Positions 1-64,000 of a stretch of 64,000 bases of DNA are shown here, in pieces. This DNA is from Pomacea canaliculata (taxonomy: Eukaryota > Mollusca > Gastropoda > Architaenioglossa > Ampullariidae). How positions within the stretch are numbered: position 1 is the first letter of the stretch; every line of letters starts with the position of its first letter. Location: NCBI RefSeq assembly GCF_003073045.1, contig NC_037596.1, positions 15,193,012-15,257,011 on the forward strand, given 5' to 3'. The position numbers and the translations under genes are program-made. The notes below the pieces were generated by a model. That model searched no databases. It saw nothing but the letters and a program-made list of their open reading frames with translations, and was not told the DNA's origin.

Positions 1-183
1 ATGAAGACCCAAGGAAGAGAAAGGTTTTCCAGAACTTTAGGTCTAACAGACAAAATTTTCTTTCCGTTAAATACGTCACCACACGCAAATAATTAGTAAA
101 ACAAATTTGAGTTAAGAAATACTGTGTTTTGCAACAACAACAAAAAAAATCGCTACCATGAGAGATAATGTATATATACTCAC

Positions 184-830
184 ACGAGAATGTCTTATTT
201 CTGAAACTGAATGTTCTGTTTGAAATCCCGATGCTATTGTTGATAAATAAAGTCCAATCTTCCTCACACCTGTCTGTAGTTAAATTAAGAGTCAAGGTAA
301 GATCTGGAGGTTCGCCGCTGACCTTACAATTAACTTCTTTTTGGGGAAATTCCTGTGTTAAATCTCTTATCCAGCAACTGCTGATATTTGTGTGAGATTT
401 AAGCCTGATACTCATGACTCCTTTTTCAATTATGAAATCTTCGCCATTAGTGCCAGAAGACTGAGGAGGACCTGAAAGAGTATTCAAACGTTTCTTTTTA
501 TTTTAGTTTTGATAAACTCAAATGGTATACGAGTATAAATGTATGTCCCAACAACAAATATCATCCATGTTATAGCGCATCTCTTGCTTAAACCAATTTA
601 TGATAAAACGATGCATAAAGTAGAAATTAAACATATAAGAGAGGTCTAATCACAACATTTCAATTGATCAACAAGTAAACTTATCATATTTTATGTGATT
701 TCTTGTTTGATGTCGCAGGTTAGTGTGAGCAATACAGTATTAGCTGACAATGATACTCACAATTTAACATCGCACATGGAAGAAAGAAGCACAGAATAAA
801 TAACCCGAATAAAGTGCTGTGTATCTTCAT
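184..830 (-). CDS. Family A gene A0, short form: signal peptide + one Ig-like domain (partial, runs off left edge)
   Basis: Two exons are visible on the minus strand. The first (830 to 761) starts at ATG and encodes a 23-residue signal peptide (MKIHSTLFGLFILCFFLPCA...), ending in phase 1 before a GTGAGT donor. The second (471 to 184) follows a CTTTCAG acceptor, is 288 nt with no stop, and ends at GTGAGT, again in phase 1. It begins CPPQ, as does exon 4 of A1 (A2 has CLPQ), and shares the pattern of a Cys pair, a NLT repeat in a strand-like segment and a closing NxT series, so it is a diverged third family A domain. The cysteine-rich and Ig exons found between signal and this domain in A1 and A2 are absent; the intron is only 289 bp. 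Later exons would lie left of position 1. The product should be a secreted or membrane recognition protein; function is inferred only. Confidence 0.65.
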
Positions 831-2484
831 GCCTGCTTTCTCAACCTTCTTCTCTGAAAGCATTCACACAATAACACAAGCAGAGTTTTCCGTAAAAACA
901 TAATTAGTTTCGCATTCGCACGTTAATAATCACTTTAAGGTGTCACAGGATGTGTACATCTACCAGTTGTCTTCCTCGTCCTTTTGCTTCCTTATTTTGC
1001 TGTAGTTTGAATTTCAACCACTAACATGTACGAAAGATAAGATTCATTTCTATTTAGTGACTCATTATCGTTTAGCCTATTTTTTCCATGCTGTGCACCA
1101 TAGTAATGATCAGTACAAAAATCCTGTGATAATCTCTAAATGCAGAGAAAAGTGTAATTTAGTGATGAGTGGTATTTCATCCATTTCTTTTATTTCCCAT
1201 TTCTCATTGTTCTTATCGTGCCTATCTTCATCTCGTTATCACTCACTTCTCATTAATCTTTCTCTTTTCTTCATTCCTTTCCATGTTCTGTTGTTGTTTG
1301 CTCACTCTATTGAACCTTGCCTTACTAAGACATTAATTACTCAAACAGAAAACTAGAAGAGAGACTAAAAAGTAGTGATGTTTATGTGTCACTGTATATA
1401 TATATGTGTGTTAGTGTGTGTGTTGCTTTCTAATGTTTGTGTCATGTCGTCTGCATTGCTTGCGTTCCTTCACATTCTCTAGTATTTTAAATAAATAAAA
1501 ATACATCGTCTTGGTTTGAATGTTCTGGGCCGAAGCAGAAACTAAGTTCTCCTCACAACAAAAGCAGTGTGTGGCCTCCCGACATTAAAAGGCTCAGGCC
1601 GAATGTCGTCGAGGGAAAAGCAAGGTTGAGTGTAAAAGGTCAACTATGTATGAAAATTTCGCAGGGCAAGATCAGACCTGCTTCGTGAAAAGTTGCAGCT
1701 GGTGACAATCAAGCAAAATATCTTCCATTTTTAACAGTGAATATAATAAATGCTTAGGGAAAAGTTTAACCGAGTATGTATAAAAAGTATTAATTGAAGA
1801 AAGGAAGCTTTAATGTTTGCAATGTGATCAAAGAGATTAGATTTGTTTTACTCAATTTATAACACCATTTGCACTCTACCCCACTGCATTTAAGAAACAC
1901 CTTCATTAAAAAAATGTATCCACAATAAGAACAGAACGAAACGCTTAGATAATCCTTTATTCATGTAATGGGGAAAAAAAAACAGGATTAAAAAAAGACG
2001 GGAGACAACCATTGCTTTTTCGACGCATTCCAAGACATCGAAACAAGTTTTTATTAATGCCCCTTATCGTATACCAAGACATGCCTTGAATGTAAAAACT
2101 TGGGTAAGGTTAAGTTAACCCTGTCTGCTTGTCTGGCAGTGTTCTAATCACAACAGACATTTTTAGCAGTAAGCTTTCCTTTACTCTGTTTTCTAATAAA
2201 GGACTTTGAAGGTATTAGAAATATTTACATAAACAGCAGCCCGTTCCATATGTAAACAGTTCCCGCTCCGTAGGGTATTTTGGTCATGAACACACGAACT
2301 AAATATATGAACACTAATGTCAAAGGGTAATAACACTGGGTGGCGTACAAACTATAGGCTTCTCGCCTTAAAAGATGTAGTTTAAACTCTTGCAACTTAA
2401 AATCTGTTGGATTTTTCTTTTCTCTAAATCAATACACAGAAATTTGAATTCATATCGACAGTACTTACTCAGTATTACAGCACC
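831..2484. other. No gene seen, AT-rich upstream region of A0
   Basis: I see no exon with credible splice sites or homology to the neighbouring families here. It should contain the promoter of A0 on the minus strand. The short open frames, such as the one at 1057-1356, have no motif, no splice context and AT-rich composition. Confidence 0.4.
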
Positions 2485-2596
2485 TGTTTTGTTTTGTTTG
2501 TTTTGTTTGTTTTGTTTGTTTTGTTTTTGCTTTGTTTTGTTTTGTTTTGTTATGTATTTATTTTTTGTTGTTTTGTTTCGTGTGTTTTGTTTTGCA
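2485..2596 (+). repeat. (GTTTT)n-type simple repeat
   Basis: A run of TTTTG/TTTG units, slightly interrupted. It creates apparent phenylalanine/cysteine/leucine-rich open frames that are not genes. It lies directly upstream of the acceptor of the relic exon at 2624 and could have served as, or expanded from, its pyrimidine tract. Confidence 0.85.
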
Positions 2597-2623
2597 CGTA
2601 TGTTTTCATTGTAACATCTGCAG

Positions 2624-2688
2624 GTAATACGGAAACAAAGTGTGCAGAAGCTGAAGGAAAGTTTCCAAAATGCAAAAATATAGCATAA
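2624..2688 (+). pseudogene. Relic of family B exon 2
   Basis: After an ATCTGCAG acceptor the sequence reads GNTETKCAEAEGKFPKCKN and then reaches TAA. Exon 2 of B2 starts GNTETECEATDG and has the same KCK pair. The match covers the first half of the exon only; the C-terminal half (TDFxVYF and the donor) is gone. No B signal exon or exon 3 is visible nearby, so this is an orphan fragment of a fifth B copy. Confidence 0.6.
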
Positions 2689-3422
2689 AAAGCTTGCTTC
2701 GGAAATGTTTTACACTAAATGTGTTATCAAAAAATCTCGCGAGGACAGAAATGTGGTGCAACTTTTGGCAACTACAGCCCCAACAAGGTTTTCGACGAAG
2801 TAGATTCTAGCTCTGGACTAACGGAACACTGTCTACAATGAATTTTAATATTATTGTCGAAGGTCTTAGTGTGTGTGTTTGTGTGTTGTTTACTTTGTAT
2901 GAGTGCGTGCGCAAATGTTCAAATGCTACTACTTGCATCTAATCCTGGATATTTACTTTAGAAACTCAAATTTCTAAAAAAAATGATGTAGAAAGATATT
3001 CTGATGTTTGAAATGAACGAATGAATAGATCGGAAGAAATGGAAGGCTACATATTGTCCTTATAAAGTTCCTCTCGTGGACAACATGTGCGTTTACATGA
3101 CTTTTAAATTCACACGAAACTAAGTCGTGTTAGAAATACATTTCGTTGTCTTCCAGTTTGAGATTAGAGACCATTAAAAAGGTAAATAAATCTTGCATCT
3201 TTGAACCCAGCTTTAGTGTTTGGATCTGCTGATTCGTGCCATCATACCCAATGTCAACCAATCTCTGTCAACGGACATAGTACCATCTTCTTTCAATTAT
3301 CCCGCTTCTAAAAAAGTTCATTCTTGATCGCAGACATTATTACTTTGTCATATATGTAAGAAATGACCTGACAGCATGTGTATCCTGTGTCACGTCACAA
3401 GTGAGGACATGAATGTTGTCAG
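2689..3422. other. No gene seen
   Basis: AT-rich sequence with a short TG-rich run near 2868-2890. No exon or element recognised. Confidence 0.4.
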
Positions 3423-3578
3423 CCTGTAGCCCTGACGACCTGCAAAACACCTTCATCGCTTATCCCAACAGCAACATCCGGGGACTAATCAACTTCGGAT
3501 GCAGCTCTGAGTCCTCAGTGGAGAGGTACATGGAGCGGTGTGTCCAGACCACCGGTTGTCTCGCCCTGGATTTTCACG
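3423..3578 (+). CDS. Orphan symmetric phase 1-1 exon encoding a Cys-rich module
   Basis: The segment lies between a TTGTCAG acceptor and a strong G|GTGAGT donor. It is 156 nt, open throughout, phase 1 at both ends. It encodes about 52 residues with cysteines at CSPDD, FGC, MERC and TTGC, and an AYPNSN motif. The base composition is richer in GC than the flanks, as in the other exons. I do not recognise the domain with confidence; the Cys spacing is loosely PAN/apple- or WSC-like. No matching signal or partner exon is seen before A1 begins at 4564, so it may be an upstream alternative exon, the end of an unrecognised gene, or a stranded exon from shuffling. Confidence 0.4.
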
Positions 3579-4563
3579 GTGAGTATCAACACAATGTAGA
3601 AAAAGGTTATGCTGACTTCTATCTAAATGAAATGCAAGGGGAAGCGACACCAGCATGACATTAATGCCGTCTGTCCGAAATTTAGGATTTATAATTACTG
3701 CAAACGACACTTCAAAGTAAACAAGAAGTCTTCCTTTCTAGAAAAAAATTGAACTACACTTAGTGAATACGTAGTAACAATTAGTACAGTGACAAAGTCA
3801 TTGCCATTAGAAAAAAAAAATGCTTCTTAATTACTATGCTTCACTACTTTTAAAGTTCTTACTAAAATAAACTGCAAAAAAGCATAAACTATCTGAAAAA
3901 TGTAAAATTGTTATAATTACATCTTTGTAAATAGTGCAAAAGTGTCGTAGAAATATAAGCAACCATTTTTCACTTCAGAGGCCACTATCCTTGCATGCGC
4001 ATATGCAAGCGCTAAACTTTGTGTGTTTGCGTGTGTGAATGTGTGCGTGAGTGCGTGCATGCGAGCCTGTATAAATTTCGATATATATTATTCTCTATGT
4101 GTTCCCTAGAAGTAGACATCATCTCTTGTGCACTCAGACTGAATACTGAAGTATTTAAAGGTTTAGCTGTTATTTTATTTTTGTTTCTAAAATATCGGTT
4201 TTGATTTCTGTTTATTTTTTAAACTTTGATGTTATCCAAAGACTACATATAGACTTGTTCCCATATACATACTGGCTGGTCTGACTTTTGAAAACGGTTA
4301 TTATACTTAGGATTATAATTATCGAGAGTGCTAGGGTCAGGTTACTATAACAAAAGGCAGCCTTCCTCGCGAATTTCCGGGTTATTTTAATCAAATCTGT
4401 CTTTACAACTTTCATAAGGAAATACACCTAATTAAACTGACTCCAATATTAAAGACTGAACGGACTTTAATCGAATGACTTTAGGGTGCTTTGCCCTTTA
4501 CAGCCAAGTATTTTCTCCGTGTTCTGTATTTCAAAGTAAACGAGACAGGACATCAGGGTCGAC
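3579..4563. other. Upstream region of A1, no gene seen
   Basis: AT-rich, with a GTGTG-rich stretch near 4018-4060. It should carry the promoter of A1, but I could not place a convincing TATA box. Confidence 0.35.
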
Positions 4564-6828
4564 ATGGGCAGACTGTATTATTATTTATGTGCTATGATAC
4601 TGTTGGAGCTGTTTCATGGGGATTGGAAAACCAACGTTTTCGCTTGTGAGTGTTGGATATTGTAAAATTAAAAATGTGAATGGAAGTTTTCTACCGACAA
4701 TTGCCTATCCACTTCAAAGAGGATTTGTTAACATTCCACTTTTTGTTTGTATTTCTTATATATATATATATTGTAAAAAAAATCGACAATGCAGTATTTT
4801 TATAATCTGTTTCAGGCACACGTATGCTGACAAATCAAACATTTTTCGAGGAAATAACAGCCAAAGAAAACACACAATATAATTTCAGCTTTCGACCGAA
4901 AGATGAACTGAGAGAGACTGCCAAAGACTCGGTGTTTATAATTGAAGTCAAGTTGTGCGACAATGGCAACAGTCACTTAGTTTGCAGATGCCGATGGATT
5001 TCTGAAAATATTTCTCCATGCAAAAATATGGGAAATGTCACGATTTGCGATGTCTACAACTCCGAAATGCTTTTATCTATGCTTATAAAAAGGAGTTATA
5101 GAGACCTAATGTGGGAGCTAAGCGGCCCGGTGGCGCAACGGTTAGCGCTGTTAGCGCCTGTCACCAATACAGTGAAGGTTGGCTGCCCTGAGTTCATTTC
5201 TCGTCTCGGGCACGCTGTTCTTTCTCTGCAAGTGGCATCTGTTTACAGGGCTGGCCGCCCTCCGCCAAGGACGGTCCCAAGCCCGGCTGAAAAAGGAGGA
5301 GGGTTGGGCGTGGGGCCAGCACCCCCACCCCGTAAAACAAATCCTTGCTACCGAAACATCGACAACAGTTAAGACTGTAGTCGATGGCCTATGCCCCAGG
5401 AGGGGTGAAAGGGCCTAAAAAAAAAAAAAAAAAAAAAATGTGGGAGCTATACAGACACAATTCTGCACCACGGGTAGTTAAACTCACTTCACTACATGTT
5501 AGATGTAAGTACTATTTTATTTTACCCTCATGTTTATGATATTAAATACCTGAAACGACATTTGACAATGTGTTGGAGTTAGTTTTAAAACTAATGTTAG
5601 AAAATATTAGAATCTACACTTCTAAGAGTTATTTTGTGTCTCCAGACCCTGCAAATGTCACAGGGTTGCAGGTGAATGGACAAGAAGTTAACCAGACTCG
5701 TGTTATTGACGAAAAACAAGAGGTTATTGTCTCGTGCTTCTTCACCAATGGCAATCCTCTCGTCAGTGTTCGCCTGATGGACGACACAGGGCGAGCACAG
5801 AGTTCAACGACTCATGGACAAGGACCCCTCACCCTGTCTCTCGGACAGTTTCGCTGTCAGGATGTGTGGCCAACCATCAAGTGTGAAGCTCCAGAATCGG
5901 AACGTAACCGATCTGTGGTAATTTTTGGTAAATGTAAGTAGTTTGGTGATTTTAAATCAATCAATTAATCAGTCAATCAATATATCAATCAATCACCCTT
6001 TTCTTCCATCTTGTTCCAGGCCCACCTCAGTTTTTGCACACTGACACTCAAGTCTTAGCGTTAAGAAGAGTTCTACAGGAAGGTCTCACACTTAGACTGA
6101 GATCCTATACCAGCGACATCAAGAAATGTCACATGACCAGGTTGTCTCCTCAGCCAGCGTACATCGAAGTAACATGTGGGTTGGCCGGAAGTGCCCCCGA
6201 GTTTAACCTGACCCTGCGTTTTACTGCAGATTCATATATTGGAGAAGGAATTTGGATGTTACATGCCATAACAGAAGCAGGCAGCTCAAATATTACCTTT
6301 ATGATAATCAATAACACTTCTGAGTGTAAGTATTAATAAAGAAATCGTTAGAGAAAATAAAATGCTGCATCAAAAGCACATGTTTGTCTAGACAGTATAA
6401 AATATAGTTAGTTTTATCTCAGATTTATGTAACAGCTGGATGCATTATTTTAGTCTGTTGTCCACAAATAATTTAACATTAACATACAGCATGATGTTCC
6501 ATTAATGCAAATGGCTAGGCCTCTTGATAGCACCAAGTATACCTTTGTCACTTTGATTATTTCAATTCAGTGATTATATTAAAATGCACAGCTGAGTAGT
6601 ATATTGCTGACCAGTTCTAAACTGTTATTGACCTATTTTAATTAGACGATTACACTTTCGTGCACATACATACAAACACACACACGTTTCCTAGCACATT
6701 TTTGCTAAAGTTGAATACGAGTTCAGTAAAGACGAGTGTAATGTAACCAGAGTAACCAGGTTATTTGTACTTCACAGTTGGTAACCAAGGACCTGCAATG
6801 ACGTCCGGAAACAAGAAATTAAATACAA
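4564..6828 (+). pseudogene. Family A gene A1: three-domain Ig-like protein, exon 2 broken by a SINE
   Basis: Exons: 4564-4645 (27-residue signal peptide, MGRLYYYLCAMILLELFHG...), 4816-5504 (cysteine-rich domain with the SINE inside), 5646-5933 (288 nt, Ig-like), 6020-6325 (306 nt, second Ig-like, starts CPPQ), 6778-6828 (51 nt, polar linker). All introns are phase 1 with GT-AG ends. Exon 2 carries CDNGNSHLVCRCRW, then CKN and VTIC, and ends near WELYRHNS as in A2 (WELYRSNA). The Ig exon has NGNP, FRCQDVWP and CEAPESE. Without the SINE, exon 2 is 360 nt, the same as A2. With it, the frame runs into the SINE and stops near 5370, leaving a secreted one-domain fragment unless the SINE is skipped. 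No transmembrane exon is seen before B1. Confidence 0.75.
5108..5449 (+). mobile_element. tRNA-derived SINE with poly-A tail and 13-bp target duplication
   Basis: The 13-bp duplication AATGTGGGAGCTA occurs at 5108-5120 and 5437-5449. Between them the element starts GCGGCCCGGTGGCGCAACGG, which contains an RNA polymerase III box A-like TGGCGCAACGGTTAGCGC, has a box B-like stretch about 60 bp further on, a body without homology that I recognise, and a poly-A tail of about 22 bases. The inserted length is 329 bp, not divisible by three. Near-perfect duplication and intact tail suggest a recent insertion. It lies inside exon 2 of A1. Confidence 0.88.
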
Positions 6829-9688
6829 GTGAGTAAAAATGCATTGATAATTCTACATTTCTGCACACATTACTTTGTACTTAGTGCCTGATCGCGTATT
6901 ACTGTCGACTAAATTACATGAAACTTTTTTCTACTAGCTTATAAAGATTTCTACACAAGCATAGCAAAAGCTAAAGAAAAAAGTAAATTGCATAGTGAAA
7001 AAGTTCTTATCTTTTCCGATTCTCTCCTCAGCCGTGACGAAATAGCCAAATAGTCTTATCGTGTGACCAAGAGCTGTATTGTCTAGTGAATAGTCTCTTA
7101 AGCACAATATTACCGGATAGGGGGGATGCGCTTAGCCATGGAGTGAGTTATCTCCCCCGACGAAGTTTCACTATGACTGGCAGTCAGAAGGGAACAAAAA
7201 GGACTCCCATGTCAAATGTGACATTCAGAACTCGTATATTAAAGAGGGAAACAAGTGGTTCACTTTCTTTTTATACACTTTTTAAAAATTTAACTATGCT
7301 TTTTGTCCGGTTCATATTTGTCATTGAGTTTTGTCCCTCATCCAAGAGCTCTGAACTTTCCACCAGTCACTCATTTTTTGTTACAATGCAATGTTAAATC
7401 ACTTCCAGCAGTTCATAAGTAGTATTTGTTTTCTTTTTAATTTAAAATTTTTGCATGAGGAATTACATGCCAGATTAGGGAAGATAAGTAGCTGCTTTTC
7501 CAGGGATAGTAAACTAGTTAGGCCTATAAGACAGAAAAAATAGTCGCAAAGAGAACCAAAAAAAATAATACCAAAATTCAAAAAGACTTAATTTTTAAAA
7601 AATAAATTAGGAAAAAACTTAAATGTATTTTATTTGAAATGTATTAAACGGGTTAAAAACTAATGTCTAATGGACCTTCTTAAATAAATATAACAGAATA
7701 TAAAAGGCTGAGGAAACACATTTCAGCATACCCCCCCCCCCGCACACACACACACATTTATTTATGTACTGCGGACACTTTCTTTGTGTATTGAAAAATC
7801 AAAGAAAGGGAAACAAAGCAAGGAAAAGGACGGAGATTAATTTTTAGACAAGCTAAACAGATAATCATGATCGATTATTTTTACCGTACGCACCTAAACA
7901 TAAATATTTAAAGATAATTATGCAACTAATTAATTAATTAACAGCTGCCATTGGCCATTATAAAGAGCTACACTTAGGTAGCTTTCTGCTATTCACACAT
8001 AACTTGTGTAATAAACTAACACTTGAAAAGTAAACATCGTATTCTTCCTGCATTTTTTAGAAGAATTTAGCATTAACGCTGAAAAAGTAAGTTGAAAATT
8101 TGTTCTATTTTCCCTGTCTCTGATTAAAATGCATGCACTGTAGTTCTTCACGCTGAAGTGAAGAGGAAAACAAATATCCGAGTACAGCATGCACTACAGT
8201 GATTTCATCGGAGTACAGCAGTAAAAACAACTTCAATAGTTTGCATAATTTGTACCCATCCTTTAAAACATAAAGGAATTCTTAATGGGACGGATTGGTA
8301 AAAGCGTCAAAAACATGGAGAACGAGCGGTGATGGTCACAGACGACCGATTGCCCAACTGGCGTAGCCGTCACGCGCTGACGATAACCCGTAAGTTGGAC
8401 ATTTCGCTCGCCGATGTGAGTTCGTGCCCGGACTCGTTGACCAGTTTGGTGAGACCGGACTCACTACTTGCTCAACTGCCGCCTTCGACAACGGCTTTGC
8501 CCACAGCAATTACAGGGAGTTTAAAAGTTAAGTGTGCAGTAAAATTCTTGTATTTATATAAATTGAAATTATATACACAATATGAAGCTTTCTCGTATTT
8601 AACTTTTGTATAGCCCTTTTCCAAGCAATTGCTTCACGTGATACCATCGCTTGTAGCATGTGTTCAATTCTTACTTGACCGTCTCTTTTTTCCCTGTTTT
8701 TATTTGTATCGCGTCTCATGAAAAACTTTCATTTTCCTGTCTTACAATACGATAAAGATAACTTCTGACATTTGGTCGTTGTGGGGGATGAAGTATTAGA
8801 CACCACAACTTTCTCGGGACATGCTATTTTCCATGGTTGTGTACCTTTTTCTAGTCAGTCATTGTGTAGCTGATAGCTGCGTCGACTGGGTGTAAGTTCA
8901 CAAGCAGACTGCTGTTTGTATGTCAAATGACTAGACTAGTATACATTCGTAAAGGGCTTAGGCTGAAAATTGTAGGCCACTCAGCTAGGTCAGGTTAGTT
9001 GGTGGGTGCTGCTGACTAGATTTTCCTTCTTTGCTCCGTGACCAGAAAAACATGTCAGGTAACGTTTTCTCAACATACTAGGGAGTGATTGGTTGTGGCA
9101 AATAACTGTGAGCAGTCGCAGTTTTTTCGATCCACTTCATAAACATTACGTCGAACATTTAGGTCTACTTTCAATCTCAAATGATTACATCTATAAAACC
9201 CATGTAAATCATGTACTATCTTGCATTTCTTGGATACTGTACCTAGCGCAGACCGTGAAACGTTTGTAACCTTTTTAGAAAGTGCAGGTGGCGTTTCAAA
9301 CGCGACCGGAGCTGCCTTCACTCTGGTCTTATAACAACAGTTTATGATTTAGTGGATAAAAAGGTACGGAACACATCATTCAAAAATTTAATTAATTTAC
9401 TCATATATATATATAGACATACACATATATATCTCCTTCTCTGTCTTGCTTTTCTGCACTGCTAAAAAGATTCCTTTAGTAGGAAGGCAAAAGCAAAGCC
9501 TGTTTTCACTAACTGTACTGAGAGAGAAAACTCCAGGCAAAATATCGTGAATGGAGTCCATTTTTTATGTAATACTATCATAACTATACGATTATAGATA
9601 TTATTTATAAAATAGTTTCTCACATAGTAAATAATGAGGCTGATACTTGTTCTGATAGACATTTTAATAAGCTTCATTCAAATTTCAG
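6829..9688. other. Intergenic region between A1 and B1
   Basis: Mostly AT-rich. There is a poly-C run and (CA)n at about 7730-7755. A GC-rich patch at about 8310-8520 is open on the plus strand (8329-8613) but has no domain that I recognise; it may be a transposon fragment. No transmembrane exon for A1 was found. The region should hold the B1 promoter and its non-coding first exon, which I could not locate. Confidence 0.35.
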
Positions 9689-9726
9689 GTACAAGTTTAC
9701 GAGGCAACTACCAACAACGGATTACA

Positions 9727-12700
9727 ATGATTGTTATTTTGTTTTTCAATTTGCTTTTTGTCCTGTGTGCTACAGGTAAGTAATAATAAAGAATATAATA
9801 AGAGACAAAAAGAAAACATGACAACCTGCACACATCTAAATCGTTTCCAGCTGACCTTTGTATTGTAAGCAATCTCATATTCTTGCTAAACAGAAAGAAA
9901 AAAAATTGCATCTTAAAACACCTCAGACCTCAAACACAACTTTTTAATGTTAAGCTGACTTTCCCGTAATAGCATTTCGAGACTTTCTTTTAGAAATATT
10001 TTTAGAAATATTCTACTTTTTATTCTGCTTTATTTTATTTTCGGTAAAATTTTGTGATAATCAAATTGGGCACAAGAAAACAACAAAAAGAAACTTCTTA
10101 AGAACATGTGCAAAAATAACTGTGGATTACCTTACTCAGCGTTTCTACAAAATAAAATGGGAAAAAGATAGAATGGGGACTTTTCAAAAAAGAAAAGTAC
10201 TAATAACAATGTTGCATGTTTATCATAAAATAGCGTATGTACCATTTCAAATAACTAAAAATGTAACGAAACTAACTGAATGAACAAGTGATTATGCACA
10301 AGATTTCTACCATATAGTTTGGGAATATGTTATTTCAACAAAACCAATATAAATAAACTTGATGTCAGTATTCTGGGAGAAAGTGCCATTATCATACTGT
10401 GGCATTTTTAATCCTGAATGTGTCTTAAGACATAATTGAATTACTGCATGGACAAAGGTTTGGTCTCATTCGGAGTTTTGCTTCTTTCGTGGTCGAAGGG
10501 AAAGACATTGCCAACCCTCTTCCGCTCCAGGTACCGTATCCAAATTTAGTGCAAGTAAAACCAAACATTGTTCTTCGATAGACATTTTGATAAAACATCA
10601 ACAAGCGAAACAAAGCCAAAAACACTGTTAATGAAACTTGGTCCTGGTAGAGGTACTCCGGTTCAAGAAAAGTAGACAATTAGTTTCTTATCTCTAGATA
10701 TCTTTGAAATGGTTTAGTAGCCCTCGTAAATTATTGAATCTTCGTAATTCAAAATTAAGTATACTTTCATGCATAGCATTACTTTTACTGGATGTTCTTT
10801 GAAATCTACTGCATGTTTCTCAGTGTTACTGCTCTTGTTTGTTTGTTGTAAAATTTATATCCCAAGCACGTTTATGCGTGTATGCGCGCTTGTTTCAGGT
10901 AACCCAAACACAGAGTGTGATGCATCCGAAATGGGAAAGCTAACGTGCAAATTTTCCACAAATATCCACTCTACACAGACGGATTTTTCCGTTTATTTTC
11001 ATTCCGATAAAGGTCATGAAGGTATTTAATTATTTCCAATTCTTGATGAAAATAAGCAGTATTAGTATCTAGCATTGCGATAGCAGTTCATTTTTTCTGA
11101 TTTTTCCGTAGATCGTTTGCAGGTAGACATAAGATTGGGTACATCCAACAAAATAACATGTTTGAAGGAATTCGCATCGCCCAGATTTGTCAGTTAAAAG
11201 TGTCGTATAAACAGTAAAAACACTTAATGACAGATTTATGTAACGCTTCAACTATTCATTGAATTATCTTCTCGTCAACTACAAAGGCTTATAGTTAATC
11301 GTTTTTTGCGTGACACAAGGCCAATAGCATTAATAGGAAAAAGCATAGATTCAACACATAAGGCCACTTTTATTCGTTATGTGGGGACGGTTTTTACGAG
11401 GCTATGACATAATTATGGCATTACAAAATTTAAATGTCTTAATAACTAGTACAGATAAAATATTTTACAGAAGGATCGAGTAAGTTGATATCTTTTTAAA
11501 ATTAATTTATTTTTACTGTACGATGTGAAAGACATAGAAAATTTATTACTTGATTCTGGCAGTTGATAGCATGTCATTATGATAACTTTTCTTCCGTTGC
11601 CCCAGTGAATTTGCTTAATATTTCGATTTAATAACGTGTAAAAAACTATTCACATAAGCCTAATTACATATTTAATAAGCCTAATATTATTTATTTTTTT
11701 GGACCAACATTTTGTTAAATCGGACCAAAGAACACGAGAGTGAATAAGAAAAAAAGGCTCAAGTCGCTTGCGTAGAGCGGATGTAAAGGGGATCATCAAC
11801 ACATGGCCAATAGCTGCCAAAAATAATCAGTGAGACATAATTAGCATAACTAACAAGATAGTTTGGATGTAAAAAGATCTACTACAAGGCAACTGTGTGC
11901 GCGTAACCTAAGACATAAATAATAATCTGGACCAGTCTATAAGCAATAGACGCCATTTTTAGTAATCGGTTTACGGTTTATTGCACAGAGCTGCTGGTTG
12001 ACTGTGTATGGGTGGATGACGAGCTTCAGTGCCTTACCCAGGAAGGCTTTGAGTGCAAGCAGCCGGTTTCGCAAATTGCTGAGATTAGTCTGCCATCACG
12101 ATTCGTAAACAGTTCCGGGACATACAAGTGTATTGCAGGCTCTGGACATGGAAACGTCCAATCGTGTCAAGTTGGTAAAAGGCATCAAGAAAGCCAACAA
12201 GAAAAGAAACAGGAATTTATAGAACTTGAGAACAGCAACTATCCTGATGACAAAGGTAAACTTTTTTTTTAGTTTATGCACTTTGTTATAGAACTACATT
12301 CGTTCCAAAAGATGAATCTACTCTCTGTCTTTCTCTGTGTCCCACGCAGCACATTTACAGTCCCTTTACTGCCATTTGACGATTATAACAGATAATGGTA
12401 AGATTATGACATAATGAAACCGGTAATATTGCCTAGAGCAGTGATGCCCAACCTTTTTCGGCCAGCGGGCCATATCCATTTCGGACAGCCGTGTCGCGGG
12501 CCACTTCACCGCAAAAATACAAAAAAATAGAGCAGATACCATTTTTTTATTAGAAACAAGTTCTACTTACCATTAATTATGTGGTAATTAGTGGGATATT
12601 TGAAGTTGTTTTCCCGAAACCAACTTCTGAATGTCCAGCTGCATAGTAGAGACACCAAGTCGGAGCACTGAATCGAAATGTTCGTCCATCGATAAAAAAT

Positions 12701-14003
12701 TGGGAAACGCCCCTACGTGGGGATAAATACTTCTTCTTCCTTTTTTTTCGTTTTTTTTTAAGGTCTTCTTTTATTACTAACATGCCGATTTCCTGCACTG
12801 TGGGCAGAAGTTTCGCGGGCCGGGTGGCACCGCGTCGCGGGCCGGATATGGCCCGCGGGCCGTAGGTTGTGCATCCCTGGCCTAGAGAATTCAGATACAT
12901 ATCACCATCAACACTGTACTTTGATCACTAGCTGCTACACTGTGAAAAAAAACACTATAATGAAGTAAAGCTTCTAATAACTTTAAGACATTATTGCGTT
13001 ACAAAATATATAAAAATATATAATAATAATAATGACAATAATATTATTATTATTTAATTCACTGCAGGGAAGAGTTCTCTAGTTCCTTTGTATGCCGCCA
13101 TCGGATCTACTTTGGGAGTGATCGCAGTTGCCGCAATCATTTTGGTTCTGCTTGTGAGGCGTAAGATACAAAGAAGTTAGTATAATTTTCCCCTGATTAA
13201 AAGAATAAAATATGATCAGATAACAACCGTTCATTAAGACACTAAGTAATTAAACTTAAATTAACCTTAGCTAAACTAGTGCATTGAGACACTAAATCTT
13301 TTATTCTAGAAAGCACAGTTCCTATGCCTTGTCTGTTTTAACTCCTTTTCAAGAAATTCTATATGTTGTCCTCCTACACTTTATGTGTCTTCTGTATCAC
13401 TCACCATTGTAACAATTTAAAGACTGTTTTTATATACCTTAAGTCCATCATCCAAAAGTTACTTGTTTAGTTAAAACAGTTTTAATCTCAAAAGAAATAA
13501 TTTTTAGCATGCGCACATACTTTACAGAACGTTTATTGTTGTGAGCTGGTTGATTTATTATTATACATTTTTGATGTTGTTTAAAATGAAGAAAATATTA
13601 ATGTTTACTTTTGTTTCTTTCAGGAAATAGGAATTTTAAACTGTAAGTTTCTTTCAACTGTTATCTCTTGACACATATAGTTTAGACAAATTAAGTTCAC
13701 TCGATGTGATACCTTTTGATCTGTAAATCAGTGGAAGTAGTCATAAATAACAATTTCATTAAGGAAACGACAGCCATACACTCTAGTACACACTTACTCC
13801 GGTTGATGTTCAAATACTCTTTAATAGACATGGATTTTTATACACACGAACGTGCACGCCCAGCTTTTAATTTCTAGTAATCCATTAACTTTAGAGGCTA
13901 ATTCGTTTATTTCTTAACTAATGCATTTCCATCCTAAAATCACTTTTATAATTTCAGGGAATATGTAGGAGAAGAGGAATGTGTAAGAATGTTTCTTGAA
14001 TAG
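9727..14003 (+). CDS. Family B gene B1: Ig-like type I membrane protein (203 aa)
   Basis: Coding exons: 9727-9775 (signal MIVILFFNLLFVLCAT; exon begins 9689 after an AG acceptor, so a 5' non-coding exon is expected), 10899-11021, 11989-12255, 13068-13175, 13624-13642 (19-nt microexon), 13958-14003. Phases are 1,1,1,1,2; total 612 nt. Exons 2 and 3 form one Ig-like ectodomain: TEC, LTC, VDCVW, LQC, FEC, GTYKC, QSC. A Gln/Glu/Lys-rich stalk follows, then the transmembrane helix (LYAAIGSTLGVIAVAAIILVL) with a GSTLG motif and a basic stop-transfer RRK. The tail after the microexon is short (EYVGEEECVRMFLE) and lacks the TEN motif of the other copies; a GTGTAAG at 13980 could be a donor to a further exon instead. 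Likely a cell-surface recognition receptor (inferred). Confidence 0.82.
12439..12879. mobile_element. Non-autonomous hAT element (MITE), 441 bp
   Basis: The ends are CAGTGATGCCCAACC and, inverted, CAGGGATGCACAACC, flanked by a perfect 8-bp target duplication GCCTAGAG (12431-12438 and 12880-12887), which is diagnostic of hAT transposition. The subterminal regions are rich in GGCCCGCGGGCC palindromes. No transposase frame. It sits in the intron between exon 3 and the transmembrane exon of B1. Confidence 0.88.
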
Positions 14004-16300
14004 TTTGGATATTCTTCAAAAAAATGAAATAGTCTTCCATCGCTAAATATTCCTAAAAATGCTAAACTTTACAAAACCATTTTAAAAACTGCTAGAAGTT
14101 TCAGCTGTGAAACCTAAATTATTATTCATTCCTCCACTACTACCAAAGTAAGCAAGTGTGTAGACATTCATTCATTTCATTACTAAATTGGAACAGCTGA
14201 ATCAGTCGTAGGAAAGATCTGATGGAGCGTAGCAGAGGAGAGAACTCACGCTAGCAAGGCGAGTCTTATTGATGTTACCTCACATTCTCAACTACTCATT
14301 TGAGTCAGGTTTTTATTTCACTGTGTGCAAGGTATGGATAATCATAAAGAAAGTTCGTGGTTCACTTTCATCACCACTCACATGTTTAAAAGATCAACAG
14401 TTCCTCATTGATCCTCGATAAGGATCTTATGAAGATGACAGACATTGATGCATTGGATGAAGTTCGTTTGTATGTGTGAGAGAGGGTATGTCGCTATATG
14501 GATTTGTATTTTTATGTATATATTTATATACACAATATTATCTAATGTTCATGTGTATACATTCTTTTAAGAGCAACCGAAAATTTTTGTCTTGTATTAT
14601 GGCTCTTACAGAAAGTAAAAACATATTGATTGATTCATTTATTCATTCATTGAATGATTGATTGATTTAAAGATACGTTTCTTTAGTTCTCGACGTGAAA
14701 CAGGTTACAAAGTGAATGTAATTTCTTATTTTTCTCTATTATTTCTTATGCACCATGTTCGGTAGCTTTGATCAACAACACAACTTGAAATCATCACTGC
14801 TTAGCTTCTGTGGCTCTTCTTATGAAGAAGTAGTGACAAATTTGATGAAACTGTGAACGGAAAGTAAGAACCATTTCACTGCTTTAACAGAATCCGCCAC
14901 CCCGTAGAAAAATTAACTAATGCATCATTGTGCAGGTGCTTACGAATCAGATGTGGTAGAAATGCGTGGTGTCCTACAAAAGACACTTTTACACTCCAGT
15001 CGGTTAACTCTCGTGTAGTTGTTAACATAAACCTTGGCGTTTAGTTATTAAGTCAGAATAACTCCCTCACAGATTACACAATCTGTAGGCTAGACACATC
15101 ACAAAAAGGAAAGGTGTACTAGATAAACAACTAGATGCAGTAAGGATAAATAGTATAAAAAGTAGGACTGGAAGTGGGTGTTTAAATAACTCATTTTTAT
15201 TGCTTATTATAGACAAGTTCGTAGTACATTAATTATATGTGCACTTCACGAATGTATGTTTAAGAAGTTTTATGGAAAATTGTAATACCTCTCCTCGTCA
15301 AATACCGCTTAGGAAACATCCTATTCGTAGAACCCTTCAGCCCACCCTACATAGTCGGAGTTGAAGGGTTAAGGAGCGATTTTTCGAAATTAGTTACTTA
15401 AAACAAATGATAGCTTCGTTGCCGATGTGATCCTACTGTGCTGATCGTGTCTCAGAAGTTTTCTGTGGTTTAGTGGAATAGTTTCGTTCTGTGCTTCACA
15501 TACGAGTAAACTAAAGCATGGTCTTTCTATTAGGTACTCTCTATGTCGTAATGTCTTGCTAGTATTGTCCATTTCTAACATAAACAAACAAACAAAAAAT
15601 TATATATGTTACACCACTTTGCAAAGGCTAACCTTCTCTGTTAAATGTTACAGAACCGGATAAAATATATGGGTTTCCTTCAGGTTGTTTTTGTGTTCAG
15701 ATCCAAGTTTATTAATGGTGCCATACCATTATTTCCTCCGTTCAATATACTATTCATGGAAGATGAAAGAAAGAAAGACAGAAAGGAAAGTGTATTGATC
15801 GAATGGTCAAACGAGATGAAAAAAGATCTTAGTATGGGACTCCTGAATCGGCGCCTATTTCACCGTATGCATTATTAGATATTAGTCCTAAGAAAACTCA
15901 ACGTTTAAAAGTCTTTATGGGAAACATCATCTCAAATGTATTAATGTTTGACTTGAGAAGTCAGTTGCCAGGAAGGCTCAAGAGCCCAAGACCTTTTCAG
16001 AGTTTTAAAGAATGGTCATGAACTGATGTTACAGGTTCTGTCTCTTTGCGGAGTTTGGCAACTGCCTTAGTTGTCGTAGTAGGCTGATTTTTATTTTCAA
16101 AATAAAATGAAAGAAAGGAAACAGAAATATAAAATTCAGAGACATAAAGAAAGATCAAAAGTTCATATAAGGCCTTGCGTAGCTGGTTGTGTGCGTGGTA
16201 GAACTGATCATCTTTTTACTGTATTTGTAAAGGCTTATGACTGGAGAGGTCATTACATATTATTACATTAAGGTTTAGATTCATGACAAGAGGTGAATTT
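14004..16300. other. 3' flank of B1, no further gene seen
   Basis: AT-rich. It should contain the B1 3' UTR. No paralogous exon or repeat recognised, apart from TTGAT/ATTCATT-rich sequence near 14630-14670. Confidence 0.35.
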
Positions 16301-17400
16301 GTTATTTATCATTTTATTGCCCTTCGTTGTCGCTTATAACCGTCTCCGATGTTGCTGGATGCACTCTCGTAACCGCTCAAACAGTCGGCACAAACACACA
16401 AACACTCGCTCGACCAGAGACGGCGCGACGTTCGAGTCGAACCGCAGCTGAGCGCAGTCACAATACTAATAAAAACAAAATGCCCAGTAGGAAATGGTAG
16501 CTTTATTACACACAAGAAGTAATATAAATAAAATATCACAAACATATATGCACACCCACACTTAAAAGAGCTAGAGAGAAACTGCCCTGTGCACAGGAGG
16601 AAGAAATGGAAACAAAGAAAAAACCAGAGGGGAAGGGAGACACATAGAGACACAGCACCCGCACGCGCTGCGGGATGGCTCTGTAAGGCAAGTCTTTAGG
16701 TTGGGCAAGGTGTTCGCCGACTGCAGCTTGCCCTCTGGTCCTGCGTGGCGCTCAAGTGCTGATCCCCCTTCCTCTTGTCCAGGTACACCCCCGGGGGCAC
16801 CATGCAGGTGCGAAACCTGAACAGTCCGTTTGTCACGTTGTGGCCGTCGTAAATGGAGAGGTAGGAGAGCGGAGATGAAGACGGAACGAAGAAACAGATA
16901 TAGAAGAAGAATACGACGAGTCAAAACGGCTCGTGACAGGTCGATCAACAGAAAAAGGCGCCGGCTGCCAGGACCCCGGTCTAACACCGTCCATTACGTC
17001 CGGCACAGCCCGTTCCTGGAGGACGACTGTCCAGAAGCGACAGAAAAACTCGCCAAGGACTGCGCACGCAGGAGGAAAAAAAAGTGAAAAGTGGGGAGAA
17101 AGATGAAAGGTAGGGGTGATGTCCAGTCGCGAGTCGAAGAGACCTTCCAAGGTTCTGTAAGAAAGCGACGCGTGACGACTAGCCCCGCAGGTCAAGGTCT
17201 TTGGGCTCGCGAGACACGGTAGGGTTACACGGGACGAGGTCAAATGTCGCTTGATTCGCGCGCGCACACCCAACGACAGGCCAACCAGGTGCTGGAAAAA
17301 CAACACGAAAATGACAAAACCATAGCCAGCACGCAACAGTTCTGTCTTAGTGCGGTGCAAATCTGATGTTTGTCACCTGTGCATTTATGTCATTAGCATT
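16300..17400 (-). other. GC-rich island with possible CUB-like exon relic on the minus strand
   Basis: This kilobase is clearly more GC- and CpG-rich than its surroundings. On the minus strand the frame 16920 to 16696 is open and contains PLSYLSIYDGHNVTNGLF, then RFRTCMV, resembling the LxIYDGxxxxxxL...C signature of CUB domains. Upstream in the same frame is a WRVFLSLLDSRPPGTGC segment separated by stops. At the high end, a short frame starts with a hydrophobic MVLSFSCCFSSTWLAC-type leader. An AATAAA-type signal for the minus strand lies near 16314. It could be a decayed or retroposed secreted gene. The arginine-rich plus-strand frame (16830-17087) is a shadow. Confidence 0.25.
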
Positions 17401-18737
17401 TCAAACACACGCCAGCGTATACAGTGACTAGGGAGTGGTATTATGTGCAGTCATAAAGGCCTAGGCCGAAATGTGTCAACCAGGCTCTGATTTTAGGTCA
17501 ACTTCTTGAAAATGGGAATTTTCCGTCTTACTTGATGCATTGCAGTTTCTAGTCATGCTGATTCCATTATAAAGTATCGAAAATACACGAGTAAGGAATG
17601 GGGTAGGACAGCTGCACTCTAAAGCTAATAGTGTGCATGAGACTTCCTCGGTATATCGCAATGTGTTTTTTTTTTTTTTTTTTCGTGGAGTCGACTTTAT
17701 TTTCTTTTTGATATAAATGCGGTTTCTACTTTTTAAAAAAAAAGAAGTTTGCATATAGCTAAATGCGACAGTTTATGTCTCTACATTGAATTCTACTTCT
17801 ACTACTACCCGACGATGAAATTTATATCTCGCCCTGCTTTGAAAGGATCGTCGACTCATCAAATAAACATTTCAGTTCGGGAAATTAAGGGAAGAAAACT
17901 ATAAGTAATTAATAGAAGACATGGCGATGCAGTATCAGAAACTTGACTGTAATATGTCTCTATAGATTCCCGTCATTTTCTCCATCCGGATTTATTTCCT
18001 GATAGCCATGGTATAGTTAGTGATGAACATACCAGGGAAACTTGTTCACTACCATGCTGACTTACTACTGCTGGTGATTTGACTTTTTTAGAGATATTAA
18101 GCAGAGGTCAAGTACTATTAAAATGCATCTAATTATGTACACAATAATTATTGAAAATTACAAAAAGAACTACATCCAATTTTGCACTTTGATTGTTATT
18201 TTTGCGTTGAGCACAAACTATTGTTAATGAATAAATAATTCTATTTCAGTATGATGACTTTTGTAAAACATTTGATGACAAGTGATGACAGCACTACTTG
18301 TAAAGACTTAAGCACGCATTCCTCCAAAGTAATCAACCACAAACGTCCCCTGGCAGCTACCGGAAACCCTCCTATAAATAGCTGCACCCTTACCGCCAAT
18401 CGTTGGGTGTGGGTGGTGTATTCCATCAAAAGACGCACAAAGCGGAACATCTGATTTGATCGTCACTATATTCAGACAGGCTGAATAGTGTTGAGAACAC
18501 ACTAAGGTGGCAGTCTGAAGGTTTAACTTCCTTCAGTCATCTCACTTTTCACAATCAAATGAACGACCTCGCATGTCACCTGTTTATAGGAAGTATAGTC
18601 TTCTGTAAAGGACAGCAACTAACGAAACGTTGTGGAACATTTCTTCTCTGATCACAAAGGACTTCTATACCAATAGCATAAATTTAATGACAGCAGTTGA
18701 TTAAAAAAAATACTCGATAGACACAGATGTCAACAAG
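17401..18737. other. No gene seen
   Basis: AT-rich, with a poly-T run near 17667-17683. No exon or element recognised. Confidence 0.35.
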
Positions 18738-19130
18738 CGTTTCCTCTGTGTGAGTCATGCGCCTGGATTTATGCAACTAGTGGCAAACGATATTTAGGTA
18801 AGTAATATAATATTTCAAGATATGTTTTTATTGTTGAGTAATATATGTCTTTCGTAACCCAAGGCATAAGTTCTTGCAAGACTCAATAGTCGAAAAGATT
18901 CTGATGACTTAGTCATTTATTCGTGTGTGCAGAAAGGAAATATTCAAGGATTGATTAAAGTAATACCAGTTTACGTGAACACACTCGACTGACATTTAGA
19001 CACTGACTTCAAATAAGCTTTTCCATTTGTGTGAGTCTAAGTCGTCCCACTTTATACAACCAATAACAAACGATCATTAGGTAAGTTGTATATTTCTTCA
19101 AAATGTGTTTTATTATTGAGTAGTAGACTA
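18738..19130 (+). promoter_or_regulatory. Tandemly duplicated candidate first exon/promoter of B2
   Basis: Two similar segments, 18738-18860 and 19018-19130, each carry TCTGTGTGAG or TTTGTGTGAG, then a diverged 40-50 bp, AACAAACGAT or GGCAAACGAT, and a TTAG|GTAAGT donor (donors at 18798 and 19081), followed by similar intron starts ending in TTTTATTATTGAGTA or TTTTATTGTTGAGTA. The candidate first exon of B3 (34564-34611, minus) also contains TCTGTGTGAG shortly before a GTGAGT donor. They would splice to the acceptor at 20291. Promoter function is inference. Confidence 0.4.
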
Positions 19131-20297
19131 TAAAGTGTGTCATATTTAGTCATCTATTTCCAGTTAGGGGGGAGTAGAGACCAAAGAATTTGTGCGAAAC
19201 TAGAAATGCATGCTTTCAGTAAGTTCTCTCTCTCTTTCTTTCTCCGACACGCACACACACGACGCACACACTCACTTGTTATATCTTTCTCTTTCGCTGG
19301 CGCGCTTGGATATATACATATATTTTAATATTTATTAACTATATCAACATTTTATTGCTTAGCTTTTACATGCTTTTCACTATGCCCATGACCCCAAATA
19401 GCAGCAGGCTTCCATTGTTGAGTTAATATGTTTATCACATTCATACATACGCACATATCGTCCTATCTGCTGATAAACACACAACCACAGAAGCGCCCTT
19501 ACACGGACAAAGAAAGTCTGCCAGTAGGTGACACAATTTCTTATCTCAGGATTGAAAAGCAGTAATTGTATAGCCAAGTGTAAGATGACTCATACACACA
19601 CAGTTGAGGTCAAGGCTGATGACTGGTATGACGAATGCTTAGCCTTAAAATACAGTGTCTAGACGAGGCTGTTGTAGTTAGCTTGTACACGTACACACAT
19701 TTCTATAGCTTCAAAATGAAGCAAAACGTAAAGACCATCATGTTTCAGTAGCTACTTGCAGCTATTATAGATGTTGGCAAACACAAAAATTAGTCTTCAA
19801 CCTTAATTTACACACTACCCGGCTGCTATCACTCAGTAAAGAATAGGGATACATGTATGTGATAGAATGGTTGAGCTTTGACATAGTGTGGCTTTGTAAA
19901 ATTGCATGCAGTGGGCTTCAAAACAAAACAAAACAAAACAAAACAAAAACAACTTTGACTCATTGTCTGATGAGTGCTCTCATTTTAGTGTAAGGCTAAA
20001 AAAGTAGCATATATTTGTATATAATATTCACGAGCAAGGTTTAATGTTTGTATTAGAAATGTTTGGGAGAATTCTCTGTAAGATGTGTATGCGATAGCCA
20101 TTATGCAACTTTGAAGATGAATCCCTTTTTTTATTAAAGGTGCCGAACATTAAAAACGCAAATGTATTAATGAGATTTATAAATGATGACAATGAACTTA
20201 ATGTTGCTCGATAACAGTAAAACCCGTGTAACATTAGCCTGCCACTTAGCATCTTATAACAGAAATACATTTATTTTGTTTATTTGTACAGGAAACG

Positions 20298-23200
20298 ATG
20301 AAACTATTAACCACTATGGGGTATTCCTTTAAACATAAAAGGACTTTTCTGTTGATTCTGCTGTTTGTTGGTACTCATGGTAGGTACACTGTGTAAAATG
20401 CATTTCATTTCGGCTTTTTTGTTTATTTTGTTTTAAAGTAGTGAGAGGCAGACTGACGGTTACGAGAGCTTTTGTCTTAATTTCTACTAAAGAGGGAGGT
20501 TCCTTGTTTGCCTTGGAATAAAATATGAACAAATAGAAGAATGCAAACCAGTTCTTTTACAGAAGAAAAGTGTAAACTGAAGTTAACGATACACATTATG
20601 GACACCATATGACAAAGGGAGATAATTTTATTGACGTTCCAAAAGTAGTTTTTAAAATAAGCGCCCTTTATTTATATTTACGTCAAATGAACATAAATTA
20701 TGGTTCTGTACATTTAATGATTTATGCATTGTGTTTATCTTTTGGTGTTTTTCTTGATATTCCTAGTGTGCACTCTTAGCGTAAAACTTAAGCGTAAATC
20801 ACCTTAAAATCGAAATCCAATATATACAAAGCATAAAGCTATGATATACGTTGTATTTTCGATTCTTCTGAAGCTTATCCATGTGTGTGCGCGTGTGTCT
20901 TTGTGTGTGTGTTTGTTGAGGGTTTTGCTTTTTAGGTAACACAGAAACAGAATGTGAAGCAACTGATGGGATGATATTAAAATGCAAGTTTCCGAAAAAC
21001 ATCGAATCGACTGAAACCGATTTTTTAATTTATTTTTATCCTGACGACGGTAAAACAGGTGAGTTGTGCTTATGTGATTAATTCGCCATAGTTCTAAAAA
21101 TATAAATCATAACTGTTTTGTATAGACATTACAGGGTTTTTTTTAGAGTACCTCGTTTCTTATTGTTTTGCTTTAAAAGACAAATGAAGCACACACATCA
21201 CATACACACAAACAAACGTTTATTTCAAGCTTTATCAGAATATTCTCTTTTATGCTCATTAATGTAAGCACACAATTGCTGAATGTTACGTTAACGCTAA
21301 GCCCGGCAAGTCTGTTTGAAGATAAGTAACGGGATTTCTGCTAATCACAATATATTCCGCAGAGCTCCTCGCTGACTGTTCGTGGAATAACAAAACGCTT
21401 GAATGCATCTTACAAGACAGAATCAAGATAAAGCAGCCTGTCTCGGACAAAGCTGTGATCAGCCTTCCTCCAAGACTTGTAAGAATAGATGGAACATACA
21501 AATGCATTCCTGATGGCGCTTACTCTGAAAATTCAAAAGCCTGTCAATTTCATCATGAAAGCCAGAAAGAAGGAGAAGAAAGCCAGGATAAGAGTGAAAA
21601 TGGAGTTCATCATCAAAAACCCGTAGAAAGCCTACCAGAAAAACACCACGACCAGAAAGGTAATAATTTTCTATTTTTGTATTTTGCTTTAAATTGAATG
21701 TGGAATAATCAGTTGTTCATCCTTACCCTTTATTTCTGACCAACCCAAGATGAGGCGTCATAGTTATTTTACAACTTGGAGCCCGATGGTGTCACTCCGA
21801 CCCATGCTAGGCAAACATGATGCCTGAGATTCCAATTAACAAATAGCTCCACTGGCTCTGATTCATCGCGGTGCCGTTGAACTCACATAGTGAAGGTCTT
21901 GTCCACTCTTGCACGTTACCCAACCACAACTTTTTATGTTTTCCTACGCGTCTCTTGCTCTTAACGGAAACCTGCAACGCCATCTTTGATATGCCTCCAT
22001 GCCAAATGACATGTCAAAAACAACTTGAACCGCTGTACGACTGTGAGAAGAGGCAGCTGTTGACCCACGAGACTGCAAACCCGTTTGCGAACAAAATTGT
22101 TCGACATTTCCTCTCTATAGGAGATACGAAGCATTCTCCTGCCGCATTTCGTCTCAAACGCTGCTATCTTCATCTCTTCATCCGTCAGCAATGTCCAAGT
22201 ATCGCAGCCATACAACAGCACTGGGACAACGAGAGACCTGTAGAGCCTAAATTTCGTTGCAAAAGATACGTTTCTGCTGCTCCATATTTTGTTCTCGTCA
22301 TTGCCGCCATCGCGGTTTCGATCCGGCAACGAACATCTTCCGGGCTACGGCCATCACTAGGTAGGGTCGATCTGAGGTATTTGAAGGCCTGAACCTGTAC
22401 CAGTTGTTCTCCGTTCAGCTTCATCCTTCTATGCCTTGCTCTTCTCCGTGCTGATCTCAATCCCATACTGTCGTGCGCATAAGTCCAACTTGTCCGTTAG
22501 ACTGTAACTCGCAGTTGCTGCCTGCTATCACTTCTATGACATCAGCAAAGCGGAGGTTTCTTAACGGTCTTCCTCCAATCGAGAAGGAGGATTTGTGGTC
22601 TTCTAAAGTTTTGTGCATCACCTTCTCTAGGTAGATGTTGAACCACACGGGGTAAAGAAGCAGCCCTGACGAGCTCCCCTAGTGGTGAGGAACGACTTCC
22701 CGCACCTTGTTGTTTACGAGAACAGAGCTTCTGAACCCATCATACAGGGCTTTGATGGTCAGGATCAGGTCATAGTTCACTTTGAACGATCACAGTACAT
22801 TCTACAGTCCCTCATGCCAGACTCAATCAAACGCCTTTCTGAAGTCGACAAAGTTGTGGTAAAGAGTGTTACCCTGGCGAAGGTTCTTTTATGCTATCGT
22901 TCTCTCGCTAAACATTAGTTGATCGTATTGTGGCAAACCTTAGGCGGCACTGGAGAACCTTGAGCATAACCTTGCTCGTGAGAATGATGAAGCAGATTGT
23001 TAGACGTTTCTTGAATTGCAGCTGTCGCCCTTCTTCGGCAAGGGCACCAACAACGACTGTAACCATTCACTTGGCCACTCCTTGGTTTGCCAGATTTGGC
23101 GACACATCTTCGTGAGCAATTTCGTCAGCTCCTCATCCCCTTCTTTGATAAGTTTCGTGGATATATAATCGAATATTGCAGCTTTTGCAGTCTGCCTATC

Positions 23201-25349
23201 CTGTATTGTTGCTTCGATTTCCATTCTGAAGACCTGCAGGTCCTGTGGGTCGTCTTGTAGTGTTTGCCCTTTATCTAGAACGGTCTCATCTGTCTTGACT
23301 AATGCATTTACAGCTCATCGTAATACTCTGTGAATCCCTAACCACATTGCAGTCAAACAAATATATGACAACATCCAACACACACACACAACCACACACA
23401 CACACATATACACACAAACGCTTGCGCACGCGAACGCCCGCGCTCTCTGATTTAAGTACATGTAGTGCATATAGGCCGAACTATTACTACTATTTGAACA
23501 CTTACGTCATATTAACGGCTATATTTAATTCCATTTCTCTGTATATAGACCTCTGCTGCATGTCTGATACAGACTACAAACTACAGTCACCTGTTTGTAT
23601 TACCTAAACATATTTTAAAAATGCTCAACATTTTTATACAACATTATCGTTGTGTATTTTTATAAAACGATTACACTTTTTCTTATAGTTACAACTATAA
23701 ATATAACCAGTTTTCACAGATTATTTAAATTTAAGTTCATAGCTTTAACATTTTTCTTCAGGAGCGGAGACGAGTACTCCCCAGATTGTCGGCGCTGTTG
23801 TGGGAAGTGTAGTCGTCCTCGTCATGATGATCTCGCTCGTTCTTGTGTTGTACTTTAAGTTTTGGAAGAAGAGTAAATATAATTTTATGTCTTCTTCATT
23901 TTCATCAATCATCAATCATCAATAATCAATCATCACCATCGTCAAAAAGGTAGCTGTTACACAACCAGTATTTTTAAAAAAATACAAGAATAATAAAGAT
24001 ATTCATGTTAGCTTTTTACTCACCATCAATAAGGTGGGCTAAAAGCATATTTAAAAACAAGATCCAATCGTAATCATAATCATAATCATAATCATAATGA
24101 TAATCATAATCATAATCATAATAACAGCAACAACAACACAATACCTTTTCTAGTGCGATGTCAACAAAAATGTATTAGCCATGGCAGGATAGTCAAGAAA
24201 ACCCATGGAGGAAAAATCAAAACACCTATCGGGATTTTACTTTATGTGTAAACGCACAGATGAAAAAAGCTAACTATATAAAGGAAAATTTAGAGGTTAA
24301 GCACAAGGCCCGTGAATGAGAAAATATAAAAAGTGCAAGGAACATAGGTAAGAGACAAAAGAGTTATAACTGCAGAGAAATGGTAACAAGCAATCCATCA
24401 AGCCAATATGGACGCAGAAACGAACACTATGTAGGAGATGTGATCTACAGGTTGCAACGCTTAGTAAACCATTGAATAAATCATCAAGAGAGATCTGCCA
24501 CAAAACAAAAACAAAACCAAACCATAAAGTGACATCAATGCCAACATGGACCTACGAATAAGACAAAAAAACCAATAACCCTTTCAAGCCAATGAGATGA
24601 TGTGACATCATTTAATGATAAGCAGTTAATTGTCTATTTTACTGAGACACAGAGCTTTTTTATAAACTTAACTAACCGTAGGATGAAAATAAGAGACTGA
24701 ACAGCTGACAATGTTCTCCATCTTGTTGTATCCCTTAGTAAACCACTTCTAATTCTTTTGGTCCAATTTTACATTGTTTCTTGTTCTGTCTTTTAGTATT
24801 AGGGTTTGACCTTATCTTTATATTGTCTTTTTCTAATAATCAATAAGATCTTCCTTTTTTATTTTGTAAAGAATTATATACCCTGGGAACTATCAAACTT
24901 GTTTCCTTCAGTCTCGTGATGTGCCCAATAAATGCTCACTTCGTCACTTCAATCATTTTAATGCTAAAATCTGCTATTGAAAATAGAAATATTGGCTCTT
25001 TATTGGGGTTCTAATTTATTTAGTTTAAAACCTTAATAGTTTACGGTTTCATTTATTTGTTTCAGAATTTTCGACAGAAATTTTGACATCAAAAACGTAA
25101 GTTTGCATATTTTTTTCGGACAAATGATTTAAAAAAAAGAAATAATTTTCATTTATAAAAGTAGCAGAATAAACAAAATTAATGGTTTCTGCATTTGTGT
25201 TGCTAACCTATAGTTAATATTAGAATACAAAAACCACAGCATGCACACCTTTGCATATAAGTTTTCAATTATTACATGTAATTTATAAACATTGGGAATG
25301 CAAACCTTAGTATAAAGTTTCTTTTTCGAGGTTCCTGCCCTACCTGTTT

Positions 25350-25385
<36 letters not shown>

Positions 25386-25605
25386 CATCATCATCAATAA
25401 TCTTCTTCTTCTGCCTCTTCTTTTTATCCAGGCTCAAACTGATTTATACCACCGCAGGTTCCAAAACTTTACATTGCAACATTCATACTAGACTACTATT
25501 ATCCCTTCTTATTTCAGAGGGAGCTCATTAGCTCTAAACACAGAGAACCTGGGCGAATCCACTGAAAACAAAACGACACACACAGTCTCAGACAGCCAAC
25601 TCTAA
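20298..25605 (+). CDS. Family B gene B2: Ig-like type I membrane protein (243 aa)
   Basis: Coding exons: 20298-20379 (signal; exon starts at 20292 after TACAG), 20936-21058, 21363-21659, 23762-23872, 25066-25096 (31 nt), 25518-25605. Phases 1,1,1,1,2; total 732 nt with no internal stop. A second in-frame ATG at 20316 gives a more typical leader around FLLILLFVG. The ectodomain has TEC, LKC, ADCSW, LEC, GTYKC and KAC but lacks the FxC cysteine of B1, B3 and B4. The stalk is rich in His/Gln/Glu/Lys. The transmembrane helix begins IVGAVVGSVVVLVMM (GAVVG motif) and ends FKFWKK. The tail contains ALNTEN and ends SDSQL. The third intron carries a LINE relic, and a minisatellite begins about 9 bp after the stop. 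Role inferred as a surface recognition receptor. Confidence 0.85.
21780..23290 (-). mobile_element. Degenerate LINE (non-LTR retrotransposon) reverse-transcriptase relic
   Basis: On the minus strand, read from 23290 downward, broken frames encode fragments typical of LINE reverse transcriptases: IWQTKEWPSEWLQSLLVPLP with PKKGD near 23000-23060, GGRPLRNLRFAD near 22530-22570 (catalytic FADD-type motif now FADV), an EQLVQVQAFKYLRS thumb segment near 22390, and LYRSLVVPVLLYGCDTWTL near 22220, then a C-terminal WHGGISKMALQ-like piece. Frameshifts and stops separate them, so it is dead. It lies in the exon 3-transmembrane intron of B2. The 173-residue plus-strand frame (21871-22392) is its shadow. 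Clade not assigned. Confidence 0.85.
24071..24123. repeat. (ATAATC)n simple repeat
   Basis: About nine copies of a 6-bp AATCAT unit in the intron between the transmembrane exon and microexon of B2. Confidence 0.85.
25351..25396. repeat. (ATC)n microsatellite
   Basis: About 15 ATC units with one interruption, just upstream of the last exon of B2. Confidence 0.9.
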
Positions 25606-25614
25606 CGCGGTTCC

Positions 25615-26230
25615 CAGCCAGGCGTCCTCTGCAGCAGGCGTCCTCCACAGCAGGCGCCCTCTGCAGCAGGCGTCCTCCGCAGCAGGCGTCCTCCGCAGCA
25701 GGCGTCCTCCACAGCAGGCGTCCTCCGCAGCAGGCGTCCTCCACAGCAGGCGTCCTCCGCAGCAGGCGTCCTCCACAGCAGGCGCCCTCTGCAGCAGGCG
25801 TCCTCCACAGCAGGCGTCCTCCACAGCAGGCGCCCTCTGCAGCAGGCGTCCTCCACAGCAGGCGTCCTCCACAGCAGGCGCCCTCTGCAGCAGGCGTCCT
25901 ACACAGCAGGCGCCCTCTGCAGCAGGCGTCCTCCACAGCAGGCGCCCTCTGCAGCAGGCGTCCTCCGCAGCAGGCGTCCTCCACAGCAGGCGCCCTCTGC
26001 AGCAGGCGTCCTCCACAGCAGGCGTCCTCCACAGCAGTCGCCCTCTGCAGCAGGCGTCCTCCACAGCAGGCGTCCTCCGCAGCAGGCGTCCTCCACAGCA
26101 GGCGTCCTCTGCAGCAGGCGTCCTCTGCAGCAGGCGTCCTCCGCAGCAGGCGTCCTCCACAGCAGGCGTCCTTCACAGCAGGCGCCCTCTGCAGCAGGCG
26201 TCCTCCTTAGCAGGCGTCCTCTGCAGCAGG
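25615..26230. repeat. 16-bp minisatellite (about 38 copies) in the 3' UTR of B2
   Basis: Tandem 16-bp units with consensus GCAGCAGGCGTCCTCC and regular variants (CGCCCTCT, CCTCCA). It begins about 9 bp after the B2 stop codon (25603-25605) and has near-perfect units, so it is young or homogenised. Because 16 is not a multiple of 3 and the units lack stops, all three minus-strand frames stay open and encode the same 16-residue Cys/Arg/Leu-rich periodic peptide; I regard these frames as by-products. The array is very GC-rich in an AT-rich setting. Confidence 0.92.
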
Positions 26231-27999
26231 ACATGAAAAAGACAAGCCATTACTTCAATCAGAAAATAATAAAAATGTAGCCTGACAAAAAGATGCCTCT
26301 CACAAAGAATATCCTTACACCTTGAATATTTCTTCAGAACTGAGCGATAGAGAAGCTGGGAGGGATTTGTTCGTGAAAATGACTACAGCAATGAGAGAAT
26401 TTTAATGTCCATATCCGTTGTCATCGTTAAATGCCATCAAGTGTCCATTGTTCGTCATGAATGACAGCCCCTGTCTAGATAACTAGCCAATAGGATAAAT
26501 GTATTCTAGGGATAATTCCAGTTATATGAAACATACCAGAAAATTATGCACATCAGACTTACATAAATTATATAAAATACTGTGTTTAAGAAAAAAATTC
26601 TTTTAAAAGGTAAATACCAGCAAGTAAAAAAGTTATTTCATCTAATCTGTTAGAGAAATGTGTTTAGTGTAACATAGTTTATAAACTGTGACCGAGATTA
26701 GAAGCAGCTGCCAGTAATTATTTTGAGTAGTCGCAGTTTTAAGTGAGAAGTCAGGTCTACATCGTAGTTAATAGACATACATTAGTGCACATTCCTCTTA
26801 GAGGAAAACTTTCCCAAACTTTTTTCGTCCAGAGTACAGCATAGTTCAAATGTTATTTCTGTGTAATCTTATACACAATTGCAGGAAAAAACAGACAGCA
26901 TGATGTTGAATAGTGTTAAGTGTCTGTTGATGTTATCTATCAAACTCTACATCAAACAGTAGAATATTGGCATTGCAGTTTAGATTGATAAATATAAATA
27001 ATTGTGACAAGTTGGAAAGCAGTTTATATGAAACACCATTTAATTTTTACTTAATATAGTAGGCATATTGTTTCTAGTCCAACAGTGCTACAAGTCCTTT
27101 TTTTACACAAATTGTGGATAAACCAGAATTGCAGACTGCATCACATAATTAAATAAATAAGACTGACATCTCTGTCCAAGTTTAATATGTCCAGAATTAT
27201 CAGACACAAATGGATTTCATTTAGCAAAACATTCTAAAGTACATTTTTACAAGAACACCACCGTTTTCATGATTATCTCCCTTTATTAAAATTCAGACAC
27301 TGACTTTCCACAAACCTCTAGGGCATGTTTCTTACTGAGTAGACTGGAAAAAAACCCCACAGTCTAACTAGACCACCTTTCGGTTCAATCGCGACTGTTA
27401 CATTATTACTTATGTTTATGGATTGTTTTTGTTGTCTTTGAGAATTTTCTAGAGATTTTTTTATTGCACTGTAATGTCTGTGCCATCTTGCCATTATTTT
27501 GGCGTATGTATCCATGTATCTTTTTTTAGCTTGCTGTCACATTCGCTTCTTCTTTTCCTGGATACACAACTCAAACTTAAAATGAAGTATTCAGACAAAT
27601 CTTTTCTTTACCTTATTTGTATATGTGACACCTGAAATGCTGCTCTGCCTGACTCCGTTGTTTTACTTATTTAGTTTTTTACAACAGTTTTAACACGGTT
27701 AGACTGTTCTGTGTTGCTAAATGTACAAGATATTGCTGACCGATTGCTTATGTTAAAGTGTATCAAGCTTGAATCTAGTAGGAAAGTGCTCTTTTGTCAC
27801 AGATGGTGACATAGGGATATCAGTCCACTTAGGGGCTGAGCATAAGTGCTGAATGACTAATCAAAATTCATTTTACTTAGATAGTATGAAGGATTAACTG
27901 ATGTATGTTTATAAGCGAATTATTTTTAACATTTTATTGTGTATTTTTGTTAGTAAATATTATTTATATAGAGGCCTATAAAAGAGGTAGAGTTCCTTT
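26231..27999. other. 3' flank of B2, centre of the inverted cluster; no gene seen
   Basis: AT-rich sequence without recognisable exons. It lies near the axis between the rightward genes (B1, B2) and the leftward genes (B3, A2, A3, B4). Confidence 0.35.
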
Positions 28000-28798
28000 G
28001 AGTAGATGTCACGCGGTGATCTGTGCCAATGCGAGATGACCTTCACTCTGATTGGAGACGTGGTTTACCCCCGTAGCGTGCCTGTGAAGCGAGAGAGTTT
28101 TTACTTGCTGTTGGTTTTGTTGGTTTCCTCGTGCCACGGATATAACCTACATAGTAAATTGTTTCTTCCCCGTCTCCAGTCGTACCAGTCTGCCGACAGT
28201 TTTTCGCACAGTGCACTAAGGAAATAGTCTGTGTGCCTGTGTTTTCTTTCTTCTCCGCTCTTTTTCATTCTTCTGTCTTTTTCTGCGCTGTTGTTTCTCC
28301 TGGTGTATTATCTTTTTCTTCGTTTTCACATATTTTGTGCTGGTATTTTATGAGAGCTTTGGCCATTTATTAAAGTTTCTGTATAAGAGGGAAAAGTGTA
28401 CAATTTTGAAATATTTTAAAATTCTTTTCTTGCCTTTGATGCTTGTTAGTCATTTTGTAAAGTAAATTGAGTACTTTGTTCTGTAACCTAACCTTTATGA
28501 CAAGATGCTCAACTTTGAACTTAACCATTATTCTCAAGTGCCTCTGGGGATCGATAAAGTTGTTCTGTATTGTACTACTGCAGACTCTGTGTGTGTGTGT
28601 GTGTTTGAGTATGTATGGGAGATCCAACCTACCATGACAATGTATCTTTAATACCAACTGTGTATAGCTATATATATAACTGTGTGTATTAAATGTCTGT
28701 ATGAGTATGTATACCTGCCCTTGTGAGCAAAAGACAAATTTCTGTCTTGGGTCTCCTCGACAGACAATAAAGTCTGATTTCATTTGATTTGATTTGAT
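28000..28798 (+). mobile_element. Probable 3' end of a retroelement with (ATTTG)n tail
   Basis: The block from about 28000 is more GC-rich than its flanks at its start, contains (TG)n at about 28588-28604, and ends with AATAAAGTCTGATTTCATTTG followed by TTTGATTTGATTTGATG. A pentanucleotide tail after an AATAAA-like motif is typical of 3' ends of LINEs and of SINEs mobilised by them. The frame at 28006-28227 shows no domain that I recognise. The 5' limit is a guess. Confidence 0.4.
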
Positions 28799-28799
28799 G

Positions 28800-30446
28800 T
28801 GTTACTTGTGTAACAACTATAGTTAACCCATGCTAACGCTAATATCTCAGCCATCATTATAATTATTGTTAAGTTTTCCTTTGTGATATTTCACTGTTTT
28901 ATATTTACTTGTATTTAGTTTCATTTATCTTTTATCTGCCTATATTTCTTCAAGCTTAGTCGTAGTAGACTACTAGTTGTCTATAGAATTTCTCCATCCT
29001 CCCCACGGGGTTAAGGAATAAAAAAATTTCAAATTCAACAAAGACCATCCTATAAAAATTATTCTTCAAAACAGGTGAAAGAAGTATCTGTAGACGGCAC
29101 ATGCTGAAATAGTGCAAACTAAATGATTTTTTGTGAAAGACATATTGCTTTTTCTAAAGTTTTTGTACCAGCGGTCAACTACACTGTGACATTCTGTGGC
29201 AGCTGGTCCTGCAGACCTACACAATTATATATATATATTAAAATTTGCACTTATATGTGAAATACAACTTACTGAAGCAAAATTAATAATTAATTTCTCA
29301 ACAGTCTTGAAAGATAGTGAATTTGTACTTAATGTTTTGTAGCTCAAACATGCTGAAGATAAAGAGAATAAATTAAAATAATAAAATGCTAATTGTTTTA
29401 TTTCATGAAGTAAAAAATGTATACATGTAAGCAATTTATTTATCATACTTACATTGACCTGTGCTATTAATGAGTGGAAAGGTAATATTTGAGCTGCCTA
29501 GCTCTGTTATGTTGTGTACCGTCTAAATCCTTTCTCTAATCCTTGACTCTACAGAGAAAAAGGAGGGTTAGGTTGAACTCTGGGGCACCTCCGCTTAGTT
29601 TATTATTAAATACAGCATAGTCCGCTACCATTGAGTTAAAGTGTGGGAGAGATACGCTGGTAAAAGAAGAGTTTGCAAAAGGACTAATGTTAAGAAAAGC
29701 AGCTGAAACTCTATTGTACACAAAAAGCAGTTTATGGTGTGCTAACTGTGTGATAAGCAACATTTATTTTTTACTTAAGGTTTATACATGCTCAGATAGT
29801 GTACTGGGATATCAAGTAGAAAGCAATATAGCTTTTGATGACAAAACCAGTGCAAAAAAATCTTTTCTCATCTACTCCAACTTGCCTAAGTAGAAAAATT
29901 TAGTCTCAAACAATTTGTTAAGAAAAAATTTCACTCACTTACAAAAAGGACTTTCTGGTCACTGTCATGTCTTATATTATGTTGGGTCCTCCAGGTAAGA
30001 CTGTTAAGTAACTATAAAAACACCATCTGGTTTTTTATTCATTATTTATATAAAGGCCAAATGATGGTTCTAGTCTTATTAAAGAATGGGTCAATTATAT
30101 GATGAGAAATATATGCCCCACAGTTGCAAGAGTTGTCACCCTTCACTCAACAGAAAAGAGAATGGTTAGACATAATATTCCTGATATTCTTATCTTTTGT
30201 GACACTGTAAAAAAGTACCTTGCCATTTGCAAGTAAACTGACTGTAATGTCGGTTATTCAAATATTTTTTTAAATTATCAAGTAGTGATATCAGTAAATA
30301 ATAAAAATAACAAGTTGGATCACGTGTTGTGTCTCTGAGTAGTGTCATTCATCTTTTACCATCTTCAGAGTTAGTGAAAACAAAGATTACCAAAGACAAA
30401 AGGTGAATACCCAGAAACAATTGCATGTATTTTTACTGTGTTGAAG
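28800..30446. other. 3' flank of B3; no gene seen
   Basis: AT-rich. A GGTTAAGGAATAAAAAAATT stretch near 29010-29040 looks like another retroelement tail. The rest should include the 3' UTR of B3 on the minus strand. No exon recognised. Confidence 0.35.
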
Positions 30447-33400
30447 TCACAATGTGTCTGAGCGCTGTTTCCGTTTCTCATTTACAATTGTCCTTGTTAT
30501 TTCTAAATTATTGTCATCTTCAAACTGTTTTCGTAATGAGGAGCTCCGCTGGCGAGAGGAAACCAAAGGAAAAGGCGGTGCTAAGTATTTTGTTTCCTCA
30601 ATTTTTCTCTTGTTTTCAGTTAATAGGAACGAACAGTATTCATCGTGTTGAGCTGTTCTGTTTCTGAAAAGACAAAAAAACAAAAAAAAAAACAAAAAAA
30701 AAAACAAAACAAAAACAAAAACAATAAAAGAGTGTAAACAAGTGAATAAGCAAAACCGAAATGCCCAGACATTTTATGTTGTTGCAAACCAACGCATTCA
30801 TCAGCATTCATTTTTCAACAAGCGCATATGCTTTTATAAGTTATAGAAGGTGTTGTTTATATTATACATTGTCGTTTATAATTGAATAAATGCTCGTTAG
30901 AATTTATTATATTGCGCGTTTTTTGCAGATCATAATAAAATAATATCCCTTTACATTATACATAAAAAGCTTTACAAATTATGTAATAAATACTTATAAC
31001 AATTATTAATCTTACCTAAGATGAAACAAGCATATAATATCATGTATAGGAAGACGGGCTGTCAAAGTAAGGCGAATTAATAAATATTATCTCTACCACC
31101 AGCATGTTTTAAACATTTTGTAAAAATGTTACTACCGAGGAATAACTTACGATTTGCGAATATTCTTATCTGAAACAAGCAAACAAAGAAGTCGTTTTCG
31201 TCATTGAATTTCAACCGAACACCTGGTTATTAGAAATAAAGTTACAAACTCGACTTTATCTCTAAAAATTAAAACAAATTCTTTCTGGTAAAGAACTGTG
31301 CATTTTAAAAATTACTTAAATTGCAAACGATCTTTAATTTCTAATAATAATTATTGATATCAAACTTCGTGAGTAAATTTTAGTTAATTTGTACTAAATG
31401 TAGAATTGCAAACAGAGTATTTTATATCACTTGTTTATAACTTTAAAATAATTTATTGTTTAGATTTACTATCTTTTACTCTAAGTAAAAAATATTTACT
31501 TTTGTTAAGAAACTTCTTGTACATAACAACGCCGACCGTGGCCAATAGAACAAGTGCAACAACTCCAAAAACAATGCCGAGAGTCTCTTCAGTACTGCTT
31601 CCTGCTCCTGAAAAAAAAATGCATCTTTTAGTATGTATTTAAAGAAATTTTTTTAAAAAACTAGACAAAAATGTAAACTGCAGTCAAATAAACACACAAT
31701 ATTATGTAAAAATGAAATAATTATATGTGTTACTTATAATTTTCAAAGGTGTATTATTAGGTGACTCAAATGTGTTTTCAGATCATGGACCACTGCTTAT
31801 ATATAGATTTTAATAAATAAGCGAGCCTAAAATGGAAACACTGGATACTCTGTGATGTTTTTGTTTCAACGGAACAAAAAGATCAGAAATATGAAGGACA
31901 TTTTTTTAATGTGTCACTCTCAAGAATGAAAAAGCACGAACGATAAAAGCATCAAAAACAATAAAATGGTATAACAGAAATGGGTATAGTCATCATATGA
32001 ACATAGAACAATCCTTACTATGCCTAAGGCACAAGCACAGATAAATTCTTAAGATATCATTAAGACCAATAATTTTGTCCATGAGGCTTTTTCCTGGTAG
32101 GATTTAACATGTTTTTGAAGGCAATCAGTTATAAAAAATGAGCATCTGACAGACCTTGGTATGCCAATAATTAGCTCATACCTTTGTCACCATGTTGTTT
32201 GAGATCGCCTTCTCTTTGATGTTCATCCTGGCTTTTTTCTTGTTGTCGTTCACTTTGGTTCTCGGAAAATTTACATGATATGGTGTTTTCAGAGCTGGAA
32301 CCTTCAGGAATACAACTATATGTTCCAGAAAATCTTAAAAATCTGGTGGGAACACTGATGTCAGCAACGTCTGAGACTGGCCACTTGCACTTGAAGCCCA
32401 CTTGTTCGATACAATGAAGCTGGTCACCTACCCATGCACAGTCTACCAGCAAATCTGTGTAATTCATGGAAACGTGATTATTTGAAATATGGTAATTTCT
32501 TCTAAAAAATGTTTGCAAAACTGACGCAAATTAACTTCAGATTCTTTTAACAATATTCACATCATACAAAAAAATCAGATGACATTAATATCACTTTATG
32601 ATGAGGTCTAACTAAAGGCCAGTAACAGTATAAAAACGCATCTGTTACTGAGTGAATAGCCAAGTAGTTACATAATATGAGTCCTCGAATAAACCATCAT
32701 TTCCATCCCCGTGAGGTGGAAATTATTTGTCTTCAATTGATCTTACCTGACATCTTTAAAAGTTAGGAATGTCAAACAGTACGAAAGCTGGCGTGGACAT
32801 CACTTTCCCAATAAACAGCTGGCTACGGGATGAGTTCGGTCTCTAAGTCTCACTTCCGGAAGACAGAAAGACTAGATGACTATGTAATTACTACTTCACG
32901 AAATGTAATTAATGTAAACAGCGAGTATTTATTGTATGAGTTTTATCGAGATGCAGAAATAAAAGGTTACCTGCTTTTCCATCGGCAGAATGAAAGTAGA
33001 CCGTGAAATCTGTCCGCGTAGTGTTCAAGTTTTTCGGGAAAATGCATCTTAAAGCCACTACTTCTGATGAAATGCACTCTGTTTTTGTGATGTTTGCTGC
33101 AACACACATAAATACATAAAATGTCTTGGGACACTGTACGGACATCTGTTCTCCTGGTACTCGGGTTTCTTTCATCTCCCTTTTCCCTCACAGGGTGAAA
33201 TCCCTCTAGTTTCCCGCCCAAATAGTCACCGAAAGCAAGGCAGTAAACAGTTAAACACAAGTTTTTATCGCAAAGATGTGTGCCTTCTCTCTAAACTTCA
33301 ACTAATCTGTATTTAACCGGGTAGTGTCTCTGCTAGAGCAAATAGGTACAAGGTCGAAGGTTATCGCGAGAAGTGCACGGTGAGTGCGGTATTTTTATTT

Positions 33401-33814
33401 TATATTTCTCATAGTTTTCCACAGAATATTAAAACAGTATCTTATGACCCGGTTCTTCCCGTTGAGCCACTTAGTTTCTATCTGTAAGATCAGTGTGAGA
33501 GCTGACATGGGGGATCCTGACATGTCACTGCAGCCTGACACCTCGTATTCTTACTTGACTGACCAGATATGCATGAATGAACAACCAACAGACTCCAAAT
33601 ACACATTCTTTGATTTGCTACTCAAGTCACAGCACAGTCTCTTTTTCTATTAGTTTGAAAGTGTGACCAGGACATTTTAGAATCTTTTCAAAACAAACCA
33701 ACAAAAAATAAAAAAAAGAGTGAAAGCAAATTAGTTTGAAGATCACATTTGTAGTCTATACTTACCTTGGACAGAACCAATAAGCAGCAGAAAGAAGCAG
33801 AGAATTTCATTCAT
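30447..33814 (-). CDS. Family B gene B3: Ig-like type I membrane protein with long tail (263 aa)
   Basis: Coding exons on the minus strand: 33814-33766 (signal MNEILCFFLLLIGSVQ; exon reaches 33863), 33096-32971, 32454-32182, 31607-31500, 31169-31151 (19-nt microexon), 30663-30447. Phases 1,1,1,1,2; total 792 nt, no internal stop. A non-coding first exon at about 34611-34564 ends in GTGAGT. The ectodomain carries all seven cysteines (TEC, LRC, VDCAW, LHC, FKC, GTYSC, ISC). The stalk is rich in Gln/Glu/Lys/Asp. The transmembrane helix is TLGIVFGVVALVLLATVGVV (GIVFG motif) followed by YKK. The tail is the longest of the four, about 78 residues, with DEYCSF, LLTEN, KYLAPPFP and Arg/Ser/Lys-rich segments. 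It has tyrosines but no canonical ITIM or ITAM. A surface signalling receptor is plausible, by inference. Confidence 0.85.
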
Positions 33815-34563
33815 TTTAATATGGTTTGTACCATGTAGTTGACTGTTCCGCACACACCGATAACTGAAAGGAAAATTAAATGTTAATCCACAATCAATGC
33901 GTATCGTTATAAACAGCAACTTAAAGGACTCGAAGCGTTGTGTGTATTTGTAAACAACCCTCGGCATAGATACATTTCAATGTATCCTTGACCTATCGTG
34001 TTGTCTGATAACGCTGCAGGTCATACACAGTCATATCATTTAGGGCCGACTGTATGTGTGCAGCGCATTTTCAGATGTTTGTTATCTTGTATTTTCCTGA
34101 TATTACCACTAAATGTTTTGAAGGCGCAAATCTTAAAATAGCACATTAATAAAACTATATTGCTATAATTTTAAGCATTTAGTAAGTTTATCGCCTTTTA
34201 TAAACTTATCAATCATTTCTGTGAAAATCATAGATTCACGAGTGTTTAAACATACATGTATTACTTTTCCTCTGTCTTTTTTATTTCTTCTCACCTCCAG
34301 TGGAGCATAGGGAAGACTTGTCCTTTTACTTGTGTATGTTTGTGTATAAAGCATACGACGTTTATTCTTATGTGATGTTTATATGTATGGTATATGTGAG
34401 GCTGCTTATATATATGTATGTGAAGGAGATTAAAAACTCTTAAGTATGGTCAAAAGTATCTCAGAATAAAAAATCCACGTTAACGGATCGGTAAGTAGAC
34501 TCAAGAGTTTCACTAATTTACATTATATTAATTCTTTTTTTAAAAAAAAACTGTAATACTCAC

Positions 34564-34611
34564 CACTTGTTGAAAGCTCTTGTTGCAGTTTTCGATATTC
34601 TCTCACACAGA
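34564..34611 (-). promoter_or_regulatory. Candidate non-coding first exon of B3
   Basis: On the minus strand the sequence TCTGTGTGAGAGAATATCG is followed by an AAGTG|GTGAGT donor at 34563. The acceptor in front of the B3 start codon (33864-33866) shows that a 5' exon must exist, and this donor is the best upstream candidate. TCTGTGTGAG recurs in the B2 candidates near 18743. The start of transcription is unknown. Confidence 0.4.
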
Positions 34612-35992
34612 ATTGTCGAAGCTAGTGTCAAAACAATCGTCTGCCCCGACGTCAAGTAGGACGAGTGGCTTATTAAATTTGACTGATGCTTGCACAACTC
34701 TCACTTTTAGAAATAATGTCCGATTTCATTTTGCTAAAATGCGTTTAGTATTTGAGAATAAGAAATGGTAACCGGTTTTTGCAAGCAACAGCCTAACACG
34801 ACAGAGGTAGCTGTGAAAAGGGCAAAATCCTCACTCACTAGGATGACTCAACTGGTTGTGCTGCGTCACATGGAACTTAAAACTAAAAATAGATTCGGGA
34901 ATGTCCGAAAGTGTGTCCATTTATATTTCGCTTCTCAGTAAAGCTCGTAAACAACTAAAACAGCACGATGCTGTAGAAACTGTGGTCTCTAACACTTCCA
35001 AGAGCTCTGGTCAAATAACTACCTTTTAAATTTATGATAAAAGAAAGAAAGTTGTTAAAAGCAGTCTACCAAAAAGATAAGTTAAACCATGAGTTTAGTT
35101 GCTACTGGCGAGTAGGAAGTAATACGTATGTCTTTATAGATATTATGTACTGCATACTTATAAATATGTAAGTCTTGCTGGCATACATGGCATATTAGCG
35201 CTTTACTCGCGCTAGCATTTAAACTAAAGATTAGCTTAGAAACTATATTTTCGATGTCCTACTGACATTCAGTAAAAGCGAAAGACATATCACACGAATA
35301 AAAACTGGGCAAAAGTATGTGATAGAAAAACAAAATAAGGGTAGACAGGCCATATTAACCTCCAAACTTCTCTATTTATTTTTATTTGTAAGTAAGAGTC
35401 ATAAAATGATAATTTATACTTAGTTAAACATATCTGAAAACTTCATATGCAAGTTGAAAGCCAAAATACCAGCTTCTCTCTTATCTTGTAAAAAGGAAAG
35501 TTTAAAAAACTTACTAATGACTGATAAAGATATACTTTTTATTCAGCAAGTTCTATAAATGCCCTCTAGTGTGGCAGTAATTTACAGATAAAAGCATTCG
35601 CTTGAACGTTTGAATGCTTACCTCTGTAAGAAGGCATAAAATCTTGTAAAATATAGAGGCGGTGTAATTAAAACAACATAAAAGTTATTTGTTCATTGCA
35701 TAACAAAATAAATCGCATACAACAATGTTATAAAGCGGACTTTGACTATCCGGTTGTTTGATCCCTACAAATTAAAAATGTAAAATTGTTCTACTAATAC
35801 CATCTGTAAAGCATAAATACATATGGCCTTTGTGAAAGAAGCATGCACTTTATGAGTTCTACATGTTACGCACTGCATTCCCTTTACAAATATTTATTAT
35901 ATGATTACCAAATATATTAACTAAAGGCTTTTATGAAAATAGAGATTATTAAATGTTGACTTACTTAAACAAATATTTTAAGAGGTACTCAC

Positions 35993-38431
<2,439 letters not shown>

Positions 38432-41400
38432 GTTATCTCTTGTCTTCTGGTCAAGAGAATGAGGACGAAAAAGGGCTTGATGCGTCTTCATGTATTTGAG
38501 ATTAATCCAGATGTAGCTAGTTTCGTATTCTCTGGTTGGTTTCCTTATTTTGCACCGGGTATTATAAGTAAATACCGTCTTATTTCTATTGTGCACATTA
38601 TAAATTCCGTTTTAAATATATATATAAATAAATATCTTTGAGGAACACACAAGTCTTTAGAAAAAAAATTGGTAAAGCATGTACTTTGTGATGATGCACC
38701 ACTTGTAACTAATACTTGTTTTGTTTCATTGTTCTTTCTCCACTAAGCTTTTTTTTTTTTTAGTAATATTGGTAATGTGTAATTTTCTTTCTTATTTTAC
38801 CCGTTGACAAGATTTTTTACCCAAAATTTTCGTAAACATTTTAATTTTGTTTTATCCGTTCGATTACATACATATATGAATATGCACATAGCTCTATATG
38901 TTGAAAGAAATAATAGAGACTTGAAGAGTATCGAATAACCAGGAAGAAGAGAGACACCATTTATTCCCTCTTCCCCTATTGTATCCCATTTTTAGTAACT
39001 ATCAATACCCTGTTCACTTCCATTGATAAACCTCTTTATAAATTTATCTGTTTCATAAAGATTTAAAGTGATCTGAAACTATTTGAGACAATCATCACGT
39101 GTCTGGCGAGTAACTGATCCCAAAGAATGCAAGTTAGGTTTGAGACATATTTTCCGAACGCATGCCTTGGTTCATCGAATCGGAGAGACTTTACTAGTGT
39201 TGATTTGTTTTAACCTGGAAACGGAATGAGTAAGGGATTCTTTCCTGAATCGGTCGTGTAACAGTCTCGTGAAACATTGACTGGCATAGAAAGCTGGAAC
39301 TGCATTACTAAATGCTAAAAGAAAACAAAAATACGGATCAAGACGGCTAAAAGAATAAAACTGCACAAAAACAGCAAAATCAAGTACAAATCAATGACAC
39401 CAAACCACACTCCATTTCAGATGTAAAAAAACAGTTCCTTTAACTTATCAGACTCTAAAGTGAATACGACCGCTATCCTAGTGTTTATTGCACGCTGCTA
39501 AGCTCATTATCGCTTGAGCCTGTCAATAAAACTGGGAATATTTCCTGTTGTAGTTTTTGCTTTACCCTGTTTCATTTTATAAATTTTTCATAGAAGTAAT
39601 TTTTTTATAAATTATCGTCGTCGTCGTCGTCGTCGTCGTCCTCGTCGTCGTCGTCGTCGTCGTCGACGTTTTTCAGAAACTTCTACCAGTGAAATGAATA
39701 ATAATTGCGATTTACGAAGAGAAATCGAAACACAAAGTAGCGAGGAAAAAATCTCAAACAATAGTATGCAATGCCGAATTGTACATTGATGAAATAGAAT
39801 CTCTCTACCTCACACACACACACACACACAATGAAATTTTCTTTAAGATCTTTACACTTTACCTGCATTCTGTATCTGTCTTTAATCTCAGTCTGGTGAG
39901 AACTCATCTGCAATCAATCTGTAAGCAGCAATTGCATCCTGGTTTTACATTACAGTACTTTCCATGATCAAGAAGGGTTAGCTTATAGTTAAAACATTTG
40001 TTTGCAAGTTTCTGTAAAATTCGTTGTATTTATCGTGTGTCTTGCTGAAGGGTCAAGATTTAGGATTCAAATATTCAAATGCCAAAATGCTTCAGGGTCA
40101 TTAACAAAGAGACTTTCACAAACATGTCACCCAGTTTTACTAAACTGTTGATAAATGCTTTAATAAAATTCGTGATGCACAAAATTGAATTCATGGCTGT
40201 AAACACTATACTTGGAGTCACTCAAAAGGTATTAGACGGGCTGAAGCTCGCTCCTTCTGTAAATGCTTTTGTCCATGTCTTTACGTGTAACTAGAAGAGC
40301 TGCAGGAAATGTAGTGTGTGGGTTCGTCTCTCCCTAGCAGTTTTGAGTGTATGAATCCCAAGATGCTGCATGTGTGTCTTCAGTTGGTAGTGTTAAGTAC
40401 GAAGGTGGAAGATGACAGTATGCTAATGACATTTCAGACTGAGCATCTAGTCGTCTGATGGCGAATTGTATTCACTTGCCTGTCGGCCCTTGAAGTAGTG
40501 ATTAAACTACAGCCTTGGTTTCCTTGTAGGTGATTATACTTTTATGTTCATTTTGTGACCCCGTCACATTTATTGTCAACTGTATTAAAGACATTTATGT
40601 TCAGTCCTAGAACTACATTCAAATATCCTTATTAAAACCTCTTTTGTTAAGTGGATTAACCAGTTAAATAGACTCTTGGTTTAGGTGTTTGATGTGTGTC
40701 AGTTGGCTCAAGTATTAATTCTCTCCGAATGTTTAAGTTCTGTCTATTTGTGTCTGTAGGAGGAAGGAAAGGAACGAGTTCTTACTTTGTTGGCTCGTCG
40801 TTTAAGGTTCGTCATAAATTCGTAAGTCCCAACAGCCTGGTATAATTACACTACGGTTACAGGTGAGCAAATATTCGCGAGTCGCATCATAAAACACATT
40901 GCGGTGCTTGAAAAACAATGACTACATAAGGGAGGCAACTACTGCAACAGAAATTGTTCCACTATTGATTACTTCCCCTTAAAATGGAAAAAAAATCACA
41001 CCAATCAGGTAGCTGCGTTCGTAGCTAGGAAAAGATCAAAGTTCAGGCGCCATGTTCGTAGCAGTTACCGGTGTCCCAATTCAACAAGGTGTAATAAATA
41101 ACTGAAAATGAGACTAAAACAGTAAGTGCTACTTAAATTCGAATGCATATTCTAATAAAGTATCTGTTTGTTTGGCACCTTATGTTTGTATACGTGATCA
41201 ATGCAAGGAGACAGACATGCTAAAACATCTCTTGACTGAACGGTGGATACGTGATTCAAATGTTTGAATTGTAAAGTAAGTGAACATGAATATATAACTA
41301 ATATCACTCTAAACACCCAGTCTTTGAAAAGATAAAATGTTGACTGGCTAATTTCACATTTATTATCGTACTAAGTATTAACTGCACGATGAATACAATG

Positions 41401-42162
41401 ATGGTAATAGTTGAATGTCATACGATAGAGATTCAAACAAGAGAACTGAAGTCGAATGACAGAAAGATATGTACGCCGATTTCATAGGTGACGGTCAAGA
41501 ATATATGTAATTTTTACATGGTGTCAAGTAAATAAACGATGTATAAACAAAGAATGAATCAAAATTAAGGATAAAAAACTCGTCACAGCAACTATATACA
41601 TTAGGAGATGTTAATGTATGCAATCAAGCAAACTACAAAGATATCAACGATGCTATCAAGAGCCTTTTGTCAGATATCAGTCCGTGACCTTATGTTCTTC
41701 TGGTTATGTTAACTCCTTTGTGACACAGCTCTATGCATGAAAAGAATGAATGTGAGCATGCATGAGGAAGTCAGAAATATAAGGGTTAACGGAGATGCCA
41801 AGAGTAATCTTACCCTAAACTTTGGCGGAATAAAAGGTAAAAAAATTCTATCAGACCCGTAACACCAAACAAAGAAGCACCTGAGTTGAGACCTCCACAT
41901 CTCACCTAGGTGGGATCGTGAAAAGTAGTGTATTGGTATCAATCTACGCTCTGTATGGAGGTGCTGATCCCTGTTGTTTATCCTCGCCTAGACGAGGGAC
42001 GGTAATTATTATCTTTATCGCTTTTTTGCGTTATTATAAGAAAACTCTGTACACAGTCTGAGATTTTTTTTGTACAGAATTGACAGAGTGCAAATGTATG
42101 GATAAATAGTGTTTCAAATAGAAAGTACAGCGTAAAATGGAATTACAGGTTTTAATGCTTAC
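38432..42162. other. Region between A2 and the candidate exon at 42163; no gene seen
   Basis: AT-rich throughout, with a (CGT)n microsatellite (39615-39668) and (CA)n near 39812-39830. The short frames, such as 40079-40294 and 41709-41942, have no family resemblance. It should contain the A2 promoter at its left end. Confidence 0.35.
39615..39668. repeat. (CGT)n trinucleotide microsatellite
   Basis: About 17 GTC/CGT units with one interruption (CCTCG). Confidence 0.93.
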
Positions 42163-42262
42163 CAGTCTGAGCCTCCAAAAACTTCACCATCCAGTCGCCT
42201 TTGATCCTCCAACGCAGCAGCACTGGGATCCTCACCACGAAGCAGTAGGCTAACTCGACCAT
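42163..42262 (-). CDS. Candidate isolated first coding exon of unknown gene
   Basis: On the minus strand an ATG opens 33 codons (MVELAYCFVVRIPVLL, then RWRIKGDWMVKFLEAQT) and ends at a consensus CTG|GTAAGC donor in phase 1. The segment and its upstream flank are richer in GC than the surroundings. I do not recognise the peptide. No following exon could be identified; it may be real, or a transposon fragment. Confidence 0.25.
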
Positions 42263-42685
42263 ACACGTGCAGTGTGAGTGTAAACAACCAGCGAACTAAA
42301 GTCGACCGTGATGTCGATGTGAGAGGACTTGTCAACAAGCCTACGTCAGTACATCATCAAGAGCCTCTCAAACCGATTGATCACCTGATCGACGAAGAGA
42401 ATGCCCCTCGAGGGATGACTCTCGGATTTAGAAACTGGAGTGTCTGTGTTCTTTGTGTTATTCGGGATTCTCTTTGATGGCATGTTGAAGGACGACAGTT
42501 CTGGAGTATGTTCAAAACTGTGAGTATAGTCATTGACGACTGGCATTTATGAGCAAGGACCGTGAGATCTTTCAAGATTGTATGACTGTGTAAGTGTGTG
42601 TGTAGGCGTGTGAATACCTGCATATTTTTTTATAGTGTAACGAGTATTCTGATTGATTTTATGAGAGTGCTACATAGGTCTAGAA

Positions 42686-42915
42686 CAGGGGTGGGCAATT
42701 AATTTTCCCAAGGGGCCGGATGAGAAACTGGAATGGTTCTAGAGGGCCGGATGAGAAACTGGGATGGTTCTAGAGGGCCGGACTAATATAGTTAACTCAG
42801 TTTTACCCAATACTGTATATATAGTATATTTACTGGTGGGCGGCCAGCGGGCGGGCCGGTCAGAGACAGGAGGCGGGCCGGATCCGGCCCGCGGGCCGGC
42901 GTTTGCCCAGGTCTG
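42686..42915. mobile_element. Non-autonomous hAT element (MITE), 230 bp
   Basis: Ends CAGGGGTGGGCAA and, inverted, CAGACCTGGGCAA, with a perfect 8-bp target duplication GTCTAGAA (42678-42685 and 42916-42923). The interior has GGGCCGG tracts, a GCCGGATCCGGCCCGCGGGC palindromic core, and an internal tandem duplication of about 35 bp (42713-42782). It is related in style to the elements at 12439 and 61931. Confidence 0.9.
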
Positions 42916-43745
42916 GTCTAGAAGATATTGCGTATTTTTTTTTCTTTACTGATGTTTGCAATTTATTGATGCTGTTTTGAAACTACAGCTACAGAAAAAT
43001 AACATAATCTGGACAGCCTCGGGTAATCGTTGTGCTCGTTGAAAGAACGCTCAATTGTTATGAATGGGTGTGTTAGTAAAACCATTCGTCCTTCCACACA
43101 GTTGCATTACCACTAGCAGGCATCGACAGAACCATTGAATGTATTGCTATTATAGTAAGGCTTGCCGCCAGTAACAAAAATAGATGATAGAAAAGGTCAT
43201 TCTACTTTTTGTCTCTCCACCATCATCCGGTTACAGCTCTGTCCTCCTATAAGAGACAGATTTACCTCGCGTATCTTAATCATCTGCTTCCTTACTCGAT
43301 CAGGGAGCGGACTGAAATAACGGTGCACAGTTTATCTTTTTTGTTTCCCACGCCCGTCAAGTTCGGACACTCATCTCTGAATGCTTGTGTTTCCTTGGGA
43401 AGTCGCTACTTACCTGTCCTCAGCTATTTCTTCCCAAGTACAACCGTATCAGAATGTTTCTCAGCCCAACCGCTACCCCTAGGTTCTAGCGACAGTAACA
43501 GTAACTTTTTTAGCCTACACATTCTACCTAAGTTGGCTTGTGTTGCTGCATATTGTATTTGATCATGACTGGTGTCAATTAAGATTTTACCGTATGAAGG
43601 ATCACAAACTGTCTTAGAAGTCATAACGCGCTGCAATATGTGGTAGGGTACATGAAATATTACAGGATTTTCTTTTTCATTTTATTCCTTTAACGACAAA
43701 ATTCTTGCTCGGTAAATATACCTCTTAAACATAACTCTTACATTG

Positions 43746-43766
43746 CTAACCCTAACCCTAACCCTA
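43746..43766. repeat. Short interstitial telomere-type repeat (CCCTAA)3.5
   Basis: Three and a half copies of CTAACC in a row, the TTAGGG-type telomere unit used by molluscs and vertebrates. It lies about 200 bp beyond the last visible exon of A3. Confidence 0.8.
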
Positions 43767-43968
43767 TGCCAACAGATTACAAATCAATCGACTCAGAAAA
43801 CGTGACCGTTATTTAACTATGACCTCAGTTTAAAAGTTCTACACTCACGAAAAATATGATCAACACTAATTCCTGATTTCCCGTGAGGAAATTGCTGAAG
43901 ACTTAAAATATTAACAACAGCAAAAATGATTGAGGAATTGATACCCTACTACCTTATATGATACTTAC

Positions 43969-45392
43969 ATCTGACAAGGATGGTCACAGATCTCTTCAGT
44001 TCTGAGCCCAGTGCCTCACACGTGATGACCGGCCAGACGTCCTGACAGCCAAACCCTCCCAGAGACATCACGAGAGGCCCTACTTCATTTTTGTTAGAAT
44101 TCCGTGTGTTTCCTGTTTCGTTCACCAGTCGCACGGTGACAGGAGGGTTTCCGTTGGTAAAGGAGCACGAGACGTTAACCTCTTGGTTCTCTTCAACCAC
44201 GACAGTCTCGTTAACTTCTCGTCCATTCACCTGCAACCCTGTGACTTTTGGTGGGTCTATAAGAAAAAAATAGAATATATAGTGAGTGTGTTTTGATATT
44301 TTGTATTAAAAAATATTCTAGAATGTTATACATACCTTTTGCGCAAAAGAAACTCGTAGCTGTTCTCCCTTTTCTACCCATTTCTCTCTCTCCCACTAAG
44401 TTATATTAAGATACATTTGTTTAAAATCAGAAGAAGCAGCAGAAAGAAAATAAAACAAAGATCAGGAAAGTAGACACGAACACATTTTTGTTAGTAGGTG
44501 CAATAACTGTCTTTAGTTGCAACTCGCACTGCATCGTCTTCATTGTGGATTATTGTCTTCGACATTCTCTCAAGGAAAGTTCTCAGTGCATTCGTTATTA
44601 ATCATAAAGAAATATAAAAACATTTTCGAATTGCTTACAATTTACTCGGAGTTTCGTGTTCCTTAACACAACCAGAGGTGAATTTAATCTGATGAGTTCC
44701 CACAGGATGTGACTGTAGGTCCGCTTGACGAGCAGAGAGAAGCGCATCACGTGTTTATCAGCCTCACACATGGAAACATTTCTGTGATTAATGCACCTGA
44801 TATTATCGCCAGTGATATTATCTGATATTATCCGGCATCGACACACATCGTAAAATTTCTCATTTTCACACAACTTTATTTCAATTACAAAAGCCGTATC
44901 GTTGAAAGTGTGACTGGTGTTCGCTTTCAGGTGGTAGACAAAATCAGCCTGTGTGTTCTCTTGAATTGTTAGGTTCTCGTGGAGTGCTTCATTGTTATCT
45001 CTTTTTGTACCTTCAAGACAATCAATGTTTAAAGACTGTCAAGAATCCTAAAAAAAGTGTTGTGTTTATCTTAACTAATGTAATTATTTATCAATTTAAA
45101 TTATTTTTAAAATCTACGACCGTCATAGAGAGAAAACAAACTAAGAGAAACCAAAAGGGAAAGAAAATAACAAAAACAAAAATGAAAGAGAAAAGTCAAA
45201 ATCAACAACAAGAGTACATTATTAAGCAAACGGAAATGTTTCATAACGATTTGATACATTCTTAGTCATCATAAGAAAGTTTAGTAATAAATATATACAA
45301 CATATTAAAGATGCACAAAACTTACAGCTGAGAACGCCTTCATTTTTATAGATGAAGAGCAACATTAGGCACAGATAGGTCTGAATGTTCAT
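43969..45392 (-). CDS. Family A gene A3: cysteine-rich domain + Ig-like domain, fourth exon missing
   Basis: Exons on the minus strand: 45392-45326 (22-residue signal, MNIQTYLCLMLLFIY...), 45010-44639 (372 nt), 44256-43969 (288 nt). All phase 1, GT-AG. Exon 2 has KLCENEKFYDVCRCR, RCINHRNVSMC and WELIRLNS, with a four-codon insertion relative to A2. The Ig exon has NGREVNE, NVSCSFTNGNPPVTV, FGCQDVWP and CEALGSE, and ends at a GTAAG donor (43964-43968). In A1 and A2 the next Ig-like exon follows within about 90-230 bp; none is visible here down to 42 kb, where a telomere-type repeat and a hAT MITE are found instead. The gene is probably truncated, or splices to a distant exon. Open for 242 codons. 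Confidence 0.75.
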
Positions 45393-47911
45393 GATGCTGT
45401 TTCTGTTGTCCCTGCGGTACTAAACACGACAGTGTGGTAACTGTGTAAATATTTAAGGTCAACCGATTAGAAATTTGTAGTTCCGGATTCCCTAGTTTCA
45501 GTTTTTCTGCAAAACGGAAAAGGAAGTAATTGTGACTTACATCTACATTTAACACTGTGTTTAAAGTATCATGTGACTTGCCCTGGTCATTACAAAAAGC
45601 TCTTTGCACATTTCAAAAGATTCTAGTTTGGTTCTCGTAGCTTTTGTTTACTTTGTACTCTTCCACTCATTAGAGCTCATTAAATTGAAATAAACACAAT
45701 ACAGTGATTGAGAAGTCTTTCCTATAAGGAAGAAACAATATTCTGGGTTCAGTACGCATGAGCCCTGCAGTAACCAAAAACCATCACACCAGACGAATGA
45801 GCTTTGGAGTAACCAATATTACACTGGTCTACTTTCGTTGATTTTTTTTTATACACACCAGCGACTAGCCTGTGCTTAACGTGTTACTAGTTGTTAGTTC
45901 TGGATGGCTTAGCATTTAAGTGAACAAGGACTAGTATTTCACGAAAGTATTTCAGCTTGTGTCACTCGTCGCAATATTGAGAAAATTCTTGGCCCAGCGT
46001 TGTGTGAGCACACGAGGAGTATTTGTTTTTCCACAGGTTTTTCTCTTCCTAATAATCTGTTAAATTAATTAACTAAAGAGATCGTAACCAGGGAAAACAA
46101 TTTAACACCATAATTCGATAATTTTATGAAGTCAGTAGTCGTTGTAGCTTGTGAAGGTGAGGAGTGATGTGATTGTAACTCTCGCTGACATTTGGTGTAG
46201 TTCCATCCCTTTCTTCTTTTCTCAGCACTGTATAAATTCTTCTGTTACTCTTGTCTCAATCACAGTAACACGTGTTATTAAGTTCCTCATGGATTGTGTA
46301 CTTCTCTGTAAAAAACACAGAGCTTTCCTACGAAAGCAGCAAGTTGCTATATAAATCTTTCTTTATTACTTTAAAAACATTGTCATAGTTTCAATGTTGC
46401 ACTCAATGAGAGAGATAACTGAGTCAACGTCTCCTTCACTTTATGAGCCTAGTGACCTCCCCTTTTCAAGCGATGCGAGGAGGATTTGTGTGCAGCATTT
46501 GTATGTTATTATATAATTTATATTAGTAATAATCGCTGTAAGATTAGCACACAAAAGAATTTATGTGTTATCTTTACAAGGAGGGTGGAATTAAGAATAA
46601 GAAAAAAAGTAATTAAATCTGTAAAATTCAAAACAACCGTTACATTAAAAATGTATCGCCTTCTTAAATCGACTTTTTTTTCTACAAAACATAATCATCA
46701 GACAAGTGTTTTACGCTTTTAAAAATTCAATCGGTGAGATGTTGACCACATTAGTAGAAAAACTGGCCTCTGTCATTCTTTGCTCTCTCTCTATATATAT
46801 ATTGTTGAACGTTATATCTGATTACATTAAGAGCTGTTCAGTATTCTATCAGGAACTATTTTTTTCTTTCTGTCACACACACACACACCTGAGCATAAAT
46901 TCATACACAGTTGAAAAATAGATGCAAGCATATTAATATTCTTTTTCTTGATTGCTGGGTTGTAAGGGTCTCACGGCCATTGATGTATTCTCCCACGATC
47001 TGCGCATTTAACACAAATAAGTTTGGTTTATTTCTTGTTACTCCATAGGGCCGCAACAACACCTGACACACTGAAAAAGGTCTTTAATTTGCCAATATAT
47101 TTGAAACACCAAGCATTCTTTAAAAAAATCAACACTCACCTTTGCCTCGCAATGCATTGAGAAAACGAATGATCAAGTCTTATTTTTTGTTATGTAAAAT
47201 ATTTATTCACTTGAAAGACAATGCAAATTGGTATTTAAAATGGTTATCAAAACACATTGGAGCAATAAGATTGAAAAGTAAAAAAATCAAAATGAGTCCT
47301 TCTTGCTTAAATGACAATTAGGCAATAAACAAAAATGACAATTTTTGATGTGTCAAGAAGTTAAATGATCTTGAATGCAATAGTAAGGCGTAAGGAATCC
47401 AAAGGCTACCACTGACACTGGAAAATAGTAATAACAACAATACTTAATTGATCATTTCGTACATGGTTTAGCAAAACTCGACAAAAACAAAAACCCATAA
47501 ATACTATGATTCATACACCTTGAGCAATAAATCCAGTTTCTAGTACATTCAATCCACTAATCTAGTACACTTATAAATCATAGCACCAACCGCTCACTTA
47601 TCCCTTTCAAAGAGAGCAATAATATCAAACAAATGAACTTATAAACATAATAGTAAAGTAATCTGCCAAATAATATTGTGATTTTAATTAGCCTAAGTAC
47701 AACATTTTTGGCGAAGCACAGATGGCTGTTACTCCTGGAAGGACTGAATTATTTGTGAACAGAGAGTTTATGTGTGTGTACATTATCCAGAGGATATCTC
47801 CTACATGAGTGTAGCAGTAATCTAGATTTTTATAAGAATAACAGCTTTTTTGGCGAATGAAGTCCAGAATCGTCCTTTAATGATTAACAATTAAGTGAAA
47901 CCCTGTCCTCA
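45393..47911. other. Region between A3 and B4; no gene seen
   Basis: AT-rich with (CA)n near 46875-46888. It includes the A3 promoter side and the B4 3' UTR (an AATAAA for the minus strand occurs near 47203-47208). No exon recognised. Confidence 0.35.
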
Positions 47912-50861
47912 TCAACAAGACGACTGCTCCGTTGAGTAGGAAAAAAACTGATCTTTCACAGTTGACCGACTTGAGTTGTCATCTCTGCTACTGTTTTCAG
48001 TGGACACCAAGGATGGGGACTCTTCATCCGATTCCTCTCTGAAATAAGAATGACAATGTACAAAGAACAACTTGTAATCTAGAAGACAATGCTTGTATCT
48101 CAGTATGTGGGTATGTGTGAAAGCACATACAAATGTAAAATTATGATGATAATAATATTAAAAATATTCATACTGCTGCTAATGATGAATGATGTTTGAT
48201 AATGTCAATGTAAAGAATTATTCTAATAATTTTGCACTCACAAAGCTTAACTGTTTCAGATTTAAAGAAGGATACACTTTTACTCTGACGTTTTCTATTT
48301 TATAATTTAGTGAACAAGAGTTTAACCCAGAGAAAACAATTGCGAAATTCTACAGGTTTTTTTTCCTACAGTTAACTTACGGTTTATGCATCTGGGAATC
48401 TGAAAAACAAGAAATGATTACATTTACTAAACTGTGTAAAACAATTTACAGAAACTATTCATCAGCTGCATTTTCTTAAAACCAGCAAATACCACTGTGA
48501 TCTAGGTGACCTCTTTAGTGTATTCATTGGAAGCATTATCTTATCAACATCTACAATATTAAATACTATCTAGATAGGAAAACGAACTCTTATCAGTCTT
48601 TCATTCGCTGATAACCACTAACAAACAAAATTGTCATAAATCGTCAGATTTAACAGTTTGCCACGACTACATACCACGTGTCTCCTTTTAACATTATAGA
48701 GATGAGTGTCCTACTCTTTTCTCAAAGAATAAATAAGTATTATTGTGTATTGTTAAACGATTAACTACTACGTATATGATGTATTATTAGTATTACTGTT
48801 AGTTATATTTACATATAGGCATAATAATGTTCTGTACAATAATATAAAGTTTTATTTACTTCTGCAAATTTTCCTGTACAGCACAATGACGATCACAATC
48901 ACTCCAACGGCGAGAACTGCTCCAATAACAAGGCCGATAACCCAAACAGGAAAGTCACTTGATGCTGAGGAAAGATGTTTTTTAGTACATGTGTTTAAAT
49001 GACAAATAAAAGCAGAAACAATTATAGAAAGAATATACAAAAGAGTAGCATACAATGCACAAAACTATATCATTGTAAATATATACATTTATGCTCTATT
49101 ACTTTTGAATTCAAACGTTTACCTATGACCATCAAGCATAAACTAGTAAACTTCTATCAAAACTATTTTGTAGAACACATAAAAATACGTAACTTTATAT
49201 TACATATAAATGTTTAATTAATAAATCATTCGTGTAAAGTTCTATGAGGAAAAATGCATTTGAAATCATGTTTGTATCTTTGTCTTAACTCAAAAGAAAT
49301 GCAAACATAGTATTTAGTGTTTACCTTTGTGATCATAATTGTTTTCGGTTATGTTAATTTGCTGAGTTTTATTCTGGCTTTCTTTTTGTCCCTCACTTTG
49401 GTTTTCAACAAAATGACAAAAGTTGACTTTGCTGGGGTCACCTCCACTAAGTGTGTATCCGATCTGGCTTGGTCTGGTAACAAATGTCTGAGGTACTTCG
49501 ATTTCTGCAGTATTTGGCACAGGTAACCTGCACTTGAATCCTTCTTGTTGGATGCACTCAAGCTCGTCCCCCTCCCATGCACAATCCACCAGCAGCTCTG
49601 TAGGATGTATTGAAAACAGCGAAGTAGCTTTTTATCTTTAAACATATTTGAGTTGAGTATCATTAAATATGCAAGTTACATTTGCCACAACAAAAGGAAT
49701 CTACGATTTTACGGAACGTCAACAACTTAACTTGACCTTTTTTTTTGCCTATTTATTTTCTAAATCCATCGATAACTTGACCTAAAGTTTTATCCAACAT
49801 GTCACAGTAAAGTCGACAGAGTATTTTTAAAGGTAAACTATTTTATTGTCTTTGAGACTACTTTATTCAGGACCACCATTTTATGAGGAAAGTGGGTATT
49901 TATCGCCTTACCCTCACTGCATTACCTTTACTAATTATCCCTTTATAGTGTCGTGTACCTGTTCACGACAGCTGGGTTTACTGGAAGATTAACTCACCAG
50001 ACGTGTATTTACACCAAAGTTGACTTAGTTGTAAAAACTTTTTTGAGAATTAGACACTATTGACTATTTAAAAGTGATATGCATATATCTTTTCTATAGA
50101 GACAGAGAGATGTGATATACCTGTTTTGCCATTTTCGTCATAAAAATAAACTGCAAAATATGTCCTCGTAGAGTTTTCCGGAAATATGCAGTGTAGGATA
50201 GCCGTGTTAGAGGAATTATACTCTGTTTCCATGCTACCTGCAAATTGCACGTACAAACACATATTAATGATATTACCAGACATAGTGGAGGTATTATTAT
50301 TTTTGCTATTAATAATAATAATAATAAGCTTCCAAGCTCCAAAGATTTGCTCAGTGCACTTTAAATAAAGCATGAAGGGACTAAATCATCAACATCCATG
50401 CACACATACCCGTGTACAACAGGCGCACCCACAAACACACTCATACACACAGTAAATTATTCACAACCTTTATGCAAGTTCATGGCCAGGAGAAAGTCAC
50501 AGTGAAGTTTAAGTTGTGGTTTTAAAAAGATGTGTCTTAACTTTGACCTAAAGGTGGTAAAAGAATCAGAGTATAGAAGGGTAAGCTTAGTGTCAGAAGA
50601 TGAGCGAAGAAATGGTGCGGGCGTGTAGGTGGGAGTGAGCTCAGTGAGAAACTGAGGCCATACGGACCACGACTGGCACCCAGTGAAGAAATACTTGGAA
50701 ACTCCGCATAAAACATGCGTTGTACATATACAATTATTACTAATAAATAAGAGTGTAGTCATATGCTAGGGGAAATGCCTGTTATCGACAGATAAAAACG
50801 AGATACACTCACCTGTTGGCACTAGACGTACCACAATAACCAAGAAGAAAATAAGTTGCAT
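47912..50861 (-). CDS. Family B gene B4: Ig-like type I membrane protein (229 aa) lacking two cysteines
   Basis: Coding exons on the minus strand: 50861-50813 (signal MQLIFFLVIVVRLVPT; exon reaches 50911, so a 5' exon exists), 50237-50121, 49597-49325, 48964-48860, 48399-48381 (19-nt microexon), 48038-47912. Phases 1,1,1,1,2; total 690 nt, open. Exon 2 reads TETEY where the other copies have TEC, and exon 3 reads IGYTL where the others have GTYxC, so two conserved cysteines are gone together; LHC, VDCAW, LEC, FKC and NFC remain. The stalk has several NxT/S sites. The transmembrane helix is WVIGLVIGAVLAVGVIVIVI (GLVIG) followed by YRKICR. The tail has EESDEESPSLVSTEN and is Ser/Asp/Glu-rich, ending EQSSC. 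Surface receptor by inference. Confidence 0.85.
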
Positions 50862-50911
50862 CTTGCCAAGGATAATGAGAGGACTTTTGAACAAAGCCAC
50901 GAACGGACTAA

Positions 50912-51367
50912 CTGCAAGCAGATAATACATAACAATTAAAATTAGCATGTTTTAACGCTGGTTGAACAAATAAATCAGGAAAAGAAGGGATCAGTGAACC
51001 ACACAGTTTAAAATTTTTTATAATAATGGGATTCTGCTGACCCATATGAGCAGAGATTCCGTTAACAACATTTTTTTCGGCTTGAAATTATCCGACTTCT
51101 GTTTTCTAAGGGAAGTGAATCATTACGGGTGACTTAGGGATAATTTTTCTAATCGAGTTCCCTCCCATTAAGTAAAGGTGGGCAGCGCGCAACTTTTTTA
51201 TTTTGTTTATTGAAACACATTTGCCCAGTCTTATTTTTTGACACATTAGCTGATAAGAAAAGTCTATAATGAGTCCAGAGAAATACATCATTGAAGGTAC
51301 ACCATCTCTCCAGTAGACATTTTGTTGTCCTGCAATATTACTCAAAAGCTGAAAAATTGCTTTACGC
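50912..51367. other. Upstream region of B4; no further gene seen
   Basis: AT-rich. It should contain the B4 promoter and its non-coding first exon, which I could not place. The host-gene cluster appears to end here. Confidence 0.35.
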
Positions 51368-51636
51368 TGTTCTGCTACTCAAATGGTCAAGTTGAGTCCA
51401 GCTCTCCCTCTCTTCAGAGAACCACGGCGTACAAAACTACCTCTGCGCTAACCACTGGGGTATTTGCTGTCCCTTGGCAAATACACCAAGGTGCAAAGCT
51501 AAGAGCGCCAGGAAGTGTAATCCAAGGGGGCTAACACTGTAACACTAGCGAGTCTGGTTTCGCTCCCCTGCACGAAGCACACACACAGACAGTCCGACAG
51601 GATTCAGTCTGGACTCACATGGGCGCTAACAGAGCT
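51368..51636 (+). repeat. Left arm of a long inverted repeat (about 269 bp)
   Basis: Starting TGTTCTGCTACTCAAATGG, this segment is the inverted counterpart of 54292-54556 with few mismatches, including the CACTGGGGTAT, GCAAAGCTAAGA, GAGTCTGGTTTCGCTCCC and AACAGAGCT blocks. The reverse strand contains a tRNA-like CCCAGTGGTTAGCGCAGAGG, so each arm may itself be a tRNA-derived SINE-like unit. Confidence 0.8.
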
Positions 51637-51960
51637 TAAACCCACTTAAACCGACGGGCATATGCAGGTGATTTCAATATATTTGAAGGTACAGGTCATC
51701 TCTTGACCTATTTCAAACGATGCATTCTGAAGTGAGCGTACCACGCGGGCGCTTTCAGGCGCCTATGACGGTCAGGCCGTTCCGGAGCGAAACGTGAGTT
51801 AGCGCCCGTGAGCGAACGAACGCGTGCGCTCGAATTGCGGAACGCACGACGAATCGTTTTCCCGCTGCACCAAGTTCGAATTGCTATTACCGTAGCTCAC
51901 TTCCAAGCTGCACTGCTCGCTACACAACTTGAGTTCGCACCCCGCGTTCACTACCCTCGC
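51637..51960. repeat. CpG-rich repeat block
   Basis: Dense in CpG (GCGCCCGTGAGCGAACGAAC, GAACGCACGACGAATCG), unlike the gene cluster. It shares GCTCGCTACACA with 55567-55578. Its beginning (CCACTTAAACCGACGGG) is repeated in inverted form at about 55044-55070. The 81-residue frame at 51808-52053 has no recognisable domain. Confidence 0.45.
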
Positions 51961-54246
51961 CCACCCGCGGCTGTTCAAGCCTGCAGCGGCGTTTTAGAAC
52001 AGCTCACTCGTGAGTCACGGCGACCCATTGTTATCTATCATGTCTTGTATTAATTTGAGAAAAATAACAGTTTAACGAATAAGTCGCTGCTGCTAACTTT
52101 ATTATATTACGTGAGCAGTAATTTTTCGATATTGATTGTTGTTATGTAAAACTTTTTAAAATTTAACCTAATAAATTTTTACTTACCTTATAAAAGTCAG
52201 CTTATATTCCCTTTTTTTCATGGCGATAGAATAAACCACATAGCGCCTGTATGTTTTGACTGTTACAACCATATTTGAATGTTGCTTCACCATCAAGATA
52301 CTTCAGCTTCATTCCTAATACTTCGTTTCGAGAACTCCCTGTAGCCCTTATGCCAAGAAATATGAAACTTATCGACGTACGGACTACCCAGCGACTCAAG
52401 TGCTACTGGAGGGATCTGATGACCCTGTGTCTGCACCCTGCACACTGCATACAAAGACGATTACGGGTGCTGAAGTATTTTCCCCGACTTTATTTATTCT
52501 TTTGCTCGGTGTCTTCTTTCGCTTTTTAAAGAATGTGTTGATTGGTCCACTCTGTTTTAAAGCATTTTCAGCGCATGGACACGTGACGCAGCTGTGCTCT
52601 CTGGTGGGACCAAGCTTTCCTTTGGAGCTGCCAGAGTGCAAACCTGTGAGCAGTGACCACGTGACCAACGGGCTGCTCGGCTTTGGCTTCTGCTGAGGGG
52701 CCCCGGGACCCGGGTGTGTAGCTGACGAACAGGAGAGGGGCGGGAGTCCTCACAGGGTCAGAGGGCGAGCTACAGTAAAACTATGTGAAAAAGTTAATAG
52801 ACTTGCTTCCCCGAGCTACCATGTATTGTGTGCAGGTGCGGTGTCCTCCTGTGTCACTTCTCCCTTTTAGTGTTTATTTTTAGTTTTATTTTCCAACTGT
52901 ACACATGCAATTTTTTTTGGTGTCTCTCTTCCAAATCTGAGTATATATCTGTTTAAGATTTTTTCTTAGTTTAACCGCTGATTTTTTTTTTTTTTTTTTT
53001 GTTATTGTTGTAAAGGTCTCATTGAACGGAAAGACTTCGGAAGCGTGACGTCAGCGACACCCACAGTCCTTGATAAGTAATCCTCCGCTGTCTTTAAAGT
53101 AGAGTTGAGTTAAGTTTCCATCGATAAGACTTTGCACAGATTACAAAGTTTCTCTTGGCAATCAATGGGTTATTACGAAAGGCTTATTTGAATCGATCAC
53201 ATTAGATAAAAAAGTTTTTAAAAAACCCAACTTTCGAACGCAATACATCTGTAACACCACACTGACACGACATGCGCACTCTTCCAATAAATTTAAACAT
53301 TTGTTTTACAGAGGGACGTCGATCCCGGCAATCTCCAACAATAGACAGCTAATATCCAACAAATACCAAAAGCGGACAACACTAGTCTCGCCATGGTCAC
53401 ACCACACTATCACAACTAGCCAGCATTTTAAGCGCGAATAAATTTTTCCCCAGCATTCAGTTGACGGGAACCAGTTCCACAACAGCTCACACCGTTAAAT
53501 TCCGTAAAAACACTACTTCAGTCCGAAAAAATGCTGGCACATCGTCTATCGCCCCCCCCCCCACCTCCCCGCTCATTTGCAAAAATAAAAAAAAAGCTTA
53601 CTGTGTTTCGGATCGTTGTGAACTATCGCAATGTAGTCGTCCGACGACAGCTAGCTCAGGTGACTCAGGGTGGTTTCATTTGTTCGTGCTCGGCTGTAGG
53701 GTGTCTACGCGCTTGTATGTCCTCAGGCTGCAGTCAGTCGCTTCACCTTTACTTACACTGTGGCCACTTTTGCTGGACACTTTGCTGCTGGTCTCGTGCC
53801 GCCTTCCTTATACATGTTTATCACCCGCTGCTCCGGTGTAGAGTGATGTTCGTATCAATACTGGCGGCTGATAAGGTTGACTGGCTAAGATAGGAAGCTA
53901 AAAATACGCCAACAGTCCTTTTGTTCCGGCTGGTGACATCGTCAAGTTGAGGGCAGGTAGACTGGGTAGGGGGTAGAACTACCCCTGTGCTCTTACCCCT
54001 CTTTTGTATCGAACGCGTTGAAAGCGTAGATCCTCCAATTTTTCAGGCTATACGTCCGAGATCGGTGCAATACAGTATAAAACATCTTTTTCAGGAACAA
54101 ATCCGTACCACAGACACAACAAGCACAACAAATCAAAGTTTAAGGCAAAGTCAACATTAGCATGTTGGAAAACACATACCGGGATCAAAGATATTTACCT
54201 GACCCTCTACGTGTTGAGTAAAGACTTACCCAGCTGCCTGACTAGT
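51960..54246 (+). repeat. Long dispersed repeat unit, copy 1
   Basis: The whole segment is repeated in direct orientation at about 59158-61049 with high similarity: the TCACTCGTGAGTCAC start, a shared module CCATCAAGATACTTCAGC, a CACAGGGTCAGAGGGCGAGC block, T-rich tracts, a GGACAACAC...CTCGCCATGGTCACACCAC block and a CAACAAGCACAACAAATC block. Copy 1 has about 300 bp (52435-52735) that copy 2 lacks. It carries no reverse transcriptase, transposase or integrase that I can see. A GCCTTCCTTATA TATA-like site occurs in both copies. Class unknown: non-autonomous LTR, large MITE or segmental duplication. Confidence 0.75.
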
Positions 54247-54291
54247 TATTAGATGATGAGAGAGACTAGTGTAACGGTCACATTAACTGAT

Positions 54292-54556
54292 GAGCTCTGT
54301 TAGCGCCCATGTGAGTCCAGATTGAATCCTGTCGGACTGTCTGTGTGTGTTTTTGCTTCGTGCGGGGGAGCGAAACCAGACTCGCTAGTGTTACAGTGTT
54401 AGTCCCCTTGGGTTACACTTCTTAGCTTTGCACCTTGGTGTACTTGACAAGGGGCAGCAGATACCCCAGTGGTTAGCGCAGAGGGAGTTTTGTACGCAGA
54501 GGTTCTCTGAAGAGAGGGAGAGCTGGACTCAACTTGATCATTTGAGTAGCAGAACA
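54292..54556 (-). repeat. Right arm of the long inverted repeat
   Basis: Inverted copy of 51368-51636. The pair encloses about 2.65 kb, including repeat copy 1. Whether the pair is the terminal inverted repeat of one element or two independent insertions in opposite orientation cannot be told from one locus. Confidence 0.8.
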
Positions 54557-54839
54557 ACATAAATCAATTAGTGGACTAGGCGCATGACTAAGTGTGGATT
54601 TGAGGGGAAAAAAAGTTTCTACAGAGCAAGAATAAAGATATTATGTCTCTTTTGGCACTTCAGGTTTCTGTCGTGCAACCACAAAGAGAAATAAACTGAT
54701 GTTATCCATCCAGCTAGTGAGTTTGGGTCACTCGTCCCGCTACCCCGCGCTTCGCATTATCAGTGAAGCCAACACCGCGACCTCTTAGAGACAGACGGTT
54801 GACAAAGCAACTTTCAAATTTGTTAATTAGAAAACTATC

Positions 54840-55075
54840 CTTTTGATCTGTCATGTCTTGTTTAAATTTGAGAAAAAAATCACAGATTTACGAGTAAGTC
54901 GTTGCTGCTGACTTTATTTTATTCACTAAGCAGTAATTAAACATATCAATCGTCACTTGAGTAAGACAGTCGTCACTTGAGAAGACAGCGTTTGTAATAA
55001 ATTAAAACCTTTACCTTCAGATATGCTGGCATAACCTTATTCCCGTCGGTTTAAGTGGGGTTTTAACAGTAATTT
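54840..55075 (+). repeat. Partial third copy of the long repeat's start module
   Basis: Contains ATCTGTCATGTCTTG, TTTGAGAAAAAAATCACAG and GTAAGTCGTTGCTGCTGAC, matching the modules at 52035 and 59250 in direct orientation, and then CCTTTACCTTCAGATATGC, matching 59120. Confidence 0.6.
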
Positions 55076-55679
55076 ATATACATATATAGGCACAAGCTTT
55101 TAATCCGCAATACTACCCTTAGGCCCTACTTTTCTTCCACGGCAAAGTGGTTCAGCGTCAAACACAAATTTCCCATTCTTCTTTTTTTTTAATTTTTAGG
55201 AGACAAGGAGTGTTTCAAGGAAAAGCATTTAGTATTCAGTACGAGGAGTGAAAATCTATGTATCCCTAGTAGAGGGGAGACACAGTGAACCCAAACAAAT
55301 GTTTTCCATTTTCCTTGAGTAGAATTTTAAGTGGGTGACTGCTGCAGGCGGGGCATTTTCAAGGTTGTCGTGTTTAATGTCCGCATTTAACTGGAGCGCG
55401 GACTAAGGGAAACGTATCGCATGACACGTGTGGGTGAAGATATCATTCTCGCTTATTGTCACTCGTCACCATGCTCACATGGCCTTCACATTGCTATATC
55501 CGGTTCTCTAGCGAAGCGGAACGATGCAGGAACCCACGGTGGAGCTCGCTCTGAGACTCCGTTGCTCGCTACACATGAGTATTGCGGACGGTTCCCACAT
55601 ATCAGCGCAACGCGGTTCGGAGAGAATGGCAAAAAGAGGCGCAAACAGTTGCAATAAGACAAGGTAACAGAGTAAATAG

Positions 55680-56225
55680 AGTGAACCCCCCAGGCCCGGT
55701 TCTACCTATTAGGCGAACTAGGCAGTCGCCTAGGGCGCAGCGACCGAGAGGGGCGGAAAAATGGCCTGCTGTTTGTTTTTTAAATGAATAATTTTAGGGA
55801 AAAATATCATTTTCACAAAATGATATTAGCAGGACACCTTTTCTCTGCTTGTAGACTGACCACCGCGCTAGTTTCTCAATACATGTAGTACAGGAAAACC
55901 CCATTATCCCAGGGCGCACTTGCAGTGACCACAGGTAACCAGCAGGCAAGTAGAGGGCGGCAGAGGGGCGGGGAAGGGAGGTGAGAGGGGCGCTGAGAGG
56001 GGCGGCGTTGATGGAAGGCAAAGGAAGGCAAAGGACCAAAGGTGAAAGGCACCTTTTCCTCAGCTTGTAGGTTGACTTCACCACCGAGTTTGTCAGTTCA
56101 TGTAGTGATGTAGTACAGGAAAATCCATTTTTACAGGGCGCACTTGAAGTGGCCAGCTAACCAGCGGGGAAGAAGAGGGCGGAGAATAGACAGCGGAGGG
56201 GCGGGTTGGTGGATGGGACTCAGTG
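55680..56225. repeat. Repeat block with internal tandem duplication of about 220 bp
   Basis: The block begins with GGCGAACTAGGCAGTCGCC, a near-palindrome of the type found at hAT-like element ends, followed by GGGCGCAG. Two similar consecutive segments (about 55835-56000 and 56053-56220) share CAGCTTGTAG or TGCTTGTAGACTGA, CATGTAGTACAGGAAAA, CAGGGCGCACTTG and GGGCGG blocks. No coding potential seen. Confidence 0.5.
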
Positions 56226-57017
56226 CGGACCCCTACGATGGAGTGGACCACATTCCACTAATACCAACCTCACCTTTCTTTCTTCTATCCTACTTTGGAA
56301 GATGTTCCACACTTATGCATTGAAAACACTGCAGCTGAGATCAGGGACAACAACACTGACTTGAGTTTGCTACGCGAGTTTCTCTTTGGTTATGACAACT
56401 AAACAGTTGCTCAATATTGTTTACACTTACAAACTTTCATCCCGAAGGAACTTAGCTAATGTCACGAACGCGTTCTTAGTTAATAAGAGTATTAAAGTCT
56501 TTCGCAGACAAACATTGTCATGAACCAGCCTGGTTCAAGGCCAGAAACCCGGCCGAAGCGGGGTGTAGGTGATTATAGGTAGGCGGGGATCAGTAAAAGC
56601 GGACAGTGGGGGAAACCTTTCTGTCCGTTTTTACGACTTGACAGGGCGCCGTGACTTATGGAGGAGATCGGGAACTAGAGTCGGGGGTGGCAGATGTAGT
56701 AGGTACGGGATTAGCGCGGTAGGCAGTAGTAGCGTTAGTATTAGAGCGATAGCGTTAGGCACAGGTAGATGGGGTGACGACGAGTCACGTGTTTGATTAG
56801 TATATAGTTAGAGGTAGATGGTTAGTCGGGGCTTTTCCCCTTTGTATCCAAGCAGAGACGTCGGTCTCGGAGTTTTCAGACCCTTGCAGCAGGTCTGCGA
56901 CAGGGAAGCCCGTTCCGCGTAGAACGAACCGCTACCTGCTGGCACTTGCGGTCTGGTGGATGAGAGTGGTGAGAGGTGCAGCAACGACAAGCGAGGGCGT
57001 CAACGGTGTTACGTCAA
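56226..57017. other. No gene recognised; GC-rich 56520-56960
   Basis: From about 56518 (GTCATGAACCAGCCTGGTTC) the sequence becomes GC-rich with AGGTAG/GCGATAGCG motifs and continues into the minisatellite. The 75-residue frame at 56569-56796 has no domain. It could be part of a long terminal repeat or other non-coding element; I cannot define its ends. Confidence 0.3.
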
Positions 57018-57560
57018 CAGGTGTGAACAACCAGTCACACCTATCTCTTCGTCTGCAAGTGTGTACAGTCAGTCACACTAACCTCTACATCAACAGGTGT
57101 GTACAGCCAGTCACACCTATCTCTTCGTCTACAAGTGTGTACAGTCAGTCACACTTACCTCCACATCTGCAAGTGTGTACAGTCACACTTACCGCCACGT
57201 CAACGGGTGTGTACAGCCAGTCACCCCCATCTTCTCAAGTGTGTACAGTCAGTCACACTAACCTCTACATCAACAGGTGTGTACAGCCAGTCACACCTAT
57301 CTCTTCGTCTACAAGTGTGTACAGTCAGTCACACTTACCTCCACGTCTGCAAGTGTGTACAGTCACACTTACCGCCACGTCAACGGGTGTGTACAGCCAG
57401 TCACCCCCATCTTCTCAAGTGTGTACAGTCAGTCACACTAACCTCCACGACAACAGGTGTGCACAGCAGACGCACCTATCTCTTCATCTGCAAGTGTGGA
57501 CAGTCAGTCACACTAACCTCCACGACAGCAGGTGTGTACAGCCGGTCACACCCATCTTCA
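57018..57560 (+). repeat. Minisatellite with 180-bp higher-order period
   Basis: Short GTGTACAGTCAGTCACAC / GTGTACAGCCAGTCACAC units alternate with spacers such as CTATCTCTTCGTCTACAAG, CTCTACATCAACAG and CCCCCATCTTCTCAAG. The unit ending TCACACCTAT recurs at 57111 and 57291, a higher-order period of exactly 180 bp. Because 180 is divisible by 3, two plus-strand frames (216 and 171 residues) remain open across it; I treat them as by-products. Confidence 0.85.
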
Positions 57561-58068
57561 AATCATCAGGCGCGGACACTTGTACAGATACGGTCGTATG
57601 TACCAATTAGTTAGGATTAGTTGAATAAGTTTAGTCTGTGCTCAGATTTGGGTCAACCTAAAATATTGTTATTGGTTTTTTCTTGTCTAATTATAATCCT
57701 TTATTTTGTACGCTGTTTTGTCAGTTGTGTGTTTTGCGCACGCGAGGAGAGCGACTGTCAGTCAGTGAGCGTGCGGACGTGTGGAACGGACGGGTGTCTG
57801 AGTGCGAGGGTGAAAGCGGGCGAAGCGAGCCAGCCAGAGGACCCCTTTCCCCTAAGGGCGGGTGGTAACACCACCCCATCCCTTTACAGACGCGCCAGAT
57901 CCCCGTGTTCCATCACAAACATCAAGGTAGAGCCATTTGAAGTTTATAGCTTATCTATTTACTGACACTGAAGGCCTATAGTCTTGTGCTTACTGTTGTG
58001 ACTCATGGTCGTGAATATTTAACTTTCTTATTAATTATTAAATTTCTGTTCGATTGGTGTATTACGGC
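57561..58068. other. No gene recognised
   Basis: A moderately GC-rich block at 57735-57900 with GAGCGAC, GCGTGCGGACG and ACACCACCCC motifs, then AT-rich sequence. No element or exon recognised. Confidence 0.3.
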
Positions 58069-58474
58069 CAGGGCTTCTGCTTACGCAAAAAATTGCGTAC
58101 AGTACGCATTAAAAGTTCGGAGGACCCCTTCAATTTTCGTCAATGGGGTCCCAGGGGACCCCTTCAAATTTGGGCGAAGAACAGATACAAAATAGGGTAA
58201 GTGTAGTGTCTGACATCGTTGCCTAACCTATTGTTGTCGTCTGCTACAAGGTGAGAGTAACTTCCCTTGAAGTGAGTTTTTTTCCCTTACTGGAAAGAGT
58301 TCATTAACCTTTTCCAAGATGTCGTTGACAGCGTGGTTAACTCAGAAACGGAAAGAAAGTGACAAACAGCAAGATAATGAAGATGGTGAACCACCATCAT
58401 CAAAAAAGTGCCTACAACGAAACTCCGTTATAAGTGTCTGTGTTAGTATGAAGAAAGGATTGGGGACAGACTGA
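58069..58474 (+). mobile_element. Partial hAT element with KIAA1586-like N-terminal relic
   Basis: Starts CAGGGCTTCTGCTTACGC, a hAT-type end, followed by a GGACCCCTTCAA...GGGACCCCTTCAA repeat. At 58319 an ATG opens 51 codons starting MSLTAWLTQKRKESDKQQ and containing PPSSKKC, resembling the N-terminus of KIAA1586/ZMYM-type hAT transposases, then stops at 58472-58474. The zinc finger and RNase H-like core are absent and no right end was found, so it is 3'-truncated. Confidence 0.4.
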
Positions 58475-59157
58475 CAGCAGCCACGATAATATCCAAGTTT
58501 AAGCAAGACAAGTGCCTGGATATTTTTAACGATTATATTGTCGTATTCCATGTACATTTGTGAACGCGCGATGTTACTTCTACCACCAGCACCAGACAGC
58601 CAAACAGATTTTATGGGTTGTTTTCATTAAAAAATGTTAGTGCGAAAGATTGAATGGATCAAGTCAAAGTTAGTTAATGAACATAATACACATACTGAGA
58701 TCATAAATATATAGCAGAAACTCTATGTTATGAGAAAAGAGAAAAAGAAAAAGAAAAGAGAAAAGTCACTGACCTCTGTCGTGGTCTTAGATGATTAGGC
58801 AGATTTGTTTAGATGCAAACGCTGGTGTGAGTCGGGGGTCGGTCTTTCCTGAGACACTAAATGACGATGTCTGTTGAACTGCAAGAACCCTGAACTTTGT
58901 CAGCCACCTTACCGCACGAGAAGACAGTGTAGAAGCGATATGGATATATATATATCAATAGTCGACGTAGCTGGCGAAAGCGGGTACCTGAAACATTAGA
59001 GTTTGAAGGAAGGTTAGGCAGCGAAGGTTAGGGGAAGGCACCGCCCTCACGTAAAGCTAACCCTGAGATAAGTAGGGTCTCATATTGATACGAACAAATA
59101 GAATAGGTCAGGGGACGACCTTTACCTTTAGACATACTGACATACTTGTTCCTACGC

Positions 59158-61049
59158 CACTGCACCTGCGCTGTTCAACCGTGAAAAACCTGCAGCGGCG
59201 TTTAAGAACTAACAGCTCACACTCGTGAGTCACCACAAGTCCCATTGTTATCTATCATGTCTTGTTTTAATTTGAGAAATATAACAGTTTAATGAATAAG
59301 TCGTTGCTGCTTACTTTATTATATTACGTGAGCAGTAATTTTTATATATTGATTGTTGTTATGTAAAACTTTTAAAAATGTAACCTAATAAATTTTTACT
59401 TACCTTATAAATGTCAGTTTATGTTCGTTTCGTTTTCATGGCGACAGAATAAACCACATAGCGCCTGTATGTTTTGACTTTTACAAGCTTATTTGTATGT
59501 TGCTTCACCATCAAGATACTTCAGCTTCATTCCTAATACTTCGTTTCGAGAACTCCCTGTAGCCCTTATGCCAAGAAATATGAAACTTATCGACGTACGG
59601 ACTACCCAGCGACTCAAGTGCTACTGGAGGGATTTGACAACCCTGTGTGGGGCGGGGGTCCGCACAGGGTCAGAGGGCGAGCTACAGTGCAACTTGGTGA
59701 AAAAGTTGATAGACTTGCTTCCCCGAGCTACCAGGTATTGTGTGCAGGTGCGGTGTCCCCCTGTGTCACTCCTCCCTTTTAGTGTTTATTTTTAGTTTTT
59801 TTTCCAACTGTACACATGAAGTTTTTTTGGGTGTCTCCCTTCCAAATCTTAGTATGTATATTTTTAAGATTTTTTTTCTTAGTATAACGGCTGATTTATT
59901 TTATTTTATTTTATTTTATTTTATTTTTGTAAAGGTCTCATTGAAGGGAAAGACTTCGGAAGCATGACGTCAGCGACTTCGACAGTCCGCGTTGAGTGAA
60001 TCCTCCGCTGTCTATAAAGTAGAGTTGAGTTTCCATCGATAAGACTTTACACAGATTACATAGTTTCGCTTGGCAATCAATGGGTTATTATGAAAGGCGG
60101 GTTTGAATCGAACACATTAGATAAAAGAATTCAAAAACAAAAAACCCAATTTTCGAACGCAATACATCAGTAACACCGCACTGACACGACATGCGCACTC
60201 TACCAATAAATTTAAACAATTGTTTTACAGAGGGACGTTCCGGCTATCTTCAACAATATACAGCTAATATCCAACAAATACCAAAAACGGACAACACTGG
60301 TCTCGCCATGGTCACACCACACTATCACAACTCGCCAGCATTTTATGCGCGAATGAATTTGTTCCCCAACATACAGTTCCACAACAGTTCACAGTTAAAT
60401 TCCGTAAAAACACTATTTCAGTCTGAAAAGATGCTGGCACATTCTCTATCACCCGACACCTCCCAGCTCATATCCCTGCAAAAATAAAAAAAATATCTTA
60501 CTGTTTTTCAGATCGTTGTGAACGATCGCAATGTGGTCGTCCAACAACAGGTAGCTCGGTCTCGTGTCGCCTTCCTTATATACCACCAGCTGCTCCGGTG
60601 TAGAGAGACGCCGATGCCACGAACCCCCCCCCCCCCCCCCCCGCCCCTACGCCACGACAGAAAGCCGAGACGTTGATCAGCCAAGCCAGGGAGCTGAAAA
60701 ATACGCCAACAGTCCGTTTTCTGATCGCCACGTTGAGGGCAGGTAGATTAGGTAGGTAGAACTACCCCTGTGTTCTTACCCCTCTTTCGTATTGAACGCC
60801 TGGCAACCGTGGATCCTCGAATTTTTCAGGCTATACCTGCGAGATCGGTGCAATACAGTACAAAACATTTTTTTTTCAGAAACAAATCCGTTCCACAGGC
60901 ACAACAAGCACAACAAATCCAAGTTTAGACCAAAGTCAACATTAGTGATGTAGGAAAACACATCAGGGTTGTAGATAGTTACTTTACCCTCTATATTTTC
61001 AATAAATAAAACTTACCCACCTACCTGTCCGGCTATGGGATCATTCGGT
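59158..61049 (+). repeat. Long dispersed repeat unit, copy 2
   Basis: Direct repeat of 51960-54246, lacking the roughly 300 bp at 52435-52735 and about 130 bp near 53690-53810. It includes a (TTTTA)n run near 59895-59925, where copy 1 has poly-T, and a poly-C run (60626-60642), near where copy 1 has another at 53553. The frame at 59493-59795 is shared with copy 1 (52275-52529), and an antisense frame is shared too, but neither encodes a domain that I recognise. Confidence 0.75.
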
Positions 61050-61930
61050 AGACTGGTGTCACGCTTGTGTTAAAGGATTGTGTTAGCTTGGGGCGACAAA
61101 GACCGTACATGTAAACACGCACTACAAGCCGAATATTGATATCCCGACTTATGAGGAAAGAAAGATAAGAGATAAAGAGAAAGACCAAAGAACGCAACAA
61201 AATTAAAGTTTGAAAATTCAGTTGTCTTTATATTTGTGTCGGAGTTCATTCTTCTCTACTTTATATATTCTAGTTTTGTTTGTGGAGAATGCACTCAGTC
61301 CTAACCCTGACAGTATGGTCCCATAGAAGTAGTTTTACCTCAGCGCTCAGACCCTACAGCAAGTTTGTCGAGTGGTGAAGACGTTTGTGAGAGTGCGAGA
61401 CCGACTGTGATAAGCGACAAGATCTCTTTCCACAGACCACTGATAACGGTGGGGCTTACATTCAGGCTTACAGTCTCTTTTTTCGTCGAATCATATTTGA
61501 GGGCTGTACCTTTCCCTACACACATTTATCTCGGCATACTCACGAGGTATTAAAGAAGCATGACACTCTCACGAACACCCTTCAAAGAATGTGAAGAAAT
61601 GTAGAGACCGTTGATCAATAGAAACCTGGCACAGGAACAATAAAATATATATATATATTGTATATTTTTATTCAGTGAAAATTTTAAACCTTAGCTATGT
61701 TCATTAAAAATTTCTTATTTTAAAAATCCACAGTGTTCAGTGCACATTGTGTGTGTCTAAGTTCGGGTGTGAGAAAAACAGTGACATTGCAGAGAGGGTG
61801 TGACGGCACTCGTGGAGAGCGGGGCGCCGGACTGAAATGGAGCGGGGACTAATGCAAGGTACAGGTGTGTGAGGCAGGCAACAAGGGACCAGCAGCCCCG
61901 TGTAGAGCAAAGGTGCCCCACCGTCTTTGT
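61050..61930. other. No gene recognised
   Basis: Contains a short (TA)n near 61646-61660. The frames 61365-61553 and its antisense have no recognisable motif. Confidence 0.3.
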
Positions 61931-64000
61931 CAGGGGTGTCAAACACCCGGCCCGCGGGCAACATCCGGCCCGCCATGAAATTTTACCTGGCCCGCTAAAG
62001 AATTTTAGTTAATCATTGTTAATGGCCCGGCGACGGCGACAGTTAGAAGGCAAAGAACAGAAAAGTTCCCGTCAAGCACAGCAAGCGATGGGATGAGTTT
62101 AGTGAAGTTTGTGCAGACCACCAACAGTGCACTGGTCAAGTTACCACCGCTCCTGTTACTGACCTGAAGGGAGGGTGAAGGCGGGGCCCATAAATCTGAC
62201 CTTTGACACGGGACACGCTGGCCTGAACACGGGCCGCGGGTCGAAGATTTTTAGTACCTGTTAACTTCCCTGAATCGGTCCGAGATCAAAGGGTGACTAG
62301 GGGGTAACCCACGTGTACGATGAGGCAGCTCAGCAAAAGACTAATAGAAACTCATCCTTTTCTGAATGTGTGGGCTGGCGAGCGGAAGTTGTCTTGATGA
62401 GACGTTAAGTTTTGAGAAGCAAATGTTGGTGGGAGTGTAGCTTCTCCAAGGACAGGGGATTATATATATACCTACCAACTAGAATTATATGTCCAAACTG
62501 TGCATGATACGTGCAAACTGAATTAAACTCGTGGACTGTGGATGATAAGTGCCGACTGTTTAATACTGACTGTCCAGTTCCTGCGTCGTCAAGAGTTAAT
62601 GACTGCCGCCAGAGATATAAGTATCCGAGTATAAACAGCAAGCCACGGTGTAGAAATAATTGCTGCTTGTGTATTGATGATTTGTGTCTTTTTTGCCTAA
62701 ATATAGCTTCTTTTACATACATATACTGATGCAATAACATCACATGTCATAGCAAATAGTACTGAGCAGAGCAGAGCACGCGATTGTTTATTAGAATTAA
62801 TTGAAAGCTGTGTGTAGTGTGTGAACTTAACGCTAGTCGTAGGTACTGGTGCGCCATCTGTCGGGGAACAAAGGCAGATGATCAGAGCGAAGCACGTGTT
62901 GTGAATTTTTCTAAAGACTTTTACTTACTGTTAATTTAATTAATAAAGATCGAGAACATTACACTGTGTAGTGAAGGGATTTTTGTAATTTAATACCAAT
63001 CAAATTTCAAATTAAAGCTAGCCGTTAAAATGGCCAAGAGAAAAGCTGATTTTGAAAACAGAATCTTTCAAAGCCAATGGGAGGCTGAATACATGTTTAC
63101 TAATATCAGCGGTAAACCAGTGTGTCTACTTTGTGGAGATACAATAGCTGTGACCACAGAATATAATCTGAGACGGCATTACGAGACTAAACATCAGGAC
63201 AAGTTGAAAAGCCTGAATGCGGAACAGAAGCTAAAGAAAGTGGAAGAACTTACGAGGAATCTAAGATCACAGCAAACATTGTTCACTATAGCAACATCAC
63301 AAAGTGAAGCTGCTGTGAAAGCAAGTTTTATTGTGGCAGAGGAGATCGCTAAATCAGCCCGGCCATTCAGTGAGGGAGAGTTTGTGTAGAGTTGCATGAT
63401 GAAAGTGTGTGAAGTCTTGTGTCCAAACAAAAAGCAAATGTTTGCAAATGTAAGCCTCAGCAGAAACACGGTTGCTAATAGGATTTGTGAGATGGCCACT
63501 GATGTGAAAACACAGCTGATCGAAAAAAGCAAAGACTTCGTTGCATACTCTCTTACAGTCGATGAAAGCACGGACACGACGGACACCGCACAACTCGCCA
63601 TCTTCATCCGTGGAGTCGACTAGTCTGAATATCACAGAAGAAATATTAGACATAAATCCATTCATGGGACAACGACAGGAAAGGACATTTTTGACAAAGT
63701 ATATCAAAGTATAACAGACATGAACCTGTCCTGGGACAAACTTGTTGCACTTACAACAGATGGCGCCCCAGCGATGTGCGGCCCACAGAGTGGACTAGTT
63801 GCAAGGATGCGGTCACATATCCAAGAAAATTGTACTGGGCAGTTGATAGCATATCACTGTATCATACACCAAAAATCGTTGTGTGCTAAAGTCCTCAACA
63901 TAGAGCATATCTGTGTGAGCAACTTTTCTCTGTGATGAAGATCAACAAAACATCACACAGGAGTCGTCTTACTGATGTACACTTGCAGTCCATCCTGAGA
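61931..64000 (+). mobile_element. hAT transposon with BED-finger transposase, degenerate, runs off right edge
   Basis: The left end is CAGGGGTGTCAAACACCCGG with CCGGCCCGC palindromic subterminal sequence, typical of hAT elements; the right end lies beyond the window. The transposase (63030 onward) starts MAKRKADFENRIFQSQWEAE, has a BED zinc finger (CLLCG...RRHYETKH) and resembles SPIN/GTF2IRD2-type hAT proteins. It is interrupted by an in-frame TAG at 63387, a TAG at 63621 with a frameshift, and a frame change near 63905, where a CEQLFSVMK dimerisation-domain start follows directly on the IAYHCIIHQKSLC segment. A large central part of the RNase H-like domain is therefore deleted. Confidence 0.85.
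63030..64000 (+). pseudogene. hAT transposase pseudogene (BED zinc finger, broken RNase H-like domain)
   Basis: Pieces in order: 63030-63389 (BED finger and linker ending RPFSEGEFV), 63390-63623 (VCEVLCPNKKQMF..., VDESTDTTDTAQLAIFIRGV, which holds the first catalytic-region aspartates), 63664-63900 (GTTTGKDIFDKVY, LTTDGAPAMCG, CIIHQKSLC), then in another frame from 63914 a CEQLFSVMK, SRLTDVHLQSILR segment of the C-terminal hAT dimerisation domain. Two stops and at least two frame changes make it inactive. Not a host gene. Confidence 0.85.

Follow-up and report, generated by a model that had tools for sequence, protein, structure and literature searches.

We analysed a window of 64,000 nucleotides of the Pomacea canaliculata genome (G000:C7:15193012-15257011) and searched the whole genome (440,159,624 bases, 24 contigs) for relatives of the genes that it contains. 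A six-frame comparison recovered two families of Ig-like genes, here called A and B, as four A copies (A0-A3), four B genes (B1-B4) and one A remnant, the A and B pieces together spanning positions 184-50,861. The resemblance between copies goes far beyond chance: the Ig1 exons of A pair at E-values of 6e-46 and 2e-36, and for the B second-half exons the E-values range, over their six pairs, from 5e-27 to 1.5e-11. The conserved exon lengths and phases described in an earlier note on this DNA, together with the pieces that it named, were recovered by the six-frame comparison and by spliced gene models. Every junction modelled for A0, A2, A3 and B1-B4 lies in phase 1 up to a micro-exon of the B genes, so that domains could be shuffled freely, and the end of the micro-exon lies in phase 2. 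All eight genes start with a hydrophobic exon that, judged by eye, resembles a signal peptide. The coordinates of all features are given in the table.

Features of the A and B families in the 64,000-nucleotide window (positions in the window; SP, signal-peptide exon; TM, transmembrane exon)
Feature	Position	Strand	Exons and remarks
A0 TM exon, 5' part	1..42, running to window position -65	-	in-frame phase-1 exon, hydrophobic stretch FLFLGSSCVLCATIFTAAVILCVF
A0 Ig2-type exon, 288 nt	184..471	-	E-value 9e-10 against A1 Ig2
A0 signal-peptide exon	761..830	-	from spliced model
A1, tail-less clade, broken	4564..6828	+	SP 4564-4645, N 4816-5504 with insert, Ig1 5646-5933, Ig2 6020-6325, stalk 6778-6828
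SINE-like insert with poly-A tail, in A1 N exon	5121..5437 (about)		flanked by 12-bp direct repeat ATGTGGGAGCTA
B1	9727..14003	+	SP 9727-9775, Ig half 10899-11021, Ig half and stalk 11989-12255, TM 13068-13175, micro-exon 13624-13642, tail 13958-14003; 203 aa
B2	20298..25096	+	SP 20298-20379, Ig half 20936-21058, Ig half and stalk 21363-21659, TM 23762-23872, 31-nt exon 25066-25096
Orphan A Ig2 remnant	29460..29598	-	in-frame stop; 75% identical to A1 over 161 nt
B3	30447..33814	-	SP 33766-33814, Ig half 32971-33096, Ig half and stalk 32182-32454, TM 31500-31607, micro-exon 31151-31169, tail 30447-30663; 263 aa
A2, tail-less clade	35993..38431	-	SP 38359-38431, N 37674-38033, Ig1 36526-36813, Ig2 35993-36298
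A3, tail-less clade	43969..45392	-	SP 45326-45392, N 44639-45010, Ig1 43969-44256
B4	47912..50861	-	SP 50813-50861, Ig half 50121-50237, Ig half and stalk 49325-49597, TM 48860-48964, micro-exon 48381-48399, tail 47912-48038

The B genes are made of a signal peptide, two Ig-half exons that jointly code for one V-like Ig domain (the second adding a charged stalk), a transmembrane (TM) exon, the micro-exon and a tail. These six exons are open through to the stop in B1, B3 and B4; no last exon was found for B2. The 19-nt exon that had been described as a constant of the family is indeed 19 nt in B1, B3 and B4, but its counterpart in B2 is 31 nt. A TM-like stretch follows the B Ig exon in all four genes of the window and in all seven of a 200-kb block elsewhere in the cluster (see below), and the tails behind it are short and variable, with no recognised ITIM or ITAM. 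B4 is missing both the TEC and the GxYxC cysteine, whereas almost every one of the other 16 aligned B sequences retains both, which suggests that these two cysteines may pair with each other. Several other elements were noticed among and beyond these genes. The B2 intron before the TM exon holds pieces (21961-23314, minus strand) that resemble a non-LTR retrotransposon, and a 16-bp GC-rich repeat in 38 tandem copies (25619-26230) follows closely on the last exon identified for B2. Beyond the receptor genes the right end of the window is more GC-rich, with a segment repeated at 51977-54276 and 59186-61063 (79-92% identical) and open reading frames at 62994-63935 (plus strand) that resemble a transposase of the hAT type. 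A recent hAT-Charlie expansion is described in excerpts of the published P. canaliculata genome paper (PMC6129957).

The exons of the A genes are similarly regular, with an N exon of 360 nt (A2) or 372 nt (A3), an Ig1 exon of 288 nt (A1, A2 and A3) and an Ig2 exon of 306 nt (A1 and A2) or 288 nt (A0), following in A2 a signal-peptide exon of 73 nt in the order N, Ig1, Ig2. A0 had been regarded as a remnant and is instead a short gene that leaves the window: its TM exon runs from position 42 to -65 and its ITIM/ITSM tail exon lies at C7:15191181-15191291, 1.7 kb beyond the left edge, coding for QLQAPVGKNSDGLVYGELDFSDKITSDVIIGTVPETQYSNILFATNADTSK before a stop. A type I layout can thus be seen in A0 through the TM exon, with the tail exon downstream and a candidate middle exon. 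A TM or ITIM tail exon was also looked for in A1, A2 and A3 and none was found, leaving A0 at the edge as the only exception in the window; A3 has no Ig2 exon and no convincing TM either. A1 has a sibling (locus L005, C7:15.544 Mb) in which the N exon is uninterrupted and which is 98.9% identical to it over 1.1 kb downstream of Ig2. The 51-nt phase-1 stalk exon that follows Ig2 in A1 is conserved in loci L003 and L006, where both of its splice sites are present. An open reading frame at 3413-3658 (plus strand) with an initial ATG has a cysteine spacing that we take as reminiscent of a PAN/apple exon.

Merging the genome searches gave at least 38 A loci and at least 44 B loci on C7 across 0.97 Mb, a tally that takes in three A and four B genes of the window and leaves out A0, which is without N and Ig1. 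The nine members within about 51 kb on which the earlier note had built its cluster are thus all present, but belong to an array of about 80 loci that extends beyond the window on either side and is not bounded at 51 kb. For the Ig1 query, the best 150 of 162 candidates were scored and all of these matches lie on C7: 89 at 11.19-13.28 Mb, 35 at 14.86-15.77 Mb, 22 at 17.08-18.45 Mb and 4 at 21.66-21.79 Mb. The N query, for which every one of 41 candidates was scored, yielded 39 matches. Two of these are fragments of a single broken copy; 37 of the loci lie at 14.86-15.83 Mb of C7 and one at 17.08 Mb. The B query yielded at least 104 matches (best 150 of 307 candidates scored), at least 44 of them within C7 14.858-15.801 Mb. 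Among the cluster loci listed, A and B alternate in 53 of 81 neighbour pairs, more often than the mean of 40.8 under shuffling (p 0.005), and neighbours share a strand in 67 of 81, again more often than the shuffled mean of 54.0 (p 0.0002). The 200-kb block (C7, 14.84-15.04 Mb), which partly consists of two copies about 65 kb apart, holds nine A genes, each possessing N, Ig1 and Ig2, as well as seven B genes, in one of which the first Ig half was undetected. This segmental duplication, the copy broken by a SINE, the remnant with a stop and a clade-wide loss of the tail (see below) bear out the birth-and-death evolution that had been proposed for the locus.

Matches outside the cluster were also observed. 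C7 carries 111 further Ig1 matches at 11.2-13.3 and 17.1-18.5 Mb (best 150 of 162 candidates). Most B-query matches outside the cluster, among those listed, are weak and lie on C11, where dozens of second-half Ig exons at 25-38% identity (5.83-7.13 and 22.0-24.2 Mb, among those listed) look like additional clusters of related Ig exons.

To find what follows the Ig domains, the 5 kb behind each Ig2 of the 200-kb block were compared, which revealed one exon for the TM and another for the tail. An ITIM tail exon lies within 5 kb in seven of the nine A genes, and six of those seven match the TM queries. The gene at C7:14912270-14915965 reads through eight open exons to a stop (480 aa), with signal peptide, Ig domains, a single TM and the tail in frame. 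An exon between its TM and its ITIM tail (C7:14914797-14914862) contains an extra tyrosine in DALYENR, which fits a YxN (Grb2-type) motif. Genome-wide, tail exons occur at 31 places, all on C7 (23 from a first query and 28 from a second, eight of the latter new); motifs were read in the 23 exons of the first query, the eight new places standing outside the motif counts. The core of the tail is DGL[IV]YG[ED]LDF followed after about 20 residues by [ET]T[EQ]YAxI, with D1, L3, Y5, L8, F10 and Y29 invariant in all 23 and T27 present in 22. An ITIM ([SIVL]xYxx[ILV]) was found in 23 of 23 tails and a strict ITSM (TxYxx[VI]) in 19; the two Yxx[ILV] motifs are spaced by 23 residues in 20 genes and by 24 in two, the second motif being lost in the remaining tail (14990). 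In shuffled tails, an ITIM and an ITSM occurred together by chance in 0.2%. Several ITIM tails at C7 11.6-12.6 Mb were seen to carry an extra conserved PPPR[DNS]Y stretch. Once phosphorylated, ITIM and ITSM motifs recruit tandem-SH2 phosphatases, the usual partners of an ITIM, and a gene for such a phosphatase is present in the same genome as ordered SH2, SH2 and PTP exons on one strand within 9.5 kb (C2:35208148-35217598). We therefore take the tailed A genes to be candidate inhibitory or switch receptors.

A tail match within 7.5 kb was found for 12 of the 38 A loci listed and for none of the other 26. When 19 of the 35 Ig1 exons were placed in a tree, A1, A2 and A3 joined a ten-member clade without tails (support 98/99); two other tail-less A genes branch elsewhere. 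A2, compared with its copy at C7:15.57 Mb, has a dN/dS of 0.19 in N, 0.10 in Ig1 and 0.57 in Ig2 (0.29 together), and A3, compared with its copy in locus L046, has values of 0.34 and 0.70; with these ratios below 1, the tail-less genes are more than dead copies. Pairwise dN/dS was below 1 in all 22 exon comparisons (range 0-0.73), which points to functional genes, and the tails gave a pN/pS of 0.43 over ten pairs. No sign of averaged positive selection appeared in the 22 pairwise comparisons. Excerpts of a population study report many immune-related P. canaliculata genes under balancing selection (PMC11417965). The products of the tail-less genes may be secreted, may include an unseen exon or may be spliced into a downstream B gene.

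The Ig1 domain of the gene at C7:14912270-14915965 scored 20.9 bits against Pfam C2-set_2 (cut-off 21), and the predicted model of Ig2 (pLDDT 78.9) resembles Ig domains and other beta-sandwiches; the model of N was poor (pLDDT 50.5), so that N counts as a putative Ig domain. When the profiles of N, Ig1, Ig2 and B were compared with one another, no mutual relation emerged (probability at most 1.65%), in agreement with the claim of two separate modular families of Ig type. The ectodomains had no detectable sequence relation to solved chains.

By architecture, the closest working analogy for the snail complex would be the FcoR/fester pairs of Botryllus schlosseri, in which, according to excerpts of the source, each fester-family gene adjoins its cognate FcoR, a receptor whose tyrosine motifs are ITIMs or akin to them (PMC12065747). 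Both systems combine type I IgSF proteins carrying ITIM-type tyrosine motifs with an adjacent second family; FcoR, as described there, has a V-type Ig, a sushi and two C2-type Ig domains, whereas the snail A genes have N-Ig1-Ig2 or one Ig and no sushi exon was noticed in them. Pairing and polymorphism in a single recognition locus have been demonstrated in Botryllus, again following the excerpts (PMC12065747), and would be expected by analogy in the snail. The Alr complex of Hydractinia, as summarised in the same source (PMC12065747), is likewise a tandem IgSF cluster with ITIM/ITAM-type tails, but is a cnidarian family, whereas the snail locus interleaves two unrelated families. Recognition loci of the FcoR and Alr kind govern whether tissues fuse or are rejected; the snail is a solitary animal. 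The likeness to Hydractinia and Botryllus loci, put forward from gene architecture before the tails were seen, is much strengthened by the ITIM motifs. Vertebrate ITIM/ITSM receptors (of PD-1, Siglec, BTLA and LILRB type) share with the snail tails the order ITIM then ITSM at similar spacing, and vertebrate paired receptors the juxtaposition of tailed and tail-less paralogues. The snail YGELDF followed by T-x-Y-A-x-I is, as we see it, similar to the PD-1 tail. The snail ectodomains lack a detectable relation to solved chains, and the likeness to vertebrate receptors is likely convergence.

Among molluscs, the PTC1/GRC and PTC2 loci of Biomphalaria are clusters of divergent single-pass TM genes linked to schistosome resistance, as excerpts of two papers describe (PMC7494358, PMC10875847). 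They resemble the snail complex in being gastropod clusters of TM genes with TM-less relatives, and differ in that the excerpts report no known domain besides the TM in PTC2 genes and mention no ITIM. Extreme divergence between alleles is a further mark of the PTC clusters. FREPs are described, in the part of the source available, as secreted and as requiring a fibrinogen domain (PMC7588048); together with VIgL they share multigene gastropod V-type Ig domains with the snail cluster, but the snail B models end in a TM and a tail. The comparison with FREPs that the earlier note had drawn was not upheld, as no fibrinogen exon (PF00147) lies at C7 14.8-15.9 Mb among the matches listed (best 150 of 481 candidates). 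Large clusters of fibrinogen exons were observed at C7 20.3-21.8, 27.6-27.8 and 28.6-29.1 Mb (best 150 of 481 candidates), with a few weak Ig1 matches beside them at 21.66-21.79 Mb (best 150 of 162 candidates). In bivalves, excerpts discuss the oyster receptors CgIgIT2 (PMC11999971) and CgSiglec-1 (PMC5877582) as molluscan IgSF receptors with ITAM/ITIM signalling and describe them as single genes, whereas the snail has dozens in a cluster with a second family interleaved; a cluster of Ig genes with FN3 and TM domains is described for Pinctada fucata, also from an excerpt (PMC9646362).

On balance, and by a modest degree of belief, we favour the reading that the locus is a germline complex of type I IgSF recognition genes in which the tailed A genes are of inhibitory type and the tail-less A and B genes are their counterparts or partners. 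A products would have one or three Ig-like domains, one set adding a TM and an ITIM/ITSM-like tail of fixed spacing. Binding of a ligand would lead to phosphorylation of the tail tyrosines and to recruitment of an SHP-2-type phosphatase, damping the activation of haemocytes in which the receptors would be expressed. In the clade of A1, A2 and A3, the Ig domains would have been kept and the tail lost or never present, their products being possibly soluble, decoys or paired with another chain. The interleaved B genes, with their single V-like Ig, stalk, predicted TM and short tail, might provide the partner or the ligand-binding side. More tentatively, and with distinctly less confidence, we propose that this is an independent molluscan paired-receptor system, with dozens of germline ITIM/ITSM receptors bearing PD-1-like tails, tail-less or soluble counterparts and single-Ig partners on one chromosome, which would set the thresholds of haemocytes through recognition of self or microbes, and in which splicing from A to B is possible.

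Four other readings compete with the favoured one. The locus could be an ordinary expansion for pathogen recognition like the Biomphalaria PTC clusters, with an activating or opsonic instead of an inhibitory output, an idea to which we give about one part belief to three of doubt: excerpts of the source describe in the same animal class clustered single-pass receptors with non-TM relatives beside the TM genes (PMC7494358), but the conserved ITIM/ITSM pair is a usual mark of receptors that inhibit or switch. ITSM-type motifs can also switch to activation, which leaves this reading some probability. It appears improbable, if by a little more, that the tails of the A genes serve in endocytic sorting, the proteins being scavenger or adhesion receptors with no inhibition involved. 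YGEL and YAQ[IL] do fit the YxxPhi consensus, but that signal needs neither the residues kept around the first tyrosine (L/V at -2 and F at +5, both 23/23), nor the T at -2 of the second (22/23), nor a near-constant spacing of tyrosines, and the presence of an SH2-SH2-PTP gene in the genome also speaks against it.

We judge it just as doubtful that the tail-less A genes are no genes of their own but are spliced on to the TM and tail coded by the next B gene downstream, forming a four-Ig receptor for which the first exon of B would be an alternative start. All A and B junctions are compatible in phase 1, the stalk exon after Ig2 is kept in A1, L003 and L006 with no TM following, and a same-strand B lies within 10 kb downstream of 13 of 26 tail-less but 1 of 12 tailed A loci listed (Fisher p 0.027); this contrast shrinks to 16 of 26 versus 5 of 12 when no distance cut-off is applied (p 0.31, listed loci), and the two B genes that follow A1 and A2, namely B1 and B3, carry signal-peptide exons of their own. 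That the cluster mostly consists of decaying pseudogenes we find very hard to believe, in spite of the A1 insert, the stop in the orphan exon, the lack of Ig2 in A3 and of a recognised last exon in B2, and a few matches elsewhere that contain stops, because 147 of the 150 Ig1 matches scored (best 150 of 162) are stop-free and dN/dS stays below 1 throughout, tail-less A2 and A3 included.

What is already known in gastropods are clusters of single-pass TM genes (PTC1 and PTC2) and FREPs; no description of a gastropod ITIM cluster was found in open-licence PMC full texts. ITIM-type recognition complexes are documented in vertebrates. Excerpts of the Botryllus source place them also in a tunicate and a cnidarian (PMC12065747). 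A large lophotrochozoan ITIM complex, if true, would imply that animals have come to this solution repeatedly, here in a solitary species without colony fusion. Recognition receptors of inhibitory type may thus form a large family that a mollusc has built for itself, some of them with an off-switch tail of the checkpoint-receptor type. For P. canaliculata, a pest and also a parasite host, the cluster offers a specific candidate, open to testing, for the means by which haemocytes are kept in check or tuned.
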